64,000 bases of DNA from Lutibacter agarilyticus (GTDB lineage Bacteria; Bacteroidota; Bacteroidia; Flavobacteriales; Flavobacteriaceae), in NCBI RefSeq assembly GCF_900188235.1, contig NZ_FZNT01000008.1:1-64000 (forward strand), read 5' to 3'. The position numbers and the translations under genes were made by a program. This document shows, one piece after another, positions 1-64,000 of the stretch. Below the pieces are notes generated by a model. It had not been told where the DNA came from. It was given only the letters and a program-made list of their open reading frames with translations, and made no database searches. Numbering within the stretch: position 1 is the stretch's first letter; each line of letters opens with the position of its first letter.

Positions 1-174
1 ATACATCCTGCGAATGATGCAAAAAAGGAATTGAAAGGTTGTTTGGCTCCTGTTTCAACATTGACTGGTATTGGAAAAGGATTGAAATCTACACCCTTAT
101 TTCAAAAAATAATATCTAGTTGCTACCAAGCATTTGACCGAAAAGAAAACATCACATTAACCATAACATCTTAA
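1..174 (+). CDS. DUF5675-like protein, C-terminal part (5' end outside window)
   Basis: An open frame enters from the left edge and ends at TAA 172-174. It encodes about 57 residues beginning IHPANDAKKELKGC and containing LTGIGKGLKSTPLF. The pattern 'HPAN...ELKGC..P' resembles the C-terminal half of DUF5675 proteins, small putative peptidase- or lysozyme-like proteins of phages and conjugative elements. It is followed after 2 bp by a small membrane protein gene on the same strand, so it probably heads or belongs to an operon running to 1121. The family call rests on a short motif only; the reading frame itself is clear. Confidence 0.6.
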   Translation: MHPANDAKKELKGCLAPVSTLTGIGKGLKSTPLFQKIISSCYQAFDRKENITLTITS

Positions 175-176
175 TT

Positions 177-434
177 ATGAAATTAACTACTCGATATAAA
201 AAAAAGACTCCTACATTTTTTAGAAAACTTAGAAATATAGGTATTGCATTGGCCACGGCTGGAGGTGTTATTATTGCAGCACCCATTAGTTTACCTGCTA
301 TTGTTATTACTGTAGCGACTTATTTAACAGTTGCCGGAACTGTGGCTACAGCTGTGAGTCAGGCGGTGGTATCTGACAATGACACTTCGACAAGCTCAGT
401 GCAGGCTTCTGACTTGGACGAAAACGAAGACTGA
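177..434 (+). CDS. Small membrane protein of unknown function
   Basis: This 85-residue protein has a basic N-terminus (residues 1-20, rich in Lys and Arg), then one long hydrophobic stretch at about 21-62 that could form one or two membrane helices, and an acidic Ser/Thr/Asp-rich tail. The shape is holin-like, but no family is recognised. It begins 2 bp after the upstream DUF5675-like stop and is followed 4 bp later by a second small membrane protein gene, so the genes look co-transcribed. A role in cell-envelope passage or conjugation is only a guess from the neighbourhood. Confidence 0.6.
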   Translation: MKLTTRYKKKTPTFFRKLRNIGIALATAGGVIIAAPISLPAIVITVATYLTVAGTVATAVSQAVVSDNDTSTSSVQASDLDENED

Positions 435-438
435 TTAA

Positions 439-606
439 ATGGAAAATAATTTACAACTAAAACACGGTGTGTTTGGGGGCACACTTTTATCTACTGTATT
501 TAATATCAGTTTGCATGATGTGGTTTTTACCATTGTAATGGCTGTTATTGGTGCAGTAGTTAGTTTTTTTGTTTCTTATATTTTAAAGAAATTATTTTCA
601 AATTAA
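439..606 (+). CDS. Very small membrane protein of unknown function
   Basis: ATG at 439-441 opens a 55-residue frame ending at TAA 604-606. The protein starts MENNLQLKHG and has a hydrophobic C-terminal half (about residues 25-50) ending in KKLFSN, a likely single transmembrane helix with a positive cytosolic end. It lies 4 bp after the preceding small membrane protein gene and 5 bp before the methylase-like gene, and this packing is the main support that it is real. No homologous family is recognised. Confidence 0.6.
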   Translation: MENNLQLKHGVFGGTLLSTVFNISLHDVVFTIVMAVIGAVVSFFVSYILKKLFSN

Positions 607-611
607 AACCT

Positions 612-1121
612 ATGAATAGTAAGAAGGTATTGTACAGTAAAGGCAAGAATGATGAATGTTATACACCCGCTTATGGAGTAACTCCCATTTTAAAATACAT
701 TCCTAAAAATGCGATTGTTTGGTGTCCTTTTGACACTAAAGAAAGTGAGTTTGTAAAACAAATTAGCCAACAAAACAAAGTGGTGTTTAGTCATATTGCA
801 GCAGGACAAGATTTCTTTTCTTATGAACCTCAACATTGGGATGTATTAATTAGTAACCCACCGTTTACTAACAAACGGAAATACTTTGAAAGAGCATTAT
901 CTTTTAATAAACCCTTTGCATTAATTATGACCAATACCTGGCTTAATGATGCTGCTCCAAAACAACTTTTCAAACACAAAGAGCTGCAATTATTGCTGTT
1001 TGACAAGCGTATGAAATTTCTTAACAATGGTGTTGTTGCCAATAAAATTACGTTTAGCAGTAGTTATTATTGCTGGAATTTTTTACCTCAGCAACTAATT
1101 ATTGAGGAGTTGAAAAACTAA
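612..1121 (+). CDS. DNA adenine methylase-like protein (NPPF motif), mobile-element type
   Basis: The 169-residue protein carries the amino-methyltransferase catalytic signature NPPF at about residues 81-84 (in LISNPPFTNK), preceded by a WCPFDTKES segment that in related phage and ICE proteins takes the place of the usual SAM-binding motif I. I see no target-recognition domain and the protein is short, so it may be an orphan modification enzyme or a degenerate methylase fold. It is the last gene of the plus-strand cluster starting at the left edge. Proteins of this kind are common accessory genes on Bacteroidota conjugative elements. No cognate restriction enzyme is in the window. Confidence 0.65.
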   Translation: MNSKKVLYSKGKNDECYTPAYGVTPILKYIPKNAIVWCPFDTKESEFVKQISQQNKVVFSHIAAGQDFFSYEPQHWDVLISNPPFTNKRKYFERALSFNKPFALIMTNTWLNDAAPKQLFKHKELQLLLFDKRMKFLNNGVVANKITFSSSYYCWNFLPQQLIIEELKN

Positions 1122-1203
1122 ATGGTTTTTAACTCAGTTCTTTGTTGGGCAATCGTTTTTATTTTTTTACTGGCAATTCTCAACTATTGACCTTTTACTA
1201 TGA

Positions 1204-2061
1204 TCAAGTATTCTCAAATTTAATTTTCTCTATTAAATCTTTGAAATATTCAGGACTCCAAATATTTAAAACATCATCATTTTGAATAAACCTAACAACA
1301 TCCTCTTTAATACTGCTAAAAGAAACTGATTTGATTTTGGTATCTAATAGCTCGATAATCTGTTCATTAGAAATACTATCATCTTGCCAGTCGTTTGTAT
1401 CTTTTGCCCTAGTTAGGAAATGATTTAGATCCAAAGGAATTCCTTTTTTGATATACCATTCTAAGTCATACCAATCCCTTCCTTTGACTCTATTTAGCCA
1501 CTTTCTAAAAAGTAAGGCATGCATTTTACCTGCAAATAAACTTGATTTAGTATAACATTTCACGTAAAAAGAAAATGGACGGAGTAGTAACTTTTCTTCG
1601 GTTCTGAAATTCAATGGAGGCTGTCGATCAACTTCTATTTTTATCTTCAAAGTCTTGTTAGAACGCACCCCAATTTCTTTGATGATGTCTTCGAGTACAA
1701 TTTCTTGCCATATTGTTTCAGCTTTTAAAAAAGCAGAATCAATAGCTGTTTGTTTAGTTTTTTTCTTTTCCTTAATACTAACAGTCAGTCCCAATGACTT
1801 AAATTCATCTATAACGGCTTTGAAATATGGCTCAATTGAAAAATTAGGGTCAGGTTTAAGTAACGAGAAGTCCAAATCTTCTGAATATTTATCCAAGCCA
1901 TAAAAAATCCGGAGAGCTGTTCCTCCATAAAAAGCTGCTTTCTCAAAAAAGTCAGTTCTTGATAAACCTGCTAAAGTTATTTCTTGCATTATTTCTCGTA
2001 ATGCAGCTAATATTTCTTCTTCATTTTGAGGATTATATTCCTCTATCCACTCTTTTATCAT
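1204..2061 (-). CDS. abiEii: AbiEii/AbiGii-type nucleotidyltransferase toxin
   Basis: The 285-residue protein has the AbiEii (DUF1814) nucleotidyltransferase signatures: GGTALR at about 46-51, then YSEDLDFSLL at about 59-68 providing the metal-binding Asp pair, and a central IEVDRQPP strand. Family members are toxins of type IV toxin-antitoxin systems that also act in phage abortive infection, probably by adding nucleotides to tRNA or other acceptors. The start overlaps the stop of the antitoxin gene by 4 bp (ATGA type), giving translational coupling and the usual antitoxin-first order. The protein appears full length. Confidence 0.88.
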   Translation of the reverse strand: MIKEWIEEYNPQNEEEILAALREIMQEITLAGLSRTDFFEKAAFYGGTALRIFYGLDKYSEDLDFSLLKPDPNFSIEPYFKAVIDEFKSLGLTVSIKEKKKTKQTAIDSAFLKAETIWQEIVLEDIIKEIGVRSNKTLKIKIEVDRQPPLNFRTEEKLLLRPFSFYVKCYTKSSLFAGKMHALLFRKWLNRVKGRDWYDLEWYIKKGIPLDLNHFLTRAKDTNDWQDDSISNEQIIELLDTKIKSVSFSSIKEDVVRFIQNDDVLNIWSPEYFKDLIEKIKFENT

Positions 2062-2696
2062 AATTCTATCAACGTTTTAATAAGCATTTTTAGACTACTT
2101 TTTTTAGGAGCATTTTTAATCCATAATTCCATAACTTTCGTATCTAATGTTTTTAATACTTCACTATCCATACGAAGATCTTCTATTAAAAATTCTCGAG
2201 TTTGTTTAATACTTCTAAGATAAATTTTGGGTGTTAGCACAACTTTGTCACATAAAGCTTTTTCAGGTGAGGCAACTAACATTGTTTGCTTAGGTGAATA
2301 TTCTATGTTTTTTATTCCATAAGAATAATAAGGAGTCTTTAATTGTTGGTAACTAAATCGTCCAACAGGAGTTTTATATAACTTTGAAGTTTTTATGGTT
2401 ACTGAACTTATTTCATAAGCTCTTTCTGGTATCATGTTCCAATAAGATAATGCGGACTCTAATGTCACATAACTCGGTCCTCTAAGGTGATTCGCTATTA
2501 GAAAAGGTTCTGGTGTTGGTAAGTCCATTTTGGGTCCAGTTATATATAGTCCTCTTCTAATTGAAATAAGCTCTTTGCTTTTAAGTAGCTCACTAATTTT
2601 GTCATTAGGACTCTGATAATCACTTAGTAGTTCTAAAATCAAATGTCTAGATATAGGTGCTTCAGCATATTCCTTTACTATCTCTCTAAAATTCAT
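2058..2696 (-). CDS. abiEi: AbiEi-type antitoxin / autorepressor
   Basis: The 212-residue protein has an N-terminal winged-helix-like region (ISELLKSKELISIRRGLYIT at about 34-53) and then the AbiEi antitoxin body (EPFLIANHLRGPSYVTLESAL, and SPEKALCDKV at about 142-151). In studied AbiE systems this protein represses its own promoter by binding two inverted repeats and blocks the toxin indirectly. Two palindromes lie immediately upstream (2717-2737 and 2778-2802), matching that model. The gene is first in the operon and overlaps the toxin gene by 4 bp. Confidence 0.85.
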   Translation of the reverse strand: MNFREIVKEYAEAPISRHLILELLSDYQSPNDKISELLKSKELISIRRGLYITGPKMDLPTPEPFLIANHLRGPSYVTLESALSYWNMIPERAYEISSVTIKTSKLYKTPVGRFSYQQLKTPYYSYGIKNIEYSPKQTMLVASPEKALCDKVVLTPKIYLRSIKQTREFLIEDLRMDSEVLKTLDTKVMELWIKNAPKKSSLKMLIKTLIEL

Positions 2697-2716
2697 ATTG
2701 TAATTATTGTGTATGA

Positions 2717-2737
2717 TAATCGGATAATATCCGATTA
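2717..2737 (-). promoter_or_regulatory. Promoter-proximal operator palindrome of the abiE operon
   Basis: A perfect 9-bp inverted repeat, TAATCGGAT / ATCCGATTA, with a 3-bp spacer lies about 20 bp upstream of the abiEi start. A TATATTTA sequence (minus strand, 2743-2751 region) next to it could be the -7 element. The AATCGGA half-site recurs in the second palindrome. AbiEi family antitoxins are known to bind such paired repeats, so I read it as an autoregulatory operator. Confidence 0.75.
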
Positions 2738-2777
2738 ACTAATGTAAATATAGGCTTTTTAAGTAAAAAAACAAGCA

Positions 2778-2802
2778 CATAATCGGAATTATTCCGATTA
2801 TG
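2778..2802 (-). promoter_or_regulatory. Distal operator palindrome of the abiE operon
   Basis: A perfect 12-bp inverted repeat with a 1-bp centre; the left arm is CATAATCGGAAT. Its centre lies 63 bp, about six helical turns, from the centre of the proximal palindrome and it shares the AATCGGA half-site. This helical phasing fits cooperative binding with DNA bending by the antitoxin. The rest of the gap 2803-3041 holds nothing I can identify. Confidence 0.7.
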
Positions 2803-3041
2803 CGCTTAATTTGTTACAATTACTTTTGGTGTGTTTCTTTAAATTTTCTTCGTTATTTCTACATAAGTACATGTTGTTTAAAATCATGTAGCCTTTATTC
2901 AGGACGGTGCAAAATGTTGCCCAACGGCAGTTTGTCTAATAATCAAAGTTGCGTTTTGGCTAGATCTTATTTAAGAAAATTACAAAAAACTTAATTAACG
3001 AAGTGTCTTTTTAAGATCTTGAGTTTAAAAACTCTGTAGAG

Positions 3042-3392
3042 CTAATAATAAAAAATCAGTACATTTAATTTTCTCTTATTCGCTAAATCAATCATATTAT
3101 AAGTTCCTTTACTTTTACCATCCCAAAAGGCAATTAATGCATCAGCATAATTTGCCATTTGTTGGTTTCTTTTTGGTCCTGCTGATTTACCGTGTTTATT
3201 CCAATCTGCAGGAAATTGTGTGAGTTTATATCCTTTTTCTTTAGCATATTGTTCTCCAAGTTTGTCAGCACCTTTGTAATAAGCTCCAGATACAATTTCA
3301 ATGTTGTTTTGATCCTGGAGGAAGTGGTCGCAGATTTGTTTTAGTTTTTGGTAGTTGGTGAATGTTCTGGTTCCTGCAATTATTAGTTTCAT
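3042..3392 (-). CDS. DUF2493 / YspA-like SLOG-family nucleotide-binding protein
   Basis: This 116-residue protein begins MKLIIAGTRTFTNY, the IxGxRxFxD-like first strand of the DUF2493 (cpYpsA-related SLOG) family. It continues with VSGAYYKGADKLGEQYAKEKG at about 34-54, the conserved SGgAxGaDxLae nucleotide-binding loop, and GPKRNQQMANYADALIAFWDG at about 72-92, the GPxRNxxM motif. The SLOG fold binds nucleotide-derived ligands. In mobile elements and phages these proteins are suspected to work in defence or nucleotide signalling, but the exact role is unknown. It is a complete single-domain protein, apparently monocistronic. Confidence 0.82.
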   Translation of the reverse strand: MKLIIAGTRTFTNYQKLKQICDHFLQDQNNIEIVSGAYYKGADKLGEQYAKEKGYKLTQFPADWNKHGKSAGPKRNQQMANYADALIAFWDGKSKGTYNMIDLANKRKLNVLIFYY

Positions 3393-3410
3393 TTTTTTTG
3401 TTTTAAATGG

Positions 3411-3602
3411 TGAGATTCCCAGTCAAGCTGAGAATGACGATTAGGTTTTTGATGATGAGATTCTTCGACTGCGCTCAGAATGACAGTTCAGAATGAGATT
3501 CCCAGTCAAGCTGGGAATGACACTTTGTTTGCTCTTCGACTCCTCTCAGTGACCTAGTTCATGATGACGTTTTACCCCCTTTGTCCCCCTTGAAAAGGGG
3601 GA
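3411..3602. repeat. Cluster of short dispersed palindromic repeats
   Basis: Three related units of the form GAGATTC-N(14-16)-GAATGAC lie at about 3411-3439, 3457-3483 and 3494-3522. A G/C hairpin TCCCCCTT / AAGGGGGA follows at 3584-3602. Further units occur at 5408-5435 and 62574-62604. These are repetitive extragenic palindromes of a style common in Flavobacteriaceae intergenic DNA. The hairpin at 3584-3602 lies 12 bp after the stop of the DUF6943 gene and could also serve as its transcript end. Confidence 0.75.
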
Positions 3603-3614
3603 GAGGTATTTTTA

Positions 3615-4019
3615 TTAAGACCTCAGCAATGCAATTTTTAGTTGCTTGATTGCTGCGAGTTGTTGCTGCAGGTTTTCTTCAAAGGCATTGATTTTTTTGA
3701 GCTTCTCAACTTTGATTTTCCATTGCTGCTCCTGGTTGTTTTGAAGTGCTGTATTGATTACTTTTTTTGCATCTGAAATACAGATAAATGGAATGACACT
3801 TCCTTTTAAATAGTAGCTGAAAAATCGACCTGTTTTAAGTGATAAGCATAAATAATACAAGGATTCACGGGTTTGTTCTGACCGTGTTGTAATTACAAAA
3901 CAATTAGGGCAAGGCTGATCTAGTGGCTTGCCACTGTTCAGGCCTTTGTTTAGAATAAAAAAATGCGGGGCTGAGTAGGTTCTTCCTAGTTGGTGGGTTT
4001 TGATTTCATAAGTAGACAT
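3615..4019 (-). CDS. DUF6943 family protein
   Basis: I choose the ATG at 4017-4019 (MSTYEIKTHQLG), because the open frame continues 24 codons upstream with a Phe/Arg-rich sequence unlike the rest. The resulting protein is about 134 residues. Its core APHFFILNKGLNSGKPLDQP-CPNCFV followed by YYLKGSVIPFI matches DUF6943, an uncharacterised family I associate with Bacteroidota conjugative elements. A single CPNC pair might bind metal or be structural. The C-terminal third (KIKVEKLKKINAFEENLQQQL) is predicted coiled coil. Function unknown. Confidence 0.65.
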   Translation of the reverse strand: MSTYEIKTHQLGRTYSAPHFFILNKGLNSGKPLDQPCPNCFVITTRSEQTRESLYYLCLSLKTGRFFSYYLKGSVIPFICISDAKKVINTALQNNQEQQWKIKVEKLKKINAFEENLQQQLAAIKQLKIALLRS

Positions 4020-5466
4020 AGTTCCGGAATTAAAATTATTTGCGCTTCGCGCACGTAATTTTTTTCGGAAGAGAAAGAAAAAAGATAGCATAAGCTAGGT
4101 TGTGTGGCAAATGTTGTCAAGGTTTTTGAGAAAAATACTACCGTATTCTAGTTGACAGTTTACAGTAACAGTTGGCAGTTTTCTTTTATTTAATATTTTT
4201 ATTAAAAACGAATTCTAAGGTGGAGATTTTTTTCAAAACCCGTAGGGCTTGACCTTGATTACATAAGTGTGGCTGGTGCGGGGAACAACCGAAATTTGCA
4301 AACTTTTTTATTTTTTTTGTAGTAGGATTATTGTTTTAATAGTCGTTCTAGAATTAATCTTTTGCAGGTAATGGCTGCCTAATGCGGTAGCATTAACGCG
4401 AGCCGCCGGCGAGTTGAACGAAGGGTGTTGGGGCAAAAGTACGTTGCCTTCGGCATAAGTACGTGCAACAATTACGTGGTACACGCAAGGGTGGCGGTGT
4501 TTTTGATGCGGTAGGAAAGGCAAGTTCAATTTATGTAGTGAAGAATGAAAAGAGATGTGCACTTCGCTTTAGGTTGTTGATTGCTTGTTATGCACAGTAT
4601 ACTTTTTAGGAATTGAATTATGATATATATTGAGAGTAGCGCAGTGCCTAAACGATGAATGATGATCGGAATACATTGCTCTTGTGTGCGTTTGCAATAT
4701 GTAATAATCCATTGTTTGGTTAACAAATCGGAAGTTGTTAATGTATTTAATTGAACTTTTTTACTGCATTGTATTTAGTACTTGCAATGGTTATTTTATA
4801 TGCAAAATGGCTGCAATCAAAAACTGTGACAGCCTTTTTTTAGCCCGAAGTGAGCAGCAGGCGAGCCAAATTGTGTAATAGCGGTTTGCCCCTAATGATA
4901 TACCATTTACACCGAAACGAATTTCTATTAAAATGCACCTTTTTCGTTTTTACTTCAACATAAAATTAAACCGTAGCTAAGGCTATGCTAGAATTTTCTA
5001 TTTCGTAAAATTCAAAAAATCTATCATTTTTCTTTAGAACCTCGCTCTGGTGTAAATGGTATTTTCTTGCGAAGCATAACCGTTGAGGGTTTTAGGGGCA
5101 AAAGATAGCTATGCGTGAGCAATACGTGTATTGTGTGTAGTAAAATAAATAAATTGTGCTAAATGAGGACTGTGGACGATTAGTGCAATTTATGGTAAGT
5201 ACAAGGGTATTGTTTACCCCTCCGCCTTTGGCACCTCCCCTTAAAAGGTCAGGAGTTTTGATTTTAGTTTATTTACTAAAATGCCCTTGTAATTATATTT
5301 TATGGAACAAAATGGAGCGTATTGTGAACACCTTATTACCTGCACGGATGTTTGTGCTTTGTTCTGAAGTTTGTTTTGGAAACGGATTTGTTAGTAGTTC
5401 GGATTATGAGACCCCCAGTCAAGCTACCATTGACGTCTTTTTTAAACTCCTGATAATCAGTATATT
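4020..5466. other. Long gene-poor region with structured, partly GC-rich sequence
   Basis: About 1.45 kb without a credible gene. Open frames here (for example 4308-4562 and 5156-5470) look random and run through repeats. A locally GC-richer part at about 4370-4510 holds repeated AAGTACGT words (about 4436 and 4461) and potential stem-loops. The segment 4885-5102 is a nested inverted repeat described separately. At 5214-5250 is a pyrimidine-rich sequence like that at 3573-3602, and a dispersed repeat unit lies at 5408-5435. It may hold a structured RNA, an old integration scar or an element origin; nothing decisive is visible. Confidence 0.5.
4885..5102. repeat. Nested inverted-repeat (MITE-like) element
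   Basis: The inner arms ATACCATTTACACC (4900-4913) and its exact reverse complement (5049-5062) bound a 163-bp segment. The match continues inward imperfectly (CGAnnTTCTA) to about 28 bp per arm. An outer pair TTTGCCCCTAA (4885-4895) and TTAGGGGCAAA (5092-5102) encloses it. No coding capacity lies between the arms. This is the form of a non-autonomous miniature element or a large RNA hairpin; I see no target-site duplication that would prove transposition. Confidence 0.65.
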
Positions 5467-6780
5467 TTAAATAACCTCTAAACCGAGTTCTCTAGCCATT
5501 CTTTTTACAGAGCGCTGCTTGTTTAAGAGCATTCTTTCTTGATATTTATGTATTCCATTTTCTACATATTCTAATCCTTTTACAAAAAGTTTCCAATACA
5601 ACTCTGCTAATTTTCTAGCTACTGCCTTTATAGCTACTAAACCACCTTTTTTGGATCGTATTTTTCTACCAAATGCACCTAATGCTATATGCTTACTGTT
5701 AAGCAACCCTACTGCTGCCTGTTTAAATATTAATCCAGCTTTTGGTGTTCCTTTCGATTTATAGTTGCGATTTCTTTTTCCTGAGTTATGTTGTTTTGGA
5801 GCCAAACCCAACCAAGAAGTAAAGTGTTTTTCCGATTTCCATTTCTTTAAATCTGCTCCAATCTCAGCTAGTAATTGCATCCAATTATAATCTGTTATAC
5901 CTGGTAATACTGTAGCGTCTATTTCTTTAAAAATTATCATTAAATGGGCTCCCATATTATCAATATTTGGTTTATGGTGTCGAATGGGTTTTCTAGCTTT
6001 ATTGTTTTTTGGTTGCCCAAATTCATCTTTATGCATTTTCTTTAAAACCTGCTCTAGTTTGATATCACAATTTGTAATTTGTTGTTGATAAAAATCGTAG
6101 CAGTTTACTGCTTGTTCTAAGCTGAATAAACAAGATTCATTATAATGACCCTTTAAGGATTTCATAACCCATTCTTTTTTTGTTTTGAGTATTCTTGAAT
6201 CACATAACGAAGCTAGTTTTTCTGCACTTCTTTCTCCTGATAATATTGCCCGTATAATACGTATACCACTTGCCCCGTGGATTTGACTAATAACTTCTTT
6301 TAAACGAATATTCATTAAAATTAATGCCTTTTGCATATGTTGAATATGCATAGCACTACTTCTAATATGATCTTCTCTCAAACGCTGATAAGTGCGTAAC
6401 TCTTGTACTAAATTATCAGGTATAAAACATTTGTTTAACAAACCATAACTATGCAATTGTTGTATCCATTGACAATCCTTAACATCAGTCTTTCTGCCAG
6501 GTACTTGTTTTGTACTCCTGCCATCAACTAACCATACATCTATACTATGAGACATTAATATATCATATAAAATGACCCAGTAAACTCCTGTAGCTTCCAT
6601 AGCAACAGTTTTTATGCCGTGACTTATTAAATAAGTGGCTAACATTTCTAAATCTTCAGTAAAAGTTTCAAAACTTTTTACAGGTTGATTTTCAATACTA
6701 ACAAACAGCTTTTTAGCACCAATATCAATGCCTGCTGAATTTAATCTGATTTTTTTCATCATAAATAGTTTAGAAACCAA
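5467..6780 (-). CDS. IS110-family transposase (DEDD type)
   Basis: The 437-residue protein has the two IS110 domains. The N-terminal DEDD RuvC-like domain shows GIDIGAKKLFVSI (first Asp), MEATGVYW (Glu), and VDGRSTKQVPGRKTDVKD (paired Asp). The C-terminal Transposase_20 domain shows LPGITDYNWMQLLAEIG and WLGLAPKQHNSGK with the probable catalytic Ser. All signature residues are present, so it should be active. The true start may be Met7 or Met8, since MKKIRLNSAGIDIG is the usual beginning. IS110 enzymes act through a bridge RNA encoded in the non-coding flank of the element. It lies exactly at the junction between the mobile-element block and the PUL. Confidence 0.93.
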   Translation of the reverse strand: MVSKLFMMKKIRLNSAGIDIGAKKLFVSIENQPVKSFETFTEDLEMLATYLISHGIKTVAMEATGVYWVILYDILMSHSIDVWLVDGRSTKQVPGRKTDVKDCQWIQQLHSYGLLNKCFIPDNLVQELRTYQRLREDHIRSSAMHIQHMQKALILMNIRLKEVISQIHGASGIRIIRAILSGERSAEKLASLCDSRILKTKKEWVMKSLKGHYNESCLFSLEQAVNCYDFYQQQITNCDIKLEQVLKKMHKDEFGQPKNNKARKPIRHHKPNIDNMGAHLMIIFKEIDATVLPGITDYNWMQLLAEIGADLKKWKSEKHFTSWLGLAPKQHNSGKRNRNYKSKGTPKAGLIFKQAAVGLLNSKHIALGAFGRKIRSKKGGLVAIKAVARKLAELYWKLFVKGLEYVENGIHKYQERMLLNKQRSVKRMARELGLEVI

Positions 6781-6953
6781 ATTGCATTCAAAAAAGAAAT
6801 TACGCTTGAAAGGCTACCATACGGACATCAAATTTAAAAATTTGAGTACCAAATTCGCTTACTCTATTTTTGAAAATCATACTGAGGCACAGGTAACTGA
6901 ACACTATTCTTGTAACGATTATTTTACAATTTGGTAAATTCAATTCTAAGTTA
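5467..6953 (-). mobile_element. IS110-family insertion sequence (ends not defined)
   Basis: The element consists of the transposase gene plus non-coding flank. IS110 elements lack conventional terminal inverted repeats, and I could not fix the ends by eye. The 173 bp upstream of the gene (6781-6953) contain no gene and include a hairpin-prone AAATTTAAAAATTTG stretch. They are the natural place for the element's bridge RNA if this belongs to the classical IS110 subgroup. The right limit is set at the start of the next palindromic repeat and is approximate. Confidence 0.55.
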
Positions 6954-7001
6954 CGTCATTCCCTCCGCTTGAAAAATTTTTTCTCGGGTCTGAGGGTGAC
7001 G
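6954..7001. repeat. Palindromic repeat CGTCATTCCCTC...GAGGGTGACG
   Basis: A 48-bp hairpin unit with arms at 6954-6965 and 6992-7001, carrying the same GTCATTC / GAATGAC-type ends as the dispersed repeats near 3411-3522. It lies between the insertion sequence and the PUL. The remaining gap 7002-7231 shows no gene; it is downstream of the last PUL gene and may hold that operon's transcript end. Confidence 0.6.
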
Positions 7002-7231
7002 ATAGTTAGCGCAAAGGCAAAAAGTAAATACCACCTTTGCCTGTGGTTTTTACTGGGCGGAATTGGAAACTGTATGTAATGGAGTGAAACGAAATGGAAT
7101 ACTGCTGGAGATGAGGCAATATTTTTTTTTCAGTTTAACATTGTATTTAAACTCTTAACTCCCTAAATACATTTAACTGAAAATAGGGTTCAACTTAATA
7201 AAATAACACCCTGATAATAAGTTTACACACT

Positions 7232-8749
7232 TTATGGGATTGTGTATTTTAAATTCAGATTTAAACGTTCATTAAGTTGTTTTTCAAATAGGCTTTCTGG
7301 TTTAACGTTTGTGTTTTTCGATTCGATGTATCCATAAGGTTCAATTGGTCCGCAGCAGCCTTTGTTAACGTGCTTTCCAACGCAGCCAATTGCCCAATTG
7401 GTATGATCTCCTGGAGGATCTTGAATTAAAATTTCTTCGGCAGTACAATTCCAAAACATGCATGTTGTACCTGCCCACCCATGACCACTTCCTGAATTCC
7501 TTCTATTTTCAACACCAAGATTATTCCCCTCAATTTCAATGTTATCAAAAAGCAACCCCGAAGCCCATCTATGATGAGGACCACTAATACTTTGTGCTTT
7601 TATAGACTTAGATTTAAAAAAAACATTAGGCCCAGCAACTACTGCACCTGTTACATAGTCATGCCTTCCCTTTTCACCAATACAATTTTTTATCAAATTT
7701 TGTTCACCAAGTATATTAAAAGAATACATTCTACCACCCCATACTACCCCTTTATGATTGCGCATTTCACAAGTATCTACCGTAATTTTCATACTAGACC
7801 GCTCAATATTTATGCAGGAATATGTGAAATAATTAGCATATACTTTTGTTGCCCAACCGTTTTCCACATTCTTAAAGCTAACAGCATTCCAAGCATGGTT
7901 TTCATCCTCTTCTGAGGCGTAATAAGAATCTAATTGTATATTTTCAATTCCTACTTCTTCTATTTTTCCATTCCAAGAGTATTTGTAGATGAAACCTTCT
8001 GCATAAGTTGAATCAATTAGATCTACTATAGGAGCATCAAAAATAATTTTGCTTTCAATAACTTTTAGTACTTTTCGTCTATAAGTAACTGTGTATTTTT
8101 CAGGAGTCCAATTTTTATCATCGGGATCCGTTTGACTTAAGTTATCCATCCCCAACATTTTTATCCAAGCTTGATTGGGTTTTCTTTCTATCATAACAGC
8201 ATCTCCTTCTTTGAAATTATGACTTTTTTCAACAATTACGGATTGAACTCCAACTGGAACATAAGAATCTGTTATTTTTTTTCTACTTGATTTTATTTTT
8301 TCTGGATTTGCAACACCTTCAAAAACAATAAAATTAGACTGAACCTTTTGTGTGGCTATCAAAATAGTAGATTTTCCTTCTCCTCTAATTACAATACCAC
8401 TTTTTTTAATTTTTAAAATCCCATTAACTTTATAAACTCCAGCCTTTAAAAGTAATGCTCCTCTAAAACCATCACTATCTGACGGTAAGGCTTCTAATTC
8501 ATCTATAGCATTTTGAATATGATTTAGATTGTCTCCAGCTGTTGGGCTAATAGTTTTTCGCACAGGTACATTTGGAATAGCCTTTTCACTATGGTGATAA
8601 CCTACGTAGCTATAATCAGGAATTCTATTCCCTTTCTCATCTTCTACATACGTTAATTCCCCATTAATATCAAGAACTAAAAGTTCTGATGTTTGCGCTT
8701 TTAACATTAGTGATATGAAACACACAAATAAAGTAAATTTATTTTTCAT
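7232..8749 (-). CDS. Secreted parallel beta-helix protein (putative polysaccharide lyase or hydrolase)
   Basis: A 505-residue protein with a signal peptide (residues 1-18, ending LMLKAQ). An N-terminal signature PDYSYVGYHHSEKAIP (about 44-59) is followed by a right-handed beta-helix of the pectate-lyase superfamily, with repeated strand-turn units such as GALLLKAGVYKVNGILKIKKSGIVIRGEG. The signature and the first helix coils are shared with the proteins at 25189, 38009 and 40893. A His/Trp/Cys-rich late segment (GPHHRWASGLLFDNI, then GHGWAGTTCMFWNCTAEE) probably forms the active-site face. It is the last gene of the PUL, 24 bp after the sulfatase gene. The fold is confident; the reaction is not. 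Confidence 0.72.
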   Translation of the reverse strand: MKNKFTLFVCFISLMLKAQTSELLVLDINGELTYVEDEKGNRIPDYSYVGYHHSEKAIPNVPVRKTISPTAGDNLNHIQNAIDELEALPSDSDGFRGALLLKAGVYKVNGILKIKKSGIVIRGEGKSTILIATQKVQSNFIVFEGVANPEKIKSSRKKITDSYVPVGVQSVIVEKSHNFKEGDAVMIERKPNQAWIKMLGMDNLSQTDPDDKNWTPEKYTVTYRRKVLKVIESKIIFDAPIVDLIDSTYAEGFIYKYSWNGKIEEVGIENIQLDSYYASEEDENHAWNAVSFKNVENGWATKVYANYFTYSCINIERSSMKITVDTCEMRNHKGVVWGGRMYSFNILGEQNLIKNCIGEKGRHDYVTGAVVAGPNVFFKSKSIKAQSISGPHHRWASGLLFDNIEIEGNNLGVENRRNSGSGHGWAGTTCMFWNCTAEEILIQDPPGDHTNWAIGCVGKHVNKGCCGPIEPYGYIESKNTNVKPESLFEKQLNERLNLNLKYTIP

Positions 8750-8773
8750 TGTTGATCTTCAATTTTGGAGAAA

Positions 8774-10531
8774 TTAAAATTTATGCTCAATAATTTCACT
8801 AGGTTTAAACCCTATACGATGTGCTTGAATTAATAATCGACTTCCTTTATTAATACTATTTAACGGCCTATTATAAACTGACCATTCTGTTGGATCTTCT
8901 CCATTTCTATTTATTATTTTATAACCTATAGAAGCACCTTCAGTTTCTGAGCTTATTGTGATTTTATTATCTGAAATAGCAATTACAGGTTTGGTTGTTT
9001 CAGGCTGTTTATTTTTACCTTCCCATAACTTATTTATTAAATCTCTTTCAGGTAAATTGGGCTCATCTCCAACTGTAACCAACCAACGATCCATTTCCAT
9101 TCTTAACGCTACCAGTTTATCTTTATATTTAGGATCATTTGCCAAGTTATTTAACTCGTAAGGATCTGCAAAACAATCAAACAATTCTTCTGTTGGCTTG
9201 CTTTTTCTAAACCATTGTTTTTGAAAACCATTTAGTTTTTCTTCTTTATTCAAACGTAATAATTCTTGCATGGTTGGAATATTTTGCACGTAACCAAGGG
9301 GTAAATAATACCCTTGTTCAGGTCTGTAATTTCTAAGATATTTAAATTGTGAATCTCTAACTGCTCTAATAACGTCTGTATATTCATCAAATCGGTCTGC
9401 CGCAGCATGAATGTATTTTCGCTTATTTTTCGCGGTGTACTTACCTAAAAATGCTTGTCCTTGCAGGTACTTTTTAGGTTTTTCCCCAATTAACGACAAC
9501 AATGTTGGAGCAAAATCAATAAAACTTATTAATTGATCATCTTTAGTTCCAGCTTTTAACTTATTCGGAAACCTTATAATCATTGGTGTATTTAATCCCG
9601 AATCATAGGTTAATCTTTTTTCTCTAGGCAAAGGCCCTCCATGGTCTCCATAAAAAAATATGATGGTATTCTCCAGCAAACCATCGTCCTCTAATTGTTT
9701 TATAACAGCACCAATCTGTTTGTCCATTTCGGCAATATTATTATAAACCTTCCACATATCCCGTTTTACAATAGCATTATCAGGTAAATAAGGTGGGATT
9801 TTAAAATCAATATCTCTTGGTACGTGAATGGTTGACTCAGACTCTTTCATCCGTTTTTTGCCATTGCCTCTTATCTTAAAATTTCTATCACCTGCTGCGT
9901 AAAGTCTTTTTTCATGGTAGCGTAAACCATAAGGCTCAAACAAACCTGATTCGTGTGTTTCATGAAAATTAAAAACGGCAAAGAAAGGTTGATTGTCTTC
10001 TCTATTACGCCAATGTGCATAAGGGCTACTTTCGTTCCAAGCTGTTTTTGGAGGGTTAAATTGATAGTCTTCTTTATAATTATTGGTACAATAATAGCCG
10101 TTTAATCGCATCCACTCACTTATCATTTTCAAACCTGTAGGCGGTACTGCTTCATAAATTGGTAGTCCTGTTACTTCGGTAAAGGAGTTTACCCGCATAT
10201 TATTTGCTCCAATGCTAGTAGGATACATACCCGTAGCAATTGCAGCTCTACTTGGAGCACAAACGCCTGATATTGAATATAAATTTGGATAAATTACGCC
10301 TTCATTTGCTAATCTGCTAAGATTTGGTGTTTCAATAGTGTTGTCCCCAAATGGTGGAATATAAGCTCCTAAATCTTCTGTAACCAACCATAAAATATTA
10401 GGCCGTTGCGGTAATTTTAGAGCTGTATTTTCTAAATTAGAAGTTGATTTCTGTTGAGAACAGCTAGTTAAAAAAAACAATAAGATAACCGTTAAAATAA
10501 CTCTTTGAATTTCTATAAATTTATTTTTCAT
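8774..10531 (-). CDS. S1-family sulfatase lipoprotein
   Basis: A 585-residue formylglycine-dependent sulfatase. A lipobox ending at Cys24 (FFLTSC) suggests membrane anchoring. RPNILWLVTEDLG (about 43-55) supplies the first metal site, although the usual first Asp position is Glu followed by Asp. CAPSR at 91-95 is the maturation motif whose Cys91 is converted to formylglycine. FYGDHGGPLPREK is the second metal site. A C-terminal extension after about 500 resembles a small beta domain. It should remove sulfate esters from oligosaccharides in the periplasm. No sulfatase-maturing enzyme is in the window, so one must be supplied from elsewhere. The subfamily cannot be fixed by eye. Confidence 0.92.
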   Translation of the reverse strand: MKNKFIEIQRVILTVILLFFLTSCSQQKSTSNLENTALKLPQRPNILWLVTEDLGAYIPPFGDNTIETPNLSRLANEGVIYPNLYSISGVCAPSRAAIATGMYPTSIGANNMRVNSFTEVTGLPIYEAVPPTGLKMISEWMRLNGYYCTNNYKEDYQFNPPKTAWNESSPYAHWRNREDNQPFFAVFNFHETHESGLFEPYGLRYHEKRLYAAGDRNFKIRGNGKKRMKESESTIHVPRDIDFKIPPYLPDNAIVKRDMWKVYNNIAEMDKQIGAVIKQLEDDGLLENTIIFFYGDHGGPLPREKRLTYDSGLNTPMIIRFPNKLKAGTKDDQLISFIDFAPTLLSLIGEKPKKYLQGQAFLGKYTAKNKRKYIHAAADRFDEYTDVIRAVRDSQFKYLRNYRPEQGYYLPLGYVQNIPTMQELLRLNKEEKLNGFQKQWFRKSKPTEELFDCFADPYELNNLANDPKYKDKLVALRMEMDRWLVTVGDEPNLPERDLINKLWEGKNKQPETTKPVIAISDNKITISSETEGASIGYKIINRNGEDPTEWSVYNRPLNSINKGSRLLIQAHRIGFKPSEIIEHKF

Positions 10532-10557
10532 TTTATCTATTTAATTATAATTTTATA

Positions 10558-12219
10558 TTATTTACCAGTATAGGTTTTTAGTTGAAAATTATTGTAACTG
10601 GCATAGTTATCTGACACTTCTCCTCTAGATGACGCATAAGGGCCTACCATAGAACCTGTAAATCGTCCTGCGGGTGGAAACCCAAGTTTACTAGCATCTG
10701 CTTTAGCTATTTGTTTCCACGATGCTTGAGGTTCTTTAACATAAAAAGATATTGTAAAATGGTCTAAATGAATTTTTAATTCAATAATTTTATTTGCTTC
10801 TAATTCTAGCCTACCTAAAAGTGTGTTGCCATCATAATAAGCACTTACAACTATTTTGCCATTATGAAGTTCTTTTACTAAAGTATATTCCTCATCATGC
10901 CCTCGTTCAAATGCTAAACCTGCACATTCATTTTCCTTTTTTGGCTTAAAAATCAAAGATGTTATAGCTTCTATTTTCATTGCTGGAACACGAATACCTA
11001 AAAATGAAGGTTGTTCATAATTTTCGATTTCATCTGGTCTCAATTTTAATTCTAATTTCCCTGATTTAATTTTCCACCAAACGGTTCTAGGAGTTCGTAT
11101 CATACTCCAAGAAAGATTCAAATTCTTATCTTCAAAATTATCGGTATAATTAAAACTACGTTGCTTACCCATAAACATTTTAGGCGCTTTATGAATAAAA
11201 GCTGTTTTACCCGTTTCCCCTTCAGGATTATATACGGGCCATTCTCCATACCAATCTACAGGAGCTAAAAATGTTTCTCGCCCCATCACATTATTTTTTT
11301 TATCATTACTTCTTACAGCTAAAAAAACCGACCACCAATCGCCCTCCTTCGTTTGAAAAATATCGGCATGTCCTGTAGCGTTAATTCCTGAAGTTTCATC
11401 TCCTCTATGAGTTAAAATAGGATTATTAGGATTTTCTTCCCAAGATCCTAATGGTGATTTGGACTTCCAAATTGAAACTGCATGCCACATTCCTGTACCT
11501 CCATGAGCCAAAACTAAATAATAAAAACCCTCTTTTTTGTAAAGATGTGGTGCTTCAAAAGCATAAGGAGACCCAATAGTGCGTTCTATAAAATAGGGTT
11601 TTGAATCCAATATTTCTCTTTTCCCTTTTAATTTAAATGTTTTTAAATCAATTTCCTGAATCCATATATTTCTATGACTTGTGTGTAAAAGTTCCTCGTC
11701 TTTAGGCGTAAAATTTCCACAGTAATACGCTTTCCCATCATCATCAAAAAAAAGTGACGGATCAATTCCTGGCGCATCTTCTATCCAGTATGGCATAGAC
11801 CAGGGACCTTCGGGATTAGTTGCTGTAACTATAAAATTTCCTTTAGGTTTTTTATCCTCACGATTTGTAACTAAAGTAGTTATCATATAAAACACACCAT
11901 TGTGATAACGCAATGTTGGTGCATAAATACCTGCAGTAGAAACTACATTGTCTAAATCTAGCTGCTCAGGTCTATGCAAAACATGACCTATAATTTGCCA
12001 ATTTACCAAATCTTTACTGTGATAGATAGGCACACCAGGGAAATATTCAAATGTACTAGTTACCAAATAATAATCATCTCCAACACGACAAACTGATGGA
12101 TCAGGATTAAATCCTGGTATTACAGGATTATTATATGTTTTGTTTTGACTAAAAGTATTTACTGTAAGTAGACAAAAAAATACTAAACAAAATTTCTCTA
12201 AAATTATAATACTTTTCAT
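10558..12219 (-). CDS. GH43 family beta-xylosidase / arabinofuranosidase
   Basis: A 553-residue enzyme with a signal peptide (about 1-25). The five-bladed propeller carries the three GH43 catalytic residues: Asp40 in GFNPDPS (base), Asp153 in GIDPSLFFDDDG (pKa tuner) and Glu222 in FEAPHLYKKEG (acid). A C-terminal beta-sandwich (about 350-550) is of the type found in XynB-like GH43 enzymes. The opening NNPVIPGFNPDPSVCRVGDD is typical of beta-xylosidases. It fits removal of xylose from a xylose-containing polymer. It lies 46 bp downstream of the DUF5060 gene and 26 bp upstream of the sulfatase gene, so it is probably in the same operon. Confidence 0.9.
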   Translation of the reverse strand: MKSIIILEKFCLVFFCLLTVNTFSQNKTYNNPVIPGFNPDPSVCRVGDDYYLVTSTFEYFPGVPIYHSKDLVNWQIIGHVLHRPEQLDLDNVVSTAGIYAPTLRYHNGVFYMITTLVTNREDKKPKGNFIVTATNPEGPWSMPYWIEDAPGIDPSLFFDDDGKAYYCGNFTPKDEELLHTSHRNIWIQEIDLKTFKLKGKREILDSKPYFIERTIGSPYAFEAPHLYKKEGFYYLVLAHGGTGMWHAVSIWKSKSPLGSWEENPNNPILTHRGDETSGINATGHADIFQTKEGDWWSVFLAVRSNDKKNNVMGRETFLAPVDWYGEWPVYNPEGETGKTAFIHKAPKMFMGKQRSFNYTDNFEDKNLNLSWSMIRTPRTVWWKIKSGKLELKLRPDEIENYEQPSFLGIRVPAMKIEAITSLIFKPKKENECAGLAFERGHDEEYTLVKELHNGKIVVSAYYDGNTLLGRLELEANKIIELKIHLDHFTISFYVKEPQASWKQIAKADASKLGFPPAGRFTGSMVGPYASSRGEVSDNYASYNNFQLKTYTGK

Positions 12220-12265
12220 ATTTATATTATTTCATGTAACTTGATTACAAGTTACAAAACAACAC

Positions 12266-15160
12266 CTATTTAGGTATAAAATTAGGATCCTTCGTCATTA
12301 CCCATTGATCTAATTCAAAACCATCTTCCCTCATGGAAAAGGAAATTATATACTCTCCTGGTGTATCTATATTTAAATAAATTGTACTGGGTTTACCACA
12401 ATGGTTAGCAGGCACACGCTGAGCTGAAGACCATGTCCATTCATTTTTACCGTCACACCACTGCATCCTAGCTCCACTTTCGGGCCAGTTATCATCAATA
12501 CCTACGTGAAGACCATTATCCTCAGTTCCGCTAGAAAATGCTTTCCCCCATATATAATATTTTCCTGGATTAATAATTTTTATTTTATAAGAAACAATAC
12601 CTCCAACACCTGCAATAGGGAAAAAATTCTCACCAGGTATTAAATTATCATCATGTGTAATTCGTGTATCTGGCAGAGCTTCTATATAAGAATTTCCACT
12701 TGCTTGCTTTGTGTGGTCTTCCATTTTGCTCTCAGCGAATGATATAACACTCTCTTGAGACCTAATATACCAATCCCTTTTTGTACCATTGTTTGATTTG
12801 TAATGAAATGCTTCAGCTTCCACCTCTAATAATCCATTATTTTCTTCAAAAGGAATTACATTCTTAAGTTGTTCTTTTATTGACAAACCTTCGGGAATTA
12901 AAATTAAAGAATTCCAACGCCCCCTAGACCAAGCAGTTTCGTCATTTTCAGGTATTTTACCATTAGTTACTGCCTTTGATGCTACTTGTATAATGTCATT
13001 TTCAGTTAAACGAAACGCTCCAAGTTCATGACGAACTGCCTGAAATGTTTCACTAATTTGAGGGTTTAAGATAGTATCGATTGGTGTACCATTTTTAAAA
13101 ACTATGTATTCTGATTCGCCATCATTTTCTGCAGATGTTACAAATACCACTTTATAGTTCCCTGTTGCTTTTGAAAATTTAGCAGTAGCAATCGCAAATT
13201 TGTTGCGATTATTTTTGTTGGAAGCGTCTATTGCTAATGCATCGTTTTTATAATCTTTGTAATATGAAATACCAGCCTGTGATTTTTCAAAATGAAAGTC
13301 TGTGACTGCATTCAATACGGTCACTTCCTTTTCAAATTTCACTGAAGGTTTGTTCTTGTTTTTCGATTTTATCAATGCTACCCAATCCATATTATTACTA
13401 GGTGGTAATCCAATAAAGGCATTTGCTCCTCCTTTAATAGTTTTAATTGATCCATTTAGTAATTTACCGCCTTGTCTTGGGTTATACCATTTTACTGAAA
13501 AGGTATTTGTTGATCCAAATAAATTAATGTAGGTGTTTTTAACTTTTGGTAAATAAACAGCATAAATAGCATCATTTTTAGCAAAAACGTAGTCCTCTTC
13601 ATTATCGGTTAATCCATCCGCCGATTGCATATCTTCAAATGGCAAATAATTATTAAAAAAGTCTAAGGCATGTTTTGTCTGTTCCCAAAGAATATCTCTG
13701 GAACGCCAATCTTCACATTTCAAATCATTATGCCCATACTTATACCCAAAATACCATTCTACTCCTGCTCCACCAGCCATTAAATTAGCCCAAAGCACTT
13801 TATGTCTTATCTCATCATGTGTAGGATCGTCTGCATCTGGTTTCGCGCCAGAGCCAGCGGGTCCAATTTCATCCTGACTTACTACCCAATTCCTTCCTGC
13901 ATTTTGAGATTTAGATATCCATTTATTAGTTATTGAGTGTATAGAATCTATACTATGCGTTTGAAATGATATACCGTCTAAATATGGGTTTCCTAATAGC
14001 GGATTTAAATATTTATCTTGCATTTCTGGATGCGAATGTGTGTGCAAAACAATCATGTTTTTATAAGGGTCGTTTTCTTTGATATACCTAGCCATAGCTT
14101 TTCTATCTTTATCATCCTGCCCTTTTGGAGAAAAATGTATAGGCCCGTTTTCTTCACCTAAGTTCCAAGTCACCCCTAAATGGTGAGAAAACCTCGCTAT
14201 TAACTCTCTATAGTAGAGCTTTCTTTGAATACCTAATTGACCAATATCCAGTAACAATTCGTTTTCAGTTTCTTGAGTTACTATATGTAACATTAAGCCC
14301 AAATTATCCATATGATCAAATACGACTTCCCATTGATCTAACTTGCTGCAATCGAAACGGGTCATTTCATTTTCATTTATCCAAGGCCAAACATCTTTGC
14401 CGTCTCCTAGCACATTCAAAGTTAGGAAATAAACAGAATTCATTCCTTTTGACGCTAAGTAATTAAGAGCTCCTATAATATTTTTACCTTTTCCATTTTG
14501 CCAAGTGGGGTCTCCTTTTTTCCAATCTTTAGCGTGTGGTTCATACCTATGTGAAGGTGGTGTTTGGTCAAACTCATAATAACCAAGAAAGTTTTCAGGA
14601 CTATCAGTTCCTCCTTTTAAAAAAGGCTTATTGGTTTCTGAGTAATATAAATATCTGCTGTCTGCATATTTTAACCTTCCTTTGGTTTGAAAATTACTTC
14701 CGCTAGCATCTGAATCTTTTACTGTAAAACTACCTGTTGCTCCATCAAAATCTGAAGTAACACCTGCATCTGGTTTATTATTTATGGCAATATTTTTTCC
14801 TCTTCTAAAAGAAACTTCATAGGTCCATAATCCAGCTTCATCAGGAGAAAATCGAACTTGCCATACTTTACCTCCTTTTGCACTAGACTCTGATGCATTG
14901 CCATCGGCAGCATAGAAACCAGGTATTACATATATTTTATTTTTATTTTTAAAAGTTACGTTTAGTCTGTAGTTTAAAAATGGATTATCCTCATCATTTT
15001 CACTCAATTCTTTACCTTCAAAATTTAGTGTTACTTTATGCCATTTTTTTAGTACACCTTTAACTTCAGTATTAAAGTTTTGGGAGAAAATGCTTTGAGA
15101 CATTATACAAAGCACTATTATGAGTATTACCTTATTCATTTTTAAAATTTTATTTCGCAT
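12266..15160 (-). CDS. DUF5060-type clan-A-like glycoside hydrolase with C-terminal carbohydrate-binding domain
   Basis: A 964-residue secreted protein. After a signal peptide (about 1-27) comes a DUF5060-like beta-sandwich (about 30-115), then a TIM barrel (about 155-520). In the barrel, WNLGEENGP (Glu336/Glu337) and SQDEIGPA (Glu431) sit where clan GH-A enzymes have the acid/base and nucleophile. A beta domain follows (about 530-740), and a terminal jelly-roll (about 770-960) resembles a CBM. The substrate cannot be read from sequence; relatives with DUF5060 or DUF4038 barrels act on complex plant or algal glycans. It heads the last group of PUL genes, just downstream of the pseudogene remnant. 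Confidence 0.75.
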   Translation of the reverse strand: MRNKILKMNKVILIIVLCIMSQSIFSQNFNTEVKGVLKKWHKVTLNFEGKELSENDEDNPFLNYRLNVTFKNKNKIYVIPGFYAADGNASESSAKGGKVWQVRFSPDEAGLWTYEVSFRRGKNIAINNKPDAGVTSDFDGATGSFTVKDSDASGSNFQTKGRLKYADSRYLYYSETNKPFLKGGTDSPENFLGYYEFDQTPPSHRYEPHAKDWKKGDPTWQNGKGKNIIGALNYLASKGMNSVYFLTLNVLGDGKDVWPWINENEMTRFDCSKLDQWEVVFDHMDNLGLMLHIVTQETENELLLDIGQLGIQRKLYYRELIARFSHHLGVTWNLGEENGPIHFSPKGQDDKDRKAMARYIKENDPYKNMIVLHTHSHPEMQDKYLNPLLGNPYLDGISFQTHSIDSIHSITNKWISKSQNAGRNWVVSQDEIGPAGSGAKPDADDPTHDEIRHKVLWANLMAGGAGVEWYFGYKYGHNDLKCEDWRSRDILWEQTKHALDFFNNYLPFEDMQSADGLTDNEEDYVFAKNDAIYAVYLPKVKNTYINLFGSTNTFSVKWYNPRQGGKLLNGSIKTIKGGANAFIGLPPSNNMDWVALIKSKNKNKPSVKFEKEVTVLNAVTDFHFEKSQAGISYYKDYKNDALAIDASNKNNRNKFAIATAKFSKATGNYKVVFVTSAENDGESEYIVFKNGTPIDTILNPQISETFQAVRHELGAFRLTENDIIQVASKAVTNGKIPENDETAWSRGRWNSLILIPEGLSIKEQLKNVIPFEENNGLLEVEAEAFHYKSNNGTKRDWYIRSQESVISFAESKMEDHTKQASGNSYIEALPDTRITHDDNLIPGENFFPIAGVGGIVSYKIKIINPGKYYIWGKAFSSGTEDNGLHVGIDDNWPESGARMQWCDGKNEWTWSSAQRVPANHCGKPSTIYLNIDTPGEYIISFSMREDGFELDQWVMTKDPNFIPK

Positions 15161-15185
15161 TATTATTATTTTAAAGTTTTAGATA

Positions 15186-15303
15186 CTATCCTGCCTGGTA
15201 AGTTCCATACGATAATTTCGTAGCATCTTTATTAAATATTCTTTCTGATTTTTGATTGACATCAAAACCCTATTACCTCTAAATGAAATATTTGTAATAT
15301 CCA
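15186..15303 (-). pseudogene. Decayed C-terminal remnant of a Gfo/Idh/MocA oxidoreductase
   Basis: On the minus strand this segment encodes GFDVNQKSERIFNKDATK followed by nine more codons to a TAG at 15186-15188. That matches the C-terminus GFDVDQQSGRIFDRDAMK of the oxidoreductase at 17712-19055. At DNA level 15216-15269 and 17757-17810 agree at about 46 of 54 positions. Upstream of GFDV the frame is broken by TAA and TAG, while the preceding residues NISFR, matching NISYR of the intact protein, lie in another frame. It therefore is a frameshifted fragment left when most of a third oxidoreductase gene was deleted between the GntR regulator and the DUF5060 gene. Confidence 0.8.
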
Positions 15304-15304
15304 T

Positions 15305-16348
15305 TCACATTGAATTCCCAGGAATAAAATTAAACTGGTTTTTAATTTTCCCCCTTTTGTTATTTATAATCATGTTGGCTGCAGTCTCTCCCATTTTTGT
15401 AAAATCTGTTGTAAAAACATCCAAATCTAACTGGCGCTTAAATAGAGTCTCATTATAAGATATTACCCCTAAGTCTTTTCCAATGGTAAGATTTTTTATG
15501 GATATTAAATCTAATAGTTCAAATAACTCATTGTCTGTTATTACAATAAACAAATTTGATGGATCAACAATGTCTTCTTCAATTTTATTTAAAATTTTAA
15601 ATTCAAATGATAATTCTTCACAAAACCTTAAAAATCCTAATTTTATTTGCTCAATATATGGAAATGCTACTTTATTAGGTATTATTAAATTTAGCCTTTC
15701 GTATTTTTTAATTTTATTTACACTAGATTTAAGTGCATTGTAAATATCGGTTTCATAATCTTGATAAATTTCCACAATATCGCCATCAACTGATAATCCA
15801 TTATTATCTAACATTATAAGCTTCTCTTTAGCAATACTTTTAATAAAATTAATTGATTCCTTTCTAAGCTGATTTTTTTTTATTCCAGTATTTTCAAATT
15901 CAGGCATAATAACGTAATAGTCATACAGCTCTTTATTTTTATCCATTAAACTTAAGAAAAGAGAATCATTACAATGGTAAATTTCAAAATCGGTTTGATA
16001 GTTATTCCCAATACTTCGAATGAAAGAATCATAAATTTTTAAATTATAGGAACTTAATTTACCTAGGAGAAACAAGATTTTTGCTGTTGAGATAACATTA
16101 TTAGTCTTTACATATACTCCTTTTCCTCTTTTAGCTTCAAGAATTCCTTTTTGTTTCAATATATTATATGCTTTTTCTACAGTATCCCTTGAAATCTTAT
16201 ACTCATTACTAAAAGTATTGATAGATGGTAATTTTTCACCCATTTTAAGATTGCCGATTTTAATATTATCAGTAATCTTATTTGCTATTTGCAAATATAA
16301 TGGCGTCATCAGATCCTGATTAATTTGTAAACCTTTGATTAATTTCAT
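15305..16348 (-). CDS. GntR-type regulator with LacI-like sugar-binding domain
   Basis: The 347-residue protein has an N-terminal GntR winged helix (about 14-80: PLYLQIANKITDNIKIG...GEKLPSINTFSNEYKISRDTVEKAYNILKQKGILEAKRGKGVYV). A periplasmic-binding-protein-like effector domain (about 90-345) ends TTDFTKMGETAANMIINN. This arrangement is used in Bacteroidota by regulators of monosaccharide catabolism, including rhamnose regulators. It sits alone between two groups of PUL genes with 178 bp upstream, so it probably has its own promoter. It would sense a released monosaccharide in the cytoplasm, complementing the oligosaccharide-sensing hybrid regulator. The ligand is unknown. Confidence 0.88.
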   Translation of the reverse strand: MKLIKGLQINQDLMTPLYLQIANKITDNIKIGNLKMGEKLPSINTFSNEYKISRDTVEKAYNILKQKGILEAKRGKGVYVKTNNVISTAKILFLLGKLSSYNLKIYDSFIRSIGNNYQTDFEIYHCNDSLFLSLMDKNKELYDYYVIMPEFENTGIKKNQLRKESINFIKSIAKEKLIMLDNNGLSVDGDIVEIYQDYETDIYNALKSSVNKIKKYERLNLIIPNKVAFPYIEQIKLGFLRFCEELSFEFKILNKIEEDIVDPSNLFIVITDNELFELLDLISIKNLTIGKDLGVISYNETLFKRQLDLDVFTTDFTKMGETAANMIINNKRGKIKNQFNFIPGNSM

Positions 16349-16526
16349 AATACTTAAATTACCATCTCTTCTTGTAATTTTTTTCTAATAAATCTATTGT
16401 TATAATTATTAGGTCTAATCTACTATTAATATTTTATACGCTACAGAATTTTAAGCAGTTGCATTTTGGCTTATTGAACCAGTAAAAAATGTGACTAATA
16501 ATCAATTCATTTCTATATTTATTAAT

Positions 16527-17708
16527 TTAACCTATTATTGAATTAGGGCTCCATTTAACTATTTCATTACTATACATGGCATCTAATCCCATTTGCACAC
16601 ATAATGCAGTTTTAGCACCTGTAATAATATTGGATTTTGGTTGTTCATTATTTATAATAGCACTTCTAAAATCAACCAAAGCTTGTTTACTTGGATCTAA
16701 ATGTTCAATATTTAATGGCTCACCTTTATTTAAAGTACTACTTGCTGTGGCTCCTGTAACACCATCAACTTCTCCCATTACCTTTTCACTTTTACCTTCG
16801 GGAAGAAAATAAGCATTTTTACGGTCAATAATAATTGTCCCTTTATCTCCAAACACTTTAATTTGATACCCCTCATTCGCATTACTAGTTAAGCATTTGA
16901 ATGTTGCTTTTACACCATTTGGGTAACTATAAATTAAATGTGTATTATCAAAGGTTTCTCTACCATCATTCCAATAATCTACACCTCCAACTCCCATAAC
17001 TTGAATTGGAGTTGTTCCTAAAATCCAATTTACAAAATCAATTTGATGAGAAGATAATTCAGCAGTAAGTCCCCCTGAAAATTCACGATACATTCTCCAA
17101 TTAATCGCTTTTTCAAATTCTGGATTTGGCACCTTCTTTCTCCAATTTCCATGACGATTCCACTGACATTCAAAAGATAAAATATTTCCTATTTTTCCTT
17201 CATTTATAAGATCTACAACATGAGCATACAATCTAGAACTATGGTACTGATGTCCTGTTTGGAATATTTGTTTAGATTTTTGTGCCTTAACAACTAACGT
17301 ATTAATTTCTTCAAATCCTTTTGCTAGTGTTTTTTCACAATACACATGTTTACCTGCATCTAAAGCATCCTTTGCAATTTTAGCATGTGTACTAAATGGG
17401 GTTGCAACAATTACAGCGTCAATATCTTTATTTTCTATAAGTTCCCTATAATCTGAATATCCAATAGCATTTGATTTTGACAAACCTTGGTTAAGACGAA
17501 ATGGAAGAATATCACAAACTGCTGAAACATTTATATTTTCAATTGAATTTATTATAGAAGTAAGTCCACAGCCTCTAGCCCCTGTGCCAATAACACCAAT
17601 ATTAATAGTATTAGTAAAATGAGGCATCACTTTTCCATATAAATAACCTGAGGCTACAATTCCTGAGGCTGCAATTCCTGTTTTTTTTATAAATGTGCGT
17701 CTTTTCAA
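16527..17708 (-). CDS. Tat-exported Gfo/Idh/MocA-family oxidoreductase
   Basis: A 393-residue NAD(P)-dependent sugar oxidoreductase. It begins with a twin-arginine signal (MKRRTFIKKTG then a hydrophobic stretch to about 30). The Rossmann fold shows INIGVIGTGARGCG (about 35-48), AVIVATPFSTHAKIA and the family motif YCEKTLAKG (about 123-131) with the catalytic Lys. The C-terminal alpha/beta domain contains GGLTAELSSHQIDFVNW. Tat export implies folding with cofactor before secretion and action in the periplasm. Its start is 3 bp after the stop of the paralogous oxidoreductase, so the two are translated together. GH109-like hydrolytic activity is an alternative for this superfamily. Confidence 0.87.
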   Translation of the reverse strand: MKRRTFIKKTGIAASGIVASGYLYGKVMPHFTNTINIGVIGTGARGCGLTSIINSIENINVSAVCDILPFRLNQGLSKSNAIGYSDYRELIENKDIDAVIVATPFSTHAKIAKDALDAGKHVYCEKTLAKGFEEINTLVVKAQKSKQIFQTGHQYHSSRLYAHVVDLINEGKIGNILSFECQWNRHGNWRKKVPNPEFEKAINWRMYREFSGGLTAELSSHQIDFVNWILGTTPIQVMGVGGVDYWNDGRETFDNTHLIYSYPNGVKATFKCLTSNANEGYQIKVFGDKGTIIIDRKNAYFLPEGKSEKVMGEVDGVTGATASSTLNKGEPLNIEHLDPSKQALVDFRSAIINNEQPKSNIITGAKTALCVQMGLDAMYSNEIVKWSPNSIIG

Positions 17709-17711
17709 AAC

Positions 17712-19055
17712 TTATATTTTTGGTTCCCAACCCGGCTCGTATGCTCTAGACCAAAGTTTCATTGCATCTCTATCAAATATTCTTCCTGATTGTTGATCAA
17801 CATCAAAACCTTTATCTATTCTATATGAGATATTTGCATAATGTGTTAACATTTGAGACATGGCTCCAACTTCAATAGGCGAAGTTAATTTGGCTTTTCC
17901 ACGAATAGCATCAAAGAAGTTTATGGTGTGTCGTGTGGATAAACTTCCACCTCCACCTAAAGCAACTCCACCCTCAGTACTTCCGGACTTCATGCTATCA
18001 ACCAATTCTCCTTTACGATTGAAACGTTCATATCCATTACGATCTACCATCACAGAGCCTTCAGTACCCATAATAAGCGTACCTCTACCTCTACCGTATT
18101 TATTATAACGATTTCTACTTACTCCATCCCATTGAATGATTTTTTCGTTTTCAAATTCAAAAGTTGCCAACATTTCATCATACATTTCCCAACCGTCATC
18201 TTTGAAATAATTTTTCCCTGCCAATACATCCACATGTTTTGGATAATTAACATCTAAGGCCCATCGTGCAATATCTAATTCATGAGTGGCATTATTACCC
18301 ATTTCTGCTGTTCCGAAATCCCAACCATACCAATGCCAATTATAATTCCAAGTGTCATGAGTATATTCTTTTCTAGGTGATGGTCCTTGAAACAGGTCCC
18401 AATTTAAACCTTCTGGAGGTGCTGCTTTAACAGGGTGCGGAACTTTAGGTCTTCCATTTGCATAAAATGCAATGGCTTTGTATGCATTACCTATGATGCC
18501 GTTATGAATTTCATTTACTATTTTAATACTTTCTGGAGACGAACGTTGCTGATTCCCCATTTGAACTACTTTATTGTATTTTTGTTGAGCAGTTACGATT
18601 AATTGGTTTTCCCAAGCATTATGACTACAAGGTTTCTCTAAGTACACGTGTTTACCTGCCTGCATTGCCATGATAGCACCTGGCGTATGCCAATGATCTG
18701 GTGTAGCCATAAAAATAGCATCAACATCTTTATCAGTTAGAATCTTCTTAACATCCTCCTCTAACTTTGGTTTATAATTTATCTTTTCTCCAATTTTAGT
18801 AGCAGCTTTATCCATTTGACCTTGCATAGCATCACATAAATAAAGTATACGTGCATTACTTTCTTTAGCCACTATGCCATTAATAAAAGCACCATACCTT
18901 CTTCCTAAACCTTGAATAGCAACATTAATTCTATCATTAGCACCTATAATATTATTATAGCTTAGTGCAGACATTGCGTTTATACTACTGCTTAAACTTA
19001 TACCAGCCGCTGCCATTGTAGTTTTCTTTAAAAAATCTCTTCTATTACTGCTCAT
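17712..19055 (-). CDS. Tat-exported Gfo/Idh/MocA-family oxidoreductase
   Basis: A 447-residue protein starting with a twin-arginine signal (SSNRRDFLKKTTMAAAG). The Rossmann motif INVAIQGLGRRYGAF is at about 43-57, FMATPDHWHTPGA follows, and YLEKPCSHN at about 138-146 carries the conserved EKP Lys. Histidines in NATHELDIARW are typical of the active site. Only 2 bp separate it from the DUF1080 gene upstream and 3 bp from the second oxidoreductase downstream. This arrangement is seen in systems that oxidise a glycoside to the 3-keto form before cleavage. Its last residues also occur in a degraded copy at 15186-15303. Confidence 0.88.
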   Translation of the reverse strand: MSSNRRDFLKKTTMAAAGISLSSSINAMSALSYNNIIGANDRINVAIQGLGRRYGAFINGIVAKESNARILYLCDAMQGQMDKAATKIGEKINYKPKLEEDVKKILTDKDVDAIFMATPDHWHTPGAIMAMQAGKHVYLEKPCSHNAWENQLIVTAQQKYNKVVQMGNQQRSSPESIKIVNEIHNGIIGNAYKAIAFYANGRPKVPHPVKAAPPEGLNWDLFQGPSPRKEYTHDTWNYNWHWYGWDFGTAEMGNNATHELDIARWALDVNYPKHVDVLAGKNYFKDDGWEMYDEMLATFEFENEKIIQWDGVSRNRYNKYGRGRGTLIMGTEGSVMVDRNGYERFNRKGELVDSMKSGSTEGGVALGGGGSLSTRHTINFFDAIRGKAKLTSPIEVGAMSQMLTHYANISYRIDKGFDVDQQSGRIFDRDAMKLWSRAYEPGWEPKI

Positions 19056-19057
19056 AA

Positions 19058-20446
19058 TTACTTTTTCTTGTTTTTAGGAACACGTATTTTTATATTTTTA
19101 AATGATACTTTATCTCCGTGATCTTGAAGAAGAATTTGACCTTTTTCCAATACTCCAAAATTTGGCCATTTAGCGTATTTACTTTCAGAAACCAATTTTA
19201 AAAACTCTTTACTTCCTCTTTCATACTCTAAAACTTTTACACCATTTAACCAATGTTCAACTTTATTGTTAATAGACTTGATATATGCTGTGTTCCAGTC
19301 TCCTATTGGTTTGATTGGTTTTTTAGGGTTTGCTTGTATTAAATCATATAAAGAACAAACTGTTCTACTACCTTCGTGAGAACCTAATTTAGCGTCTTCA
19401 TGTAATTCATCATCTAAAATTTGATATTCTAAACCAATTGAAGATCCTTCACCTTTATTTATTTCTGTATCTACATAATATTTTATACCACTATTTGCAC
19501 CTGGAGTTAATTTGAAGTCAACTTTTAGTTCAAAATTGCTATAATCATTTGTTGTAACAATATCTCCTCCTGCCGTAGACTCTCCACCTCCAGTATCGGC
19601 TACAGATAAAATACCATTTTTAATGCTCCATCCTTCTTCTGGAAATTTATCTAATTTTGCACCTCTCCAACCATTTGTGGTTTTACCATCCCAAAGCATT
19701 TCCCAACCGTCCTTTTTCTCTTGATAGGTTAGCTCGTTTTTAGTTATTACAGGTTCTAAAGTTGATTTTTTCGAATATTTTGATACATCTTCAGTTATTA
19801 TTTTTGCATTTTTCCACATAACTGTTTTACCTAATTTTTCTTTTTTATCACCAATAGAATGTACTTGTAAACCTATAAAACCACTTGAAGTCATCTCATC
19901 TATTAAGTAAGCTGCAGGAATATTATTAATCCAAGTTTTTATGGTATCTCCAATAGCTTCTACTCGATAATGATTCCACTCATTTTGTTTAAAAGCCTTT
20001 TGAGCGGCTGCATTATTTTCTAAGGTATTTAACCATTTTCTTCTTCCTTCATCATAAATACCACCGCTCCATGAACGTTTTGATGGATCAATTTCTACTT
20101 GATAACCATGAACTCTTCCATTTTGATAATAAGGAAAGCTGTTGCTTCTAATTTGAATGCCTGAATTCATCACTGCATCGACTTTAAAATCTATTTCAAA
20201 TATAAAATCATCATATATCTTATTTGTTGTTAAAAATGTATTTGGTGTATTAGGCGCTGTGGTTCCAGTAATTACACCATTTTCAACTTTATAGGTAGCA
20301 TTACCTCCTAAAATAGTCCAACCTTCTGTATTATCCTTATTTATTAGGTTTACCCAGGGTGTGTTATCTTTTTGTTGTTGACAAGCGTTTAAAACCCAAG
20401 TCATAATAACTACTAACATTAATTTTCTTAAAATATTTAACTTCAT
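19058..20446 (-). CDS. Tandem DUF1080 protein (3-keto-glycoside hydrolase/lyase family)
   Basis: The 462-residue lipoprotein (lipobox VLNAC, Cys22) contains two DUF1080 (3-keto-disaccharide hydrolase, PF06439) jelly-roll domains. The first is at about 30-225 (WVNLINKDNTEGWTILGG...NSGIQIRSN...YQVEIDP) and the second at about 245-457 (WEMLWDGKTTNGWRGAK...NSGIKYYVD...LEYQILDD). Both have the family's NSGI and EyQi/EVQi signatures. Characterised members cleave 3-keto-glycosides by elimination or hydration without a classical glycosidase mechanism. The gene is 2 bp from two Gfo/Idh oxidoreductases, which is the expected partnership. Which domain is catalytic is not evident. Confidence 0.87.
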   Translation of the reverse strand: MKLNILRKLMLVVIMTWVLNACQQQKDNTPWVNLINKDNTEGWTILGGNATYKVENGVITGTTAPNTPNTFLTTNKIYDDFIFEIDFKVDAVMNSGIQIRSNSFPYYQNGRVHGYQVEIDPSKRSWSGGIYDEGRRKWLNTLENNAAAQKAFKQNEWNHYRVEAIGDTIKTWINNIPAAYLIDEMTSSGFIGLQVHSIGDKKEKLGKTVMWKNAKIITEDVSKYSKKSTLEPVITKNELTYQEKKDGWEMLWDGKTTNGWRGAKLDKFPEEGWSIKNGILSVADTGGGESTAGGDIVTTNDYSNFELKVDFKLTPGANSGIKYYVDTEINKGEGSSIGLEYQILDDELHEDAKLGSHEGSRTVCSLYDLIQANPKKPIKPIGDWNTAYIKSINNKVEHWLNGVKVLEYERGSKEFLKLVSESKYAKWPNFGVLEKGQILLQDHGDKVSFKNIKIRVPKNKKK

Positions 20447-20497
20447 TTTAAATTTTATTTTAAATTAAATTTGTTCTACTTTATTAAAAAAATAACT

Positions 20498-22330
20498 TTA
20501 CTCTTTAATCTTAATATTTTCGTAAAACTTTTGCAAAGTGTAAAATGCTTTTTTCTTATTTCCTGTTTCAGAAATCAATCCTTTTCTATTGTATCCATTT
20601 TGATACACATCATGCATACGACGTGGCGATCTAAAATCTGTCAAAATCCAAGGTGTTACACCACTAAATTGTGGTATTTTAGCTAATGCTGGTAAAGTTT
20701 CTTCGTAAAGATATGCTTGATTTTCTTCTGTCCACATTGTTGTTTTATCACCATGAAAACCTTGTAGAGCAGCTGCTCCAAATTCAGAAATAATTACAGG
20801 TTTATCAATTGCTATTTCCCAGCTAATATTTTTTAAATCCTCAATAGAACCTCCATACCAACCATAATATTGGTTGAAACTAACAATATCTACAATGTCT
20901 GAGAATTTATCTTCAATCACCATAATATTTTTATTGTCTTTACTTGGATGGTCTTCTAGTGCAGCCGTTATTAAACGTGTATTGTCTAACTCTCTTGTAG
21001 CCTTCGCTAGATTTGACAAAAAACTAAGTCGCTCCTCTGATTGTGGTGTTTCATTTGCCATTGACCAAATGATTACCGATGCCCTGTTTTTATCTCTACT
21101 AACCACCTCTTTTAATTGTGTCTCTGCTTTTTTATAGGTTTCCATATTTTCCCAATCAATGGTCCAATAAACTGGAATTTCTTCCCAAACTAATAGCCCC
21201 ATTTCATCAGCCAAACGCACCATATTTTCATTGTGTGGATAGTGTGCCAATCGCACAAAATTACATCCTAACTCTTTTGCCCAACCTAAAAGAACTCTAG
21301 CATCTTCAATAGAATGTGCTCTTCCACCTCTCATTACATTTTCTTCATGAATAGATATTCCTTTTAAGAATACTTTTTCTCCATTCAATAAAATATCAGC
21401 ACCCTTTGTTTTTATGTGTCTGAATCCTATTTTATCTGAAATTTTATCTTTATCGGTAGCTATAGAAACAGTATAAAGTTTTGGATTGGTATCGCTCCAT
21501 TTGTCTATCTTTTTTACAGGAATTTCAAAAGAAGCATACCCTTTTTCATTTGTTGTAAAAGTTTTATTTATTTTCAATTCTGGTATGTTTACTAAAACTT
21601 TTGAGTTCGCTTTGCTTTCTCCATTTAATTGAATAAACCCTTTTAACAATTTATCATTTTCTTTATCTAATTGAACGCTATAATCTTCTATAAAAGTTTC
21701 ATTTAACTCGTAAATGGTTACATCTCGTGTAATACCTCCATAGTTCCACCAGTCAGTGCTTACTGTAGGCACCTCATCTGGAAAACGTTTGTTGTCTACT
21801 CTTACAATTACAAAATTATCTTTAGGTTTTAATACCTTCGACATTTCAAAGTTAAAAGGTGTAAAACCACCTCTATGCGCTCCTAATTTTTCTCCATTCA
21901 CATATACATCTGCAAAATAATTTACAGCACCGAAATGTAAGTAATACCTTTTTGAAGCATCGTAATTAGGAACATCAAATGATTTTTTATACCAAAGTGT
22001 ACCTTCATAATAAAACAAATTTTCTTTTTGTGAATTCCAATCACCTGGTACAACTAATGTTGGTGCAGCATCAAAATCATATTCTACTCTATCAGTTTTA
22101 TCTTTAGGTTTTGCATTTACAAAAAAGGCACCTGCTCCCGGATTTTCAGATTCGTCATGTGGCTCTCTTCTATAATTATAATAACCCGACTCATATACAT
22201 CTACTATATAATTCCATCTACCATTTAGTGTTATACCTTCTCTTAAAAAACTATTTTGCAATAAATTATCTTGAGAAAACACTTCGGTATTTGAAATTAA
22301 CACTAATAATATTACAATTATTTTTTTCAT
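20498..22330 (-). CDS. GH2 enzyme, probable beta-glucuronidase
   Basis: A 610-residue secreted protein (signal about 1-20, ending TEVFSQ) with the GH2 layout: N-terminal sugar-binding sandwich, immunoglobulin-like domain, and TIM barrel from about 300. Catalytic residues are visible: Glu427 in WSMANET (acid/base) and Glu516 in ISEFGAA (nucleophile). Near the C-terminus NRK at 581-583 (in YNRKGL) matches the N-x-K motif that contacts the substrate carboxylate in beta-glucuronidases and is absent from beta-galactosidases. I therefore favour glucuronic or related uronic acid release from oligosaccharides. It lies 38 bp after the sulfatase gene and 51 bp before the DUF1080 gene. Confidence 0.85.
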   Translation of the reverse strand: MKKIIVILLVLISNTEVFSQDNLLQNSFLREGITLNGRWNYIVDVYESGYYNYRREPHDESENPGAGAFFVNAKPKDKTDRVEYDFDAAPTLVVPGDWNSQKENLFYYEGTLWYKKSFDVPNYDASKRYYLHFGAVNYFADVYVNGEKLGAHRGGFTPFNFEMSKVLKPKDNFVIVRVDNKRFPDEVPTVSTDWWNYGGITRDVTIYELNETFIEDYSVQLDKENDKLLKGFIQLNGESKANSKVLVNIPELKINKTFTTNEKGYASFEIPVKKIDKWSDTNPKLYTVSIATDKDKISDKIGFRHIKTKGADILLNGEKVFLKGISIHEENVMRGGRAHSIEDARVLLGWAKELGCNFVRLAHYPHNENMVRLADEMGLLVWEEIPVYWTIDWENMETYKKAETQLKEVVSRDKNRASVIIWSMANETPQSEERLSFLSNLAKATRELDNTRLITAALEDHPSKDNKNIMVIEDKFSDIVDIVSFNQYYGWYGGSIEDLKNISWEIAIDKPVIISEFGAAALQGFHGDKTTMWTEENQAYLYEETLPALAKIPQFSGVTPWILTDFRSPRRMHDVYQNGYNRKGLISETGNKKKAFYTLQKFYENIKIKE

Positions 22331-22368
22331 TATTTATTTATTTTAAATTCGTTTTTACTATTGATTTA

Positions 22369-23862
22369 TTATTTCAACTTTTTAAAATTGTGATTATGGT
22401 CTGTAGCTTCTTTTTTCTCCTTAACTTTTTTAGCTAATTCACTAATAACATTGTGATACTGACTTTCAGCAATAACATTCTTCGTCTCTTTTGGGTCTTT
22501 AGCATGGTCATATAATTCGCGCTCTAATACTTCTCCTGTATTTAGTTGTACCCATTCTACATAATTAAATTGATCATCTGTTACTGAATATCCCATAACG
22601 GTTTTATCATAGTTCCAGCGGTTGTCTGGCCAAATTGAATAGGCATACGATTTTGTTTTAGACTCTTTCTTTGGATTTTTTAGAATAGGAACTAAACTTT
22701 TTCCTTCTAAATGAGAAGGTTGTTTTAATTGACATAATTCTGCTAATGTTGGATAGATATCTAGAGCTTCTACAGGATGTGTGTACACTTGCCCTTTTTT
22801 TCCATTAGGTACATTAAATATAAATGGTATGTTTGTGTCTATGTTCATATTAGACCACTTACACCAACTACCGTAATCTCCTAATTTATATCCGTGATCT
22901 CCCCATAAAACCACTATTGTATTTTCTCTCAGCCCTAATTCATCTAATTTATTCATTAAATTTCCAACCTGAGCATCAACATAAGACACACAAGCGTAAT
23001 ACCCACGTCGTAAAGAAATAGCCGTTGAATCTGGAACATCTTCAAATAATTTTGGCATACCATAATAGTTACCTAATTCTCCTCCATAACGCATTGTATA
23101 ATTACTAGAATTCTCTGGTCTTTCAGTTAATTTAGATAGCCCCACAGAACTTTTAGGATACATATCCCAATATTTTTGAGGTGCATTAAAAGGTAAATGA
23201 GGTTTTATAAGACCAACAGCCATAAAAAAAGGTTTGCCTTCTTTTTTAAGAACTTCCAGCTTTCTCATGGCATTTAAAGTATTTATGCCATCTGGATAAA
23301 TGGTATCATGAACCTGGGCGGCCTCATACGGTAAACCATTTCCTGGTTTTTTAGTTAATTTAAGAGCTTCAGAACCTTCTTCTGTTACATAACCCTTAGC
23401 TTCCCAAGTAGGATTTGGTTCAATATAAGTATCTCCAAATTGTGCTTTGGTGTCTTCAGTATAGTGATAAATTTTTCCAGAAGAAGCTATTTCATAACCA
23501 TTTTGTGCGAAAAACTTGTTCATGGTAAGTACATTTGGTAAAAGATCAGTAACAGATTCACCTGTATAGATTCCCTGCTTTTCTGGTCTAATACCAGACA
23601 TAATTGAAGCTCTTGAAGCCATACAAATAGCTTGTTGCACGTGTGCATTGGTGAAACGAACTCCACTACCTGCTAAACGGTCAATATTTGGTGATTTAAT
23701 ATGTGTAGCACCATAACAATTGAGTTCTGTTCTTAAATCATCTACAGCAATGAACAGTACATTATATGGCGTTTGCTTTTTTTGTTTTGTTTGGCATGAT
23801 GAAATTGTTGGATATATTAATAATATAAGAAAAAGTCGTTTGATAAAACTTGGAACATTCAT
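22369..23862 (-). CDS. S1-family sulfatase lipoprotein with CxASR motif
   Basis: A 497-residue sulfatase with lipobox Cys23 (YPTISSC). YNVLFIAVDDLRTELNCYG (about 33-51) holds the paired metal Asp residues. CMASR at 80-84 is the formylglycine motif in its Cys-x-Ala-Ser-Arg form. VLWGDHGYKLGDYG is the second metal and sulfate site, and WPDNRWNYDKTVMGYSV leads to the C-terminal subdomain. Overall similarity is to iduronate-2-sulfatase-like enzymes (S1_7 type), a group also used on sulfated rhamnose polymers in marine bacteria. It heads a tight five-gene cluster with the GH2, DUF1080 and two oxidoreductase genes. Confidence 0.9.
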   Translation of the reverse strand: MNVPSFIKRLFLILLIYPTISSCQTKQKKQTPYNVLFIAVDDLRTELNCYGATHIKSPNIDRLAGSGVRFTNAHVQQAICMASRASIMSGIRPEKQGIYTGESVTDLLPNVLTMNKFFAQNGYEIASSGKIYHYTEDTKAQFGDTYIEPNPTWEAKGYVTEEGSEALKLTKKPGNGLPYEAAQVHDTIYPDGINTLNAMRKLEVLKKEGKPFFMAVGLIKPHLPFNAPQKYWDMYPKSSVGLSKLTERPENSSNYTMRYGGELGNYYGMPKLFEDVPDSTAISLRRGYYACVSYVDAQVGNLMNKLDELGLRENTIVVLWGDHGYKLGDYGSWCKWSNMNIDTNIPFIFNVPNGKKGQVYTHPVEALDIYPTLAELCQLKQPSHLEGKSLVPILKNPKKESKTKSYAYSIWPDNRWNYDKTVMGYSVTDDQFNYVEWVQLNTGEVLERELYDHAKDPKETKNVIAESQYHNVISELAKKVKEKKEATDHNHNFKKLK

Positions 23863-24062
23863 AAGGGTTTAAATTTGTGCGGTAATTATTATATTTAATG
23901 CTATTCTTTTTGTATTTTATTTTTCAGTATAATTATAATTTGTGTTGTCTTTTCGAATTTTACATCACACTACTAATTCTCGGAATTCTCATCTTGCTAA
24001 TTCATAAGTCTCAAAATAAAAATATTTATATTTTACTAAATTGTTCTCTAACTTTATTAGTT

Positions 24063-24113
24063 AAATAAATAATAGTGTGCAGTTAAACTAACTTACACAC
24101 TAATTATTTATTT
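24063..24113 (-). terminator. AT-rich stem-loop after the small type IX protein gene
   Basis: The arms AAATAAATAATAGTGTG (24063-24079) and CACACTAATTATTTATTT (24096-24113) pair along about 17 bp with one bulge and a 16-nt loop. It lies 20 bp beyond the stop of the minus-strand gene at 24134. It is probably that gene's transcript end or an mRNA-stabilising hairpin; the run of U expected of a classical intrinsic terminator is weak. The rest of the 271-bp gap shows no motif I recognise. Confidence 0.5.
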
Positions 24114-24133
24114 ACCATAAATTAAAACAAAAA

Positions 24134-24997
24134 CTAATTTACAACTATTCTTCTTGTTGAGCTTGAAGTTTCACTATTAACTTTTAACATGTAAACTCCT
24201 GGAGTTAAATTAGAAACATCAATTGTCTCATTTACTAAACTACCTTTTAAAATACTTTTTCCAAGCATATTAAAAACTTCAACAGACTCAATTTTAATAT
24301 CTTTAGACTTTACAGAAATTAAGTTTTTAGTTGGGTTAGGATACACACTTAAACTAGATTTAAAGACATCTTGCACAGATGCGGTCGCTTGATTAGTTAA
24401 AGACACCCAATCAAATCGGATTTCGTTTACATCTAGCATCTTCATGTATATAGCTATACTCGTTTCTGACCCAGAATTAAAAGTAAATTCTTTTGTATTA
24501 TAATCCGTATTGCCTGGAAACTCCTCTGTAACTAATTTAATATTATTAGATGTTGTTTCAACAGCTGCCTTTGTTTTGTACCCAAAACCACTATAGGGTT
24601 TCTGTGAACTATCAGTATAATAAATTGGCGTATATCCAGATTCATATCCAGAACCTTTTAAAATACGTATCTCTACTTGAGGAACACCTGCGGTTCCGTC
24701 TTTGATGTAAACATGATAAGTAAATTTATAGTCTGTATTAGCTAAAACGGCTACTTCTTGATATATTACTTGATCTTTTGTACCAACAAGCTTTACACCT
24801 GTATTAGGAAATGTAAGCCCAGATGTAGTTTGAGCGGGTCTATCTGGAGCGATATCTTCATTGATCCATTGCGAACAAGCACAATCACTTCCCCCTATTT
24901 TAGGTATTTCGTCAAATTGATCGTTTTGCAAAGCAGGATCTTGGGCATAAAGTAAACTGGTTAAAAATAAACCAGATAATAGTAATAATTTTTTCAT
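24134..24997 (-). CDS. Small type IX secreted protein, carbohydrate-binding-like
   Basis: A 287-residue protein with signal peptide (1-18, LLYAQ). A beta-rich domain (about 30-205: GVKLVGTKDQVIYQEVAVLANTDYKFTYHVYIKDG) resembles CBM-like jelly rolls. The type IX C-terminal sorting domain (about 215-287: SVYPNPTKNLISV...VFNMLGKSILKG...PGVYMLKV) is clear. It has no visible catalytic signature. Expression is probably high and specific: its own promoter at 25028-25082 carries the PUL-wide regulatory motif only about 30 bp from the start codon. A role as secreted glycan-binding protein is inferred from domain form and context. Confidence 0.75.
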   Translation of the reverse strand: MKKLLLLSGLFLTSLLYAQDPALQNDQFDEIPKIGGSDCACSQWINEDIAPDRPAQTTSGLTFPNTGVKLVGTKDQVIYQEVAVLANTDYKFTYHVYIKDGTAGVPQVEIRILKGSGYESGYTPIYYTDSSQKPYSGFGYKTKAAVETTSNNIKLVTEEFPGNTDYNTKEFTFNSGSETSIAIYMKMLDVNEIRFDWVSLTNQATASVQDVFKSSLSVYPNPTKNLISVKSKDIKIESVEVFNMLGKSILKGSLVNETIDVSNLTPGVYMLKVNSETSSSTRRIVVN

Positions 24998-25027
24998 AAT
25001 GTATATATTTTATTTTAGTTTGTGATT

Positions 25028-25082
25028 CAAAAGTAATGACTCAAAGTGTTCATTTCTTTGCACTATTGTTCTATTATTTTCA
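25028..25082 (-). promoter_or_regulatory. Promoter with PUL regulatory motif, small type IX gene
   Basis: On the minus strand a TACTTTTG -7 box (25028-25035) lies 31 bp upstream of the start codon. Exactly 24 bp further upstream is the motif beginning GCACTATTGT (25060-25082, written on the plus strand). Its inverted half CAATAGTG recurs at 25122-25129, giving a 69-bp inverted arrangement from 25061. The same box, spacing and motif occur at 35504-35558 and 56498-56552, so this is probably an activator site for the hybrid two-component regulator. Confidence 0.72.
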
Positions 25083-25188
25083 CTTTTTCCACTTTTTTCA
25101 ACACTTATACAGCTATTTAAACAATAGTGAAAAATAGAACTATCGTTTTGAACAATAATCTTGTTAAATAATCTAAAATTCTCATTAA

Positions 25189-26904
25189 TTATTTCTTTTT
25201 CAATCTGTTTTGAAGTTGATAATTATATAATGAACTAATTGCAGGTATCTGATTTTGATTTTCAATATACGCATTAGGTGTATAATCTATTTTTATTGGA
25301 TGATTGGCATGAAACCCAATTAACCTAGCTGATATACCGTTAATTATTCCATTTAAAAGAATTGGTTTATTTAAGCTTTCAGGTATGTTTGCAAAATTAA
25401 TATCAATATTAAACATTGTACTAAAAGCGCCATGAGCAGGATGCCAAAATTTTGAACCTCCCGACTTAAATAAAGGATACTTTAATGTTTCGTGCACTGG
25501 TGCATCAATGTAAACCTTAATATTATCGAATAAATTTTGTTGGTTTGCACCACTATGCTGATCTAAAATAGGCTGCTGCTCTATTGTACAATTTGTATAC
25601 ACACATTTTGTAGAACGTGTATTAAAACTCAACGGATGCCTAACCTTATTTTTAATGTAAAGGTTTTCTACTAAAACATTATGAACCTCACCCATAGAAA
25701 CAGAATAGTGTGCTAATTTATCACCATAAGTAATAACATCCTGTATGGTTACATTTGAAATATCATCTGTTAAAATACCGCTATCTGCATTTTTAAATCG
25801 AACATTTTTTACCCAACCGTTCATTAAACTAGTTAAGTATATAGCGTTGTTTCCTTCTTCTAAGTGATGTGGTAAATCTGGATATAAAGGAAACTCAAAA
25901 GCTATATTTTCAATACCAACCTCCTCTATATGCTCCCATTCAGTAATGGCACAATGCCAGTCTGTTTTAATATCGTGTAATAAAGGCGCTTTAATATAAA
26001 CCGTATTTTTATCTATTTTAGTAACCAATACCATTTGTGTAACCAACGGACTTTCTGGATTATCCCAATGATGTTTTCCAATTTCTATATTTTGGTTGTC
26101 GTACAAGTGCTTTAAAAAAGAACCTTCTTTGCCATCTTTATTAAACCAACATAGTTTATAGGTTTCTCCAACCTTAACTTTTGAGGCGTCATCTACTTGA
26201 ATTTTAAAATCACCTTGTTTTCCTGATAATCCTTTTGCATAAGTAGTGATAGGTTGATTGTACTTTGGAATGTTATAAGATTTATAAAACTTTCCCTTTT
26301 TAGCTACCCAAATAAAAGCTCCAGACCATGAGTATTGTGAAAAAGTGTTATCCACACCATTTTGTGGTTCTCTTTGTTTTTTATCAAAAACAGAAAGATA
26401 TGCCATCAACTCTTCATGCTCGGGTGGATCTTGAACAAAACGTAGAGATCTTTGGAAATACAAAACAGTTCCTTTTTCACCAGCACCAACACCTCTCAAA
26501 ACCGTTTTACTACGATTTATATAGATAATTTTACTGATGTTAAATTTTCCAGAAGGAATATTTATTACCACATAGCCTTCTAATTCATCTGCTTTTTTAA
26601 CGGCGTCAATAAAGGCTTTACTATCATCAATATCATCATTGGGTTTTGCACCAAAATCGGTTACATTTAAATAATGATCATATTGTTTTGGTGTTTCCTT
26701 TTCTCCAAAATGATAACCTGCAAAAGAGAAATCTGGCAAATAATTTTCTTTGATTACTTTTTTGTTTACCAAAATTTCTGGCATTTTAGCTTCTTGAGAA
26801 AATGCAGTGTTTAGCACAAATACCCCTACAAAAACTAATACTTTAGTATTAAATAGATACTTATTCTTTCTTTCTTTTTTAGATTTATTGCCCATAACAT
26901 TCAT
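25189..26904 (-). CDS. Secreted parallel beta-helix protein (putative polysaccharide lyase or hydrolase)
   Basis: A 571-residue protein. The upstream Lys/Arg-rich MNVMGNKSKKERKNK precedes the hydrophobic signal (about 20-37, ending NTAFSQ), so Met4 is an alternative start. The signature LPDFSFAGYHFGEKETP (about 54-70) links it with the other three beta-helix proteins here. A pectate-lyase-superfamily helix follows (VTDFGAKPNDDIDDSKAFIDAV, then IPSGKFNISKIIYINRSKTVLRGVG). Near the C-terminus, HSGANQQNLFDNI and HPAHGAFSTMF carry conserved His residues. The gene lies 106 bp downstream of a GH106 gene. No catalytic assignment is possible from sequence alone. Confidence 0.72.
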   Translation of the reverse strand: MNVMGNKSKKERKNKYLFNTKVLVFVGVFVLNTAFSQEAKMPEILVNKKVIKENYLPDFSFAGYHFGEKETPKQYDHYLNVTDFGAKPNDDIDDSKAFIDAVKKADELEGYVVINIPSGKFNISKIIYINRSKTVLRGVGAGEKGTVLYFQRSLRFVQDPPEHEELMAYLSVFDKKQREPQNGVDNTFSQYSWSGAFIWVAKKGKFYKSYNIPKYNQPITTYAKGLSGKQGDFKIQVDDASKVKVGETYKLCWFNKDGKEGSFLKHLYDNQNIEIGKHHWDNPESPLVTQMVLVTKIDKNTVYIKAPLLHDIKTDWHCAITEWEHIEEVGIENIAFEFPLYPDLPHHLEEGNNAIYLTSLMNGWVKNVRFKNADSGILTDDISNVTIQDVITYGDKLAHYSVSMGEVHNVLVENLYIKNKVRHPLSFNTRSTKCVYTNCTIEQQPILDQHSGANQQNLFDNIKVYIDAPVHETLKYPLFKSGGSKFWHPAHGAFSTMFNIDINFANIPESLNKPILLNGIINGISARLIGFHANHPIKIDYTPNAYIENQNQIPAISSLYNYQLQNRLKKK

Positions 26905-27010
26905 TTTATCAGCGTGTTGTTATTATTTGCTCAAAAAAACCTTTCAAAAAATTATAAACCATTCTATTTGTAGCTACGTTTACATTCCAAAAAGATATAT
27001 TTATTGTTCA

Positions 27011-30000
27011 TTACTTAATTGTTTTGTATTGTTTAAACGTTATCATAATTGGCCCAACTAATCCTGCTGGTATTAAATCATCTCCTTTTTTAAAGAAATT
27101 ATATGTTGTAAACGTGGTACGCTTACCTAGTGGTGCAGGCTCATTATTCTTATACCATTCTGGCATCTCCTTTGAATCGTAATACCCCGAAAGGTCTGGA
27201 TAATTTTCATCACCAATTAATCTATTCGTCCATTGATTGGTAATTTCAATTTTCAAAACATTTCCTCCTTTTTTCACAGCATCCGTAATGTCTATTTGAT
27301 AAGGCGCTTTCCAAATAACACCTAAATCTTTTCCGTTTAAAATTACTTTTGCAGCAATGTCTACCTTGCCTAAATCTAGTATTAACTTTACATCCTTAGC
27401 AAGCACCTTTTTATTTATATTGAAAGATTTCTCATAAATAGCAGTACCAGAAAAATACTTTATCTCTTCATTGCTATGTGTAGTCCAATCTATTAATTCA
27501 GAAAAATTAAATGTTTTTTGTTCCGATTTTATCGTTGGAAATGACACTTTCCAATTAGATGAAATATCAACATTTTCAGAAATTTGTTTTACTTTAATCG
27601 TTTTTGTTTCACCGTTATTTAATTTTACATTATAAACTCCAGCTTTTGAAATATTAAATTCAATCTTATTTTCTTTTGATAAAACAGCTTGAACTAATGG
27701 GGTATTTAAGGCATAATCGGCTTGAATACTCGTTACATTATTTGACGACTCTCTAAATACAACAAATACAGATCCTTCAGAAGACAATTTAACAATAGTA
27801 ATAGTTGTGCCATTTTTATTATGATTGAAGGCTGCAACTTTTGTAATTTCTCCATTCAATTGATTCCATAGCTCTGGAATTTTATTCGCCACATTAAAGG
27901 TACATTTGAAGGTCTTTTCATTTTCAGTTGGATTGTAAAAGAAGTAAATATCTTCATTTTCAGTTTTACGGTGCGTGTACCCAATATCATTTCCGTCTTC
28001 AATAACTAAATCTTTAGGAATATTGTATGAATTATAAATTTCTTCCCATGGTTTGTTTTTTAAAGTATTAGGTGCACTCCAAATTAATTTTACCAATTTT
28101 TCAAATTCCTGTTTATCTACTAAAGAATTGTTATAACCTCCTAATTGTTCAGGCTTATCACCCGTAATTATAATGCCCTTTTCAGCTAACTCGGCTATTT
28201 TTCTTAAGGTAGAAAGTTTTACCTCCTTCATGTTTTTTAAATTCAGCATATAATAGGAAATACCATTGGGTAATACCATTTTATGATCTTTTACAGTAAT
28301 TCTATTGATCATTGCATCCGAATTAATACAATCAAAATTTACATAATCTGGTAATTTTGGACTAATGGAATTTACTTTATAAGATGAATTAGGTGTTCCA
28401 TCCCCAACAAATACTAGTAAGTCTGAAACAGGGATTCCTTTTCGTAACATATATTGACCACGTGCCAAATATTTGAACCAAGATTTCCCAGCATTGTCCC
28501 ACCAAGTTTGCGTTCTATCAATATGAGAACCCCAAATCCCCATAGTCATTCCAGGTGCTACATTTGTATTGGCTTGGTGAGCGTAACGATGGAACATAAA
28601 TTCGTTAATACCCAAAGTCCAAGCTTTATCTCCAGATAGTTTCATTTGCCCTGGGTGACTTCTCCAATTCACTTTTGGTAGTGCTGTAAATGCCTCTGCA
28701 GATACAATATTCTTACCATAAATACGGGCTCCAGATACAGCTGTTTCTGTTTTAAAATACCCACGCATCCAAAATTCTCCCATTGGGATATCTACTTTCT
28801 TAGTGGCATCTAGTTCGTTAAATGCAGCATTAAAACTGTAGGGCTCCACATAACTTATCAACCCTTCATCATGGCATAACTCTGTAAAATAATCGAAGTA
28901 ATTATCGGTCATCATTTTACTAGTAAAATTCCGCATATCCCACAAAACACGTTCTGTGGTATCTGTATTCTCTACATAACGTCCTGCATATAATGGTAGA
29001 AAGTCCATGATATCATACCCGAAATGTTCTTTAAAATAGTTCTCGTATCCTAGTGTCCAATTTTGACCACCTACCTCATAACTATCAATTTCTATATATT
29101 GCAAAGCATTGGGTGCTACTGGTTTTGAAACATCAATAACATTCTTTACATAACCATCAAAAAAAGTTTTAAAGGAAGCTTTACTCATTTTATCTACTTC
29201 CCATCCTCGACCTTCATCTGATGCAGGACCATTAACGGCCCCAGTGATGGTATATCCAAAACGCATGATGGTCCAATTCCCATTTGGCAACTTTGTTTTT
29301 AGCACGCCATTGTTGTTAACAAATTCGGTTAGATTGATAATTTCATCTTTCTTTACAATCATATTTTCTGGCGCTTGATCTAAAGATGGTAGCCTATGAT
29401 TTTCTTGCATAAATAAACTAGTGCGTGCCAACATATCATTAAACCTATAAACTCCGGTTAAGTTTATTTCTGAAATTTCAAAATCCATATCGGTTACAAA
29501 ACGAAAATAACGAGCTGTAATGGCATCAAAATGTTTGTCTATAGCATACTCTTTTTTACCTTGGCGCAATACTTTGAAATCTACAACATCTTTAAAATTA
29601 ATACCATCATTAGACATTTGAAGTTTGGTAATACCATTTTCTTTTTTCTTTTCACAATTTAGATAGAAAGATCTCACAGTATGTGGTTTTTTAAAGTCCC
29701 ATTGAATCCATGACAAGCCTTTTTCTGGAACTTTTAGCCAGTTGCGTTCATCAATTTTACCATCAATAACCATATCTATGTTAAAGTCTGAACTTGAGCT
29801 TGTAACTTCTGGTTTTATTTCAGATGTTATAACTTCAGATTCTAAAGCAGGATATGCAATAACAGCTACATCTTTGTAATAATCACCTCGTTTTGTAGGG
29901 TCAGGCAATTTCAAATTTATTTTACCTCCTTCTACAACCATTTCACGATGTACAATTTGTTTCATTGAATGTTCGGCAGTAACCCAAGGACCACCACTTG

Positions 30001-30358
30001 AAGTCCATCCATCACAATTATGCACTCCAAAGCTTAAACCAAGTCGCTCACATTCTGCTGCAGCATGTCCAATCTTATCAATATGCTCAGGCGAATTAAA
30101 TTTCTCATCGCCATCTTTTATATAAGCAGAAACATTGAAAAGGATAATTCCACCGATACCAGCATCGGCCATGGCTTCAAAATCTTTAGTTAACCCTACT
30201 TTACTCATGTTACTATTCATGACATGCATCCATGTTCGTGGTCTGTTTTCTGGAGCCGGATTAACGAATTCATTATCTAATACCATTTTTTGTTTAACCT
30301 GAGCTTGTGAAAAATTACATGCCATTAAGGTAAGTATCGTATAAATTACTTTTTTCAT
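27011..30358 (-). CDS. GH106 alpha-L-rhamnosidase
   Basis: A 1115-residue secreted enzyme (signal about 1-19, SQAQ) of usual GH106 length. The TIM barrel begins with RPRTWMHVMNSNMSKVGLTKDFEAMADAGIGGIILFN (family hallmark), followed by FGVHNCDGWTSSGGPWVT. Candidate catalytic residues are Glu423 in YIEIDSYE and Glu555 in VSAEAFTA, 132 residues apart. The C-terminal beta domain with LNGKDLGVIWKAPYQIDITDAV resembles the GH2-type sugar-binding fold. The enzyme would hydrolyse alpha-L-rhamnosides in the periplasm. It is 13 bp downstream of a second, diverged GH106 gene, so the pair is co-transcribed. Confidence 0.93.
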   Translation of the reverse strand: MKKVIYTILTLMACNFSQAQVKQKMVLDNEFVNPAPENRPRTWMHVMNSNMSKVGLTKDFEAMADAGIGGIILFNVSAYIKDGDEKFNSPEHIDKIGHAAAECERLGLSFGVHNCDGWTSSGGPWVTAEHSMKQIVHREMVVEGGKINLKLPDPTKRGDYYKDVAVIAYPALESEVITSEIKPEVTSSSSDFNIDMVIDGKIDERNWLKVPEKGLSWIQWDFKKPHTVRSFYLNCEKKKENGITKLQMSNDGINFKDVVDFKVLRQGKKEYAIDKHFDAITARYFRFVTDMDFEISEINLTGVYRFNDMLARTSLFMQENHRLPSLDQAPENMIVKKDEIINLTEFVNNNGVLKTKLPNGNWTIMRFGYTITGAVNGPASDEGRGWEVDKMSKASFKTFFDGYVKNVIDVSKPVAPNALQYIEIDSYEVGGQNWTLGYENYFKEHFGYDIMDFLPLYAGRYVENTDTTERVLWDMRNFTSKMMTDNYFDYFTELCHDEGLISYVEPYSFNAAFNELDATKKVDIPMGEFWMRGYFKTETAVSGARIYGKNIVSAEAFTALPKVNWRSHPGQMKLSGDKAWTLGINEFMFHRYAHQANTNVAPGMTMGIWGSHIDRTQTWWDNAGKSWFKYLARGQYMLRKGIPVSDLLVFVGDGTPNSSYKVNSISPKLPDYVNFDCINSDAMINRITVKDHKMVLPNGISYYMLNLKNMKEVKLSTLRKIAELAEKGIIITGDKPEQLGGYNNSLVDKQEFEKLVKLIWSAPNTLKNKPWEEIYNSYNIPKDLVIEDGNDIGYTHRKTENEDIYFFYNPTENEKTFKCTFNVANKIPELWNQLNGEITKVAAFNHNKNGTTITIVKLSSEGSVFVVFRESSNNVTSIQADYALNTPLVQAVLSKENKIEFNISKAGVYNVKLNNGETKTIKVKQISENVDISSNWKVSFPTIKSEQKTFNFSELIDWTTHSNEEIKYFSGTAIYEKSFNINKKVLAKDVKLILDLGKVDIAAKVILNGKDLGVIWKAPYQIDITDAVKKGGNVLKIEITNQWTNRLIGDENYPDLSGYYDSKEMPEWYKNNEPAPLGKRTTFTTYNFFKKGDDLIPAGLVGPIMITFKQYKTIK

Positions 30359-30371
30359 TATTTATAAATTT

Positions 30372-33300
30372 TTACTTAATTATTTTTTCTTCTTTAAAAA
30401 ATATACTAACTGGTCCTAAAAGTCCTGACGACATAAGTTCATCTCCTTTTTTATAAAATTGTCCCGCATCAAAGGTGGTTCTTGGTCCTTTTGGCAGGGG
30501 TTGGTTATTTATATACCAATCTGGCATTTTACTATCATCTTTAGGTATGTAACTTGATAAATTATAACCGTCATCTTGTTTAGGAAAGCGTTCATCACCA
30601 ATTAATTTATTAGTCCATTGGTTGAATACTTTTACTTCTATGGTATTTTCACCTTTTACGAGATTGTTACTTATATCCAATGTGAACGGCGCTATCCAAA
30701 GTACACCAGCATTTTTCCCGTTTATAAATACTTCTGCTGTAATACTTACATTTCCTAAATCTAATATTGCTTTGTCTGATTCTTTTAGCTTTTTAGAAAT
30801 AGTGAAATTTTTACGATAAATAGCTTCACCTGAGTAATATTTGATATTTTCATTAGCATTATCTTTCCAATCTGTTAATGTTTCAAATTTAAGATTCACT
30901 GCATAATCATTTTCTTCCAAAAATTCTACATCCCAAGAGGTATTCAAACTAATAGGCTTAACTATTTCTTTAGATTTTATGCTAAAAATTTTTGTTTTTC
31001 CATTGCTTAGCTTTAAGCTATAATCTCCTGATTTATCAGATACAGCTATGATATTATTCGATTCGTCGAAATGGTATTCATTAGCGTCATTTACTTCAAC
31101 AATGGAAATAACGTTATTGGCATTTTCTCTAAAAATAATAAAAGCAGATTCTAATGGCTTTAAATTTAACCAAACGATTGTTTCTTTTTCATTAGTTTTA
31201 AAACGTGCAATTTTTGTAATTTCTCCAGTAGTAGCATCCCATAATTCTGGAATTTTATTACCAACTCTAAACTTACATTCGTAATTAGCAGGCTGCTCTT
31301 TTTCATTATAAAAAAAGTAAATATCAGCTTCCTTAGATTTCCGGTGTTCAAATTCTATATCTTTATCTTTTATTGTAAAGTCTGCTTGTACATTGTTAAA
31401 ATTATATGAAGTAATGCAATTTGGTTTGCTCCAGATGTAAGCAACTAATTCTTCAAACATCTTTATATTACTTTCGGAATTTTTATACCCCGTTAACTTT
31501 TTTGGTTTATTTCCAACAATTGGAATACCTGCATCAACAATTGCTTTTAATCTTTTTAAAGTTGGTAGCGCCATTAAATCAACATCTTGAAGAACTAAAT
31601 GACTATAAGCATTTCCTTCTGGTAGTACAAGTGTTTTATTTTTTATGACAGTACGATTGATTAAAACGTCGGTATTTGTACAATCGAAATTTAAGCCTGT
31701 TGGTATTTTGATATTTAATTCTTTGCGTTTAAAACCATCTTTATGTGGTACATCGCCAACAAATACTAATACATCTGCCACAGGATACCCTTGTCGCAAT
31801 AAGTAACTACCGCGTGTTATGTATTGAAACCAAGCAGAACCTGCATTCATCCACCAAGGTTGCGTTCTGTCTATATGCGAACCCCAAGTTCCCATCGTCA
31901 ATCCTGGTTTTACATTGGTATTGGGTTGGTGTACATAGCGATGAAACATAAATTCGTTTACACCCTTAACCCAAGCCATATCACCCCAAATTTTGGCCAT
32001 TGCTGGATGCATTTTCCAATTGACATCTGGAGTCGCTGTAAAGGCTTCTGCCGAGATAATATTTTTCCCATAAATATGGGCGCCATCTATGGTTCCAGTT
32101 AGTCTTTTTTGATTTTTCCTACCCATCCAAAACTCGGTCATTGGCAAATCAATATATTTAGAAATATCAAGAGGACTCAAAGGACCTTCTCCATAAGGTT
32201 CTATGTAACTTTTTAAACCATTTTCATTGCACAACTCCGTAAAATATTTAAAGTAATTATTGGTTGCTAAATTGCAGTATACTTCATTAAGATCATAAGA
32301 AATAGCACTAGTAGTTTCGGAATTTTCTACATAACGACCTGCAAAAATGGGTAAGAACGAGATGATATCATACCCCTTTTCTTTATTGAATATTGATTCA
32401 AAGTTGTTGGTCCAGTTTTGCCCACCCATTTCATAACTATCAATCTCAATATATTGTAAGGCGTTTGGCGCTACTTTTTTTGTATTGTCAATGACCTTTT
32501 TTGAAAAAGCATCAAAATGAATTTTAAATGCTTTTCTACTAAATTTATCACATTCTAAACCAATACCCGATTTAGAGGCTGGCCAATTGGTTGCTCCTGT
32601 AGATGTATATCCAAATCTCATCACCATCCATTTCCCTTTTGTTAATTTAGTTTGTAATATTCCTTCTTTTGAAAGTGAACCTGTTAAATTTAAGATGGAT
32701 GACATGGGGATAACATTTACATTTTTGGAATTTTTAACTATATCCAAATAATTTTCAGGCGAGCCTAACCCGCTAAACTTTAAATAATCTTTATAGGGGC
32801 GTGTTTGTGTTAAGTTGATTTCTCTAATATTGATTGATTTTTCAAAAGACACTCGAAAATATCTTGCGCTAATTGCATCAAATTGTTCGCTGATAATTCT
32901 TTTCTTTTTACCAATTCGGGTAGCGTATTTAAACGTCTTAATCTTTGTGTAATTTTTTCCATCATCCGATATTTCGAGAGCAGCAACAATACCTTCACCA
33001 AAATAGGAAACATATACCGAACTTATTTTATGTAGTTGTTCATAATCAAAAGTAATTGAGGGATCGTAATCACTAGTTTTCTTCAATTCTGAAGATTTTT
33101 CATTCCAATTATCAGTAGCAATACCAATATCAAATTTTTTATCTGAAGCTGTAATTACGGGTTTAGCATTAGCATCTATAATTTCGGTTTCAAATGCTGG
33201 ATACGCAATAACGGCAATATCTTTATAAAAGCCTTCAATAGTAGTAGGTTGCAATAGCGGCTTATTTATGATACCTCCGTCTAAAATAGTTTCGCTCCAA

Positions 33301-33698
33301 ACTACCATTTTCATACTTTGTTCTGGGGTAATCCAAGGACCACCGCTTGAAGTCCAACCATCACAATTATGCACCCCAAAAGTTAAATTTAAACGTTCAC
33401 ATTCTTTAGCTGTATGCGTAAGTATGTCGTGATGTTCATCTGAGTTATAATCAACATTTCCGTAAGGTATTTTGTTGGCAATATTAAATAACAAAATACC
33501 ACCTTGTCCTGCTGCAGCTATTGCTTCTAAATCTTTGGTCATCCCCACCTTACTCATATTACCACTCATGGCATGCATCCAGGTTTTCGGTTTTACAGAA
33601 TTTGGTGGTGATTTAAAAGTTTTTTCTAAGTTTTGACTACTTACCTCTGAACATACAGTTAGAAATAGAATAGATAGAATTCGTGATATATTTTTCAT
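30372..33698 (-). CDS. GH106 alpha-L-rhamnosidase
   Basis: A 1108-residue paralogue of the neighbouring GH106 with signal peptide (about 1-22). The same landmarks are present: KPKTWMHAMSGNMSKVGMTKDLEAIAAAGQGGILLFN, GVHNCDGWTSSGGPWIT, Glu418 in YIEIDSYEMGG and Glu551 in ISAEAFTA, and the C-terminal INGKNAGVLWIAPFTLDI domain. The two proteins align along their whole length but differ at many positions, so they probably cleave different rhamnosyl linkages or sulfation states. It is first of the pair, preceded by a 196-bp gap (33699-33894) in which I find no copy of the PUL promoter motif. Confidence 0.93.
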   Translation of the reverse strand: MKNISRILSILFLTVCSEVSSQNLEKTFKSPPNSVKPKTWMHAMSGNMSKVGMTKDLEAIAAAGQGGILLFNIANKIPYGNVDYNSDEHHDILTHTAKECERLNLTFGVHNCDGWTSSGGPWITPEQSMKMVVWSETILDGGIINKPLLQPTTIEGFYKDIAVIAYPAFETEIIDANAKPVITASDKKFDIGIATDNWNEKSSELKKTSDYDPSITFDYEQLHKISSVYVSYFGEGIVAALEISDDGKNYTKIKTFKYATRIGKKKRIISEQFDAISARYFRVSFEKSINIREINLTQTRPYKDYLKFSGLGSPENYLDIVKNSKNVNVIPMSSILNLTGSLSKEGILQTKLTKGKWMVMRFGYTSTGATNWPASKSGIGLECDKFSRKAFKIHFDAFSKKVIDNTKKVAPNALQYIEIDSYEMGGQNWTNNFESIFNKEKGYDIISFLPIFAGRYVENSETTSAISYDLNEVYCNLATNNYFKYFTELCNENGLKSYIEPYGEGPLSPLDISKYIDLPMTEFWMGRKNQKRLTGTIDGAHIYGKNIISAEAFTATPDVNWKMHPAMAKIWGDMAWVKGVNEFMFHRYVHQPNTNVKPGLTMGTWGSHIDRTQPWWMNAGSAWFQYITRGSYLLRQGYPVADVLVFVGDVPHKDGFKRKELNIKIPTGLNFDCTNTDVLINRTVIKNKTLVLPEGNAYSHLVLQDVDLMALPTLKRLKAIVDAGIPIVGNKPKKLTGYKNSESNIKMFEELVAYIWSKPNCITSYNFNNVQADFTIKDKDIEFEHRKSKEADIYFFYNEKEQPANYECKFRVGNKIPELWDATTGEITKIARFKTNEKETIVWLNLKPLESAFIIFRENANNVISIVEVNDANEYHFDESNNIIAVSDKSGDYSLKLSNGKTKIFSIKSKEIVKPISLNTSWDVEFLEENDYAVNLKFETLTDWKDNANENIKYYSGEAIYRKNFTISKKLKESDKAILDLGNVSITAEVFINGKNAGVLWIAPFTLDISNNLVKGENTIEVKVFNQWTNKLIGDERFPKQDDGYNLSSYIPKDDSKMPDWYINNQPLPKGPRTTFDAGQFYKKGDELMSSGLLGPVSIFFKEEKIIK

Positions 33699-33894
33699 TC
33701 GTTTAAATTTTCTGGTGTAATCAAAATATAAAGATTTCTAAAAATTATAATACCTTTAACTTCGACCAAAAATTGATATTGCTTTTTTGAACCAACAAAG
33801 TTGACAGTAATTACCCACAACTTTTTATCGTAAGCTTTTGAAAATACCAATAGTTGTATTTATATGATTTTACTATTGATTTTTAATGTAAACT

Positions 33895-35307
33895 TTATCC
33901 ATTTGGCCCAACTTGGTTGGCAGACAAAACGCTGACAGATTTATTCCCTTTCCCCAACTCATCAGCTCCAATATCTTTCTTCCCTGTGCGAATTTGACCA
34001 TCCATATCATCAAGAACAAACTCATAGTTTCCTTTTGAATTATCAACTGCGGGACTATTTGATTTTATACTTGGAATACCATCGTTATCAAATTCAAACA
34101 TGGGATCTTTAATTATTAATCCACTATTTGGATGATTGTTTTTATTTCCTTTCCAAATAATATTTGCATCGAATTGAACACCATCCATTTTGGCTCCTAC
34201 ATCTTCTATAGCTTTATCACAATCATAAAAAATATTGTTCACTATTTTTAAATCTTGTGAACCACCATCACCGTTACTTATGAATGCTGAACTGTTTTTA
34301 CTAAACGTATTAAACCCAATGAAGCAATTAACAGGACGAATATGTGAGTATCCGGTTGGTTTTGATGCTTCTAATCTGCTAAAAAGGATTATCCCTGCAT
34401 TATCTCCAATAAATACATTGTTATACAACTTATGGTTACTGTCTGCAAAGCGAAGTTTAGAATTAAAAAAATAATTTCCATAGACTTTATGTTCTTGACC
34501 GTTACGAAGCGAAGTATGTGTGCAGTTTTTTACAGTATTGTACCTAAAAGTTACATCCCAACATTTGGCTGATAATACTCCTTCGGCATCTGCAGATAAA
34601 TTTTCAAACAAATTATGTTCAATAACCATATTTGCTCTACTGTTACCAAACTTACCATAACCCGGCTGCACGGCAGTGTTGTCATTATCAGCGTCACTAG
34701 TTGTAAAATCTTTAAAATAATTATGATGCACCCAGTTATTTTGTGCAATTTTACCGTTTGAACCTTGTAATGAAAGCATTGGCCCTCTAAAATTCTTATT
34801 CTGAAATGTATTATAACTCACTTCATTATTACTACCTGAAATAGCTAAATATGATGAACTCGTATTTGCATCTGTTTCTGAATCCTTGATACATTCATAT
34901 ACATTTCTGGTAAAAGTACAATGGGATGCAGAATTAAAAAGTCTATGATATGCCTCGTGCTTAAAAACAAATCCTTTGATAATCACATATTGCGTTGAAC
35001 CTTGGGTAACAAATCCATCTTTTCCATTTATAGTAACACCTCCAATGGTTTCAGCACGAATAATAATTGGTTCACTTTCTGTTCCCATTACATCTTTAAT
35101 GGAAATTTGACTACTTGTAGTATAAATACCATTTTTAACAATTATTTCGGTACCAGCTGTTGCCCTATTTACCTCAGTTTGTAACTGAGCAATAGATGTA
35201 ACAGTAACAGTGTTTGCAAACATTTGCAAACTTGATGCTAAGATGCAACAGATTATAAAGTTAATTTGCACTAGTCTTTTAGTCGTTTTTTTTGTAAACA
35301 TTATCAA
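33895..35307 (-). CDS. PL6-family (alginate lyase / chondroitinase-B-like) polysaccharide lyase
   Basis: A 470-residue secreted right-handed beta-helix protein (signal to about residue 31, MFANT). The PL6 opening VTSIAQLQTEVNRATAGTEIIVKNGIYT is followed by many strand-turn repeats. The probable catalytic pair is Lys248 in VLSAKCWD and Arg268 in TSLRNGQ, spaced like Lys and Arg of chondroitinase B. PL6 enzymes cleave uronate linkages by beta-elimination using Ca2+. Here the surrounding genes argue against alginate and for a sulfated uronate-rhamnose polymer. It has its own promoter with the PUL motif (35504-35558). Confidence 0.85.
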   Translation of the reverse strand: MIMFTKKTTKRLVQINFIICCILASSLQMFANTVTVTSIAQLQTEVNRATAGTEIIVKNGIYTTSSQISIKDVMGTESEPIIIRAETIGGVTINGKDGFVTQGSTQYVIIKGFVFKHEAYHRLFNSASHCTFTRNVYECIKDSETDANTSSSYLAISGSNNEVSYNTFQNKNFRGPMLSLQGSNGKIAQNNWVHHNYFKDFTTSDADNDNTAVQPGYGKFGNSRANMVIEHNLFENLSADAEGVLSAKCWDVTFRYNTVKNCTHTSLRNGQEHKVYGNYFFNSKLRFADSNHKLYNNVFIGDNAGIILFSRLEASKPTGYSHIRPVNCFIGFNTFSKNSSAFISNGDGGSQDLKIVNNIFYDCDKAIEDVGAKMDGVQFDANIIWKGNKNNHPNSGLIIKDPMFEFDNDGIPSIKSNSPAVDNSKGNYEFVLDDMDGQIRTGKKDIGADELGKGNKSVSVLSANQVGPNG

Positions 35308-35503
35308 TTTTCTTATTTCTGTAAATATTTGATGATTAACTAAATTATTTTCAATATATATTTATTGCCAATTACAATTAAATATTTGAATTTAAATTAG
35401 TACATCCATTTAATCCTCTTTTACCATTTGTCGAATTCAACACATATCCATTTCTTAGATACTGGTAAGTAATAATACTATCGTATGAGATTTTCAAAAC
35501 AGT

Positions 35504-35558
35504 CAAATTTACCAACTTACACACTCAATATTTAAGCACTATTGTATCATTACTTTCA
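35504..35558 (-). promoter_or_regulatory. Promoter with PUL regulatory motif, PL6 gene
   Basis: On the minus strand a TAAATTTG -7 box (35504-35511) is followed upstream, after exactly 24 bp, by GCACTATTGT...ATTA (35536-35558, plus-strand reading). This differs from the 25060 copy at only a few positions. The far inverted half seen at the other two sites is barely recognisable here. The transcript would have a leader of roughly 190 nt before the PL6 start at 35307. The remainder of the 412-bp gap (35308-35719) shows no gene. Confidence 0.7.
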
Positions 35559-35719
35559 TTATTGATGCGTATTTATATTATTGTCTCAAAAACGCTATTA
35601 TATTATTTTTAAGTTGAAGTCTTACATTCAACTCAATAATGACTAATAACAAAAGGAATTCAATCTGATTTTATAACTAAAACCTAAGTAGACATCCTAA
35701 AGAAATCTAGTTTTAAAAT

Positions 35720-36499
35720 TCAATTTGTATACACTTTGAAATTCTTATAAATAGCAGAACGTGTGGCCATATGCCTAATGCCTATTCTACCCTCTTTTAT
35801 TGGAGGGATTTTAGAAAGATCCCAGAAAAAAAGCTTTACCCCATCCACACTCTCCACTTTAAAAAAAAGCGCTTTATCCCTTTTAATGGCTGTAATATGA
35901 TATTTTTGATTCGATTTCATATAACCATCCATATCATAAGAAGGTTGTATACGCATATCTTCAAATGAAGTATTCTTAGGATACTTTCTAGCTCTTACGT
36001 AATAGGCTCCGCCACCATCATTTTTGAATGCGGCAAAACTGATATGTAGTAGATTCATATTATTGAAATAGTTTCGCATTGCAGGAACTGTCCTTAAATC
36101 ACTCCATTTTAAGATGTCCTTATCATACACTTCTGTATCTTGATCCCCTGTTGCTTGGATATATAAAATGTTTACATATCTATTCTCGGTATCTGTTCGA
36201 GTATAATCGAATTCTATTTTAACATCTCCAGCAAAAGACTCTTTGGTCCATAAAACAGCATGATGTGCATCATCATTAGGTTTTGGCCCTGCTTTGAAAT
36301 GCATTCCTTTATTTGAATTTTCTACCTTTGCAATGAGTCCGTCTAAAGTCCATTTATTGGTCCAATCATTTTTACAATTATCCTTAAAAACTAAATTCCA
36401 ATGCTCATTATTATCTAGTATATTAAAATCTTTTTCTTCATCTTGAGCGAAAAAATAAGCACTATTAATAAATAAAAGCAAACTAATAATATACTTCAT
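35720..36499 (-). CDS. Secreted DUF1961 (YesU-like) jelly-roll protein
   Basis: A 259-residue protein with signal peptide (1-19, AYFFAQ). The single beta-sandwich domain contains WNLVFKDNCKNDWTNKWTLDG, MHFKAGPKPNDDAHHAVLWTKESFAGDVKIEFDYTRTD, HISFAAFKNDGGGAYYVRARKYP and the end GRIGIRHMATRSAIYKNFKVY. This pattern matches the DUF1961/YesU family, concanavalin-like proteins found in pectin and ulvan clusters. Conserved Trp, His and Tyr residues line a likely glycan groove. It could be a lyase or a binding protein; no catalytic role can be assigned from sequence. Confidence 0.72.
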   Translation of the reverse strand: MKYIISLLLFINSAYFFAQDEEKDFNILDNNEHWNLVFKDNCKNDWTNKWTLDGLIAKVENSNKGMHFKAGPKPNDDAHHAVLWTKESFAGDVKIEFDYTRTDTENRYVNILYIQATGDQDTEVYDKDILKWSDLRTVPAMRNYFNNMNLLHISFAAFKNDGGGAYYVRARKYPKNTSFEDMRIQPSYDMDGYMKSNQKYHITAIKRDKALFFKVESVDGVKLFFWDLSKIPPIKEGRIGIRHMATRSAIYKNFKVYTN

Positions 36500-36821
36500 A
36501 AACTGATGTAAACTAAATTATTTCTTTTGGATTTATTCTAAAATCGAATACAAAACTTATGAACTGGTAACATATTTACTATTTTTATTCACGATGTTTT
36601 ATTTAATGTTCAATTATTTTTTTTAATCCTTACGGTTTAATTATAAATGTTTCGACTCCATAATTCCAGTTAAGAAGAATCATTACATCTCCTGTTTAAC
36701 TTTTGAAACTGTTTATATAAGTTCCTTTGAATTTCTAACCTGATATTTATTTCAAAGACAAAAGTTAAAATTGATACCCAAATAAATAACAATATATATT
36801 TCTTTATAACCTATATTTATG
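36500..36821. other. Intergenic gap, 322 bp
   Basis: An AT-rich region upstream of the DUF1961 gene and downstream of the GH88 gene. A weak relative of the PUL motif, ACTATTTTTATTCA, starts at 36578 and a CAAAACTTA sequence lies at 36551-36559. The spacing differs from the three good promoters, so I do not call a site. No gene or clear hairpin is seen. Confidence 0.4.
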
Positions 36822-38006
36822 TTATTTCGAATCTTTTAATTTTTTTCTAACCAAAGCTTCTAAAAAATAATAATCGCCATAAACTATTGGCTCATCCAAC
36901 TCATCCTCTTTTGGTTTATTCCCTGTACTGTAATCCAAAATAAAAGGAGCTTCAATTTCAGCATCTAAAACATATTTATCTGACATTAAAGATGCTAATA
37001 TTAAATTTGCTTTATCCAAAAAATATTGCTGTTTTGTATATCCATAAATTTCATATAAAGCTGAACAAACAACCGCTGATGCAGAAACATCTTTATGTGT
37101 ATTTGGAATTTTTGGATCATCAAAATCCCAATAAGCAATACCATCTTCTGGTAAATTTTCATGCTCTAAATAAAAGTTGGCCGTAGCAATTGCCTGATCT
37201 AAATATCTTTGATCATTTGTGTATCTATAAGCCATTGAAAAGCCGTAAATAGCCCAAGCCTGACCTCTAGCCCAAGTTGAATTATCATTTAATCCTTGAT
37301 GCGTATTTTTTAATCGAACCTCTCCATTTGAAGGATTGTAATCGATGACATGGTACACACTATTGTCTGGTCTAAAATGATTTTTTAAAGTTGTATTTGC
37401 ATGGTTTACTGCAATTTTATGATAAAGACTATCTCCTGTAATTTCACTTGCTTCGAACAACAATTCCAAATTAATCATATTATCTATAATCACAGGATAT
37501 TGCCATTTCTTCTTGTTAAAATCCCAAGATCTAATAGCTCCAACCGTATCACTATATCTGGTACAAAGTGTTTTGGCACTTTTAATAATAACGTCTTTAT
37601 AATGTTCTTTTCCTGTAACTTTATAGCCAGTACCAAAACAAGAGTACACTTTAAAACCTATATCATGGTCGTTATTGTTAAACTTTTCTTTTTCTATAAA
37701 TGAAGTCCAAGTTTCAGCTTTATCTAAAAATTCTTGTTTACCCGTAATTAAATATAATTGCCAAAGATTTCCTGGAAAAAAACCACTTGTCCAATCTTTG
37801 GAAGCTACACCCCTAACTTCATTTGTTGTTTTGGTATAACTTCTTGGAATAGACATAGAATCTACAGGATAATTAAGAAGCTCTTGATATCTTCTTTCTA
37901 GGAGTGTTTTTGTATTTGATACTTCTGCCTGCTTTTCATTTTTCTTACTTACCTGACAAGACATTAGAAATCCTAAACTAATAAATACGATATATAAATT
38001 TTTCAT
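36822..38006 (-). CDS. GH88 unsaturated glucuronyl hydrolase
   Basis: A 394-residue lipoprotein (lipobox LMSC, Cys17) with the (alpha/alpha)6-barrel signatures of GH88: WTSGFFPGNLWQLY (about 72-85), NNDHDIGFKVYSCFGTGY (Asp113/Asp115), PVIIDNMINLELLF (Asp175) and STWARGQAWAIYGF. The two Asp positions correspond to those that hydrate the 4,5-unsaturated uronyl residue made by a polysaccharide lyase. Its presence therefore implies that lyase action precedes it in this pathway. The gene follows the two large beta-helix genes by 2 bp and ends the susC-led gene run. Confidence 0.92.
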   Translation of the reverse strand: MKNLYIVFISLGFLMSCQVSKKNEKQAEVSNTKTLLERRYQELLNYPVDSMSIPRSYTKTTNEVRGVASKDWTSGFFPGNLWQLYLITGKQEFLDKAETWTSFIEKEKFNNNDHDIGFKVYSCFGTGYKVTGKEHYKDVIIKSAKTLCTRYSDTVGAIRSWDFNKKKWQYPVIIDNMINLELLFEASEITGDSLYHKIAVNHANTTLKNHFRPDNSVYHVIDYNPSNGEVRLKNTHQGLNDNSTWARGQAWAIYGFSMAYRYTNDQRYLDQAIATANFYLEHENLPEDGIAYWDFDDPKIPNTHKDVSASAVVCSALYEIYGYTKQQYFLDKANLILASLMSDKYVLDAEIEAPFILDYSTGNKPKEDELDEPIVYGDYYFLEALVRKKLKDSK

Positions 38007-38008
38007 TT

Positions 38009-40891
38009 TTATTCTTTTATCACTTTTACAAATACTGGTTTATCTCCATTTACTTTTACAATATAAACACCACTGGGTTTGTCTGTTATATCTATCAATA
38101 TCATGCCCGAACTTACAGGGTAGATTTGTGCTTCAATTAATTGTGAAAGCATATTATAAATCTCAACATCTATTTTTTGTATATTATTTGGAATATAAAT
38201 TTCAAACAAACCGTTGGATGGGTTTGGATAAGCTTTTATTTCTTCAAGAAAATTAATACTTTTTGAAACACCTCCTTCACAAGCTGTTTTGCTTACTACC
38301 TTTAATTGATCACCATGATTAACAGGTAGCGAAAAGCTAGATTGATACGTTTCAAATATAGCTTCTCCATTTTTATAGACCGTGTATGGAGCTGTTCCAA
38401 CTGCTACAGATACATAAGCCTTTTGTTTTGTAACTTTTATTTTCCCCGATAAATTAACACCACCTTCAATTATTACTGAGTAACACTGCTCATAATCATC
38501 TCCTGAAATACTGATACATAAATCATAAGTACCTGGGCTTAATCCATCAATTATTTTAGTAGTTGTAAAATCGTAATCTACACCATTCATACTCAATATG
38601 TAATTCCTGCTTTCTCCTGCATTAATAACCAACTTACCATTCTTTTTATCTACACAAGTTTCTCCCGTAGTTTCAATAGTAAAATTATCTGATGGCAATT
38701 GCGTTTTTGGACAACCTTGATTATCTACAACTGTTCCTTCTGGTGTACTTGAACATAAATCTTCTGAATTAGGAACACCATCGTTATCTGAATCATTAAC
38801 ATTACTTGTTACCGTATCGTTTATTTGAAACTCTTGAAATAAAATACCATTTTTTGAAGAGCCTACACCTGTTTTGCCAAATGGTATCGTTCCACTATAA
38901 GCTACTTTTGCAACTAGCCCATTATTCATGGTAAATATGATTTGGTTATTCTCTACACCCAACTTTAAAAGTACTTCTTCATCATTTTGTAAAACTGAAG
39001 AACTTCCTATTAACTTGCTTGTAGCTCCGTTTTTTACAGAAAAAATACCTGATTTTTCCTTATCTGTACTAACACGTGCAAACAGGTAGTTATTATCATC
39101 AATAAAAGAAGTAACTAAAACAATATCTGATTCTGTTCTATTCTCTAACTTATCAATACTTTTTATGCTAGTTTCAATTTCGTAAATAGCTTTTTGTGGT
39201 ATGGTTACTACCGAATATTCCGATAATTTCCCCGTTGAAACTAGAGGGAGTTCCTCTGCAAACAACGAATAATATTTCATACCTTCAATATTCTGAACTT
39301 TCCAACGTGATGCATCTCTTTCTTTCCAGTCAGCTCGGTTTCCATATTCATTACTATTAAAAACTGACTCATGAATAAATTCAGTATGGTATTTTTGTTG
39401 AATTTCATACAAGTCTTTTTCAGCTAAATTTGGTACATGCTCATACCATTCTCTTTCCTCTGTAAAAAGCTCTCCTGTATTTAAAGCAGATACGATGGTA
39501 CTTTGATACATACCCCAATGATTTCTTATTGTATTATTTATATCGCCCCAATACAAAGCAATCGACTCTCCATACAAGCCCCAATAAACATTACGTGCTC
39601 CTGCATATGGTCCTGCTGTATTAGTACCTGTACTTCTATGATTCCAATCAGTACGTACATCACATATTAAATTTGAAAAAGGTGCATTACGGTGAAAATC
39701 CAGACTAATAGTACTAGCTCCTTTTACATTTCTTAATACATTTCCATTTGATTTATGTATAAAAGTGATTGCATGTGTATATGGAATACTTGTATTTATG
39801 TTGATGTTACTTATTACATTGCTAGAAGAATAAGCATACGTAAAACCATGATGCCCATCTCTTCCTTCAATTACAATATCATCAATTTCTCCGTACGCTG
39901 AATATTTAAGGAAAATTGGATTATCAGCATTTACTATTGTTAGGTTTTTACACCAAAAATTGTAGCAACTATTAAAACCAATAGGGTTATATCCTGGTTC
40001 TGTTAAATGCTCTGCATGCTCTTTTTCAATCACTTCTATCCTTATATCTTCCATACCCACATTTTGCAACGCACTGTTTCGTTGGTATACAAACATTTCC
40101 CAAGAAGGTTTAAGTCTAAGTCTTAAGGGTTCACGAAGCGTAATTAAATTACCTTCAATTTTTTCTATGGTATGAAACATATTACCGCCATCAGCCGAAA
40201 GCCAGCTACTATGAGGTTCAGGATAATCTTGAGTTTGGTTATTAAAGTATTCATACCACAATTCTCCATTTACAGGGTTATTACCATCAGCATTTATTTC
40301 TATAATATCTCCTTGCTTTAATTTACTGGCATCCTCTACTACAATCACTTTGTCAGATCTCAATGCTTCCTCTGTAATTTTAGTAACCTTACTACTATAT
40401 CTCCCAAAAAACTCTATAATATGACCTTTATCTCCTGTAGCATAAAGTCCACTAAATTCCCCATTGATATCGGTAGCTGAATTGGGCATATAAAATACAG
40501 TACCGTCTGCTCCATCACCTGCTCCCCTAAGAACAACATTGCTTCTTTCTATTTTGAGCCAATCATCAATCACATATCTTCCGGCAGGAAAATAAATAAT
40601 ACTATTATCGGGAGCTGATTTAATTATAACATCAATAGCCAAAATATCACTTAAACCATCATTAGCTACAACACCTTGATCTAATACATTAATAATATTA
40701 CTAAATACTGGTTTTTCAGCATACCCACCTCCATAACCTGCATAAGAAAAATCGGAAAGTCGGCCACGTGAGTCCCATAACTCTCCTTTTTCACCCCATA
40801 AATCTGAAGTTGTTTTTGTTTGTGACTGAATATAATTACTACTTAGTAGTAGAATTAATAAAATTGATATTTTTTTTATAATCCTTTCCAT
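38009..40891 (-). CDS. Large type IX secreted beta-helix protein, copy A (putative lyase)
   Basis: A 960-residue protein. Signal peptide (about 1-24). N-terminal signature SDFSYAGYGGGYAEKPVF (about 46-63) and a pectate-lyase-like beta-helix to about 510. A beta-sandwich (about 540-690) ends GKTGVGSSKNGILF, followed by a thrombospondin type 3-like Asp-rich linker (NDSDNDGVPNSEDLC), an extra beta domain, and the type IX sorting tail (KAYPNPSNGLFEI...PSGVYIVKV). Residues about 23-526 are nearly identical to copy B while the rest is diverged. Surface display by type IX secretion fits an endo-acting enzyme that starts depolymerisation. Family unassigned. Confidence 0.75.
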   Translation of the reverse strand: MERIIKKISILLILLLSSNYIQSQTKTTSDLWGEKGELWDSRGRLSDFSYAGYGGGYAEKPVFSNIINVLDQGVVANDGLSDILAIDVIIKSAPDNSIIYFPAGRYVIDDWLKIERSNVVLRGAGDGADGTVFYMPNSATDINGEFSGLYATGDKGHIIEFFGRYSSKVTKITEEALRSDKVIVVEDASKLKQGDIIEINADGNNPVNGELWYEYFNNQTQDYPEPHSSWLSADGGNMFHTIEKIEGNLITLREPLRLRLKPSWEMFVYQRNSALQNVGMEDIRIEVIEKEHAEHLTEPGYNPIGFNSCYNFWCKNLTIVNADNPIFLKYSAYGEIDDIVIEGRDGHHGFTYAYSSSNVISNININTSIPYTHAITFIHKSNGNVLRNVKGASTISLDFHRNAPFSNLICDVRTDWNHRSTGTNTAGPYAGARNVYWGLYGESIALYWGDINNTIRNHWGMYQSTIVSALNTGELFTEEREWYEHVPNLAEKDLYEIQQKYHTEFIHESVFNSNEYGNRADWKERDASRWKVQNIEGMKYYSLFAEELPLVSTGKLSEYSVVTIPQKAIYEIETSIKSIDKLENRTESDIVLVTSFIDDNNYLFARVSTDKEKSGIFSVKNGATSKLIGSSSVLQNDEEVLLKLGVENNQIIFTMNNGLVAKVAYSGTIPFGKTGVGSSKNGILFQEFQINDTVTSNVNDSDNDGVPNSEDLCSSTPEGTVVDNQGCPKTQLPSDNFTIETTGETCVDKKNGKLVINAGESRNYILSMNGVDYDFTTTKIIDGLSPGTYDLCISISGDDYEQCYSVIIEGGVNLSGKIKVTKQKAYVSVAVGTAPYTVYKNGEAIFETYQSSFSLPVNHGDQLKVVSKTACEGGVSKSINFLEEIKAYPNPSNGLFEIYIPNNIQKIDVEIYNMLSQLIEAQIYPVSSGMILIDITDKPSGVYIVKVNGDKPVFVKVIKE
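39314..40824 (-). repeat. 1511-bp near-perfect direct repeat, unit 1
   Basis: This segment matches 41658-43168 at a constant offset of 2344 bp with no gaps. I find four mismatches by eye. Both edges are sharp: outside them the two genes are only distantly similar. It covers the beta-helix domain and stops at the end of the signal-peptide coding part. Confidence 0.93.
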
Positions 40892-40892
40892 G

Positions 40893-43253
40893 TTAATTAA
40901 TTATCATTTTTTTGAAATAGCTTTGCCCCTCTAAATTAGAGACTTTCACAATATAAACACCTTGAGAAAATACACCCTTAGCAGCTATTTTTATTGATGT
41001 CTTATTTGCTATTGTTTTATACAACAATTGTCCATTCATATTAAAAATGGTAATTGTAGCATTTGTAAAGTTTTGCAAGGATATAACAAACTCATTTTCA
41101 ATTGGATTTGGATAAATTTTAAAGCTATTGATTGTACTTTCATTAAGAGACAGCACATCTCCATTTTCTAAAAACTTCAATAAAACTATTCCGTTTCTAG
41201 AGGATCCTACACCTGCCTTACCAAATGAAATGTTAAGTACATTATTAGCTTTAGCTATTTCATTATCATCTAAGGTAAAAACAACATTTCCACTATCAAT
41301 TACTAATTTTAGTGTCACATAACCATTTGTAGAAAGCGTAGAACCTGTACCTGCTAATTTTGTAACATTACCATTAAGCACTCTATATATTCCTGACTTG
41401 CTTGAATCAGCACTCAATCTTCCAAAAATATAATTATCATCATTACTAAACGCAGTAATTATAGCAACATCAGATTCGTTTTCAATTTCACTAGTTACAT
41501 AACGTTTTACTCTTGCCTCAACCTCATAAGTGTTTCCTTCTGGAATATCAATAACAGAATATTCTGATAATTTCCCGGTTGAAACTGGTGGAAGATCTTT
41601 AGCAAAAAGCGCATATCTATTATTACCAGCTATATCAATTACTTTCCATCGGGAGTTATCTCTTTCTTTCCAGTCAGCTCGGTTTCCATATTCATTACTA
41701 TTAAAAACTGACTCATGAATAAATTCAGTATGGTATTTTTGTTGAATTTCATACAAGTCTTTTTCAGCTAAATTTGGTACATGCTCATACCATTCTCTTT
41801 CCTCTGTAAAAAGCTCTCCTGTATTTAAAGCAGATACGATGGTACTTTGATACATACCCCAATGATTTCTTATTATATTATTTATATCGCCCCAATACAA
41901 AGCAGTCGACTCTCCATACAAGCCCCAATAAACATTACGTGCTCCTGCATATGGTCCTGCTGTATTAGTACCTGTACTTCTATGATTCCAATCAGTACGT
42001 ACATCACATATTAAATTTGAAAAAGGTGCATTACGGTGAAAATCCAGACTAATAGTACTAGCTCCTTTTACATTTCTTAATACATTTCCATTTGATTTAT
42101 GTATAAAAGTGATTGCATGTGTATATGGAATACTTGTATTTATGTTGATGTTACTTATTACATTGCTAGAAGAATAAGCATACGTAAAACCATGATGCCC
42201 ATCTCTTCCTTCAATTACAATATCATCAATTTCTCCGTACGCTGAATATTTAAGGAAAATTGGATTATCAGCATTTACTATTGTTAGGTTTTTACACCAA
42301 AAATTGTAGCAACTATTAAAACCAATAGGGTTATATCCTGGTTCTGTTAAATGCTCTGCATGCTCTTTTTCAATCACTTCTATCCTTATATCTTCCATAC
42401 CCACATTTTGCAACGCACTGTTTCGTTGGTATACAAACATTTCCCAAGAAGGTTTAAGTCTAAGTCTTAAGGGTTCACGAAGCGTAATTAAATTACCTTC
42501 AATTTTTTCTATGGTATGAAACATATTACCGCCATCAGCCGAAAGCCAGCTACTATGAGGTTCAGGATAATCTTGAGTTTGGTTATTAAAGTATTCATAC
42601 CACAATTCTCCATTTACAGGGTTATTACCATCAGCATTTATTTCTATAATATCTCCTTGCTTTAATTTACTGGCATCCTCTACTACAATCACTTTGTCAG
42701 ATCTCAATGCTTCCTCTGTAATTTTAGTAACCTTACTACTATATCTCCCAAAAAACTCTATAATATGACCTTTATCTCCTGTAGCATAAAGTCCATTAAA
42801 TTCCCCATTGATATCAGTAGCTGAATTGGGCATATAAAATACAGTACCGTCTGCTCCATCACCTGCTCCCCTAAGAACAACATTGCTTCTTTCTATTTTG
42901 AGCCAATCATCAATCACATATCTTCCGGCAGGAAAATAAATAATACTATTATCGGGAGCTGATTTAATTATAACATCAATAGCCAAAATATCACTTAAAC
43001 CATCATTAGCTACAACACCTTGATCTAATACATTAATAATATTACTAAATACTGGTTTTTCAGCATACCCACCTCCATAACCTGCATAAGAAAAATCGGA
43101 AAGTCGGCCACGTGAGTCCCATAACTCTCCTTTTTCACCCCATAAATCTGAAGTTGTTTTTGTTTGTGCGTAAATACCCGAAAACATATTTACTTGTAAA
43201 CACAAAACAATTATAGAAACTAAAAGTTGCAACTTAGTTGAGATTTTGTTCAT
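40893..43253 (-). CDS. Type IX secreted beta-helix protein, copy B (putative lyase)
   Basis: A 786-residue paralogue immediately upstream of copy A (1 bp between them). It has a different signal peptide (about 1-29, SGIYAQ), the same beta-helix domain (about 28-532), a homologous but clearly diverged sandwich domain (about 545-690, ending GKAGVGSSRNGIVL), and directly a type IX sorting domain (KIYPNPIENEFVI...SQGVYIVKV). It lacks the Asp-rich linker and extra domain of copy A. Between the beta-helix domains I count three residue differences (Ser/Asn, Ile/Thr, Thr/Ile), with a fourth at the very boundary. Confidence 0.75.
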   Translation of the reverse strand: MNKISTKLQLLVSIIVLCLQVNMFSGIYAQTKTTSDLWGEKGELWDSRGRLSDFSYAGYGGGYAEKPVFSNIINVLDQGVVANDGLSDILAIDVIIKSAPDNSIIYFPAGRYVIDDWLKIERSNVVLRGAGDGADGTVFYMPNSATDINGEFNGLYATGDKGHIIEFFGRYSSKVTKITEEALRSDKVIVVEDASKLKQGDIIEINADGNNPVNGELWYEYFNNQTQDYPEPHSSWLSADGGNMFHTIEKIEGNLITLREPLRLRLKPSWEMFVYQRNSALQNVGMEDIRIEVIEKEHAEHLTEPGYNPIGFNSCYNFWCKNLTIVNADNPIFLKYSAYGEIDDIVIEGRDGHHGFTYAYSSSNVISNININTSIPYTHAITFIHKSNGNVLRNVKGASTISLDFHRNAPFSNLICDVRTDWNHRSTGTNTAGPYAGARNVYWGLYGESTALYWGDINNIIRNHWGMYQSTIVSALNTGELFTEEREWYEHVPNLAEKDLYEIQQKYHTEFIHESVFNSNEYGNRADWKERDNSRWKVIDIAGNNRYALFAKDLPPVSTGKLSEYSVIDIPEGNTYEVEARVKRYVTSEIENESDVAIITAFSNDDNYIFGRLSADSSKSGIYRVLNGNVTKLAGTGSTLSTNGYVTLKLVIDSGNVVFTLDDNEIAKANNVLNISFGKAGVGSSRNGIVLLKFLENGDVLSLNESTINSFKIYPNPIENEFVISLQNFTNATITIFNMNGQLLYKTIANKTSIKIAAKGVFSQGVYIVKVSNLEGQSYFKKMIIN
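41658..43168 (-). repeat. 1511-bp near-perfect direct repeat, unit 2
   Basis: Partner of 39314-40824, same orientation. Recombination between the units would delete 2344 bp and fuse the 5' part of copy B to the 3' part of copy A in frame. This also makes the region a likely place for assembly collapse in short-read data. Confidence 0.93.
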
Positions 43254-43292
43254 ACTAATGATATAATTAATTATGTAATTTACAGCTTTGTA

Positions 43293-44249
43293 TTACTTAG
43301 TAAGTGCTGCTTCTAATTGACTTAAATCGTCTTTCATTTCTCCATTTTTACCATATATAACAGGTGCTATAAAACAATCTCTTATACGATCTTTTGTACG
43401 ATCCTTGTAGTGGCACCATACATGATACCAATCGCCTTTCCAAACAAAAAAGTCACCATGGCCATAAGGCGTGTCTAATTCCCAACCTTCTCCTACAAGT
43501 CCTTGAGTTTCATAAGGACCATACAAATTTTTAGAAGTAGCATAATAACCCGAACAACTTAGATAGTATATACCATTATACTTATGTAACGAATTTTTAT
43601 CCATATCTGGAAAATAGGTTGTTTTGTTAATAACAATTGTTTTGGGCTCTTCATCAAGCTCAATCATAGATTCTTTAAGGCGTGCTATTTTATAATTTGT
43701 TCTACCATAAATTATATATGGAGTGTTATCATCATCAACAAAAATAGTAGGGTCAAATGAATCTACTAGAGGTTTACCTAGTGCATCTTTATATGGCCCT
43801 TCAGGCTTGTCTGCTACCATAACCCCTGCATTGTCATGGTGATTTGAAAAATACCAATAATACTTACCGTTTCGTTCTACAATATCTCCTGCCCAGCATG
43901 ATGTATTTCCTTTCCCCATATAATTATCTTCAGGACTAATAGTACCTACATGCTCCCATGTTTTCATATCCATAGATTTATAGATACGCCAATCTGGCAT
44001 TACCCAATCGCTTATACCAAAACCTATATCGTGACCTGTAAAAACGTAGCACACATCATCAACTACCAACATATGAGGATCAGACATTCCTGGTTCTGGA
44101 ATTAATGGATTTGTAATTACCAACTTAGGCTCCATTAATGGTTCTTCGATTTGTTTATTATCTAGACTCTTTGATACAATCTTTGACACACCAACAATTG
44201 TTACTAAAGTTAACAAAAGGCCTAAAACACTTTTTTTACTAATTTTCAT
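43293..44249 (-). CDS. GH43-like five-bladed propeller protein with altered acid residue
   Basis: A 318-residue protein with an N-terminal membrane-anchor or signal segment (about 8-26) and no lipobox. The GH43/clan-F propeller is recognisable by GMSDPHMLVVDDVCYVFTGHD (Asp57, base position) and SFDPTIFVDDDNTPYIIYG (Asp166, tuner position). Where GH43 enzymes carry the acid Glu in F-E-(G/A)-P-x-L-x-K, this protein reads MDKNSLHKYNG, placing Asp217 instead of Glu. It may be a subfamily with a shorter acid, a different mechanism, or a binding protein. It lies 39 bp upstream of the copy B gene in the susC-led operon. Confidence 0.75.
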   Translation of the reverse strand: MKISKKSVLGLLLTLVTIVGVSKIVSKSLDNKQIEEPLMEPKLVITNPLIPEPGMSDPHMLVVDDVCYVFTGHDIGFGISDWVMPDWRIYKSMDMKTWEHVGTISPEDNYMGKGNTSCWAGDIVERNGKYYWYFSNHHDNAGVMVADKPEGPYKDALGKPLVDSFDPTIFVDDDNTPYIIYGRTNYKIARLKESMIELDEEPKTIVINKTTYFPDMDKNSLHKYNGIYYLSCSGYYATSKNLYGPYETQGLVGEGWELDTPYGHGDFFVWKGDWYHVWCHYKDRTKDRIRDCFIAPVIYGKNGEMKDDLSQLEAALTK

Positions 44250-44368
44250 TTCTTGATCTTATTATATTCTTATTAATCCAATTTTTACACAACGCCCATT
44301 TCAAACCTTCTGAATAGTATAGTCTTTTACTAATCCTAGCATCTAGAGTTATGGTAATACATCGCTTT

Positions 44369-45070
44369 TTATTTTGTTTTAAAGTTCCATATTTGTCCAA
44401 TAGTTATTCCTCCATTACCATCTTTCACTATCACTTTAAGATAATAGGTACTAGCTGCAGTTAGGTTACTAGCTGTATAGGTTGTTTCAGTTTGGTTTTC
44501 TGAAACTTTGGTAGTAGGATTACTATTTGTATCTAAATACACGTCAAAGGTTAATGTATCATTATCAACATCACTGGCAGTCCAACTTAATGTGACACTG
44601 AAACCAACTATTTCTGCATTTAATTCTGGATATGCTAATACTGGTAAAAATGGTAAATTATTGGTTACTCCTTCTCCTTCAGTTAAAAATTGACTTGATG
44701 ATGAGTAAGTACTCTCAGCTTGTTTATTATCTACTGCTTTTACACGCCAATAATAGGCTTTACCTTTTGGTAAAACAATGATTTTTGATGTCGCATTGCT
44801 CGTTTCATTATATGATAACGATGAAAATGAGTTAGTTTCTGAAACTTCTAATTTATAGCTAACCGAATTATTATCTGGGTCAGTTGATTCATTCCACTCA
44901 AATTTCACAGCGTTGTCTACACAAAGTGTATTGTTTAGCGGGTACACCTTTAATGGTGTTGTAGGGGCTTTATTTTCAGTAGTAGTAATAAAATCTGAAT
45001 CATTATCTCCACCTCCACCACATGATAGTAACATGCCTAAACTTATAGTTAGTATATATACTTTTTTCAT
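44369..45070 (-). CDS. Surface lipoprotein with two fibronectin type III domains
   Basis: A 233-residue protein with lipobox Cys17 (MLLSCGGGG), where the Gly/Asp/Ser-rich start after Cys resembles a lipoprotein export signal for the outer face. Two fibronectin type III repeats follow at about 37-132 (VKFEWNESTDPDNNSVSYKLEVS...YYWRVKAVD) and about 140-231 (VTLSWTASDVDNDTLTFDVYLD...YYLKVIVKDGNGG). Such proteins act as spacers or surface glycan-binding proteins in Sus-type systems. It sits between a DUF1735-like lipoprotein gene and the GH43-like gene. Confidence 0.8.
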   Translation of the reverse strand: MKKVYILTISLGMLLSCGGGGDNDSDFITTTENKAPTTPLKVYPLNNTLCVDNAVKFEWNESTDPDNNSVSYKLEVSETNSFSSLSYNETSNATSKIIVLPKGKAYYWRVKAVDNKQAESTYSSSSQFLTEGEGVTNNLPFLPVLAYPELNAEIVGFSVTLSWTASDVDNDTLTFDVYLDTNSNPTTKVSENQTETTYTASNLTAASTYYLKVIVKDGNGGITIGQIWNFKTK

Positions 45071-45174
45071 TTTATTTTTTTGTTTAGAAAATTAAAACTA
45101 AAATTTGTTTTAAAAGGGATGCCCAATATTACGGGCATCCCCTTACTTAATAAACCAAACTCTAATCAAATTTA

Positions 45175-46209
45175 TTATTCTGTAAGTTCTATTTTGAACT
45201 CTTCAAAAATCACATCTCTATCTCTAACCACTAGAGTATCTTTCACCTTATGGGTTTCATTGCTTGCACTATCTGTATAAGCATAATCTAGATAAACTAC
45301 ATCGCGTTTTTTATCTCCCCAAGTATCACCATCTTCAACAAATATACCTGAGCCAGAAACATTGTATGGATCATCACCAAAACTTCTAACAATACAACTA
45401 CCTTCATTATCAAAAACTAGTTCAAAATTTACATCACCAGGACTTACATCATCACCTCTTCTAATACGATTTGATAATTCTACATTGCTTTTACCTGTTG
45501 TGGTTAATTTTACTAGTTCATCTCTTTCAATAAATTCTGTGCGATATTCAGTAGTAATAGTTTCATTTGCAGCGTTTGTCATTACATCTACTCCACGACG
45601 TAAATAAATTGCTTGGTATTTATTCATGAATTTAATACCATAAAGTGTATAATCTTTAGGTGTAAATTCCCAATCTTCTTCATTTACTCTAGACGGATTT
45701 ATAATCCCCTCTAAAGGTTTACCTACCAAAAGAGTATCTAAATTCTCGACTTCTGTAATTAATACAGGAACCACATAGTTTACTGTTTTTTCTGGAGCAA
45801 AAGATAATGGATCTTCAAAAAAGGCATCAGTTAATTGTACTTCAATTCTTCCTTTAACAGATCCTTTAGGTATTGTAACTGGACTTGGAGTTTCAATGGT
45901 ATAATAATTTTCTGGTAAAGCTACTACATTCTCTACACCGTCAAGAAGTTCTGGCGCTACTTGAAAATGCACACTTCTATTTTCTTTATTACTATATACA
46001 CCCGTCATGGTTACTCCAATTTCAAACTTGCTATTGTTATCATTTTCGTTTACTCCAAGATCATATTTTCCTAAAATAAGGCTTCGTGCTGGAGTTTGAA
46101 AAGGAAAGTACACAGCTGTAAAATCGTAATCACCAAACTCAATGTCTTGATTTTCACAAGCCATAATACTGATTACAGCAACTAATAATATTAATATTTT
46201 TGTTTTCAT
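45175..46209 (-). CDS. Surface glycan-binding lipoprotein, DUF1735-like
   Basis: A 344-residue lipoprotein (lipobox SIMAC, Cys18). The N-terminal DUF1735-like domain shows FTAVYFPFQTPARSLILGKYD, then FQVAPELLD...LPENYYTIETPSPVTIPKGSVKGRIEVQLTDAFF. The C-terminal half carries beta strands ending TLVVRDRDVIFEEFKIELTE. Proteins of this kind follow susD genes and bind the target glycan at the cell surface. Here it comes 43 bp after the second susD-like gene. Confidence 0.82.
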   Translation of the reverse strand: MKTKILILLVAVISIMACENQDIEFGDYDFTAVYFPFQTPARSLILGKYDLGVNENDNNSKFEIGVTMTGVYSNKENRSVHFQVAPELLDGVENVVALPENYYTIETPSPVTIPKGSVKGRIEVQLTDAFFEDPLSFAPEKTVNYVVPVLITEVENLDTLLVGKPLEGIINPSRVNEEDWEFTPKDYTLYGIKFMNKYQAIYLRRGVDVMTNAANETITTEYRTEFIERDELVKLTTTGKSNVELSNRIRRGDDVSPGDVNFELVFDNEGSCIVRSFGDDPYNVSGSGIFVEDGDTWGDKKRDVVYLDYAYTDSASNETHKVKDTLVVRDRDVIFEEFKIELTE

Positions 46210-46251
46210 AATTCGTGTTTTAAACTTTTTTAAATAAAATGTTCACTAATA

Positions 46252-47973
46252 TTACCATCCTTGGTTTTGCTCAAGCATTGAAAACTTTACAATCTCGTTA
46301 TTAGGAATAGGTAAATATTTGGCATGAGAAGGGTAATCTCTAATTTCTACAGTTGTTAATTCTACGTAGTTTGTACCATCATAAAAATATCCTGTTGCTG
46401 TTTCGTTTAAAGGAAGTCCCCATCTTCTAATATCCCAAAAACGATGCCCTTCAAAACTTAGTTCTAAACGACGTTCATTTCGAATTAAATCTCGCATTTG
46501 CTCTTTTGAACTTATAGAAGCTAAATATAAATCAGGTTGAGTAATACCTGCTCTTTCACGAATAGCACTCATTACATCGGTTGCTGAAATACCATTTACT
46601 TGGTGCATTGGACCTCCAATTTCATTAGATGCTTCTGCTAAAATCAAAAACAATTCAGTATATCTAAAATATACGTTAAAATGTCTTTTACCTGAAGTTG
46701 TACCATCATCATTTAAACGTACGTCAGAACGAAGTAATTTTTTTAAATAATAACCTGTAGTTGTAGACAATTCAGGTATTGAATCTGTTCTATCTACACC
46801 ACCCCCAAGTCCAGAATTGATAGTTCCTCCTCCAATTGAAGAGCCATTAGTAACAATATATTCCAACAAACGAGGATCTCTATTATTGTAAGGATTTTGC
46901 GGATCATATCCATTAGCAACAGTTGCTGGAAAGCCGTTTTTCATTGGAAAGGCACTCACAATATTGTGCGTAGGATTTATTTGTCCTAATCCATTTCTTG
47001 AAGGTGGAAAATTTCTTTCTTCTTGTGTTGAATTGTTATTTCCCAAAGAACCACGCCACAACATTTCAGCACCATCTTTATCATCATCAGAGTCATAAAA
47101 AACTACTCCATTAGGATCTAAACCTGAAATACCTCCAATATCATTTAAAAGTTCTGAAGCCACAGTTGCTGCTTTTTCATAATACCCTGACCCGTTTAAA
47201 AATGATGGGCTAGCAGCATATAATGCCAATCGGGCTTTTAATGCTTTTACAATTCTACCAGAAACTCTAAGATTGTATTGTGATCCATTTACTGTTTTGT
47301 ATTTTCCAAAATCAACATCTCCATATTTAGGATCAATATCTGCTTCATTATCCGAATAATCTGTTGGAAGTAATTCAAAAGCCTCATCATAATCAGCTAA
47401 AATTTCGTCTAAAGATTCTTGAAATGATAAACGCGGTATATTAAAGTTTCCACTTGGAGGAATGAACTCCTTGATATAAGGAATACCTAATAAATCACCA
47501 GATACACCTACACCTGCATGCGCCTGTAATATATAAAAATGAAACAAGCCTCTTAGTGCTAATGCTTCTCCAAGTAGTCTATCATTAAATAATTGATCAA
47601 CTTCCTGATCTCTATGCCATTGAACTGTGCCTTCATTAACAATTTCAATAAATTTATTAATGTAAAATACTCTTTCGAATTGCCCCCATTCAGAAGCAGG
47701 ATTATACTGAGCTGATAATTCACCTAAAGCCATTCTTTTATAGCCATTATCCATTTGATTGTGAACGGCGTCATCTGTACCTGCTTCGGTATATTGGTAC
47801 TGATTCATTATCTTGTTATACCCTTGTAGCAGTATTCCTTCTGCTGATTCTGGGTCAGTTCCAATATAATCGGTTGTAATCCGGTTTTCATCAAGAGGAT
47901 CTAGCATATCTTCACAAGCTACCAGACCTGTAAAAAGAAGTGCAATCGTTATATAATTGATTATTTTTTTCAT
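46252..47973 (-). CDS. SusD/RagB-family glycan-binding lipoprotein (pair 2)
   Basis: A 573-residue lipoprotein (lipobox LVAC, Cys20) with the SusD/RagB arrangement of N-terminal TPR helices (LGEALALRGLFHFYILQAHAGV; SGRIVKALKARLALYAASPSF) and a C-terminal region with RNERRLELSFEGHRFWDIRRWG and the terminal LPIPNNEIVKFSMLEQNQGW. It caps the SusC transporter encoded 24 bp upstream and captures oligosaccharides. It differs strongly from the SusD of pair 1, suggesting the two pairs import different fragments. Confidence 0.95.
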   Translation of the reverse strand: MKKIINYITIALLFTGLVACEDMLDPLDENRITTDYIGTDPESAEGILLQGYNKIMNQYQYTEAGTDDAVHNQMDNGYKRMALGELSAQYNPASEWGQFERVFYINKFIEIVNEGTVQWHRDQEVDQLFNDRLLGEALALRGLFHFYILQAHAGVGVSGDLLGIPYIKEFIPPSGNFNIPRLSFQESLDEILADYDEAFELLPTDYSDNEADIDPKYGDVDFGKYKTVNGSQYNLRVSGRIVKALKARLALYAASPSFLNGSGYYEKAATVASELLNDIGGISGLDPNGVVFYDSDDDKDGAEMLWRGSLGNNNSTQEERNFPPSRNGLGQINPTHNIVSAFPMKNGFPATVANGYDPQNPYNNRDPRLLEYIVTNGSSIGGGTINSGLGGGVDRTDSIPELSTTTGYYLKKLLRSDVRLNDDGTTSGKRHFNVYFRYTELFLILAEASNEIGGPMHQVNGISATDVMSAIRERAGITQPDLYLASISSKEQMRDLIRNERRLELSFEGHRFWDIRRWGLPLNETATGYFYDGTNYVELTTVEIRDYPSHAKYLPIPNNEIVKFSMLEQNQGW

Positions 47974-47997
47974 ATTTAAAAGTTTTATTTAATTGAC

Positions 47998-50900
47998 CTA
48001 AAATGTTGTTCTTAAACCAAAAGTGATCGTTCTATATTGTGGGTTACTCCCAATATTTAACTGACGAATATCTCTACTTTCTCCAAATTGAAATAGGTTT
48101 ATTGCAGCTGTATTTATACTAAACTGACTCATTCCTAATTTTTCACATACATCTTTTCCAAACTCATAAGTTAATTGCGCTCGTTTGATATCAAAGAAAC
48201 TATTGTCCTTCATCCAGAATGTAGATCTTCTATAATTATGATTGTTTGTGTTTGAAGATAATCTTGGGTAGGTAGCTGTATTTGCAGTTTCTGGAGTCCA
48301 ACGTCCTAAAACAACTTCAGAGTATTTATCGTTTCCGTCTACCCAAAAATAGTTATCATCTGTAATTAGCTCGCCTCCAAATTGTCCAACACCTAGTATA
48401 AATAAACTTAGACCTTTATATTGTAATCTTAGGTTAACCCCATAAGACCAAGGATTGCTATACTGACCTATTTCCTTTCTATCATTATCATCAATTATAG
48501 CATCATTATTTTGATCAACATATTTAAGATCTCCTGGTTGTACTGCTCCAAAAGCTGGAACTGGTAGGTTATCGTTTAGTACTAAATCTCCGTTAGTATT
48601 CGTATTAAAATCATTTTCTGAATAAAACCCATCATCAACTAAACCAAAAATTGCGTTTGTTGGTCTACCTATTCTAGATAAATAATCATACTCTACTACT
48701 TCATCACGAGTCTTAACTTCAGACTGTGAATACAATATATTACCCCCTAAATTAAATGAAAAACCACTATCAAAGTTCTTTGCATAATTTAATCCTAATT
48801 CAAACCCATGGTATGCATCTTTATTAAAATTATCATAAGGTCTAAAAATATTATAATAATTTGGGTATCTATTGCTTAATCTAGTTACCTGATTGTCAAA
48901 ATCAGTTTTGAAATAATTAAATTCTAACCATAAAGAATTAAATAAATTAGCTTCTAATCCGAAATTTAAATCAATACGATCTTCATAGTCTATTGATAAA
49001 TTTTGACCTTGTGATATGTCTTTTTCACGATTAAATACACCATCAGCCCACGTAAAAGTTGCACCATCACTATAATTTTCATCATAAAGATAATACTCAT
49101 CTATGTCAATATCAGATTTGATAATTCCACCAGAAGCTTTTAATTTTAAGTAATTTATAAAGCCTACATTTTTCATAAAACTCTCTTCACTAATAATATA
49201 AGCTAAACTAACTGTTGGAGACAAGCCTCCTCTATTTCCTTCAGCTAATTTTATAGAATTAGCATAGGTAGCTCCAAAATCTGCGAATATTTTTTTCTTA
49301 TAATCATACGATATTTGCAAAGCAAGGTGAGAATACTTGTCTGCCTGTAAAACATCATCTTCCTGCTCTGTAAATGTATAACCTAGTATGGTTGTATTAA
49401 TTGAGTGCTTATTTTTAAATGTTTTCTCATAATTTAAAAGACCATAAAACCCTAATCTACTTACAAAAGAATTTGAATTTACATTTTGAGTTTGATCCTT
49501 CAAATCTACCTCACCATAAGGTGTAAGGTCTACAATTTGTCCATCTTCCCAAGTTGGTTCATAAACTCTATATTGATTTTGTAGAGATTCCGTATATACA
49601 TCCAAAAAGTCAAAACTTAAATATGTTTTAGCTGACAGACCTTTTGTTATCATACTTAAATCTAGATCAATTGCATTGTTGAACTGAGTAGTATTTGTAA
49701 TTTTGTTTTTACGACCACCAGCTAATATTTCTGCAACCGGTGTGTTATTTCTTAGTGCCTGAGTTGTCCCTAATAAGCTACCATTGAAAACATTTGCTCC
49801 TTCTATTATTGCATTTAAACTATTATTTGAACGGTCCATCATAGAAAGCGGTAAAAACGGTGCATAAGCATTAGGTTTAAATGTTGTACCACTACTTAAA
49901 AGATTTTCGTTTGCTGTTTTATTTGAATTTATAATAGCAACTACATCAACACTACTTTTAATCCAATCGTTCACTTTAAAATCAACGTTCGCTCTTACAT
50001 TAAAACGGTTGCTACCTTTATTAGCCTCAGAATTTAGCAGTACCTGATTTTGGTCATAATTCCAGCCCATATTAATGTAATATTGCGTTTTATCATTTCC
50101 TCCAGCAAACTGTGTTACAATATCTGTTGTAGTTGTAGCCCCTCTTAAATATCCTTCATCATTATAGAAATCTACATCTGGATACAAATAAGGGTTGGTA
50201 CTACTTTTATAATCATCAATTAAAGACTGCTCATAAAATACTTCTAAGCCATCATTTCTTCTTGCCTCGTTAAATAGCTGCATATAATCTACAGCGCCTA
50301 AATAATTTGGCAATTCAATTGGTGTTTTTAATCCACTTCTAATATTTACTGTAGCACTTCTCTTATTAATAGCTCCACGCTTGGTATTGATAATAATTAC
50401 ACCATTTTTAGCTTGACTACCGTAAAGTGCAATAGCACTAGCATCTTTTAGTACCGTGATTTGATCAACCTCATCCATATTTAAAATATTTGGGTCTCTA
50501 CCAATTACACCATCAATAACAAATAATGCCGTACCAATACCTCTTACACTAGAAGTACCTTTTACTCCTACCATAAGGCCTTCAATATAATCTCTAACAT
50601 ATTGAGTATTATCATAAACAATTCGATCACTAGTATTAACTGAAGAAAAAGCACCTGTCATTTCTCTTTTCGTTATTGTTTTAATAGCTTGTTTAACAAT
50701 ATCTTTATCTGAAGCTAGGAAAAGAGATTTCTTAAGGGTGACTTCCCCAATTAAATCAGAAGAATTAATTAGCTGTGTATTATACCCATCCATTTCAATA
50801 ATAATACTCTGGTCTAAAGAAACTTTAGCTAAAGTAAATTCTCCTTTAGCATTTGTAGTGGTACTAATACCTTTAGGTGCAAATATTTGTACACCACTCA

Positions 50901-51048
50901 AGGGTTTTCCCTGCTCGTCAACAATTGTTGCTGAAATTCCTGTTCCCATTTGTTGTGCTGTTGCCATAGTGGCAAAGCAAAAAATGGTTAATAATCCCAG
51001 GAATAGAATTTTGTCTTTTATATATTTTTTCATGTTATATTCTTTCAT
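47998..51048 (-). CDS. SusC/RagA-family TonB-dependent transporter (pair 2), atypical N-terminus
   Basis: A 1016-residue outer-membrane transporter. Signal peptide (about 6-32). Carboxypeptidase-D-like domain (ISATIVDEQGKPLSGVQIFAPKGISTTTNAKGEF). Plug with LFVIDGVIGRDPNILNMDEVDQITVLKDASAIALYG (about 161-196), then the 22-strand barrel ending YRTITFGLRTTF. Unlike pair 1, the segment linking the first domain and the plug has no DDIVxxGYG motif; it reads SDKDIVKQAIKTITKREMTGAFSSV. It should still be a TonB-dependent importer since plug and barrel are complete. Start may be Met6 (MKKYIKDK). Confidence 0.93.
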   Translation of the reverse strand: MKEYNMKKYIKDKILFLGLLTIFCFATMATAQQMGTGISATIVDEQGKPLSGVQIFAPKGISTTTNAKGEFTLAKVSLDQSIIIEMDGYNTQLINSSDLIGEVTLKKSLFLASDKDIVKQAIKTITKREMTGAFSSVNTSDRIVYDNTQYVRDYIEGLMVGVKGTSSVRGIGTALFVIDGVIGRDPNILNMDEVDQITVLKDASAIALYGSQAKNGVIIINTKRGAINKRSATVNIRSGLKTPIELPNYLGAVDYMQLFNEARRNDGLEVFYEQSLIDDYKSSTNPYLYPDVDFYNDEGYLRGATTTTDIVTQFAGGNDKTQYYINMGWNYDQNQVLLNSEANKGSNRFNVRANVDFKVNDWIKSSVDVVAIINSNKTANENLLSSGTTFKPNAYAPFLPLSMMDRSNNSLNAIIEGANVFNGSLLGTTQALRNNTPVAEILAGGRKNKITNTTQFNNAIDLDLSMITKGLSAKTYLSFDFLDVYTESLQNQYRVYEPTWEDGQIVDLTPYGEVDLKDQTQNVNSNSFVSRLGFYGLLNYEKTFKNKHSINTTILGYTFTEQEDDVLQADKYSHLALQISYDYKKKIFADFGATYANSIKLAEGNRGGLSPTVSLAYIISEESFMKNVGFINYLKLKASGGIIKSDIDIDEYYLYDENYSDGATFTWADGVFNREKDISQGQNLSIDYEDRIDLNFGLEANLFNSLWLEFNYFKTDFDNQVTRLSNRYPNYYNIFRPYDNFNKDAYHGFELGLNYAKNFDSGFSFNLGGNILYSQSEVKTRDEVVEYDYLSRIGRPTNAIFGLVDDGFYSENDFNTNTNGDLVLNDNLPVPAFGAVQPGDLKYVDQNNDAIIDDNDRKEIGQYSNPWSYGVNLRLQYKGLSLFILGVGQFGGELITDDNYFWVDGNDKYSEVVLGRWTPETANTATYPRLSSNTNNHNYRRSTFWMKDNSFFDIKRAQLTYEFGKDVCEKLGMSQFSINTAAINLFQFGESRDIRQLNIGSNPQYRTITFGLRTTF

Positions 51049-51069
51049 TTAAATTAAGACTCTGAAAAT

Positions 51070-52905
51070 TTACCAACCTGGATTTTGAGGAAATCCATCA
51101 TAAATCTGAGTTTGGCTTGCTTCAAATGGCAACCAGTAATGTTTTGGATAATCACAAACTCTATTTACCAGCACAAATTCCTCGAAATACGAATAAGTTC
51201 CAGTATTAGGGTCCTTTTCAGGAAAATTAACACCCGTTTTAGTTTTATATCGATCTAAATGTGCTACAACCCATCTACGAATATCTACCCAACGGTGCGC
51301 TTCAAAAGAAAGTTCAACACTACGTTCACGACGTAACTCGTCCATAAATTCGTTTGGATCTGAAACTTTAGAAGGATGTACCTGAGGTATTCCTGCTCTA
51401 TCTCTTAACATATTTATAGCTTGTTCTGCTGATAAATTGTATGAAGCTGGTTGTGAAACAGCGCTGTTTGTAGCTGCTAATAATGCTTCGGCATACATTA
51501 AATAAATATCTGTAAGTCGCATTCGAATTCTCCATGGTGTATATTTATTATCCAATCTATTCCATTTACTATGTAATGTTGGATAATATTTTTTAAAGAA
51601 GTAACCTGTTTCAGACCCTGTACTACTGTTACGGTGCAATCCTCCTTCATAAAGTTGAGCTATTTTATGTTGTCCTGCTGATGATTTTGTTGCCAAAACA
51701 TCTCCATTAACAGTAATCCACTTATAAAACCTAGGATCACGATTTTCAAAAGGTTTTGCAGGATCGAATGTAGGGGCTCCATAATTTCCACTCATATCAT
51801 CTTGAACTGAAAGCCCATTGGCCATTCCAAAATTATAATGAATAAAGTTATGTGTAGGACTTAGCACTTTACTACCTCCACCTGCAACTTTACTATCCAT
51901 TTGAAGTCTAATAACTTCCCTAGTTAAACTGTAATTAAATCCAGTACTATTGAAAATAAATTCGGTACCTCCTGGCCAAACTTTAGCTGGCACATCCCAA
52001 AATACTTCCTCATAATTTTCAAAAGTGGATAATGCATAGGTACCTTGGTCTGCCAATTTAAGTAACTCAGCAAAAGCATCAACAGCCATTGCAGCTAAAT
52101 CACTATCATAGTCATAGGTATTAGTACTTCCTTTCATTAATGGACTGGCAGCAAAAAGTAAATTTTTACCCATATAACCATAAGCAGCACCTTTAGTTAC
52201 ACGACCTTTATTTTCGCCAAATGTTTTTTGTCCATAGGTTTCATCATCCCACTTTACTGGTAATAATTCTGCAGCTTTTTTAAAATCTTCATGAATTGCA
52301 AGTGCAGTTTCTCTGTAAGAGTCTGGACGAGGTAAGTTATAATCCTCAACCAAAACTTTATTAACATAAGGGTAACGCCCCCAAAACTTCATAATTTCTA
52401 GATGAAAAAAAGCTCTAAAAAAATATGCTTGACCTAAAATAACATTCTTCTCATCCTCTGTAGCATTTACAAGTAAGTCAATATTTTCAATTGCAATATT
52501 TGCTTTACGAATTCCTAATAATGATCCATTATAAACCCCTGGTCTATGCAATGTTCTCGCATCGTTAGGATCATTTGTTCTAATGCGATCCGTTTTATTT
52601 AAATAAGTAAAATCATTTCTTATCCAAAAACCTAGCTCCCCTTTATCTATTCGATTCATTGGTTGCCAACCATTATTTATTGTCGCATCATCTCCATACA
52701 AATAATCGGTTTGTTGATGTCCACCTGTTTGGTAATCTGTTACCAAAGCATACATTTCTTCCACAAACCCTTGCATATTATCAAAGTTCTTGAATACATC
52801 TTCAATTTCGATCACTGATTCAGGCGCTGCGTCTAAATATTCCTCGCATGAGAAAGAAAACAAAAGCCCTAAAATACATAGTGTTTTAATAATAATATTT
52901 TTCAT
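51070..52905 (-). CDS. SusD/RagB-family glycan-binding lipoprotein (pair 1)
   Basis: A 611-residue lipoprotein (lipobox SFSC, Cys20) with SusD hallmarks: VILGQAYFFRAFFHLEIMKFWGRYPY helix, GAAYGYMGKNLLFAASPLMKG, MRLTDIYLMYAEALLAA, LRRERSVELSFEAHRWVDIRRW and the end YDGFPQNPGW. Aromatic-rich loops in the second half are the usual glycan platform. It lies 10 bp downstream of the pair 1 susC gene. Confidence 0.95.
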   Translation of the reverse strand: MKNIIIKTLCILGLLFSFSCEEYLDAAPESVIEIEDVFKNFDNMQGFVEEMYALVTDYQTGGHQQTDYLYGDDATINNGWQPMNRIDKGELGFWIRNDFTYLNKTDRIRTNDPNDARTLHRPGVYNGSLLGIRKANIAIENIDLLVNATEDEKNVILGQAYFFRAFFHLEIMKFWGRYPYVNKVLVEDYNLPRPDSYRETALAIHEDFKKAAELLPVKWDDETYGQKTFGENKGRVTKGAAYGYMGKNLLFAASPLMKGSTNTYDYDSDLAAMAVDAFAELLKLADQGTYALSTFENYEEVFWDVPAKVWPGGTEFIFNSTGFNYSLTREVIRLQMDSKVAGGGSKVLSPTHNFIHYNFGMANGLSVQDDMSGNYGAPTFDPAKPFENRDPRFYKWITVNGDVLATKSSAGQHKIAQLYEGGLHRNSSTGSETGYFFKKYYPTLHSKWNRLDNKYTPWRIRMRLTDIYLMYAEALLAATNSAVSQPASYNLSAEQAINMLRDRAGIPQVHPSKVSDPNEFMDELRRERSVELSFEAHRWVDIRRWVVAHLDRYKTKTGVNFPEKDPNTGTYSYFEEFVLVNRVCDYPKHYWLPFEASQTQIYDGFPQNPGW

Positions 52906-52915
52906 TGTTCTCTGT

Positions 52916-55900
52916 TTAAAAGTTTAAGTTAAAACCAAAATTGATTCTTCTCAACGTTGGATAATCTCCTGTACGGTCAGAATCTTGAGAATTACTACCA
53001 TTAAATTCTCTATCATCTGGTAAATCAGTCCACAATAACAAGTTATTACCGTTTACAAAAAATCGCATACTACTTACTCCCATTTGACTACAAAACGATT
53101 TTGGTATATCATAAGCAAATTCTACTGTTCTTAAACGCACTACCGATGCATCAAATCTATTTCGCATTGGATCTAAAGCTGCATTGTCAAGAGTCCAAGG
53201 TTGTAAAGTAAGGGTAGCATCCTGATTATCTGGAGACCAGTAATCCTGTAAATAATCAAAAAACAAATATGTTTCTTTATTAAATGTTCTTGAGTCTAGT
53301 GTTCTATTGGCATTCTGAGAACCATAAAACATTAGCATTAGATTAAATCCTTTATAGCTTCCTCCAACATTCCAAGTCCAAGTATTTTGAGGACGGTCTG
53401 AGTAACCTAAAGGCGCGTTATCATCTGTGCTATTGTAATCACCATTTCCATTATAATCAATAACATCATAATATCCTGGACGACGGAAATTTTGATCATT
53501 TACCGTTGGAGTTGACATATAAATATCATCCCAACTAGCTAAAATATCTCCTGCAATTGCAGCACGTGGTTGACCAATAATGTATCCTGCTGCTTTTTGA
53601 TAAAACGGTTTTAATTCTGGATCTTCTCTTGCTATAACTTTGTCTTTTGCACGTGTATAACTAAAGTCTGTGAATAACCTCAAGTCATTTGCAAACGTAT
53701 GTTTTAGTCCAAGTACAAATTCAAATCCTTTTACATGAACAACTCCTGTATTTGCTGCTGGTGGTGCAAAACCAAAGAAATCTGGAACATTTCGATTTGT
53801 ACCTGTTATAAAAATATTCTCTCTGTCTTCTGCAAAATAATCAAACTGTGCTGTTACAGCGTTTTGAAATAAAGCTAAATCTATACCTATATTAGACTTT
53901 AAAGATGTTTCCCATTGTAATTCTGGATTACCCGCAACTTGTTCACTGTACCATATATATGGTGATCTATTCTGAATATGACTAGGTACTAAAAAAGAAC
54001 TTCCTCCATTTTCCCATCTAGTGTCGTATAAAAATCTATTACCATTAGCTCTATCATCTCCTACCAAACCATAAGAACCACGTATTTTTAAGGTATTTAA
54101 CCAATCTTCATTACTTAAAAAATTTTCATTGGATATCATCCAACCTGCAGCGGCAGAAGGAAACAATTCAAAACGGTAGCCTGGACCAAATTTCTCTGAA
54201 CCATTATAAGCTCCATTAACATCTAAAAAATATTTATCATCGTAATTATAAGTAATACGACCTACCCAATCTTCTCTATATGAAGGAAATACAGACCCTC
54301 TAGCAGACTCTTCTCTTTGGAATAAAAATAATCCTGAAGTATTATGCTTATCTGCAAAAGTTCTCTTGTAATTTAAGGCTCCTTGATATGTTAATCTTCT
54401 AAACTTTGAGCCATTACTTACATTTAAAGCCGATTGTGTCCAAGGCTGAATTACATAATCAAAATCATTAACACCATCAGGTGAAGTAATTATTTCATTT
54501 CCATCAACATCATAAATTCTATAAATTACATTATCATAATCGGAATCACCTCTATCTCTAATAGATCTTCCTGCTGTCGTGTTATTGTCATAAGACAATC
54601 TTGCATTTAAACTTAACCCTTTAGTTATAAAATTAAGTTTTTGATCTAAAATAAAATCACTACTAATCCCTACTCTATTTGAAGTTTCAGCTCCTCTTTG
54701 AGTAAGGTAAATTAACGGGTTTCTAAAACTTGACTCACCACTAACATGATCTCCATATAATCCATCTGGATAAAGAGGTGTGTAAAGTGAAGATGCAATA
54801 TTATATAATCCATTAAGAGGCTTTGTTATATCACTTATAGGTTTCTCCTGAACTCCATAATACCCAGAAATATTAACCGAAACTTTTGTTGATGATGTAA
54901 TATTAAAATCTAAATTACTTCGGTAATTAAAACGATCATATCTATATTCACTATTATATCCCTTACCATTATTATATTCTGATCCTTTAAAAATATCTCG
55001 TGTTGTTTGGTAAGATAAACTTCCAAAATACTTAGCAAAATCTGAACCACCTCTTACAGAAAGATTAACTCTAGTATCTGTGACTTGATCTTTCAAAAGA
55101 ACATCGTGCCAATCAACATCTGGATACTGAAAACTCTCTTCCAATGTAGCAGGGTTTCGGTATTTATCTTGAATTTGGAAAGGAACAATGTCATTCCATG
55201 AGTTAGGAGTATAAGCCAACTCACGCATAATTGACTCATTTGCATGCGTAATAGATGAAAATGAATTTAACTGTTTAGGTAATTTTGATACCGATTTAAC
55301 GGTTGCATTACCAGAAAGTGAAAGCTGAGCTTTACCTGACTTACCTCTTTTTGTTGTAATTAAAATAACCCCGTTAGCACCTTTAACACCAAATACAGCA
55401 GTAGCTGAAGCATCTTTTAATACTGAAATTGACTCAATTTCATTTAAATCAAGATCACCCATTGAACGCTCAATGTTATCTACAAGAATAAGAGGCTGTC
55501 CTCCTCCATTCCAAGAACCTTGACCACGAATAAAAATTTTAGGATCTGTTTGCCCTGGCAATCCACTAGACGAGATGGCAACTACACCAGGTAATTTTCC
55601 TTGAATTGCTTCACCTACGTTTGATACACCCCCAGATTTCATTAGGTCTTCTCCTTTAGCTTTAGTTATGGCGCCAACAACACTTTCTTTCTTTTGTGAA
55701 CCATATCCTATAATTACTATATCATCTAATTGTTCTGCAGCGCTTCGCATTATCAATGCTATTTTAGTTTTCCCTGAAGCAGGCACCTCCTCTATTTCCA
55801 TCCCTATATAAGAGAATACAAGAATATCAAGTTCGCTCTTTACTTTTATTGCAAATTCACCGTCAAAATCAGTAACAGCACCATTCTTAGTGCCTTTTAC

Positions 55901-56041
55901 AATAATTGACACCCCTGGCAAGGGGATACCTCCTTCATCTGTAACAGTTCCCGCAATTGTTTTTTCCTGTGCAAAAACGAATGCTGTACATAAAAAAAGC
56001 ATCACGACCATACAAAGTTTTAATCTGTCATTTAGTCTCAT
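52916..56041 (-). CDS. SusC/RagA-family TonB-dependent transporter (pair 1)
   Basis: A 1041-residue outer-membrane transporter with signal peptide (about 1-24, FVFAQ). The carboxypeptidase-D-like domain (TIAGTVTDEGGIPLPGVSIIVKGTKNGAVTDFDGEF) is followed by the plug, starting with the classic LDDIVIIGYGSQKKESVVGAIT and containing PLILVDNIERSMGDLDLNEIESISVLKDASATAVFG. The barrel ends YPTLRRINFGFNLNF. It is the first structural gene of the PUL, divergent from the hybrid regulator gene. Its promoter with the regulatory motif is at 56498, leaving a long leader. Confidence 0.96.
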   Translation of the reverse strand: MRLNDRLKLCMVVMLFLCTAFVFAQEKTIAGTVTDEGGIPLPGVSIIVKGTKNGAVTDFDGEFAIKVKSELDILVFSYIGMEIEEVPASGKTKIALIMRSAAEQLDDIVIIGYGSQKKESVVGAITKAKGEDLMKSGGVSNVGEAIQGKLPGVVAISSSGLPGQTDPKIFIRGQGSWNGGGQPLILVDNIERSMGDLDLNEIESISVLKDASATAVFGVKGANGVILITTKRGKSGKAQLSLSGNATVKSVSKLPKQLNSFSSITHANESIMRELAYTPNSWNDIVPFQIQDKYRNPATLEESFQYPDVDWHDVLLKDQVTDTRVNLSVRGGSDFAKYFGSLSYQTTRDIFKGSEYNNGKGYNSEYRYDRFNYRSNLDFNITSSTKVSVNISGYYGVQEKPISDITKPLNGLYNIASSLYTPLYPDGLYGDHVSGESSFRNPLIYLTQRGAETSNRVGISSDFILDQKLNFITKGLSLNARLSYDNNTTAGRSIRDRGDSDYDNVIYRIYDVDGNEIITSPDGVNDFDYVIQPWTQSALNVSNGSKFRRLTYQGALNYKRTFADKHNTSGLFLFQREESARGSVFPSYREDWVGRITYNYDDKYFLDVNGAYNGSEKFGPGYRFELFPSAAAGWMISNENFLSNEDWLNTLKIRGSYGLVGDDRANGNRFLYDTRWENGGSSFLVPSHIQNRSPYIWYSEQVAGNPELQWETSLKSNIGIDLALFQNAVTAQFDYFAEDRENIFITGTNRNVPDFFGFAPPAANTGVVHVKGFEFVLGLKHTFANDLRLFTDFSYTRAKDKVIAREDPELKPFYQKAAGYIIGQPRAAIAGDILASWDDIYMSTPTVNDQNFRRPGYYDVIDYNGNGDYNSTDDNAPLGYSDRPQNTWTWNVGGSYKGFNLMLMFYGSQNANRTLDSRTFNKETYLFFDYLQDYWSPDNQDATLTLQPWTLDNAALDPMRNRFDASVVRLRTVEFAYDIPKSFCSQMGVSSMRFFVNGNNLLLWTDLPDDREFNGSNSQDSDRTGDYPTLRRINFGFNLNF

Positions 56042-56497
56042 AAATTTAAATTTAGTTTAAGTGTTTGTTTTTTATTAGTTAATTAATATTTGTTAAAATG
56101 TTAGTAATGTTATTTCCATAATTATTGTTTAAGTGATTTTTATTTAAATGAAATTTCCGTAGAAGTATTTCATAAAAAAATAATGATAATAACTTTTAAG
56201 ACCTCCTAGAAAGTTAGTGTACACATAGCTTCCTTTTTTTTTTGAATACAAATTAAGTTCAGCCAGAACTAAACTTATTAAGTGGATTTTAGAAGTATTA
56301 TAATTAGAGTGGTTTGGCATATTAAAATAAATACACCCTAAATTAAGGTTATTGCAATTCGCACTTTCTATTCCATTATTAGAATTTAAAAGTTCATTAG
56401 AATTGCTTTTTTTTAAACAAGTTAAAATCTTTACAAAAGATGATATAAATCTAAGTTTGTACATTTGCGGTTAAAATGTAGTTTGGTTATTAGAAGA
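56042..56497 (-). other. Long untranslated leader of the susC operon
   Basis: If transcription starts at the 56498-56505 promoter, the mRNA carries about 450 nt before the susC start. The stretch contains a 106-codon open frame on the minus strand (56464 to 56144) starting about 28 nt after the predicted start site. Its Asn/Ser-rich sequence matches nothing I know, and I consider it more likely chance than a leader peptide. No strong hairpin is evident. Confidence 0.45.
56460..56467 (+). promoter_or_regulatory. Possible -7 box for the hybrid regulator gene
   Basis: TACATTTG fits the Bacteroidota TAnnTTTG consensus on the plus strand, 164 bp upstream of the regulator start. I see no convincing TTG at -33. 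It would overlap the divergent susC promoter region, so activator binding could affect both genes. Weak by itself. Confidence 0.3.
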
Positions 56498-56599
56498 CAA
56501 ACTTAGACACTAGAAGAAGTTATTTCTATGCACTATTGTTCCATTATTGTCAAATCTACTGTAGTTTTTCACTATAATCCCACAATTGCATCAATAGTG
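56498..56599 (-). promoter_or_regulatory. Promoter with PUL regulatory motif, susC operon
   Basis: On the minus strand a TAAGTTTG -7 box (56498-56505) lies exactly 24 bp from the motif GCACTATTGTTCCATTA... (56530-56552, plus-strand reading). The inverted half CAATAGTG is at 56592-56599, giving the same 69-bp span from 56531 as at the 25061 site. It drives the susC-led operon leftward and lies directly upstream of the regulator gene, the classical position for a hybrid two-component system operator. Confidence 0.75.
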
Positions 56600-56631
56600 A
56601 AAAAAAACAAACTGAAACATTTAATATTTTT

Positions 56632-59600
56632 ATGAAAAATATTTCTCACGTTACAATGAATAAATTACAACCGTTATTTACATTATTATTGTTCACTATT
56701 TTCTTTCAAAATATTGGATATGGACAAACACAAAATATCATTTTTCGAGAGATGTCTCCTCCAGGAGGTTTTACGCGTTATGCTATTCAGTCTATTATTC
56801 AGGATGATTTGGGCTATATATGGATGGGTACTCAGCAAGGGCTTATAAGGTATGACTCAAAAAACACAGATTGGTTTGAACCTATATCTAACGATTCTTT
56901 AAGTTTACCAAGCGAAGAAATCTTGCAAATTTATTCTGATAAAAACAACCAAATATGGGTTACAACAAGTAAAGGCTTGTGTAAATTTAAAAGAGAAACT
57001 CAAAATTTTGAACCTATAAAGTATGTTTATGAAGATGGTTCTAAGGGTAGTGAAAAGGTGTTATCAATACTTCAAATAAAAGATGGACGGTATTTGGTTA
57101 TAGACAATAATAGTTTTGGTATTTTGGATTATAAGAACAAACAGTTAAACCGAATAGCTAAAAATCAATTAAAATATCCCGAAGTTTTATACAAGGATGA
57201 TTTAAACAGAATTTGGATTACTACTAGAAATGGTGACATTTATCGTTTTTCTCCTTCATCTAATACCCTAAAAAAAATAATTTCAACCAATGTAAAAGCT
57301 CTTTGTATTTATTCTGAAAATGATCAAATCTGGATAGGAACAGAAGAAAATGGAGCTAAAATATACAATTTAAAAGGAGATTTTATAAAACAAGTTGTAT
57401 TTAAAAGCACCTCTGAACTTTCCAAATCTGAAAGAGTAAGGACTATCAAAAGAGATACCTATGGTAGATTATGGTTTGGTACAGATGATGGTTTATTTAT
57501 GGATTACGAAGGAAGCTTTACTTGGCTAGATCCTGATGATTATCCTGGAATACCTCATAATTCCATATTTCAAATTTATGAAGACAATAAGGGACAATTA
57601 TGGATTGGAACCTGGTCAGGAGGATTGGCACTATTACACCATTCCGATAACAATTTTAAAACATATAGACACAGTCCATCACATAATTCCATAAGTAACA
57701 ATGTGGTCAGTTCAATTTTACAAACAAATAAAGATGAACTACTAATTGGAACTGAAGTTGGCGGATTAAATTCATTTAATTTAATTACAGAAAAATTTGA
57801 TGTTATTCCTTTAGATAAAAAACAACAAATAAAAAATATAAAGTCTTTATGTAAAGACAAATATGGTGGAATTTGGGCTGGTACTTTTAGAAAAGGACTT
57901 TGGTACAAACCTGCAGGAGCTTCATCATTTAAGGTATTTGACTATGGAATAGATGATGGTAACCACATATCATCTACCAGTGTTTATTCATTATGTGCAG
58001 TAGATTCTGGGGTATGGATTGGTACGTATCACGGCGGCATTGATTTCTATAGTTTTAAAACCAAATCTATTACTCGTTGCTTTTTAAACAACAGCAAAGG
58101 TATTCCAATGAATAACATTGAAGTCCAATCTATACTAGCCGATAATAAATCTAATTTATGGATCGGGACTTATGACAATTTCCTATACCGTATTCATTTA
58201 CCTACTGAAGAAATAACAAAAATTTCGGATAACCAGATTGTAAAAAAAAATGAGGCTAATACCATTTATAGTTTATGGCAACACAGCTCAGGTGATATTT
58301 GGATTGGAACAAAAAATAAAGGATTACTAATTTACAATCCTGATTCAAACAAAATTGAATATTTTGATGATGGTGGTTTTCTTAAGCAAAAAAACGTTTA
58401 TGGTATTATAGAAGATTCAAATAAAAATATCTGGATATCATCTAACAATGGACTTATTCTTTATAACCCTGAAGATAAAAGCAAACGTCATTTTGTCTAT
58501 TCTGATGGCATTCAAAGTAACATATTTAGCCCTCAAGCAATATTTAAGGATCAAGATGGAATTTTAAATTTTGGTGGTACTAATGGATTTACCCGAATTA
58601 ATCCAAAAGATATAAAAGTAAATTCAAAAAAACCTTATACCATAATTAACACATTAAATATAAAAAATAATAAGTCTATTTACCCTATTTACTCCAATAA
58701 TTTTGAAATTAAACCCATTCATTTAAATCCTGGTGAAACAACTTTTAGAATCAATTTCTTTGCTGATAATTATTTGAAGCCTAAAAAAAATAAATATAAA
58801 TATCGCTTGATAAATTATTATAATGAATGGATATCTATAGAAAATGAAGGGTCAGTATTATATACAGGTCTTAATCCTGGTAAATATATATTTGAAGTAA
58901 AAGCCTCTAATAATGATGGTATATGGAATGATTCACCTACCAAAATGACAATTATTATAAAACAATATTGGTATAAAACAAACTATGCATACATTCTTTA
59001 CATTTTAATTTTTGTCACAATTTTATATTTTATAGGTCGATTCTACATAGAGCGTGTAAAGCTTAAGCGCGTTATTTTACTTGAGAAAACGCAACGTGAG
59101 AATGAAGAGCAAATTCACGAAATGAAACTAAAATTTTTCACAAATGTTTCACACGAATTTAGAACACCTTTAACTTTAATATCATGGCCACTAAAACAAC
59201 TTTTGAAATCAAAAAATATTTCGACCGTAGATCGTACAAATTTAGAAATTGCTAAACGAAATACCAATCGATTACTTGAGTTAATAAATCAAATTATTGA
59301 CTTAAGGAAAATTGAAAAAGGTGAAAACAAATTAAATATTTCTAACCTTGATGTTGTTGAATTAATAAAAGACATTAAGCAGGGTTTTTTAGGTGAGATA
59401 CGATCTAAACAAATTGATTTTTTAATTGATTCTAATTACACCAAAATAGAAATTGAGGCTGACCAACAAAAACTTGATACAATACTTTACAACCTCCTTT
59501 CCAATGCGTTCAAATATGTTCAAATAAATGGTCAGATAAAAATATCTATAAATAAAAAACTGAATACCATATCTAACTCATATAACAATCAATTAAGATA

Positions 59601-60738
59601 TGGTCAAATACATACTGATGATTTTATCCAAATTACAATTGAAGATAATGGAACAGGAATTGACAATGATGATTTAATTAAAATTTTTAACCGATTTGAG
59701 CAAGGAAGACAAAACAATAAAAAAGATACGACTAAGAATGAAGGAAGTGGCATTGGGCTATCTGTTTGCAAAGATTTTACTCTGCTACATCATGGAGAAA
59801 TAATGGTGCAAAGTAGTTTTGGCAAAGGCTCACGTTTTTCACTTCTTTTACCAACAAAGCAAAAAGCACAAAAGATTCTTTTCGAAAGCCACCAAAAAGT
59901 CAAAAACCTGAACGAAAACGAACTACCTTCTGTTCAACTAAAAAACGAAAAATCACCTGAAAATAGAAGCCAAATTCTAGTTGTAGAAGACAATCCTGAT
60001 TTTAGTTCCTTAATATGTACTTTTCTGAGTGACTATTACCAAGTAGAGTATGCAAAAAATGGCTCAGAAGGATTGGCCGTTTTAAAACAACGCAACATTG
60101 ACATTATTGTATCTGATATCATGATGCCAGAAATGGATGGCTTTGAATTCTGTAACATTGTTAAATCGCAAATAGAAAGCAGCCATATACCTGTTATTTT
60201 ATTAACTGCTTTATCATCCTCTGAAAATGTAATGGTAGGTTTGGACAAAGGTGCAGATGCTTATATAATGAAGCCTTTTGATGAAAATATTTTATTGAAA
60301 CAAATTGAAAACCTTTTAGAACAGCGCAGACGCATTCATGAAAACTTTACAAAACAATTTATTTCTAAAAAAACCATAGATGCTGGAGGTTTAGATAATT
60401 TCTTTCTTAACCGAGTGCGCACCGTTGTTGAGAACAACTTATCAAATGAAAATTTTAGCTTGGAGAAATTGACAGATGAAATAATGATAAGCAGAAGTAA
60501 TCTTCACCGAAAAATAAAATCACTATCAGGTCTAAGCACATCTGATTTTGTAAATCTTGTTCGAATAAAATATGCTGTAAAATTAATTATAGAAGAAAAC
60601 TATCGCTTTAGTGAAGTTACATATAAAGTTGGTTTTAGTTCACAATCCTACTTTACAAGGTGTTTTAAAAAAGTGTATAATGTTTCGCCTAAAGAATACT
60701 TTGAAAATCTTAAAACTAATGAAACTCCTAGAGACTAA
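56632..60738 (+). CDS. Hybrid two-component system sensor/regulator (HTCS)
   Basis: A 1368-residue one-protein signalling system. Signal peptide (about 1-31). The periplasmic sensor is made of two-component propeller repeats (recurrent IWIGT, GxLWIGTWSGG, about 40-700), then a Y_Y_Y domain (about 715-780) and one transmembrane helix (about 785-805). The cytoplasmic part holds histidine kinase His841 in NVSHEFRTPLT, an ATPase domain with LLSNAFKYV, IEDNGTGID and GSGIGLSV, a receiver with Asp1162 in VSDIMMPEMDG, and a C-terminal AraC helix-turn-helix (about 1255-1360). It should bind an oligosaccharide of the target glycan and activate the PUL promoters. All key residues are present. It is the only PUL gene on the plus strand. 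Confidence 0.97.
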   Translation: MKNISHVTMNKLQPLFTLLLFTIFFQNIGYGQTQNIIFREMSPPGGFTRYAIQSIIQDDLGYIWMGTQQGLIRYDSKNTDWFEPISNDSLSLPSEEILQIYSDKNNQIWVTTSKGLCKFKRETQNFEPIKYVYEDGSKGSEKVLSILQIKDGRYLVIDNNSFGILDYKNKQLNRIAKNQLKYPEVLYKDDLNRIWITTRNGDIYRFSPSSNTLKKIISTNVKALCIYSENDQIWIGTEENGAKIYNLKGDFIKQVVFKSTSELSKSERVRTIKRDTYGRLWFGTDDGLFMDYEGSFTWLDPDDYPGIPHNSIFQIYEDNKGQLWIGTWSGGLALLHHSDNNFKTYRHSPSHNSISNNVVSSILQTNKDELLIGTEVGGLNSFNLITEKFDVIPLDKKQQIKNIKSLCKDKYGGIWAGTFRKGLWYKPAGASSFKVFDYGIDDGNHISSTSVYSLCAVDSGVWIGTYHGGIDFYSFKTKSITRCFLNNSKGIPMNNIEVQSILADNKSNLWIGTYDNFLYRIHLPTEEITKISDNQIVKKNEANTIYSLWQHSSGDIWIGTKNKGLLIYNPDSNKIEYFDDGGFLKQKNVYGIIEDSNKNIWISSNNGLILYNPEDKSKRHFVYSDGIQSNIFSPQAIFKDQDGILNFGGTNGFTRINPKDIKVNSKKPYTIINTLNIKNNKSIYPIYSNNFEIKPIHLNPGETTFRINFFADNYLKPKKNKYKYRLINYYNEWISIENEGSVLYTGLNPGKYIFEVKASNNDGIWNDSPTKMTIIIKQYWYKTNYAYILYILIFVTILYFIGRFYIERVKLKRVILLEKTQRENEEQIHEMKLKFFTNVSHEFRTPLTLISWPLKQLLKSKNISTVDRTNLEIAKRNTNRLLELINQIIDLRKIEKGENKLNISNLDVVELIKDIKQGFLGEIRSKQIDFLIDSNYTKIEIEADQQKLDTILYNLLSNAFKYVQINGQIKISINKKLNTISNSYNNQLRYGQIHTDDFIQITIEDNGTGIDNDDLIKIFNRFEQGRQNNKKDTTKNEGSGIGLSVCKDFTLLHHGEIMVQSSFGKGSRFSLLLPTKQKAQKILFESHQKVKNLNENELPSVQLKNEKSPENRSQILVVEDNPDFSSLICTFLSDYYQVEYAKNGSEGLAVLKQRNIDIIVSDIMMPEMDGFEFCNIVKSQIESSHIPVILLTALSSSENVMVGLDKGADAYIMKPFDENILLKQIENLLEQRRRIHENFTKQFISKKTIDAGGLDNFFLNRVRTVVENNLSNENFSLEKLTDEIMISRSNLHRKIKSLSGLSTSDFVNLVRIKYAVKLIIEENYRFSEVTYKVGFSSQSYFTRCFKKVYNVSPKEYFENLKTNETPRD

Positions 60739-60904
60739 TTAACAACTTACATTAAACTTAATTATGAAACATGATTAAGAATAAATGCGAAACTTTACTG
60801 GAAACCACAGATAAACCTCGCTTAAAGGAGGTTATATAGTTTCTCGTTTAAAAGGTGTAGCTTGATAACCAATATCTGGACTTACTATATTAGACAGGAC
60901 ATAA

Positions 60905-61609
60905 TTAGATTCTTTTATCTTTTGAGTTAACGTCAAAGGTGATGAGGTTGAACATAGAACGCATTCGACTTCGGACTCTTTTTCCGTAGCGGGTTTCTAG
61001 TTCCCTAGTATTTAGGTTGGTGGTGATGTGGGTGTTTGAATGACTATGACCTTGACTATGACTAAAACTATGACTAAGACTTTGACTGGTTTGGGTAAAT
61101 AGATCATATCTTGATAGTAAGATTTCTCCTAGTACATTGCAGTCTTTTGCATAATGAACTCCGATAGGTTCTACACCTAAATCGTCAAAACAGTAGTTTT
61201 TTGTTTGGTTATATTGTTTCAGGGTTTCAAATCCGGATGCATTGAAGCTGAATACGATGTTGCGTGTTGGAATGATTTCGTAGGTTGTTTTGTGTGGTGC
61301 TAAGTGCAGTAGTAATTGCATTAGCGATGTTTTACCACACCCTACTGGTCCTGAAAGTAATATGCCTTTGTTGGTGTCGATTCCCATTTGAGCGCAGCTG
61401 TAATGGTCTTGAATGAAGTATGAGCATAACTTGAACAGTAAGGCTTCGTCTTCTTTGTGGATTCTGAAGTTTTTTCCGAATAAGATATGGCCTTTGATGT
61501 TGAGGTAGGTTTTTATTTTTTCAAAATCGTAGTGTACTGTGTTGTTTCGGATTTCTCCGATTTGGAATTTGGAGGTGCCTTCGGTTTTTATGTGTGGTGT
61601 TGGGTTCAT
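60905..61609 (-). CDS. DnaC-like ATPase (probable helicase loader)
   Basis: A 234-residue AAA+ protein with Walker A GPVGCGKT at 87-94 and Walker B NYCFDDLG (about 147-154), as in DnaC/IstB-type loaders. Between the ATPase core and the Arg-rich C-terminus (ELETRYGKRVRSRMRSMFNLI) is a Ser/His repeat encoded by a hexanucleotide tandem repeat (61041-61088). The gene lies 275 bp downstream of the DnaD-like protein gene and probably works with it in replication of a mobile element. The gap between HTCS and this gene (60739-60904) shows nothing. Confidence 0.82.
   Translation of the reverse strand: MNPTPHIKTEGTSKFQIGEIRNNTVHYDFEKIKTYLNIKGHILFGKNFRIHKEDEALLFKLCSYFIQDHYSCAQMGIDTNKGILLSGPVGCGKTSLMQLLLHLAPHKTTYEIIPTRNIVFSFNASGFETLKQYNQTKNYCFDDLGVEPIGVHYAKDCNVLGEILLSRYDLFTQTSQSLSHSFSHSQGHSHSNTHITTNLNTRELETRYGKRVRSRMRSMFNLITFDVNSKDKRI
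61041..61088 (-). repeat. Degenerate hexanucleotide tandem repeat in the ATPase gene
   Basis: About eight 6-bp units of the AGTCAT/AGTCAA type (minus strand) encode alternating Ser and His/Gln/Leu/Phe/Gly. Unit-number changes would keep the frame, so the linker length could vary between strains. Confidence 0.8.
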
Positions 61610-61799
61610 AGTGGTTTTTTTGGTTATTTAATTATTCTTATTCATTTTTTGCTCATTCCTTTTCTACTTTTTATTGGAAATCGTGATGTGCTTCGCAGTT
61701 GCTTATCTCTTCTTTTTGATGTTTTATTCATTTTTTGCTTGTCCAAAAAACGAATCAAAAAAGGACACTTTTTCGTAGGAATTTCTGCTTTGCAGAACC

Positions 61800-61851
61800 A
61801 TTCTTAAAACTTCGCGTCACTGCGTTCCTGAATCTCGAAGCTTTTAAGAAT
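61800..61851. repeat. Imperfect palindrome between the two replication genes
   Basis: The arms ATTCTTAAAACTTCG (61800-61814) and CGAAGCTTTTAAGAAT (61836-61851) pair with one bulge around a 21-bp loop. The surrounding gap 61610-61884 has no convincing gene; the short open frame 61755-61946 crosses the palindrome and overlaps the next gene, so I discount it. Possible mRNA hairpin or repeat unit. Confidence 0.55.
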
Positions 61852-61884
61852 ATATTCTTGCGAAAAAGAAATTTTAATAAGCTT

Positions 61885-62562
61885 CTAAAGTGGTTCATCG
61901 TATCTTTTGTTTTCGTTGACGTGGAGGTTGTCGTAAAAATGGTCAAGTGGTAAAGCGTTTGGATCGTTTTGTGTTGCTTTCTTTTTTGATTTTTGATAAA
62001 CTTTAAAATCGGATGTTTTTAGCATCCAACTTTCTGCTGCTGCTTGCCAATTTTCAATTGGATTGTTTCCTTTTTTCCATCCAACAGATTCGTAGTAATT
62101 GAAGAATTTTTCAGCTTCATTTTCAGACCAATTCTTTTTTTTGAAAAAATTAAAAATCTCTTTTATAGAGAGAGGTTTATTTATGTTTGTATTATGTTTA
62201 TTAATGTTTATATAAGATACCGAAGCTTGTCCGTTTATAGGACGGTCTAAATCCACACCTTGAATTTCACTTGTCCCAAATTGAAACAACTGAACTCTAC
62301 TGCCTTTAAACGGGTTGTGAGATGGACTATAAAGTATATATTTCCAGTTACTTAGCTCTTTGATGCATTTATGGTAGGTGGATTTTGAGCCTATTTTAGA
62401 TTGACTCATAACTTCTTCTCGATTTATGAAAAAATCTTTCGGAAATCGGTTGTAATTCCAAATATAAAATAAGGCTAAATATAAGCTGATATGTGTTGTA
62501 TTTAATCTCCTATCTTTTGAAAATTGATCTAGTATAGCGTTGAGGTGTTTTATGTAGTTCAT
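61885..62562 (-). CDS. DnaD-like replication / helix-turn-helix protein
   Basis: A 225-residue protein. The N-terminal winged-helix region (DRRLNTTHISLYLALFYIWNYNRFPKDFFINREEVMSQSKIGSKSTYHKCIKEL) is followed by a linker with Asn repeats (NINKHNTNINKP). The C-terminal segment KFFNYYESVGWKKGNNPIENWQAAAESWM is typical of DnaD-domain phage and element replisome organisers. It probably binds the element origin and recruits the DnaC-like loader encoded downstream. It is annotated in relatives simply as a transcriptional regulator. Confidence 0.7.
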   Translation of the reverse strand: MNYIKHLNAILDQFSKDRRLNTTHISLYLALFYIWNYNRFPKDFFINREEVMSQSKIGSKSTYHKCIKELSNWKYILYSPSHNPFKGSRVQLFQFGTSEIQGVDLDRPINGQASVSYININKHNTNINKPLSIKEIFNFFKKKNWSENEAEKFFNYYESVGWKKGNNPIENWQAAAESWMLKTSDFKVYQKSKKKATQNDPNALPLDHFYDNLHVNENKRYDEPL

Positions 62563-62573
62563 AGTTTTTTAAT

Positions 62574-62604
62574 GATGAGATTCCTTATCAAGTGCAGAAT
62601 GACG
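62574..62604. repeat. Dispersed palindromic repeat unit
   Basis: GATGAGATTC...GCAGAATGACG is a copy of the repeat family found at 3411-3522 and 5408-5435, here between the DnaD-like gene and the helix-turn-helix gene. Its presence in both flanks but not inside the PUL is notable. Confidence 0.7.
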
Positions 62605-62610
62605 TTGATA

Positions 62611-62889
62611 TTAAAAGTTATTATGGATGCTATTTTCTTTCATCACTTTTGATATTTCTTCTGGGTCATAAAATATAATTCCGCCAATTTTTATATAGGG
62701 CAGTGTTCCATTGATTCTCATTGTTTGAAGTGTTCCAGAACTTACTTTTAATATTTTCATTAAATCGGGAGATTTCAAATATTTTTTACGGCTTAAATCT
62801 TCACTTAATTTTAATAATTTTTTTATGTCGTCTAGTAGTTCTAATCTGAATTCTCTCAGATCATCGGTTGTGATAATTTCTGTAGGCAT
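62611..62889 (-). CDS. Helix-turn-helix (excisionase/HTH_17-type) protein
   Basis: A 92-residue protein with an N-terminal helical part (DLREFRLELLDDIKKLLKLSEDL) and a MerR-like HTH_17 domain at about 37-85: YLKSPDLMKILKVSSGTLQTMRINGTLPYIKIGGIIFYDPEEISKVMKEN. This domain is shared by excisionases and small regulators of Bacteroidota conjugative elements, where it is usually encoded near rteC and integrase. It is followed by the DnaD-like gene on the same strand. Confidence 0.85.
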   Translation of the reverse strand: MPTEIITTDDLREFRLELLDDIKKLLKLSEDLSRKKYLKSPDLMKILKVSSGTLQTMRINGTLPYIKIGGIIFYDPEEISKVMKENSIHNNF

Positions 62890-63234
62890 TTTAATTGTTT
62901 TTTGAATTAATAAATTTTTATAGCGATTTGACTTTCGTACTACAAAGCTGTAAAACTTGTTTGAATATTTTTAGTAGTAACTTAGTAGCTACTAAAAAAT
63001 TTAACATTTCAAAACACTTAAATCACTTGTAATCAGAGATTTATTTTTTGATATTTTTTTGAACCTTAAAAAATTTTTAACCAGACCTTGTTTTTCTATC
63101 AAAAAAAACCTGAAAATTGACAATTTTCAGGCTAAAAAAGGACTATTTTTCAAAAATAATAGTAAATAGTATATACTACTTACTACTAAAAATTTTAACA
63201 TTTACTAATCTATAATAGATTGACTTATAAGTTA
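62890..63234. other. Non-coding control region with direct repeats
   Basis: 345 bp without a gene, between the HTH gene and the RteC-like gene. It contains two 21-bp direct repeats differing at one base (62989-63009 and 63183-63203; CTACTAAAAA-TTTAACATTT type), several ACTA/TAGT-rich inverted words around each copy, and an intrinsic terminator (63109-63131). The repeats are candidates for binding sites of the HTH or RteC-like protein, or origin iterons. Confidence 0.6.
63109..63131 (-). terminator. Intrinsic terminator of the RteC-like gene
   Basis: Perfect 10-bp stem CCTGAAAATT / AATTTTCAGG with a 3-nt loop. On the minus strand it is followed by eight T residues (63101-63108). It lies about 100 bp beyond the RteC-like stop codon. 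Confidence 0.8.
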
Positions 63235-64000
63235 TTAAGATTTTTTCAAATCTTCATCTATTGTTTTCAACAAGGCAATTTTTAATTTATCAAGGAATTT
63301 TGTGGGATCTTTTTTTCTGTTTTTAATTTGACTGAAGGTATTGTAAATATTCCCTACATCAACATCGAAATTATTTTTACAAAATTCAACAATTTTAGAC
63401 ATTTCTACATTTCCATTATTTATAGCCTTTGCTTTTATTAAAGGTAGTATCCACTCTATCAAATCGGTGTTTGAAGCCGTCCATTTTAAGCCTGTATCTT
63501 GCTGTGCCCGAACTTCCTTAATTGGTGGTTTTGAATTCTTTTTTTTAAAAGATTCTAATTGTTTTTCGTAAAACTTAATAAGCAAATCGTACGCAACTAC
63601 TTTTGAAGCAAGATGATCTCTCAAGGTGCTAAATTCAGGGTCTTCAAAAATGGTCGTATTGTCGATAAATAGTTCTAATTGCTCTTCACCTCTTAGGAAA
63701 TAAGTTTTATCATTTTTTGATTCCTCAAGCTTATAATAATTTATAAAATCTATATGCCTACAATGTTCTTTTGAAATTTCACTCAATTTTAGATTCACAA
63801 ATTTACGCTGTTCCGATTTGCTTCCCTTTGGTTTTTCGTGTAAATAACCATTCAAATTAAGGTAAAATATTAACCTTCCTTTGACATAGGGTTTTTGATG
63901 TTTAAAAAAATATATTTCCTTTTTTGGAGAATCAAAACTGTTCAATAGGACTTCACGTCTAAGTTCATTTAAACAGTTTTTAGTTCTATTTATCTTTTTT
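63235..64000 (-). CDS. RteC-like regulatory protein (5' end outside window)
   Basis: The minus-strand frame stays open to the window edge, adding at least 18 residues (ending NCLNELRREVL) before the TTG at 63943-63945, so the start lies beyond the window. The visible 254 or so residues include GRLIFYLNLNGYLHEKPKG, the RHIDFINYYKLEESKNDKTYFLRG block, and a C-terminal WTASNTDLIEWILPLIKAKAINNGNVEMSKIVEFCKNNFDVDVGNIYNTFSQIKNRKKDPTKFL domain, matching the RteC family. RteC promotes excision of CTnDOT-type elements. Here it marks the DNA as a conjugative or mobilizable element. Confidence 0.83.
   Translation of the reverse strand, partial: KKINRTKNCLNELRREVLLNSFDSPKKEIYFFKHQKPYVKGRLIFYLNLNGYLHEKPKGSKSEQRKFVNLKLSEISKEHCRHIDFINYYKLEESKNDKTYFLRGEEQLELFIDNTTIFEDPEFSTLRDHLASKVVAYDLLIKFYEKQLESFKKKNSKPPIKEVRAQQDTGLKWTASNTDLIEWILPLIKAKAINNGNVEMSKIVEFCKNNFDVDVGNIYNTFSQIKNRKKDPTKFLDKLKIALLKTIDEDLKKS

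Follow-up and report, generated by a model that had tools for sequence, protein, structure and literature searches.

A site shared by three promoters of a Lutibacter agarilyticus locus as a predicted operator of the neighbouring HTCS regulator

Three minus-strand promoters of a carbohydrate-degradation locus in a 64,000-nt stretch of the genome of the marine bacterium Lutibacter agarilyticus (contig NZ_FZNT01000008.1, positions 1 to 64,000, hereafter the window) carry a shared site, and this sharing is real and far from chance. The sites, termed S1, S2 and S3 (Table 1), are very probably operators of the neighbouring hybrid two-component system (HTCS) regulator. Through them it would activate three operons and, probably, its own gene.

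Table 1. Sites and genes of the locus, in window positions
Feature	Position	Strand	Remarks
GntR-type regulator	15305..16348	-	the window's other recognised regulator; rival candidate
287-aa secreted protein, T9SS sorting tail	24134..24997	-	immediately downstream of S1; a 5'UTR of about 26 nt is predicted
S1	25028..25131	-	putative operator and -7 box, predicted promoter of gene 24134-24997; -7 box TACTTTTG 25028-25035; proximal 25061-25068; -11 25072-25079; -20 25081-25088; inverted CACTATTG 25122-25129
Lyase-like protein (Pfam Chondroitinas_B)	33895..35307	-	first gene after S2
S2	35504..35607	-	putative operator and -7 box, serving 33895-35307 and the downstream GH106 genes; -7 box TAAATTTG 35504-35511; proximal 35537-35544; direct 35548-35555, 35557-35564, 35576-35583; no inverted box
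SusC-like transporter	52916..56041	-	first large gene after S3; leader about 450 nt
106-aa ORF in the S3-susC leader	56144..56464	-	ATG some 29 nt downstream of the predicted transcription start
S3	56498..56601	-	putative operator and -7 box, predicted susC-side promoter; -7 box TAAGTTTG 56498-56505; proximal 56531-56538; direct 56542-56549, 56570-56577; inverted 56592-56599
Proposed HTCS promoter	56592..56632	+	CAATAGTG 56592-56599; TATTTTTA (5 of 6) at +33, 56625-56632
HTCS regulator	56632..60738	+	Reg_prop, Y_Y_Y, HisKA, HATPase, receiver, AraC-type HTH_18 (Pfam)

The earlier note had placed the three -7 boxes correctly, as a re-reading of the sequence showed, and its claim of a motif exactly 24 nt upstream of each TAnnTTTG was borne out at all three sites: on the minus strand, the string ACAATAGTGC-N24-TAnnTTTG is found three times, at S1, S2 and S3. 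Its 23-bp motif corresponds to the 23 nt of columns common to the three sites, TGAnAnTAATnnnACAATAGTGC. An inverted half had also been described; CACTATTG does lie at the same place at S1 and S3, 61 nt upstream of CAATAGTG with a span of 69 nt, and is missing from S2, but the arrangement as two inverted halves did not stand, the site being a series of direct boxes with an inverted box upstream.

The word GCACTATTGT occurs exactly three times in the window, and with two mismatches allowed it shows no enrichment there (71 found against 61.9 +/- 7.8 expected), so the evidence lies in the geometry and not in the word. TAnnTTTG is found 97 times on both strands of the 64 kb, and the chance that all three sites fall at a single shared offset out of 60 is roughly 2.6e-8 if independence is assumed. 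Three co-spaced boxes were found for no 8-mer in six second-order shuffles of the window. The real window has four such 8-mers; three are words of the motif, and the fourth, TATTCATT, has two of its three places within a tandem gene duplication. Genome-wide, CAATAGTG-N22..32-TAnnTTTG gave five matches, namely S1-S3 and two with other spacings (reversed control, 0), and TCACTATTG-N40..66-CAATAGTG gave two, both at this locus.

A genome-wide scan for the motif, which the earlier note had proposed, was run with a model built from S1, S2 and S3 alone; neither the 4.1-Mb genome nor the genomes of 37 congeners gave a further site at E 1e-3 or better. Among 397 genomes of the family (E 1e-4, strict filters, 10 candidates scored per genome), two further sites were found, both in the genome G431 of another genus, at the locus of the HTCS orthologue and within 1.6 kb of its gene. 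They match at E 7.7e-9 and 1.1e-6 over model columns 2-75, hence without the -7 box. The second site precedes a PL14-type lyase gene, of the same function class as the window locus, and the susC behind the G431 site is shortened, its first 283 residues alone aligning. A marginal model match in a third genome, G088, lies on the opposite strand across the opening codons of a gene in a BatA/BatB-like cluster, with no carbohydrate gene recognised within the 3 kb viewed, and was judged spurious.

The HTCS of G431 is 68% identical to that of the window and is the only close orthologue found. Among the matches listed, the HTCSs of the 37 congeners reach at most 38% identity and those of a separate homologue search at most 37%, and draws of 395 and 375 genomes gave no further orthologue at E <= 1e-215. 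The predicted operator is therefore conserved with an orthologous HTCS in one other genome, and this co-occurrence represents one independent lineage, since G431 is the single other genome in which a close orthologue was found. That credible sites among the 397 genomes recur only beside this orthologue supports the earlier proposal of one activator, the HTCS.

Comparison of the five sites (S1, S2, S3, G431a and G431b) places direct CAATARTG-like boxes at -39, -20, -11 and 0, with a step of about 20 nt, and shows four of the five to carry an inverted copy at -61. Over the five sites, scores out of 40 are 31, 31 and 35 for the direct boxes at -39, -20 and -11 and 36 for the inverted box; 2000 simulated sets with offsets -100 to -8 reached no more than 26 and 27. 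The scores are to be read with the selection of the sites through their CAATAGTG and the choice of the consensus after looking. Individual boxes can be poor (3/8 for -20 in S3, 4/8 for -39 in S1). At +33 a -7 box is present in all five sites, with a 6/6 match three times (the primary-sigma form TAnnTTTG at S1, S2 and S3) and 5/6 twice; the intergenic background is 0.0148 for 5/6 or better and 0.0010 for 6/6. In none of the five spacers does a -33 element TTTG stand at the distance expected for it, and S1 has a TTTG just 10 nt before the -7 box. Scans of 16000-55999 for sigma-70-type promoters and terminators gave numbers at chance level.

The regulator has the full composition of an HTCS, from a periplasmic propeller sensor to an AraC-type HTH in a single chain (Pfam). 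Counted from 56632, the phospho-acceptor motifs are HEFRTPL at 841 and DIMMPEMDG at 1162, and the S/CHIP inhibitory motif appears as SHIP at 1184 (the motif alone). Among solved structures, PDB 12aw_A, named a hybrid two-component system protein, matches the receiver-DBD part best (E 1.5e-49). The true start of the HTCS gene is probably the ATG at 56656 (MNKLQPLF...), because 56632 is the final base of the proposed -7 box.

From the boxes, their registers and spacing, their conservation and their co-occurrence with the orthologue, all read from the sequence, we infer binding, its dependence on phosphorylation, activation, operon extents and autoregulation as follows. The AraC-type domain of the phosphorylated HTCS would bind the direct boxes as tandem subunits, the last of them on CAATAATGnAACAATAGTG with two contacts 11 nt apart. 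This subunit would occupy roughly -45 to -38, immediately upstream of the place of a -33 element, and from there it could bring the primary sigma factor to promoters with a -7 box and no -33 element. The HTCS would thereby turn on three operons of the locus; behind S2, the lyase-like gene is followed by two GH106 genes and a pectate-lyase-like gene. The leaders of S2 (about 200 nt) and S3 (about 450 nt) are much longer than the medians of 24 and 32 nt. This counts against the explanation, as do the shortened susC of G431, the poor -20 box of S3 and -39 box of S1, and the single independent lineage. A leader RNA was considered and rejected: no Rfam family reached the gathering score in the window and at locus L147, and the S3 and G431a leaders align well solely over about their last 33 nt and the first 21 nt of susC. 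The 106-aa ORF in the S3 leader has no Pfam match.

At S3, the inverted upstream box would hold a reversed subunit, equally far from a -7 box directed toward the HTCS gene, by which the HTCS would probably also activate itself. In each of the two genomes, a -7 box stands at +33 from the HTCS-facing inverted copy (5/6 in the window; 6/6 in G431, where it reads TATTTTTG), so that the same box and spacing precede the HTCS start in each. The inverted boxes of S1 and G431b, which have no divergent gene, match at +33 in just 2/6 positions, that is, they have no -7 box. The inverted box at S3 thus probably belongs to the promoter of the HTCS gene itself. The exact 8/8 inverted match at the same 61-nt distance in both genomes is evidence for a two-way geometry; a score of 7/8 by itself would prove little, since 7/8 or better is reached by 19% of shuffles of the window sequence and 5% of those of the G431 sequence. 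On the reverse strand the model matches 56531-56630 weakly, with 14 bits when the window is searched (E 0.0028) and 11.1 bits when the whole genome is (E 1.4). We tentatively propose, a little short of calling it probable, that S3 is a two-way HTCS operator whose last box lies 33 nt before a -7 box in each direction, forming a self-amplifying circuit of transporter and sensor.

With the same HTCS operator, the inverted box may instead serve the main promoter only, through a further subunit or DNA bending, and the HTCS be constitutive; we regard this sub-case as a serious possibility, though not quite a probable one. It would account for the inverted box being retained at S1 and G431b despite the lack of a divergent gene, and in the available portions of the literature HTCS genes are described as constitutive, at low level, which argues against autoregulation. 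The -7 box at +33 toward the HTCS in both genomes, missing at the two sites without a divergent gene, speaks against it, as does S2, which does entirely without the inverted box.

Binding of the boxes by another regulator, such as the GntR-type protein, is improbable. Its gene does lie in the same locus, and G431 has a 49% identical GntR protein. That protein, however, is encoded about 1.8 Mb from the G431 sites, which lie within 1.6 kb of the HTCS gene; the 80 kb of G431 around both sites gave no alignment to a GntR homologue at E 1e-8, and its orthology is doubtful since genome G000 also has a 47% GntR paralogue. Tandem direct boxes, moreover, fit AraC-type domains better than GntR dimers.

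Identity between sites is 66-89% in the columns of the inverted, -11, 0 and -7 boxes, 36-54% in the columns between boxes for nine of ten site pairs and 70% for one, and 25-43% in the outside flanks; the -39 and -20 boxes together give 44-81%, and for S1 and S3 their 50% is no better than the 54% of the between-box columns. While the between-box values of 54% (S1/S3) and 70% (G431a/G431b) make some copying likely, it is scarcely credible that the sites are simply recent copies of one intergenic sequence, alike by ancestry and not by constraint, given the gap between main boxes and flanks and the retention of boxes and spacing across two genera.

The geometry was also sought at other HTCS loci, of which 95 were scanned, the HTCS start being placed in 71, including 35 divergent HTCS intergenic regions. 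In these 35, direct repeats are weakly enriched at lags 21 and 23 (z 3.7 and 3.8; 72 lags tested), and inverted repeats at 61 show no enrichment (4 against 3.7). The two-way geometry was found in 0 of the 35 against 1.8 expected from shuffles; as a general rule for HTCS operators it was rejected and is not claimed here. Gapless comparison of 12 other HTCS pairs and blastn of 7 gave no readable operator; a match between L011 and L017 was set aside because the stretch looks coding. Short matching blocks were seen in L143/L144 (38 nt) and L038/L059 (59 nt). The pair L120/L121 (genomes G358 and G157), whose HTCS lineage is 36% identical to the window HTCS, missed the threshold of the gapless comparison on the susC strand, owing to a one-base difference in spacing. 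In its skeleton the -7 box is preceded at 33-34 nt by a last box, with further copies near -53/-56 and -72/-75 and an inverted one near -88/-94, so that the S3 skeleton recurs with a different sequence (boxes picked by eye, with no chance test). This recurrence suggests that HTCS operators may share geometry while the letters follow the DNA-binding domain. In G425 (41% HTCS), no such site was seen in the 811 nt inspected.

Many Bacteroidota polysaccharide loci are under HTCS control. The locus offers a sharply defined predicted operator, for which box positions, the distance to the promoter and a counterpart in a second genome are available, so that the place of HTCS binding and the self-activation of an HTCS can be tested directly. 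Its arrangement is instructive yet broadly expected, the inverted, self-facing half being the less ordinary part. As in the E. coli araC-araBAD system, an AraC-type activator would act from tandem half-sites beside the promoter, with the regulator gene divergent; the E. coli activator is a soluble sugar-binding protein, whereas the present one is a membrane-bound sensor kinase, and sequence, spacing and sigma factor differ. Elsewhere, as far as the available portions of the literature tell, HTCS operators have been predicted by comparative genomics and binding assayed on promoter fragments or by ChIP-seq; an HTCS operator with an inverted half was found in none of the literature searched, and we do not claim that none exists.

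In the parts of the sources available, primary-sigma promoters of Bacteroidota are described with TAnnTTTG at -7 (PMC9723704, PMC7366714), which the three window boxes match in full, and the S/CHIP motif, present in the window HTCS, with the HTCS receiver-DBD fragments BT4124 and BT4663 (PMC11253607). The closest comparison is with the HTCS regulons predicted in B. thetaiotaomicron (Ravcheev et al., 2013; PMC3878776), whose operators, in the accessible text, are direct repeats averaging 21 bp. In both cases an AraC-type HTCS lies beside susC/susD, several operons of a locus would be under one HTCS, and direct repeats stand about two helical turns apart, 20 here; taken together, the five sites have two direct repeats of about this spacing upstream of susC-type operons. 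The operators in that text have direct repeats only, whereas of the five sites proposed here four carry the inverted CACTATTG at -61; an additional box stands at -11, all boxes keep a constant distance to the -7 box, and one site also faces the HTCS gene. With the inverted element, the operator can be regarded as an extended form of the type described by Ravcheev et al. (2013).

The region holds a polysaccharide utilization locus that encodes two SusC-like and two SusD-like proteins, two GH106 rhamnosidases, GH43, GH88-like and GH2 proteins, lyase-like proteins, two sulfatases and T9SS-secreted proteins. Judged from these protein families, the substrate is probably a sulfated glycan with uronate and rhamnose. 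The carbohydrate genes are on the minus strand, and the hybrid two-component system regulator (HTCS) gene is divergent from them, beyond site S3. The susC gene is located behind S3, a Chondroitinas_B-like gene with two GH106 genes behind S2, and a small secreted protein gene behind S1; since each site precedes its own gene group, the three promoters could divide about 32 kb into three operons, as read from gene order. An IS110-type transposase gene borders the carbohydrate genes on the left, and the genus shows no close relatives of the HTCS (at most 38% identity in 37 other genomes, among the matches listed); taken together, the two suggest that the locus was acquired. Two tandem pectate-lyase-like T9SS proteins are apparently paralogous and contain identical stretches, e.g., at 39345 and 41689.

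The earlier note described three minus-strand sites sharing a motif at a fixed distance from the -7 box and ascribed them to one activator, most simply the HTCS. Each site carries ACAATAGTGC, then 24 nt, then TACTTTTG, TAAATTTG or TAAGTTTG; the 23-nt stretch common to all three is TGAnAnTAATnnnACAATAGTGC (minus strand), and only S1 and S3 have inverted CACTATTG, 61 nt upstream of CAATAGTG. With as many as two mismatches allowed, the word by itself has 71 matches in the window versus 61.9 expected, and the chance of all three boxes falling at one shared offset among 60 is about 3e-8; the spacing is strong evidence and the word alone weak evidence. When the whole genome (4.10 Mb, 22 contigs, 99.97% complete) was scanned for the motif, a free spacing of 22-32 and a -7 box, five matches were obtained (none in the reversed control), and one common spacing occurred only among S1-S3. 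The observation is confirmed, and its interpretation is supported by sequence comparison in a refined form.

For the HTCS, the best identity among the matches listed from 84,980 species genomes is 37%, and only one of 397 family genomes (G431, of another genus) has a close orthologue (68% over query residues 7-1363), followed by relatives of 41 and 36%; further draws of 395 order and 375 class genomes gave no orthologue at E 1e-215 or better. G431 has two sites, originally spotted by exact word match: G431a in the HTCS-susC intergenic region, and G431b about 1.5 kb past the opposite end of that gene, before a PL14-type lyase gene. In a blind test, model R2, built on the three window sites alone, was run at E 1e-4 on the 397 family genomes, with stricter filters and 10 scored candidates from each, and recovered its own three sites as well as the G431 pair (E 7.7e-9 and 1.1e-6, matching over columns 2-75). 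A weak match in another family genome (E 4.7e-5) lies over the start of an unrelated gene and was rejected. At E 1e-3, the 38 genus genomes, of which 29 have a completeness of 90% or more and a contamination of 5% or less, gave the own three sites only. A five-site model scores the five sites at 65-82 bits and nothing else above 21 bits in the two genomes; on the reverse strand, a match of 20.9 bits overlaps G431b at the end that bears the inverted box, and the top unrelated match in the own genome has 17.8 bits (E 0.01).

The five sites can be aligned over 104 columns without gaps. With proximal CAATAGTG as position 0, CAATARTG-like direct boxes are at -39, -20 and -11 (sum scores 31, 31 and 35 out of 40), and an inverted copy (36) is at -61 in S1, S3, G431a and G431b; across 2000 simulated sets, the maxima for offsets between -100 and -8 were 26 and 27. 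Single boxes can be weak (S3 -20 box, 3/8; S1 -39 box, 4/8). The 19-nt stretch CAATAATGnAACAATAGTG has two similar halves 11 nt apart and would match the span of a single AraC-type domain with two HTH motifs. In each of the five sites, the -7 box begins at +33 (6/6 in S1-S3, 5/6 in G431a and G431b); in intergenic DNA of the window, a match of at least 5/6 has a background rate of 1.5% and one of 6/6 a rate of 0.1%. TTTG is absent from the expected -33 element position in the five spacers, which fits activator dependence. Given the published -7 box position, reported as -12 to -5, the proximal box spans about -45 to -38.

In the direction of the HTCS gene, a -7 box, TATTTTTA, stands at +33 from the inverted box, and TATTTTTG takes the same position in G431; at S1 and G431b, which have no divergent gene, this position scores 2/6 only. 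The predicted HTCS transcript start (about 56637) gives a 19-nt leader before ATG 56656, and the product, MNKLQPLF..., resembles the G431 protein start, MNKFTLVF.... The five-site model gives S3 only a weak match in this orientation: 14 bits within the window and 11.1 bits (E 1.4) over the genome. The HTCS would probably regulate its own gene; the published description has HTCS genes as constitutive in B. thetaiotaomicron. The inverted box may act on the HTCS promoter, on the main promoter or on both. Reading outward from S1, TAATCTTG (5/6) comes after CAATAGTG at +34, one base out of register, and may be a weak or decayed antisense promoter reading into 25189-26904.

Pure recent duplication of the sites would not explain conservation limited to the boxes. 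When the sites are compared in pairs, the inverted, -11, 0 and -7 boxes have identities of 66-89%, against 36-54% between boxes (70% for G431a versus G431b) and 25-43% in the outside flanks, so these main boxes are under constraint. The -39 and -20 boxes (44-81%) are less sure, being no better than the columns between boxes for S1 versus S3, and some copying among sites, in addition to constraint, is likely. The GntR-type regulator of the window, a rival binder, has no homologue within the 80-kb G431 region, its nearest relative in G431 (49% identical) lying about 1.8 Mb away. The HTCS is very likely the activator.

Long leaders of about 330-460 nt precede the first large gene at S3, G431a and G431b, and have no Rfam match. 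The S3 and G431a leaders align well over about the last 33 nt only. The leader between S3 and susC is filled by a 106-aa ORF that has no Pfam match. Its ATG is about 29 nt past the predicted S3 start, as is usual for leaders, so this ORF may be the true first gene. The matching place in G431a has only a 70-codon open frame without early ATG. The G431 susC behind the operator is shortened (283 residues align) and directly followed by the C-terminal part of a 45175-46209 homologue, and no SusD or second SusC aligns in this stretch.

Positions of operators, leaders and neighboring features
Feature	Sequence	Position	Strand
S1	window	25028-25131	-
S2	window	35504-35607	-
S3	window	56498-56601	-
HTCS gene	window	56632-60738	+
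HTCS-facing -7 box	window	56625-56632	
S1-opposed box pair	window	25122-25163	+
106-aa ORF	window	56144-56464	-
S3 leader	window	56042-56497	
G431a leader	L147	7487-7818	
G431b leader	L147	1738-2180	
Shortened G431 susC	L147	7819-8796 and following	
IS110-type transposase	window	5467-6780	-
Pectate-lyase-like protein, first	window	38009-40891	-
Pectate-lyase-like protein, second	window	40893-43253	-
Other HTCS operator candidate	L151	about 14890-14995	
Other HTCS operator candidate	L153	about 15515-15625	

In two genomes of a second HTCS lineage (G358 and G157), whose HTCSs are about 63% identical to each other and 36% to that of the window, AACAT/AACAA boxes are at -74/-75, -55/-56 and -33/-34 from the -7 box, with inverted ATGTT at -88/-89; the letters differ from the window operator but the skeleton is similar, these boxes being picked by eye without a chance test. 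The operator candidate common to two genera (L151, L153) has ATGTTGTT, AACAT boxes at steps of about 20 nt and then TATTTTTG, and its skeleton resembles the window operator. In a test of 35 further divergent HTCS regions, direct repeats at 21 and 23 nt are only weakly enriched, and no two-way geometry was found. For B. thetaiotaomicron, HTCS operators are described as predicted direct repeats, on average 21 bp apart, with dimers on one DNA face (PMC3878776), and the -20 and 0 boxes here fit that spacing. That an HTCS should act on its own locus is expected. The operator here is more elaborate than that published description.
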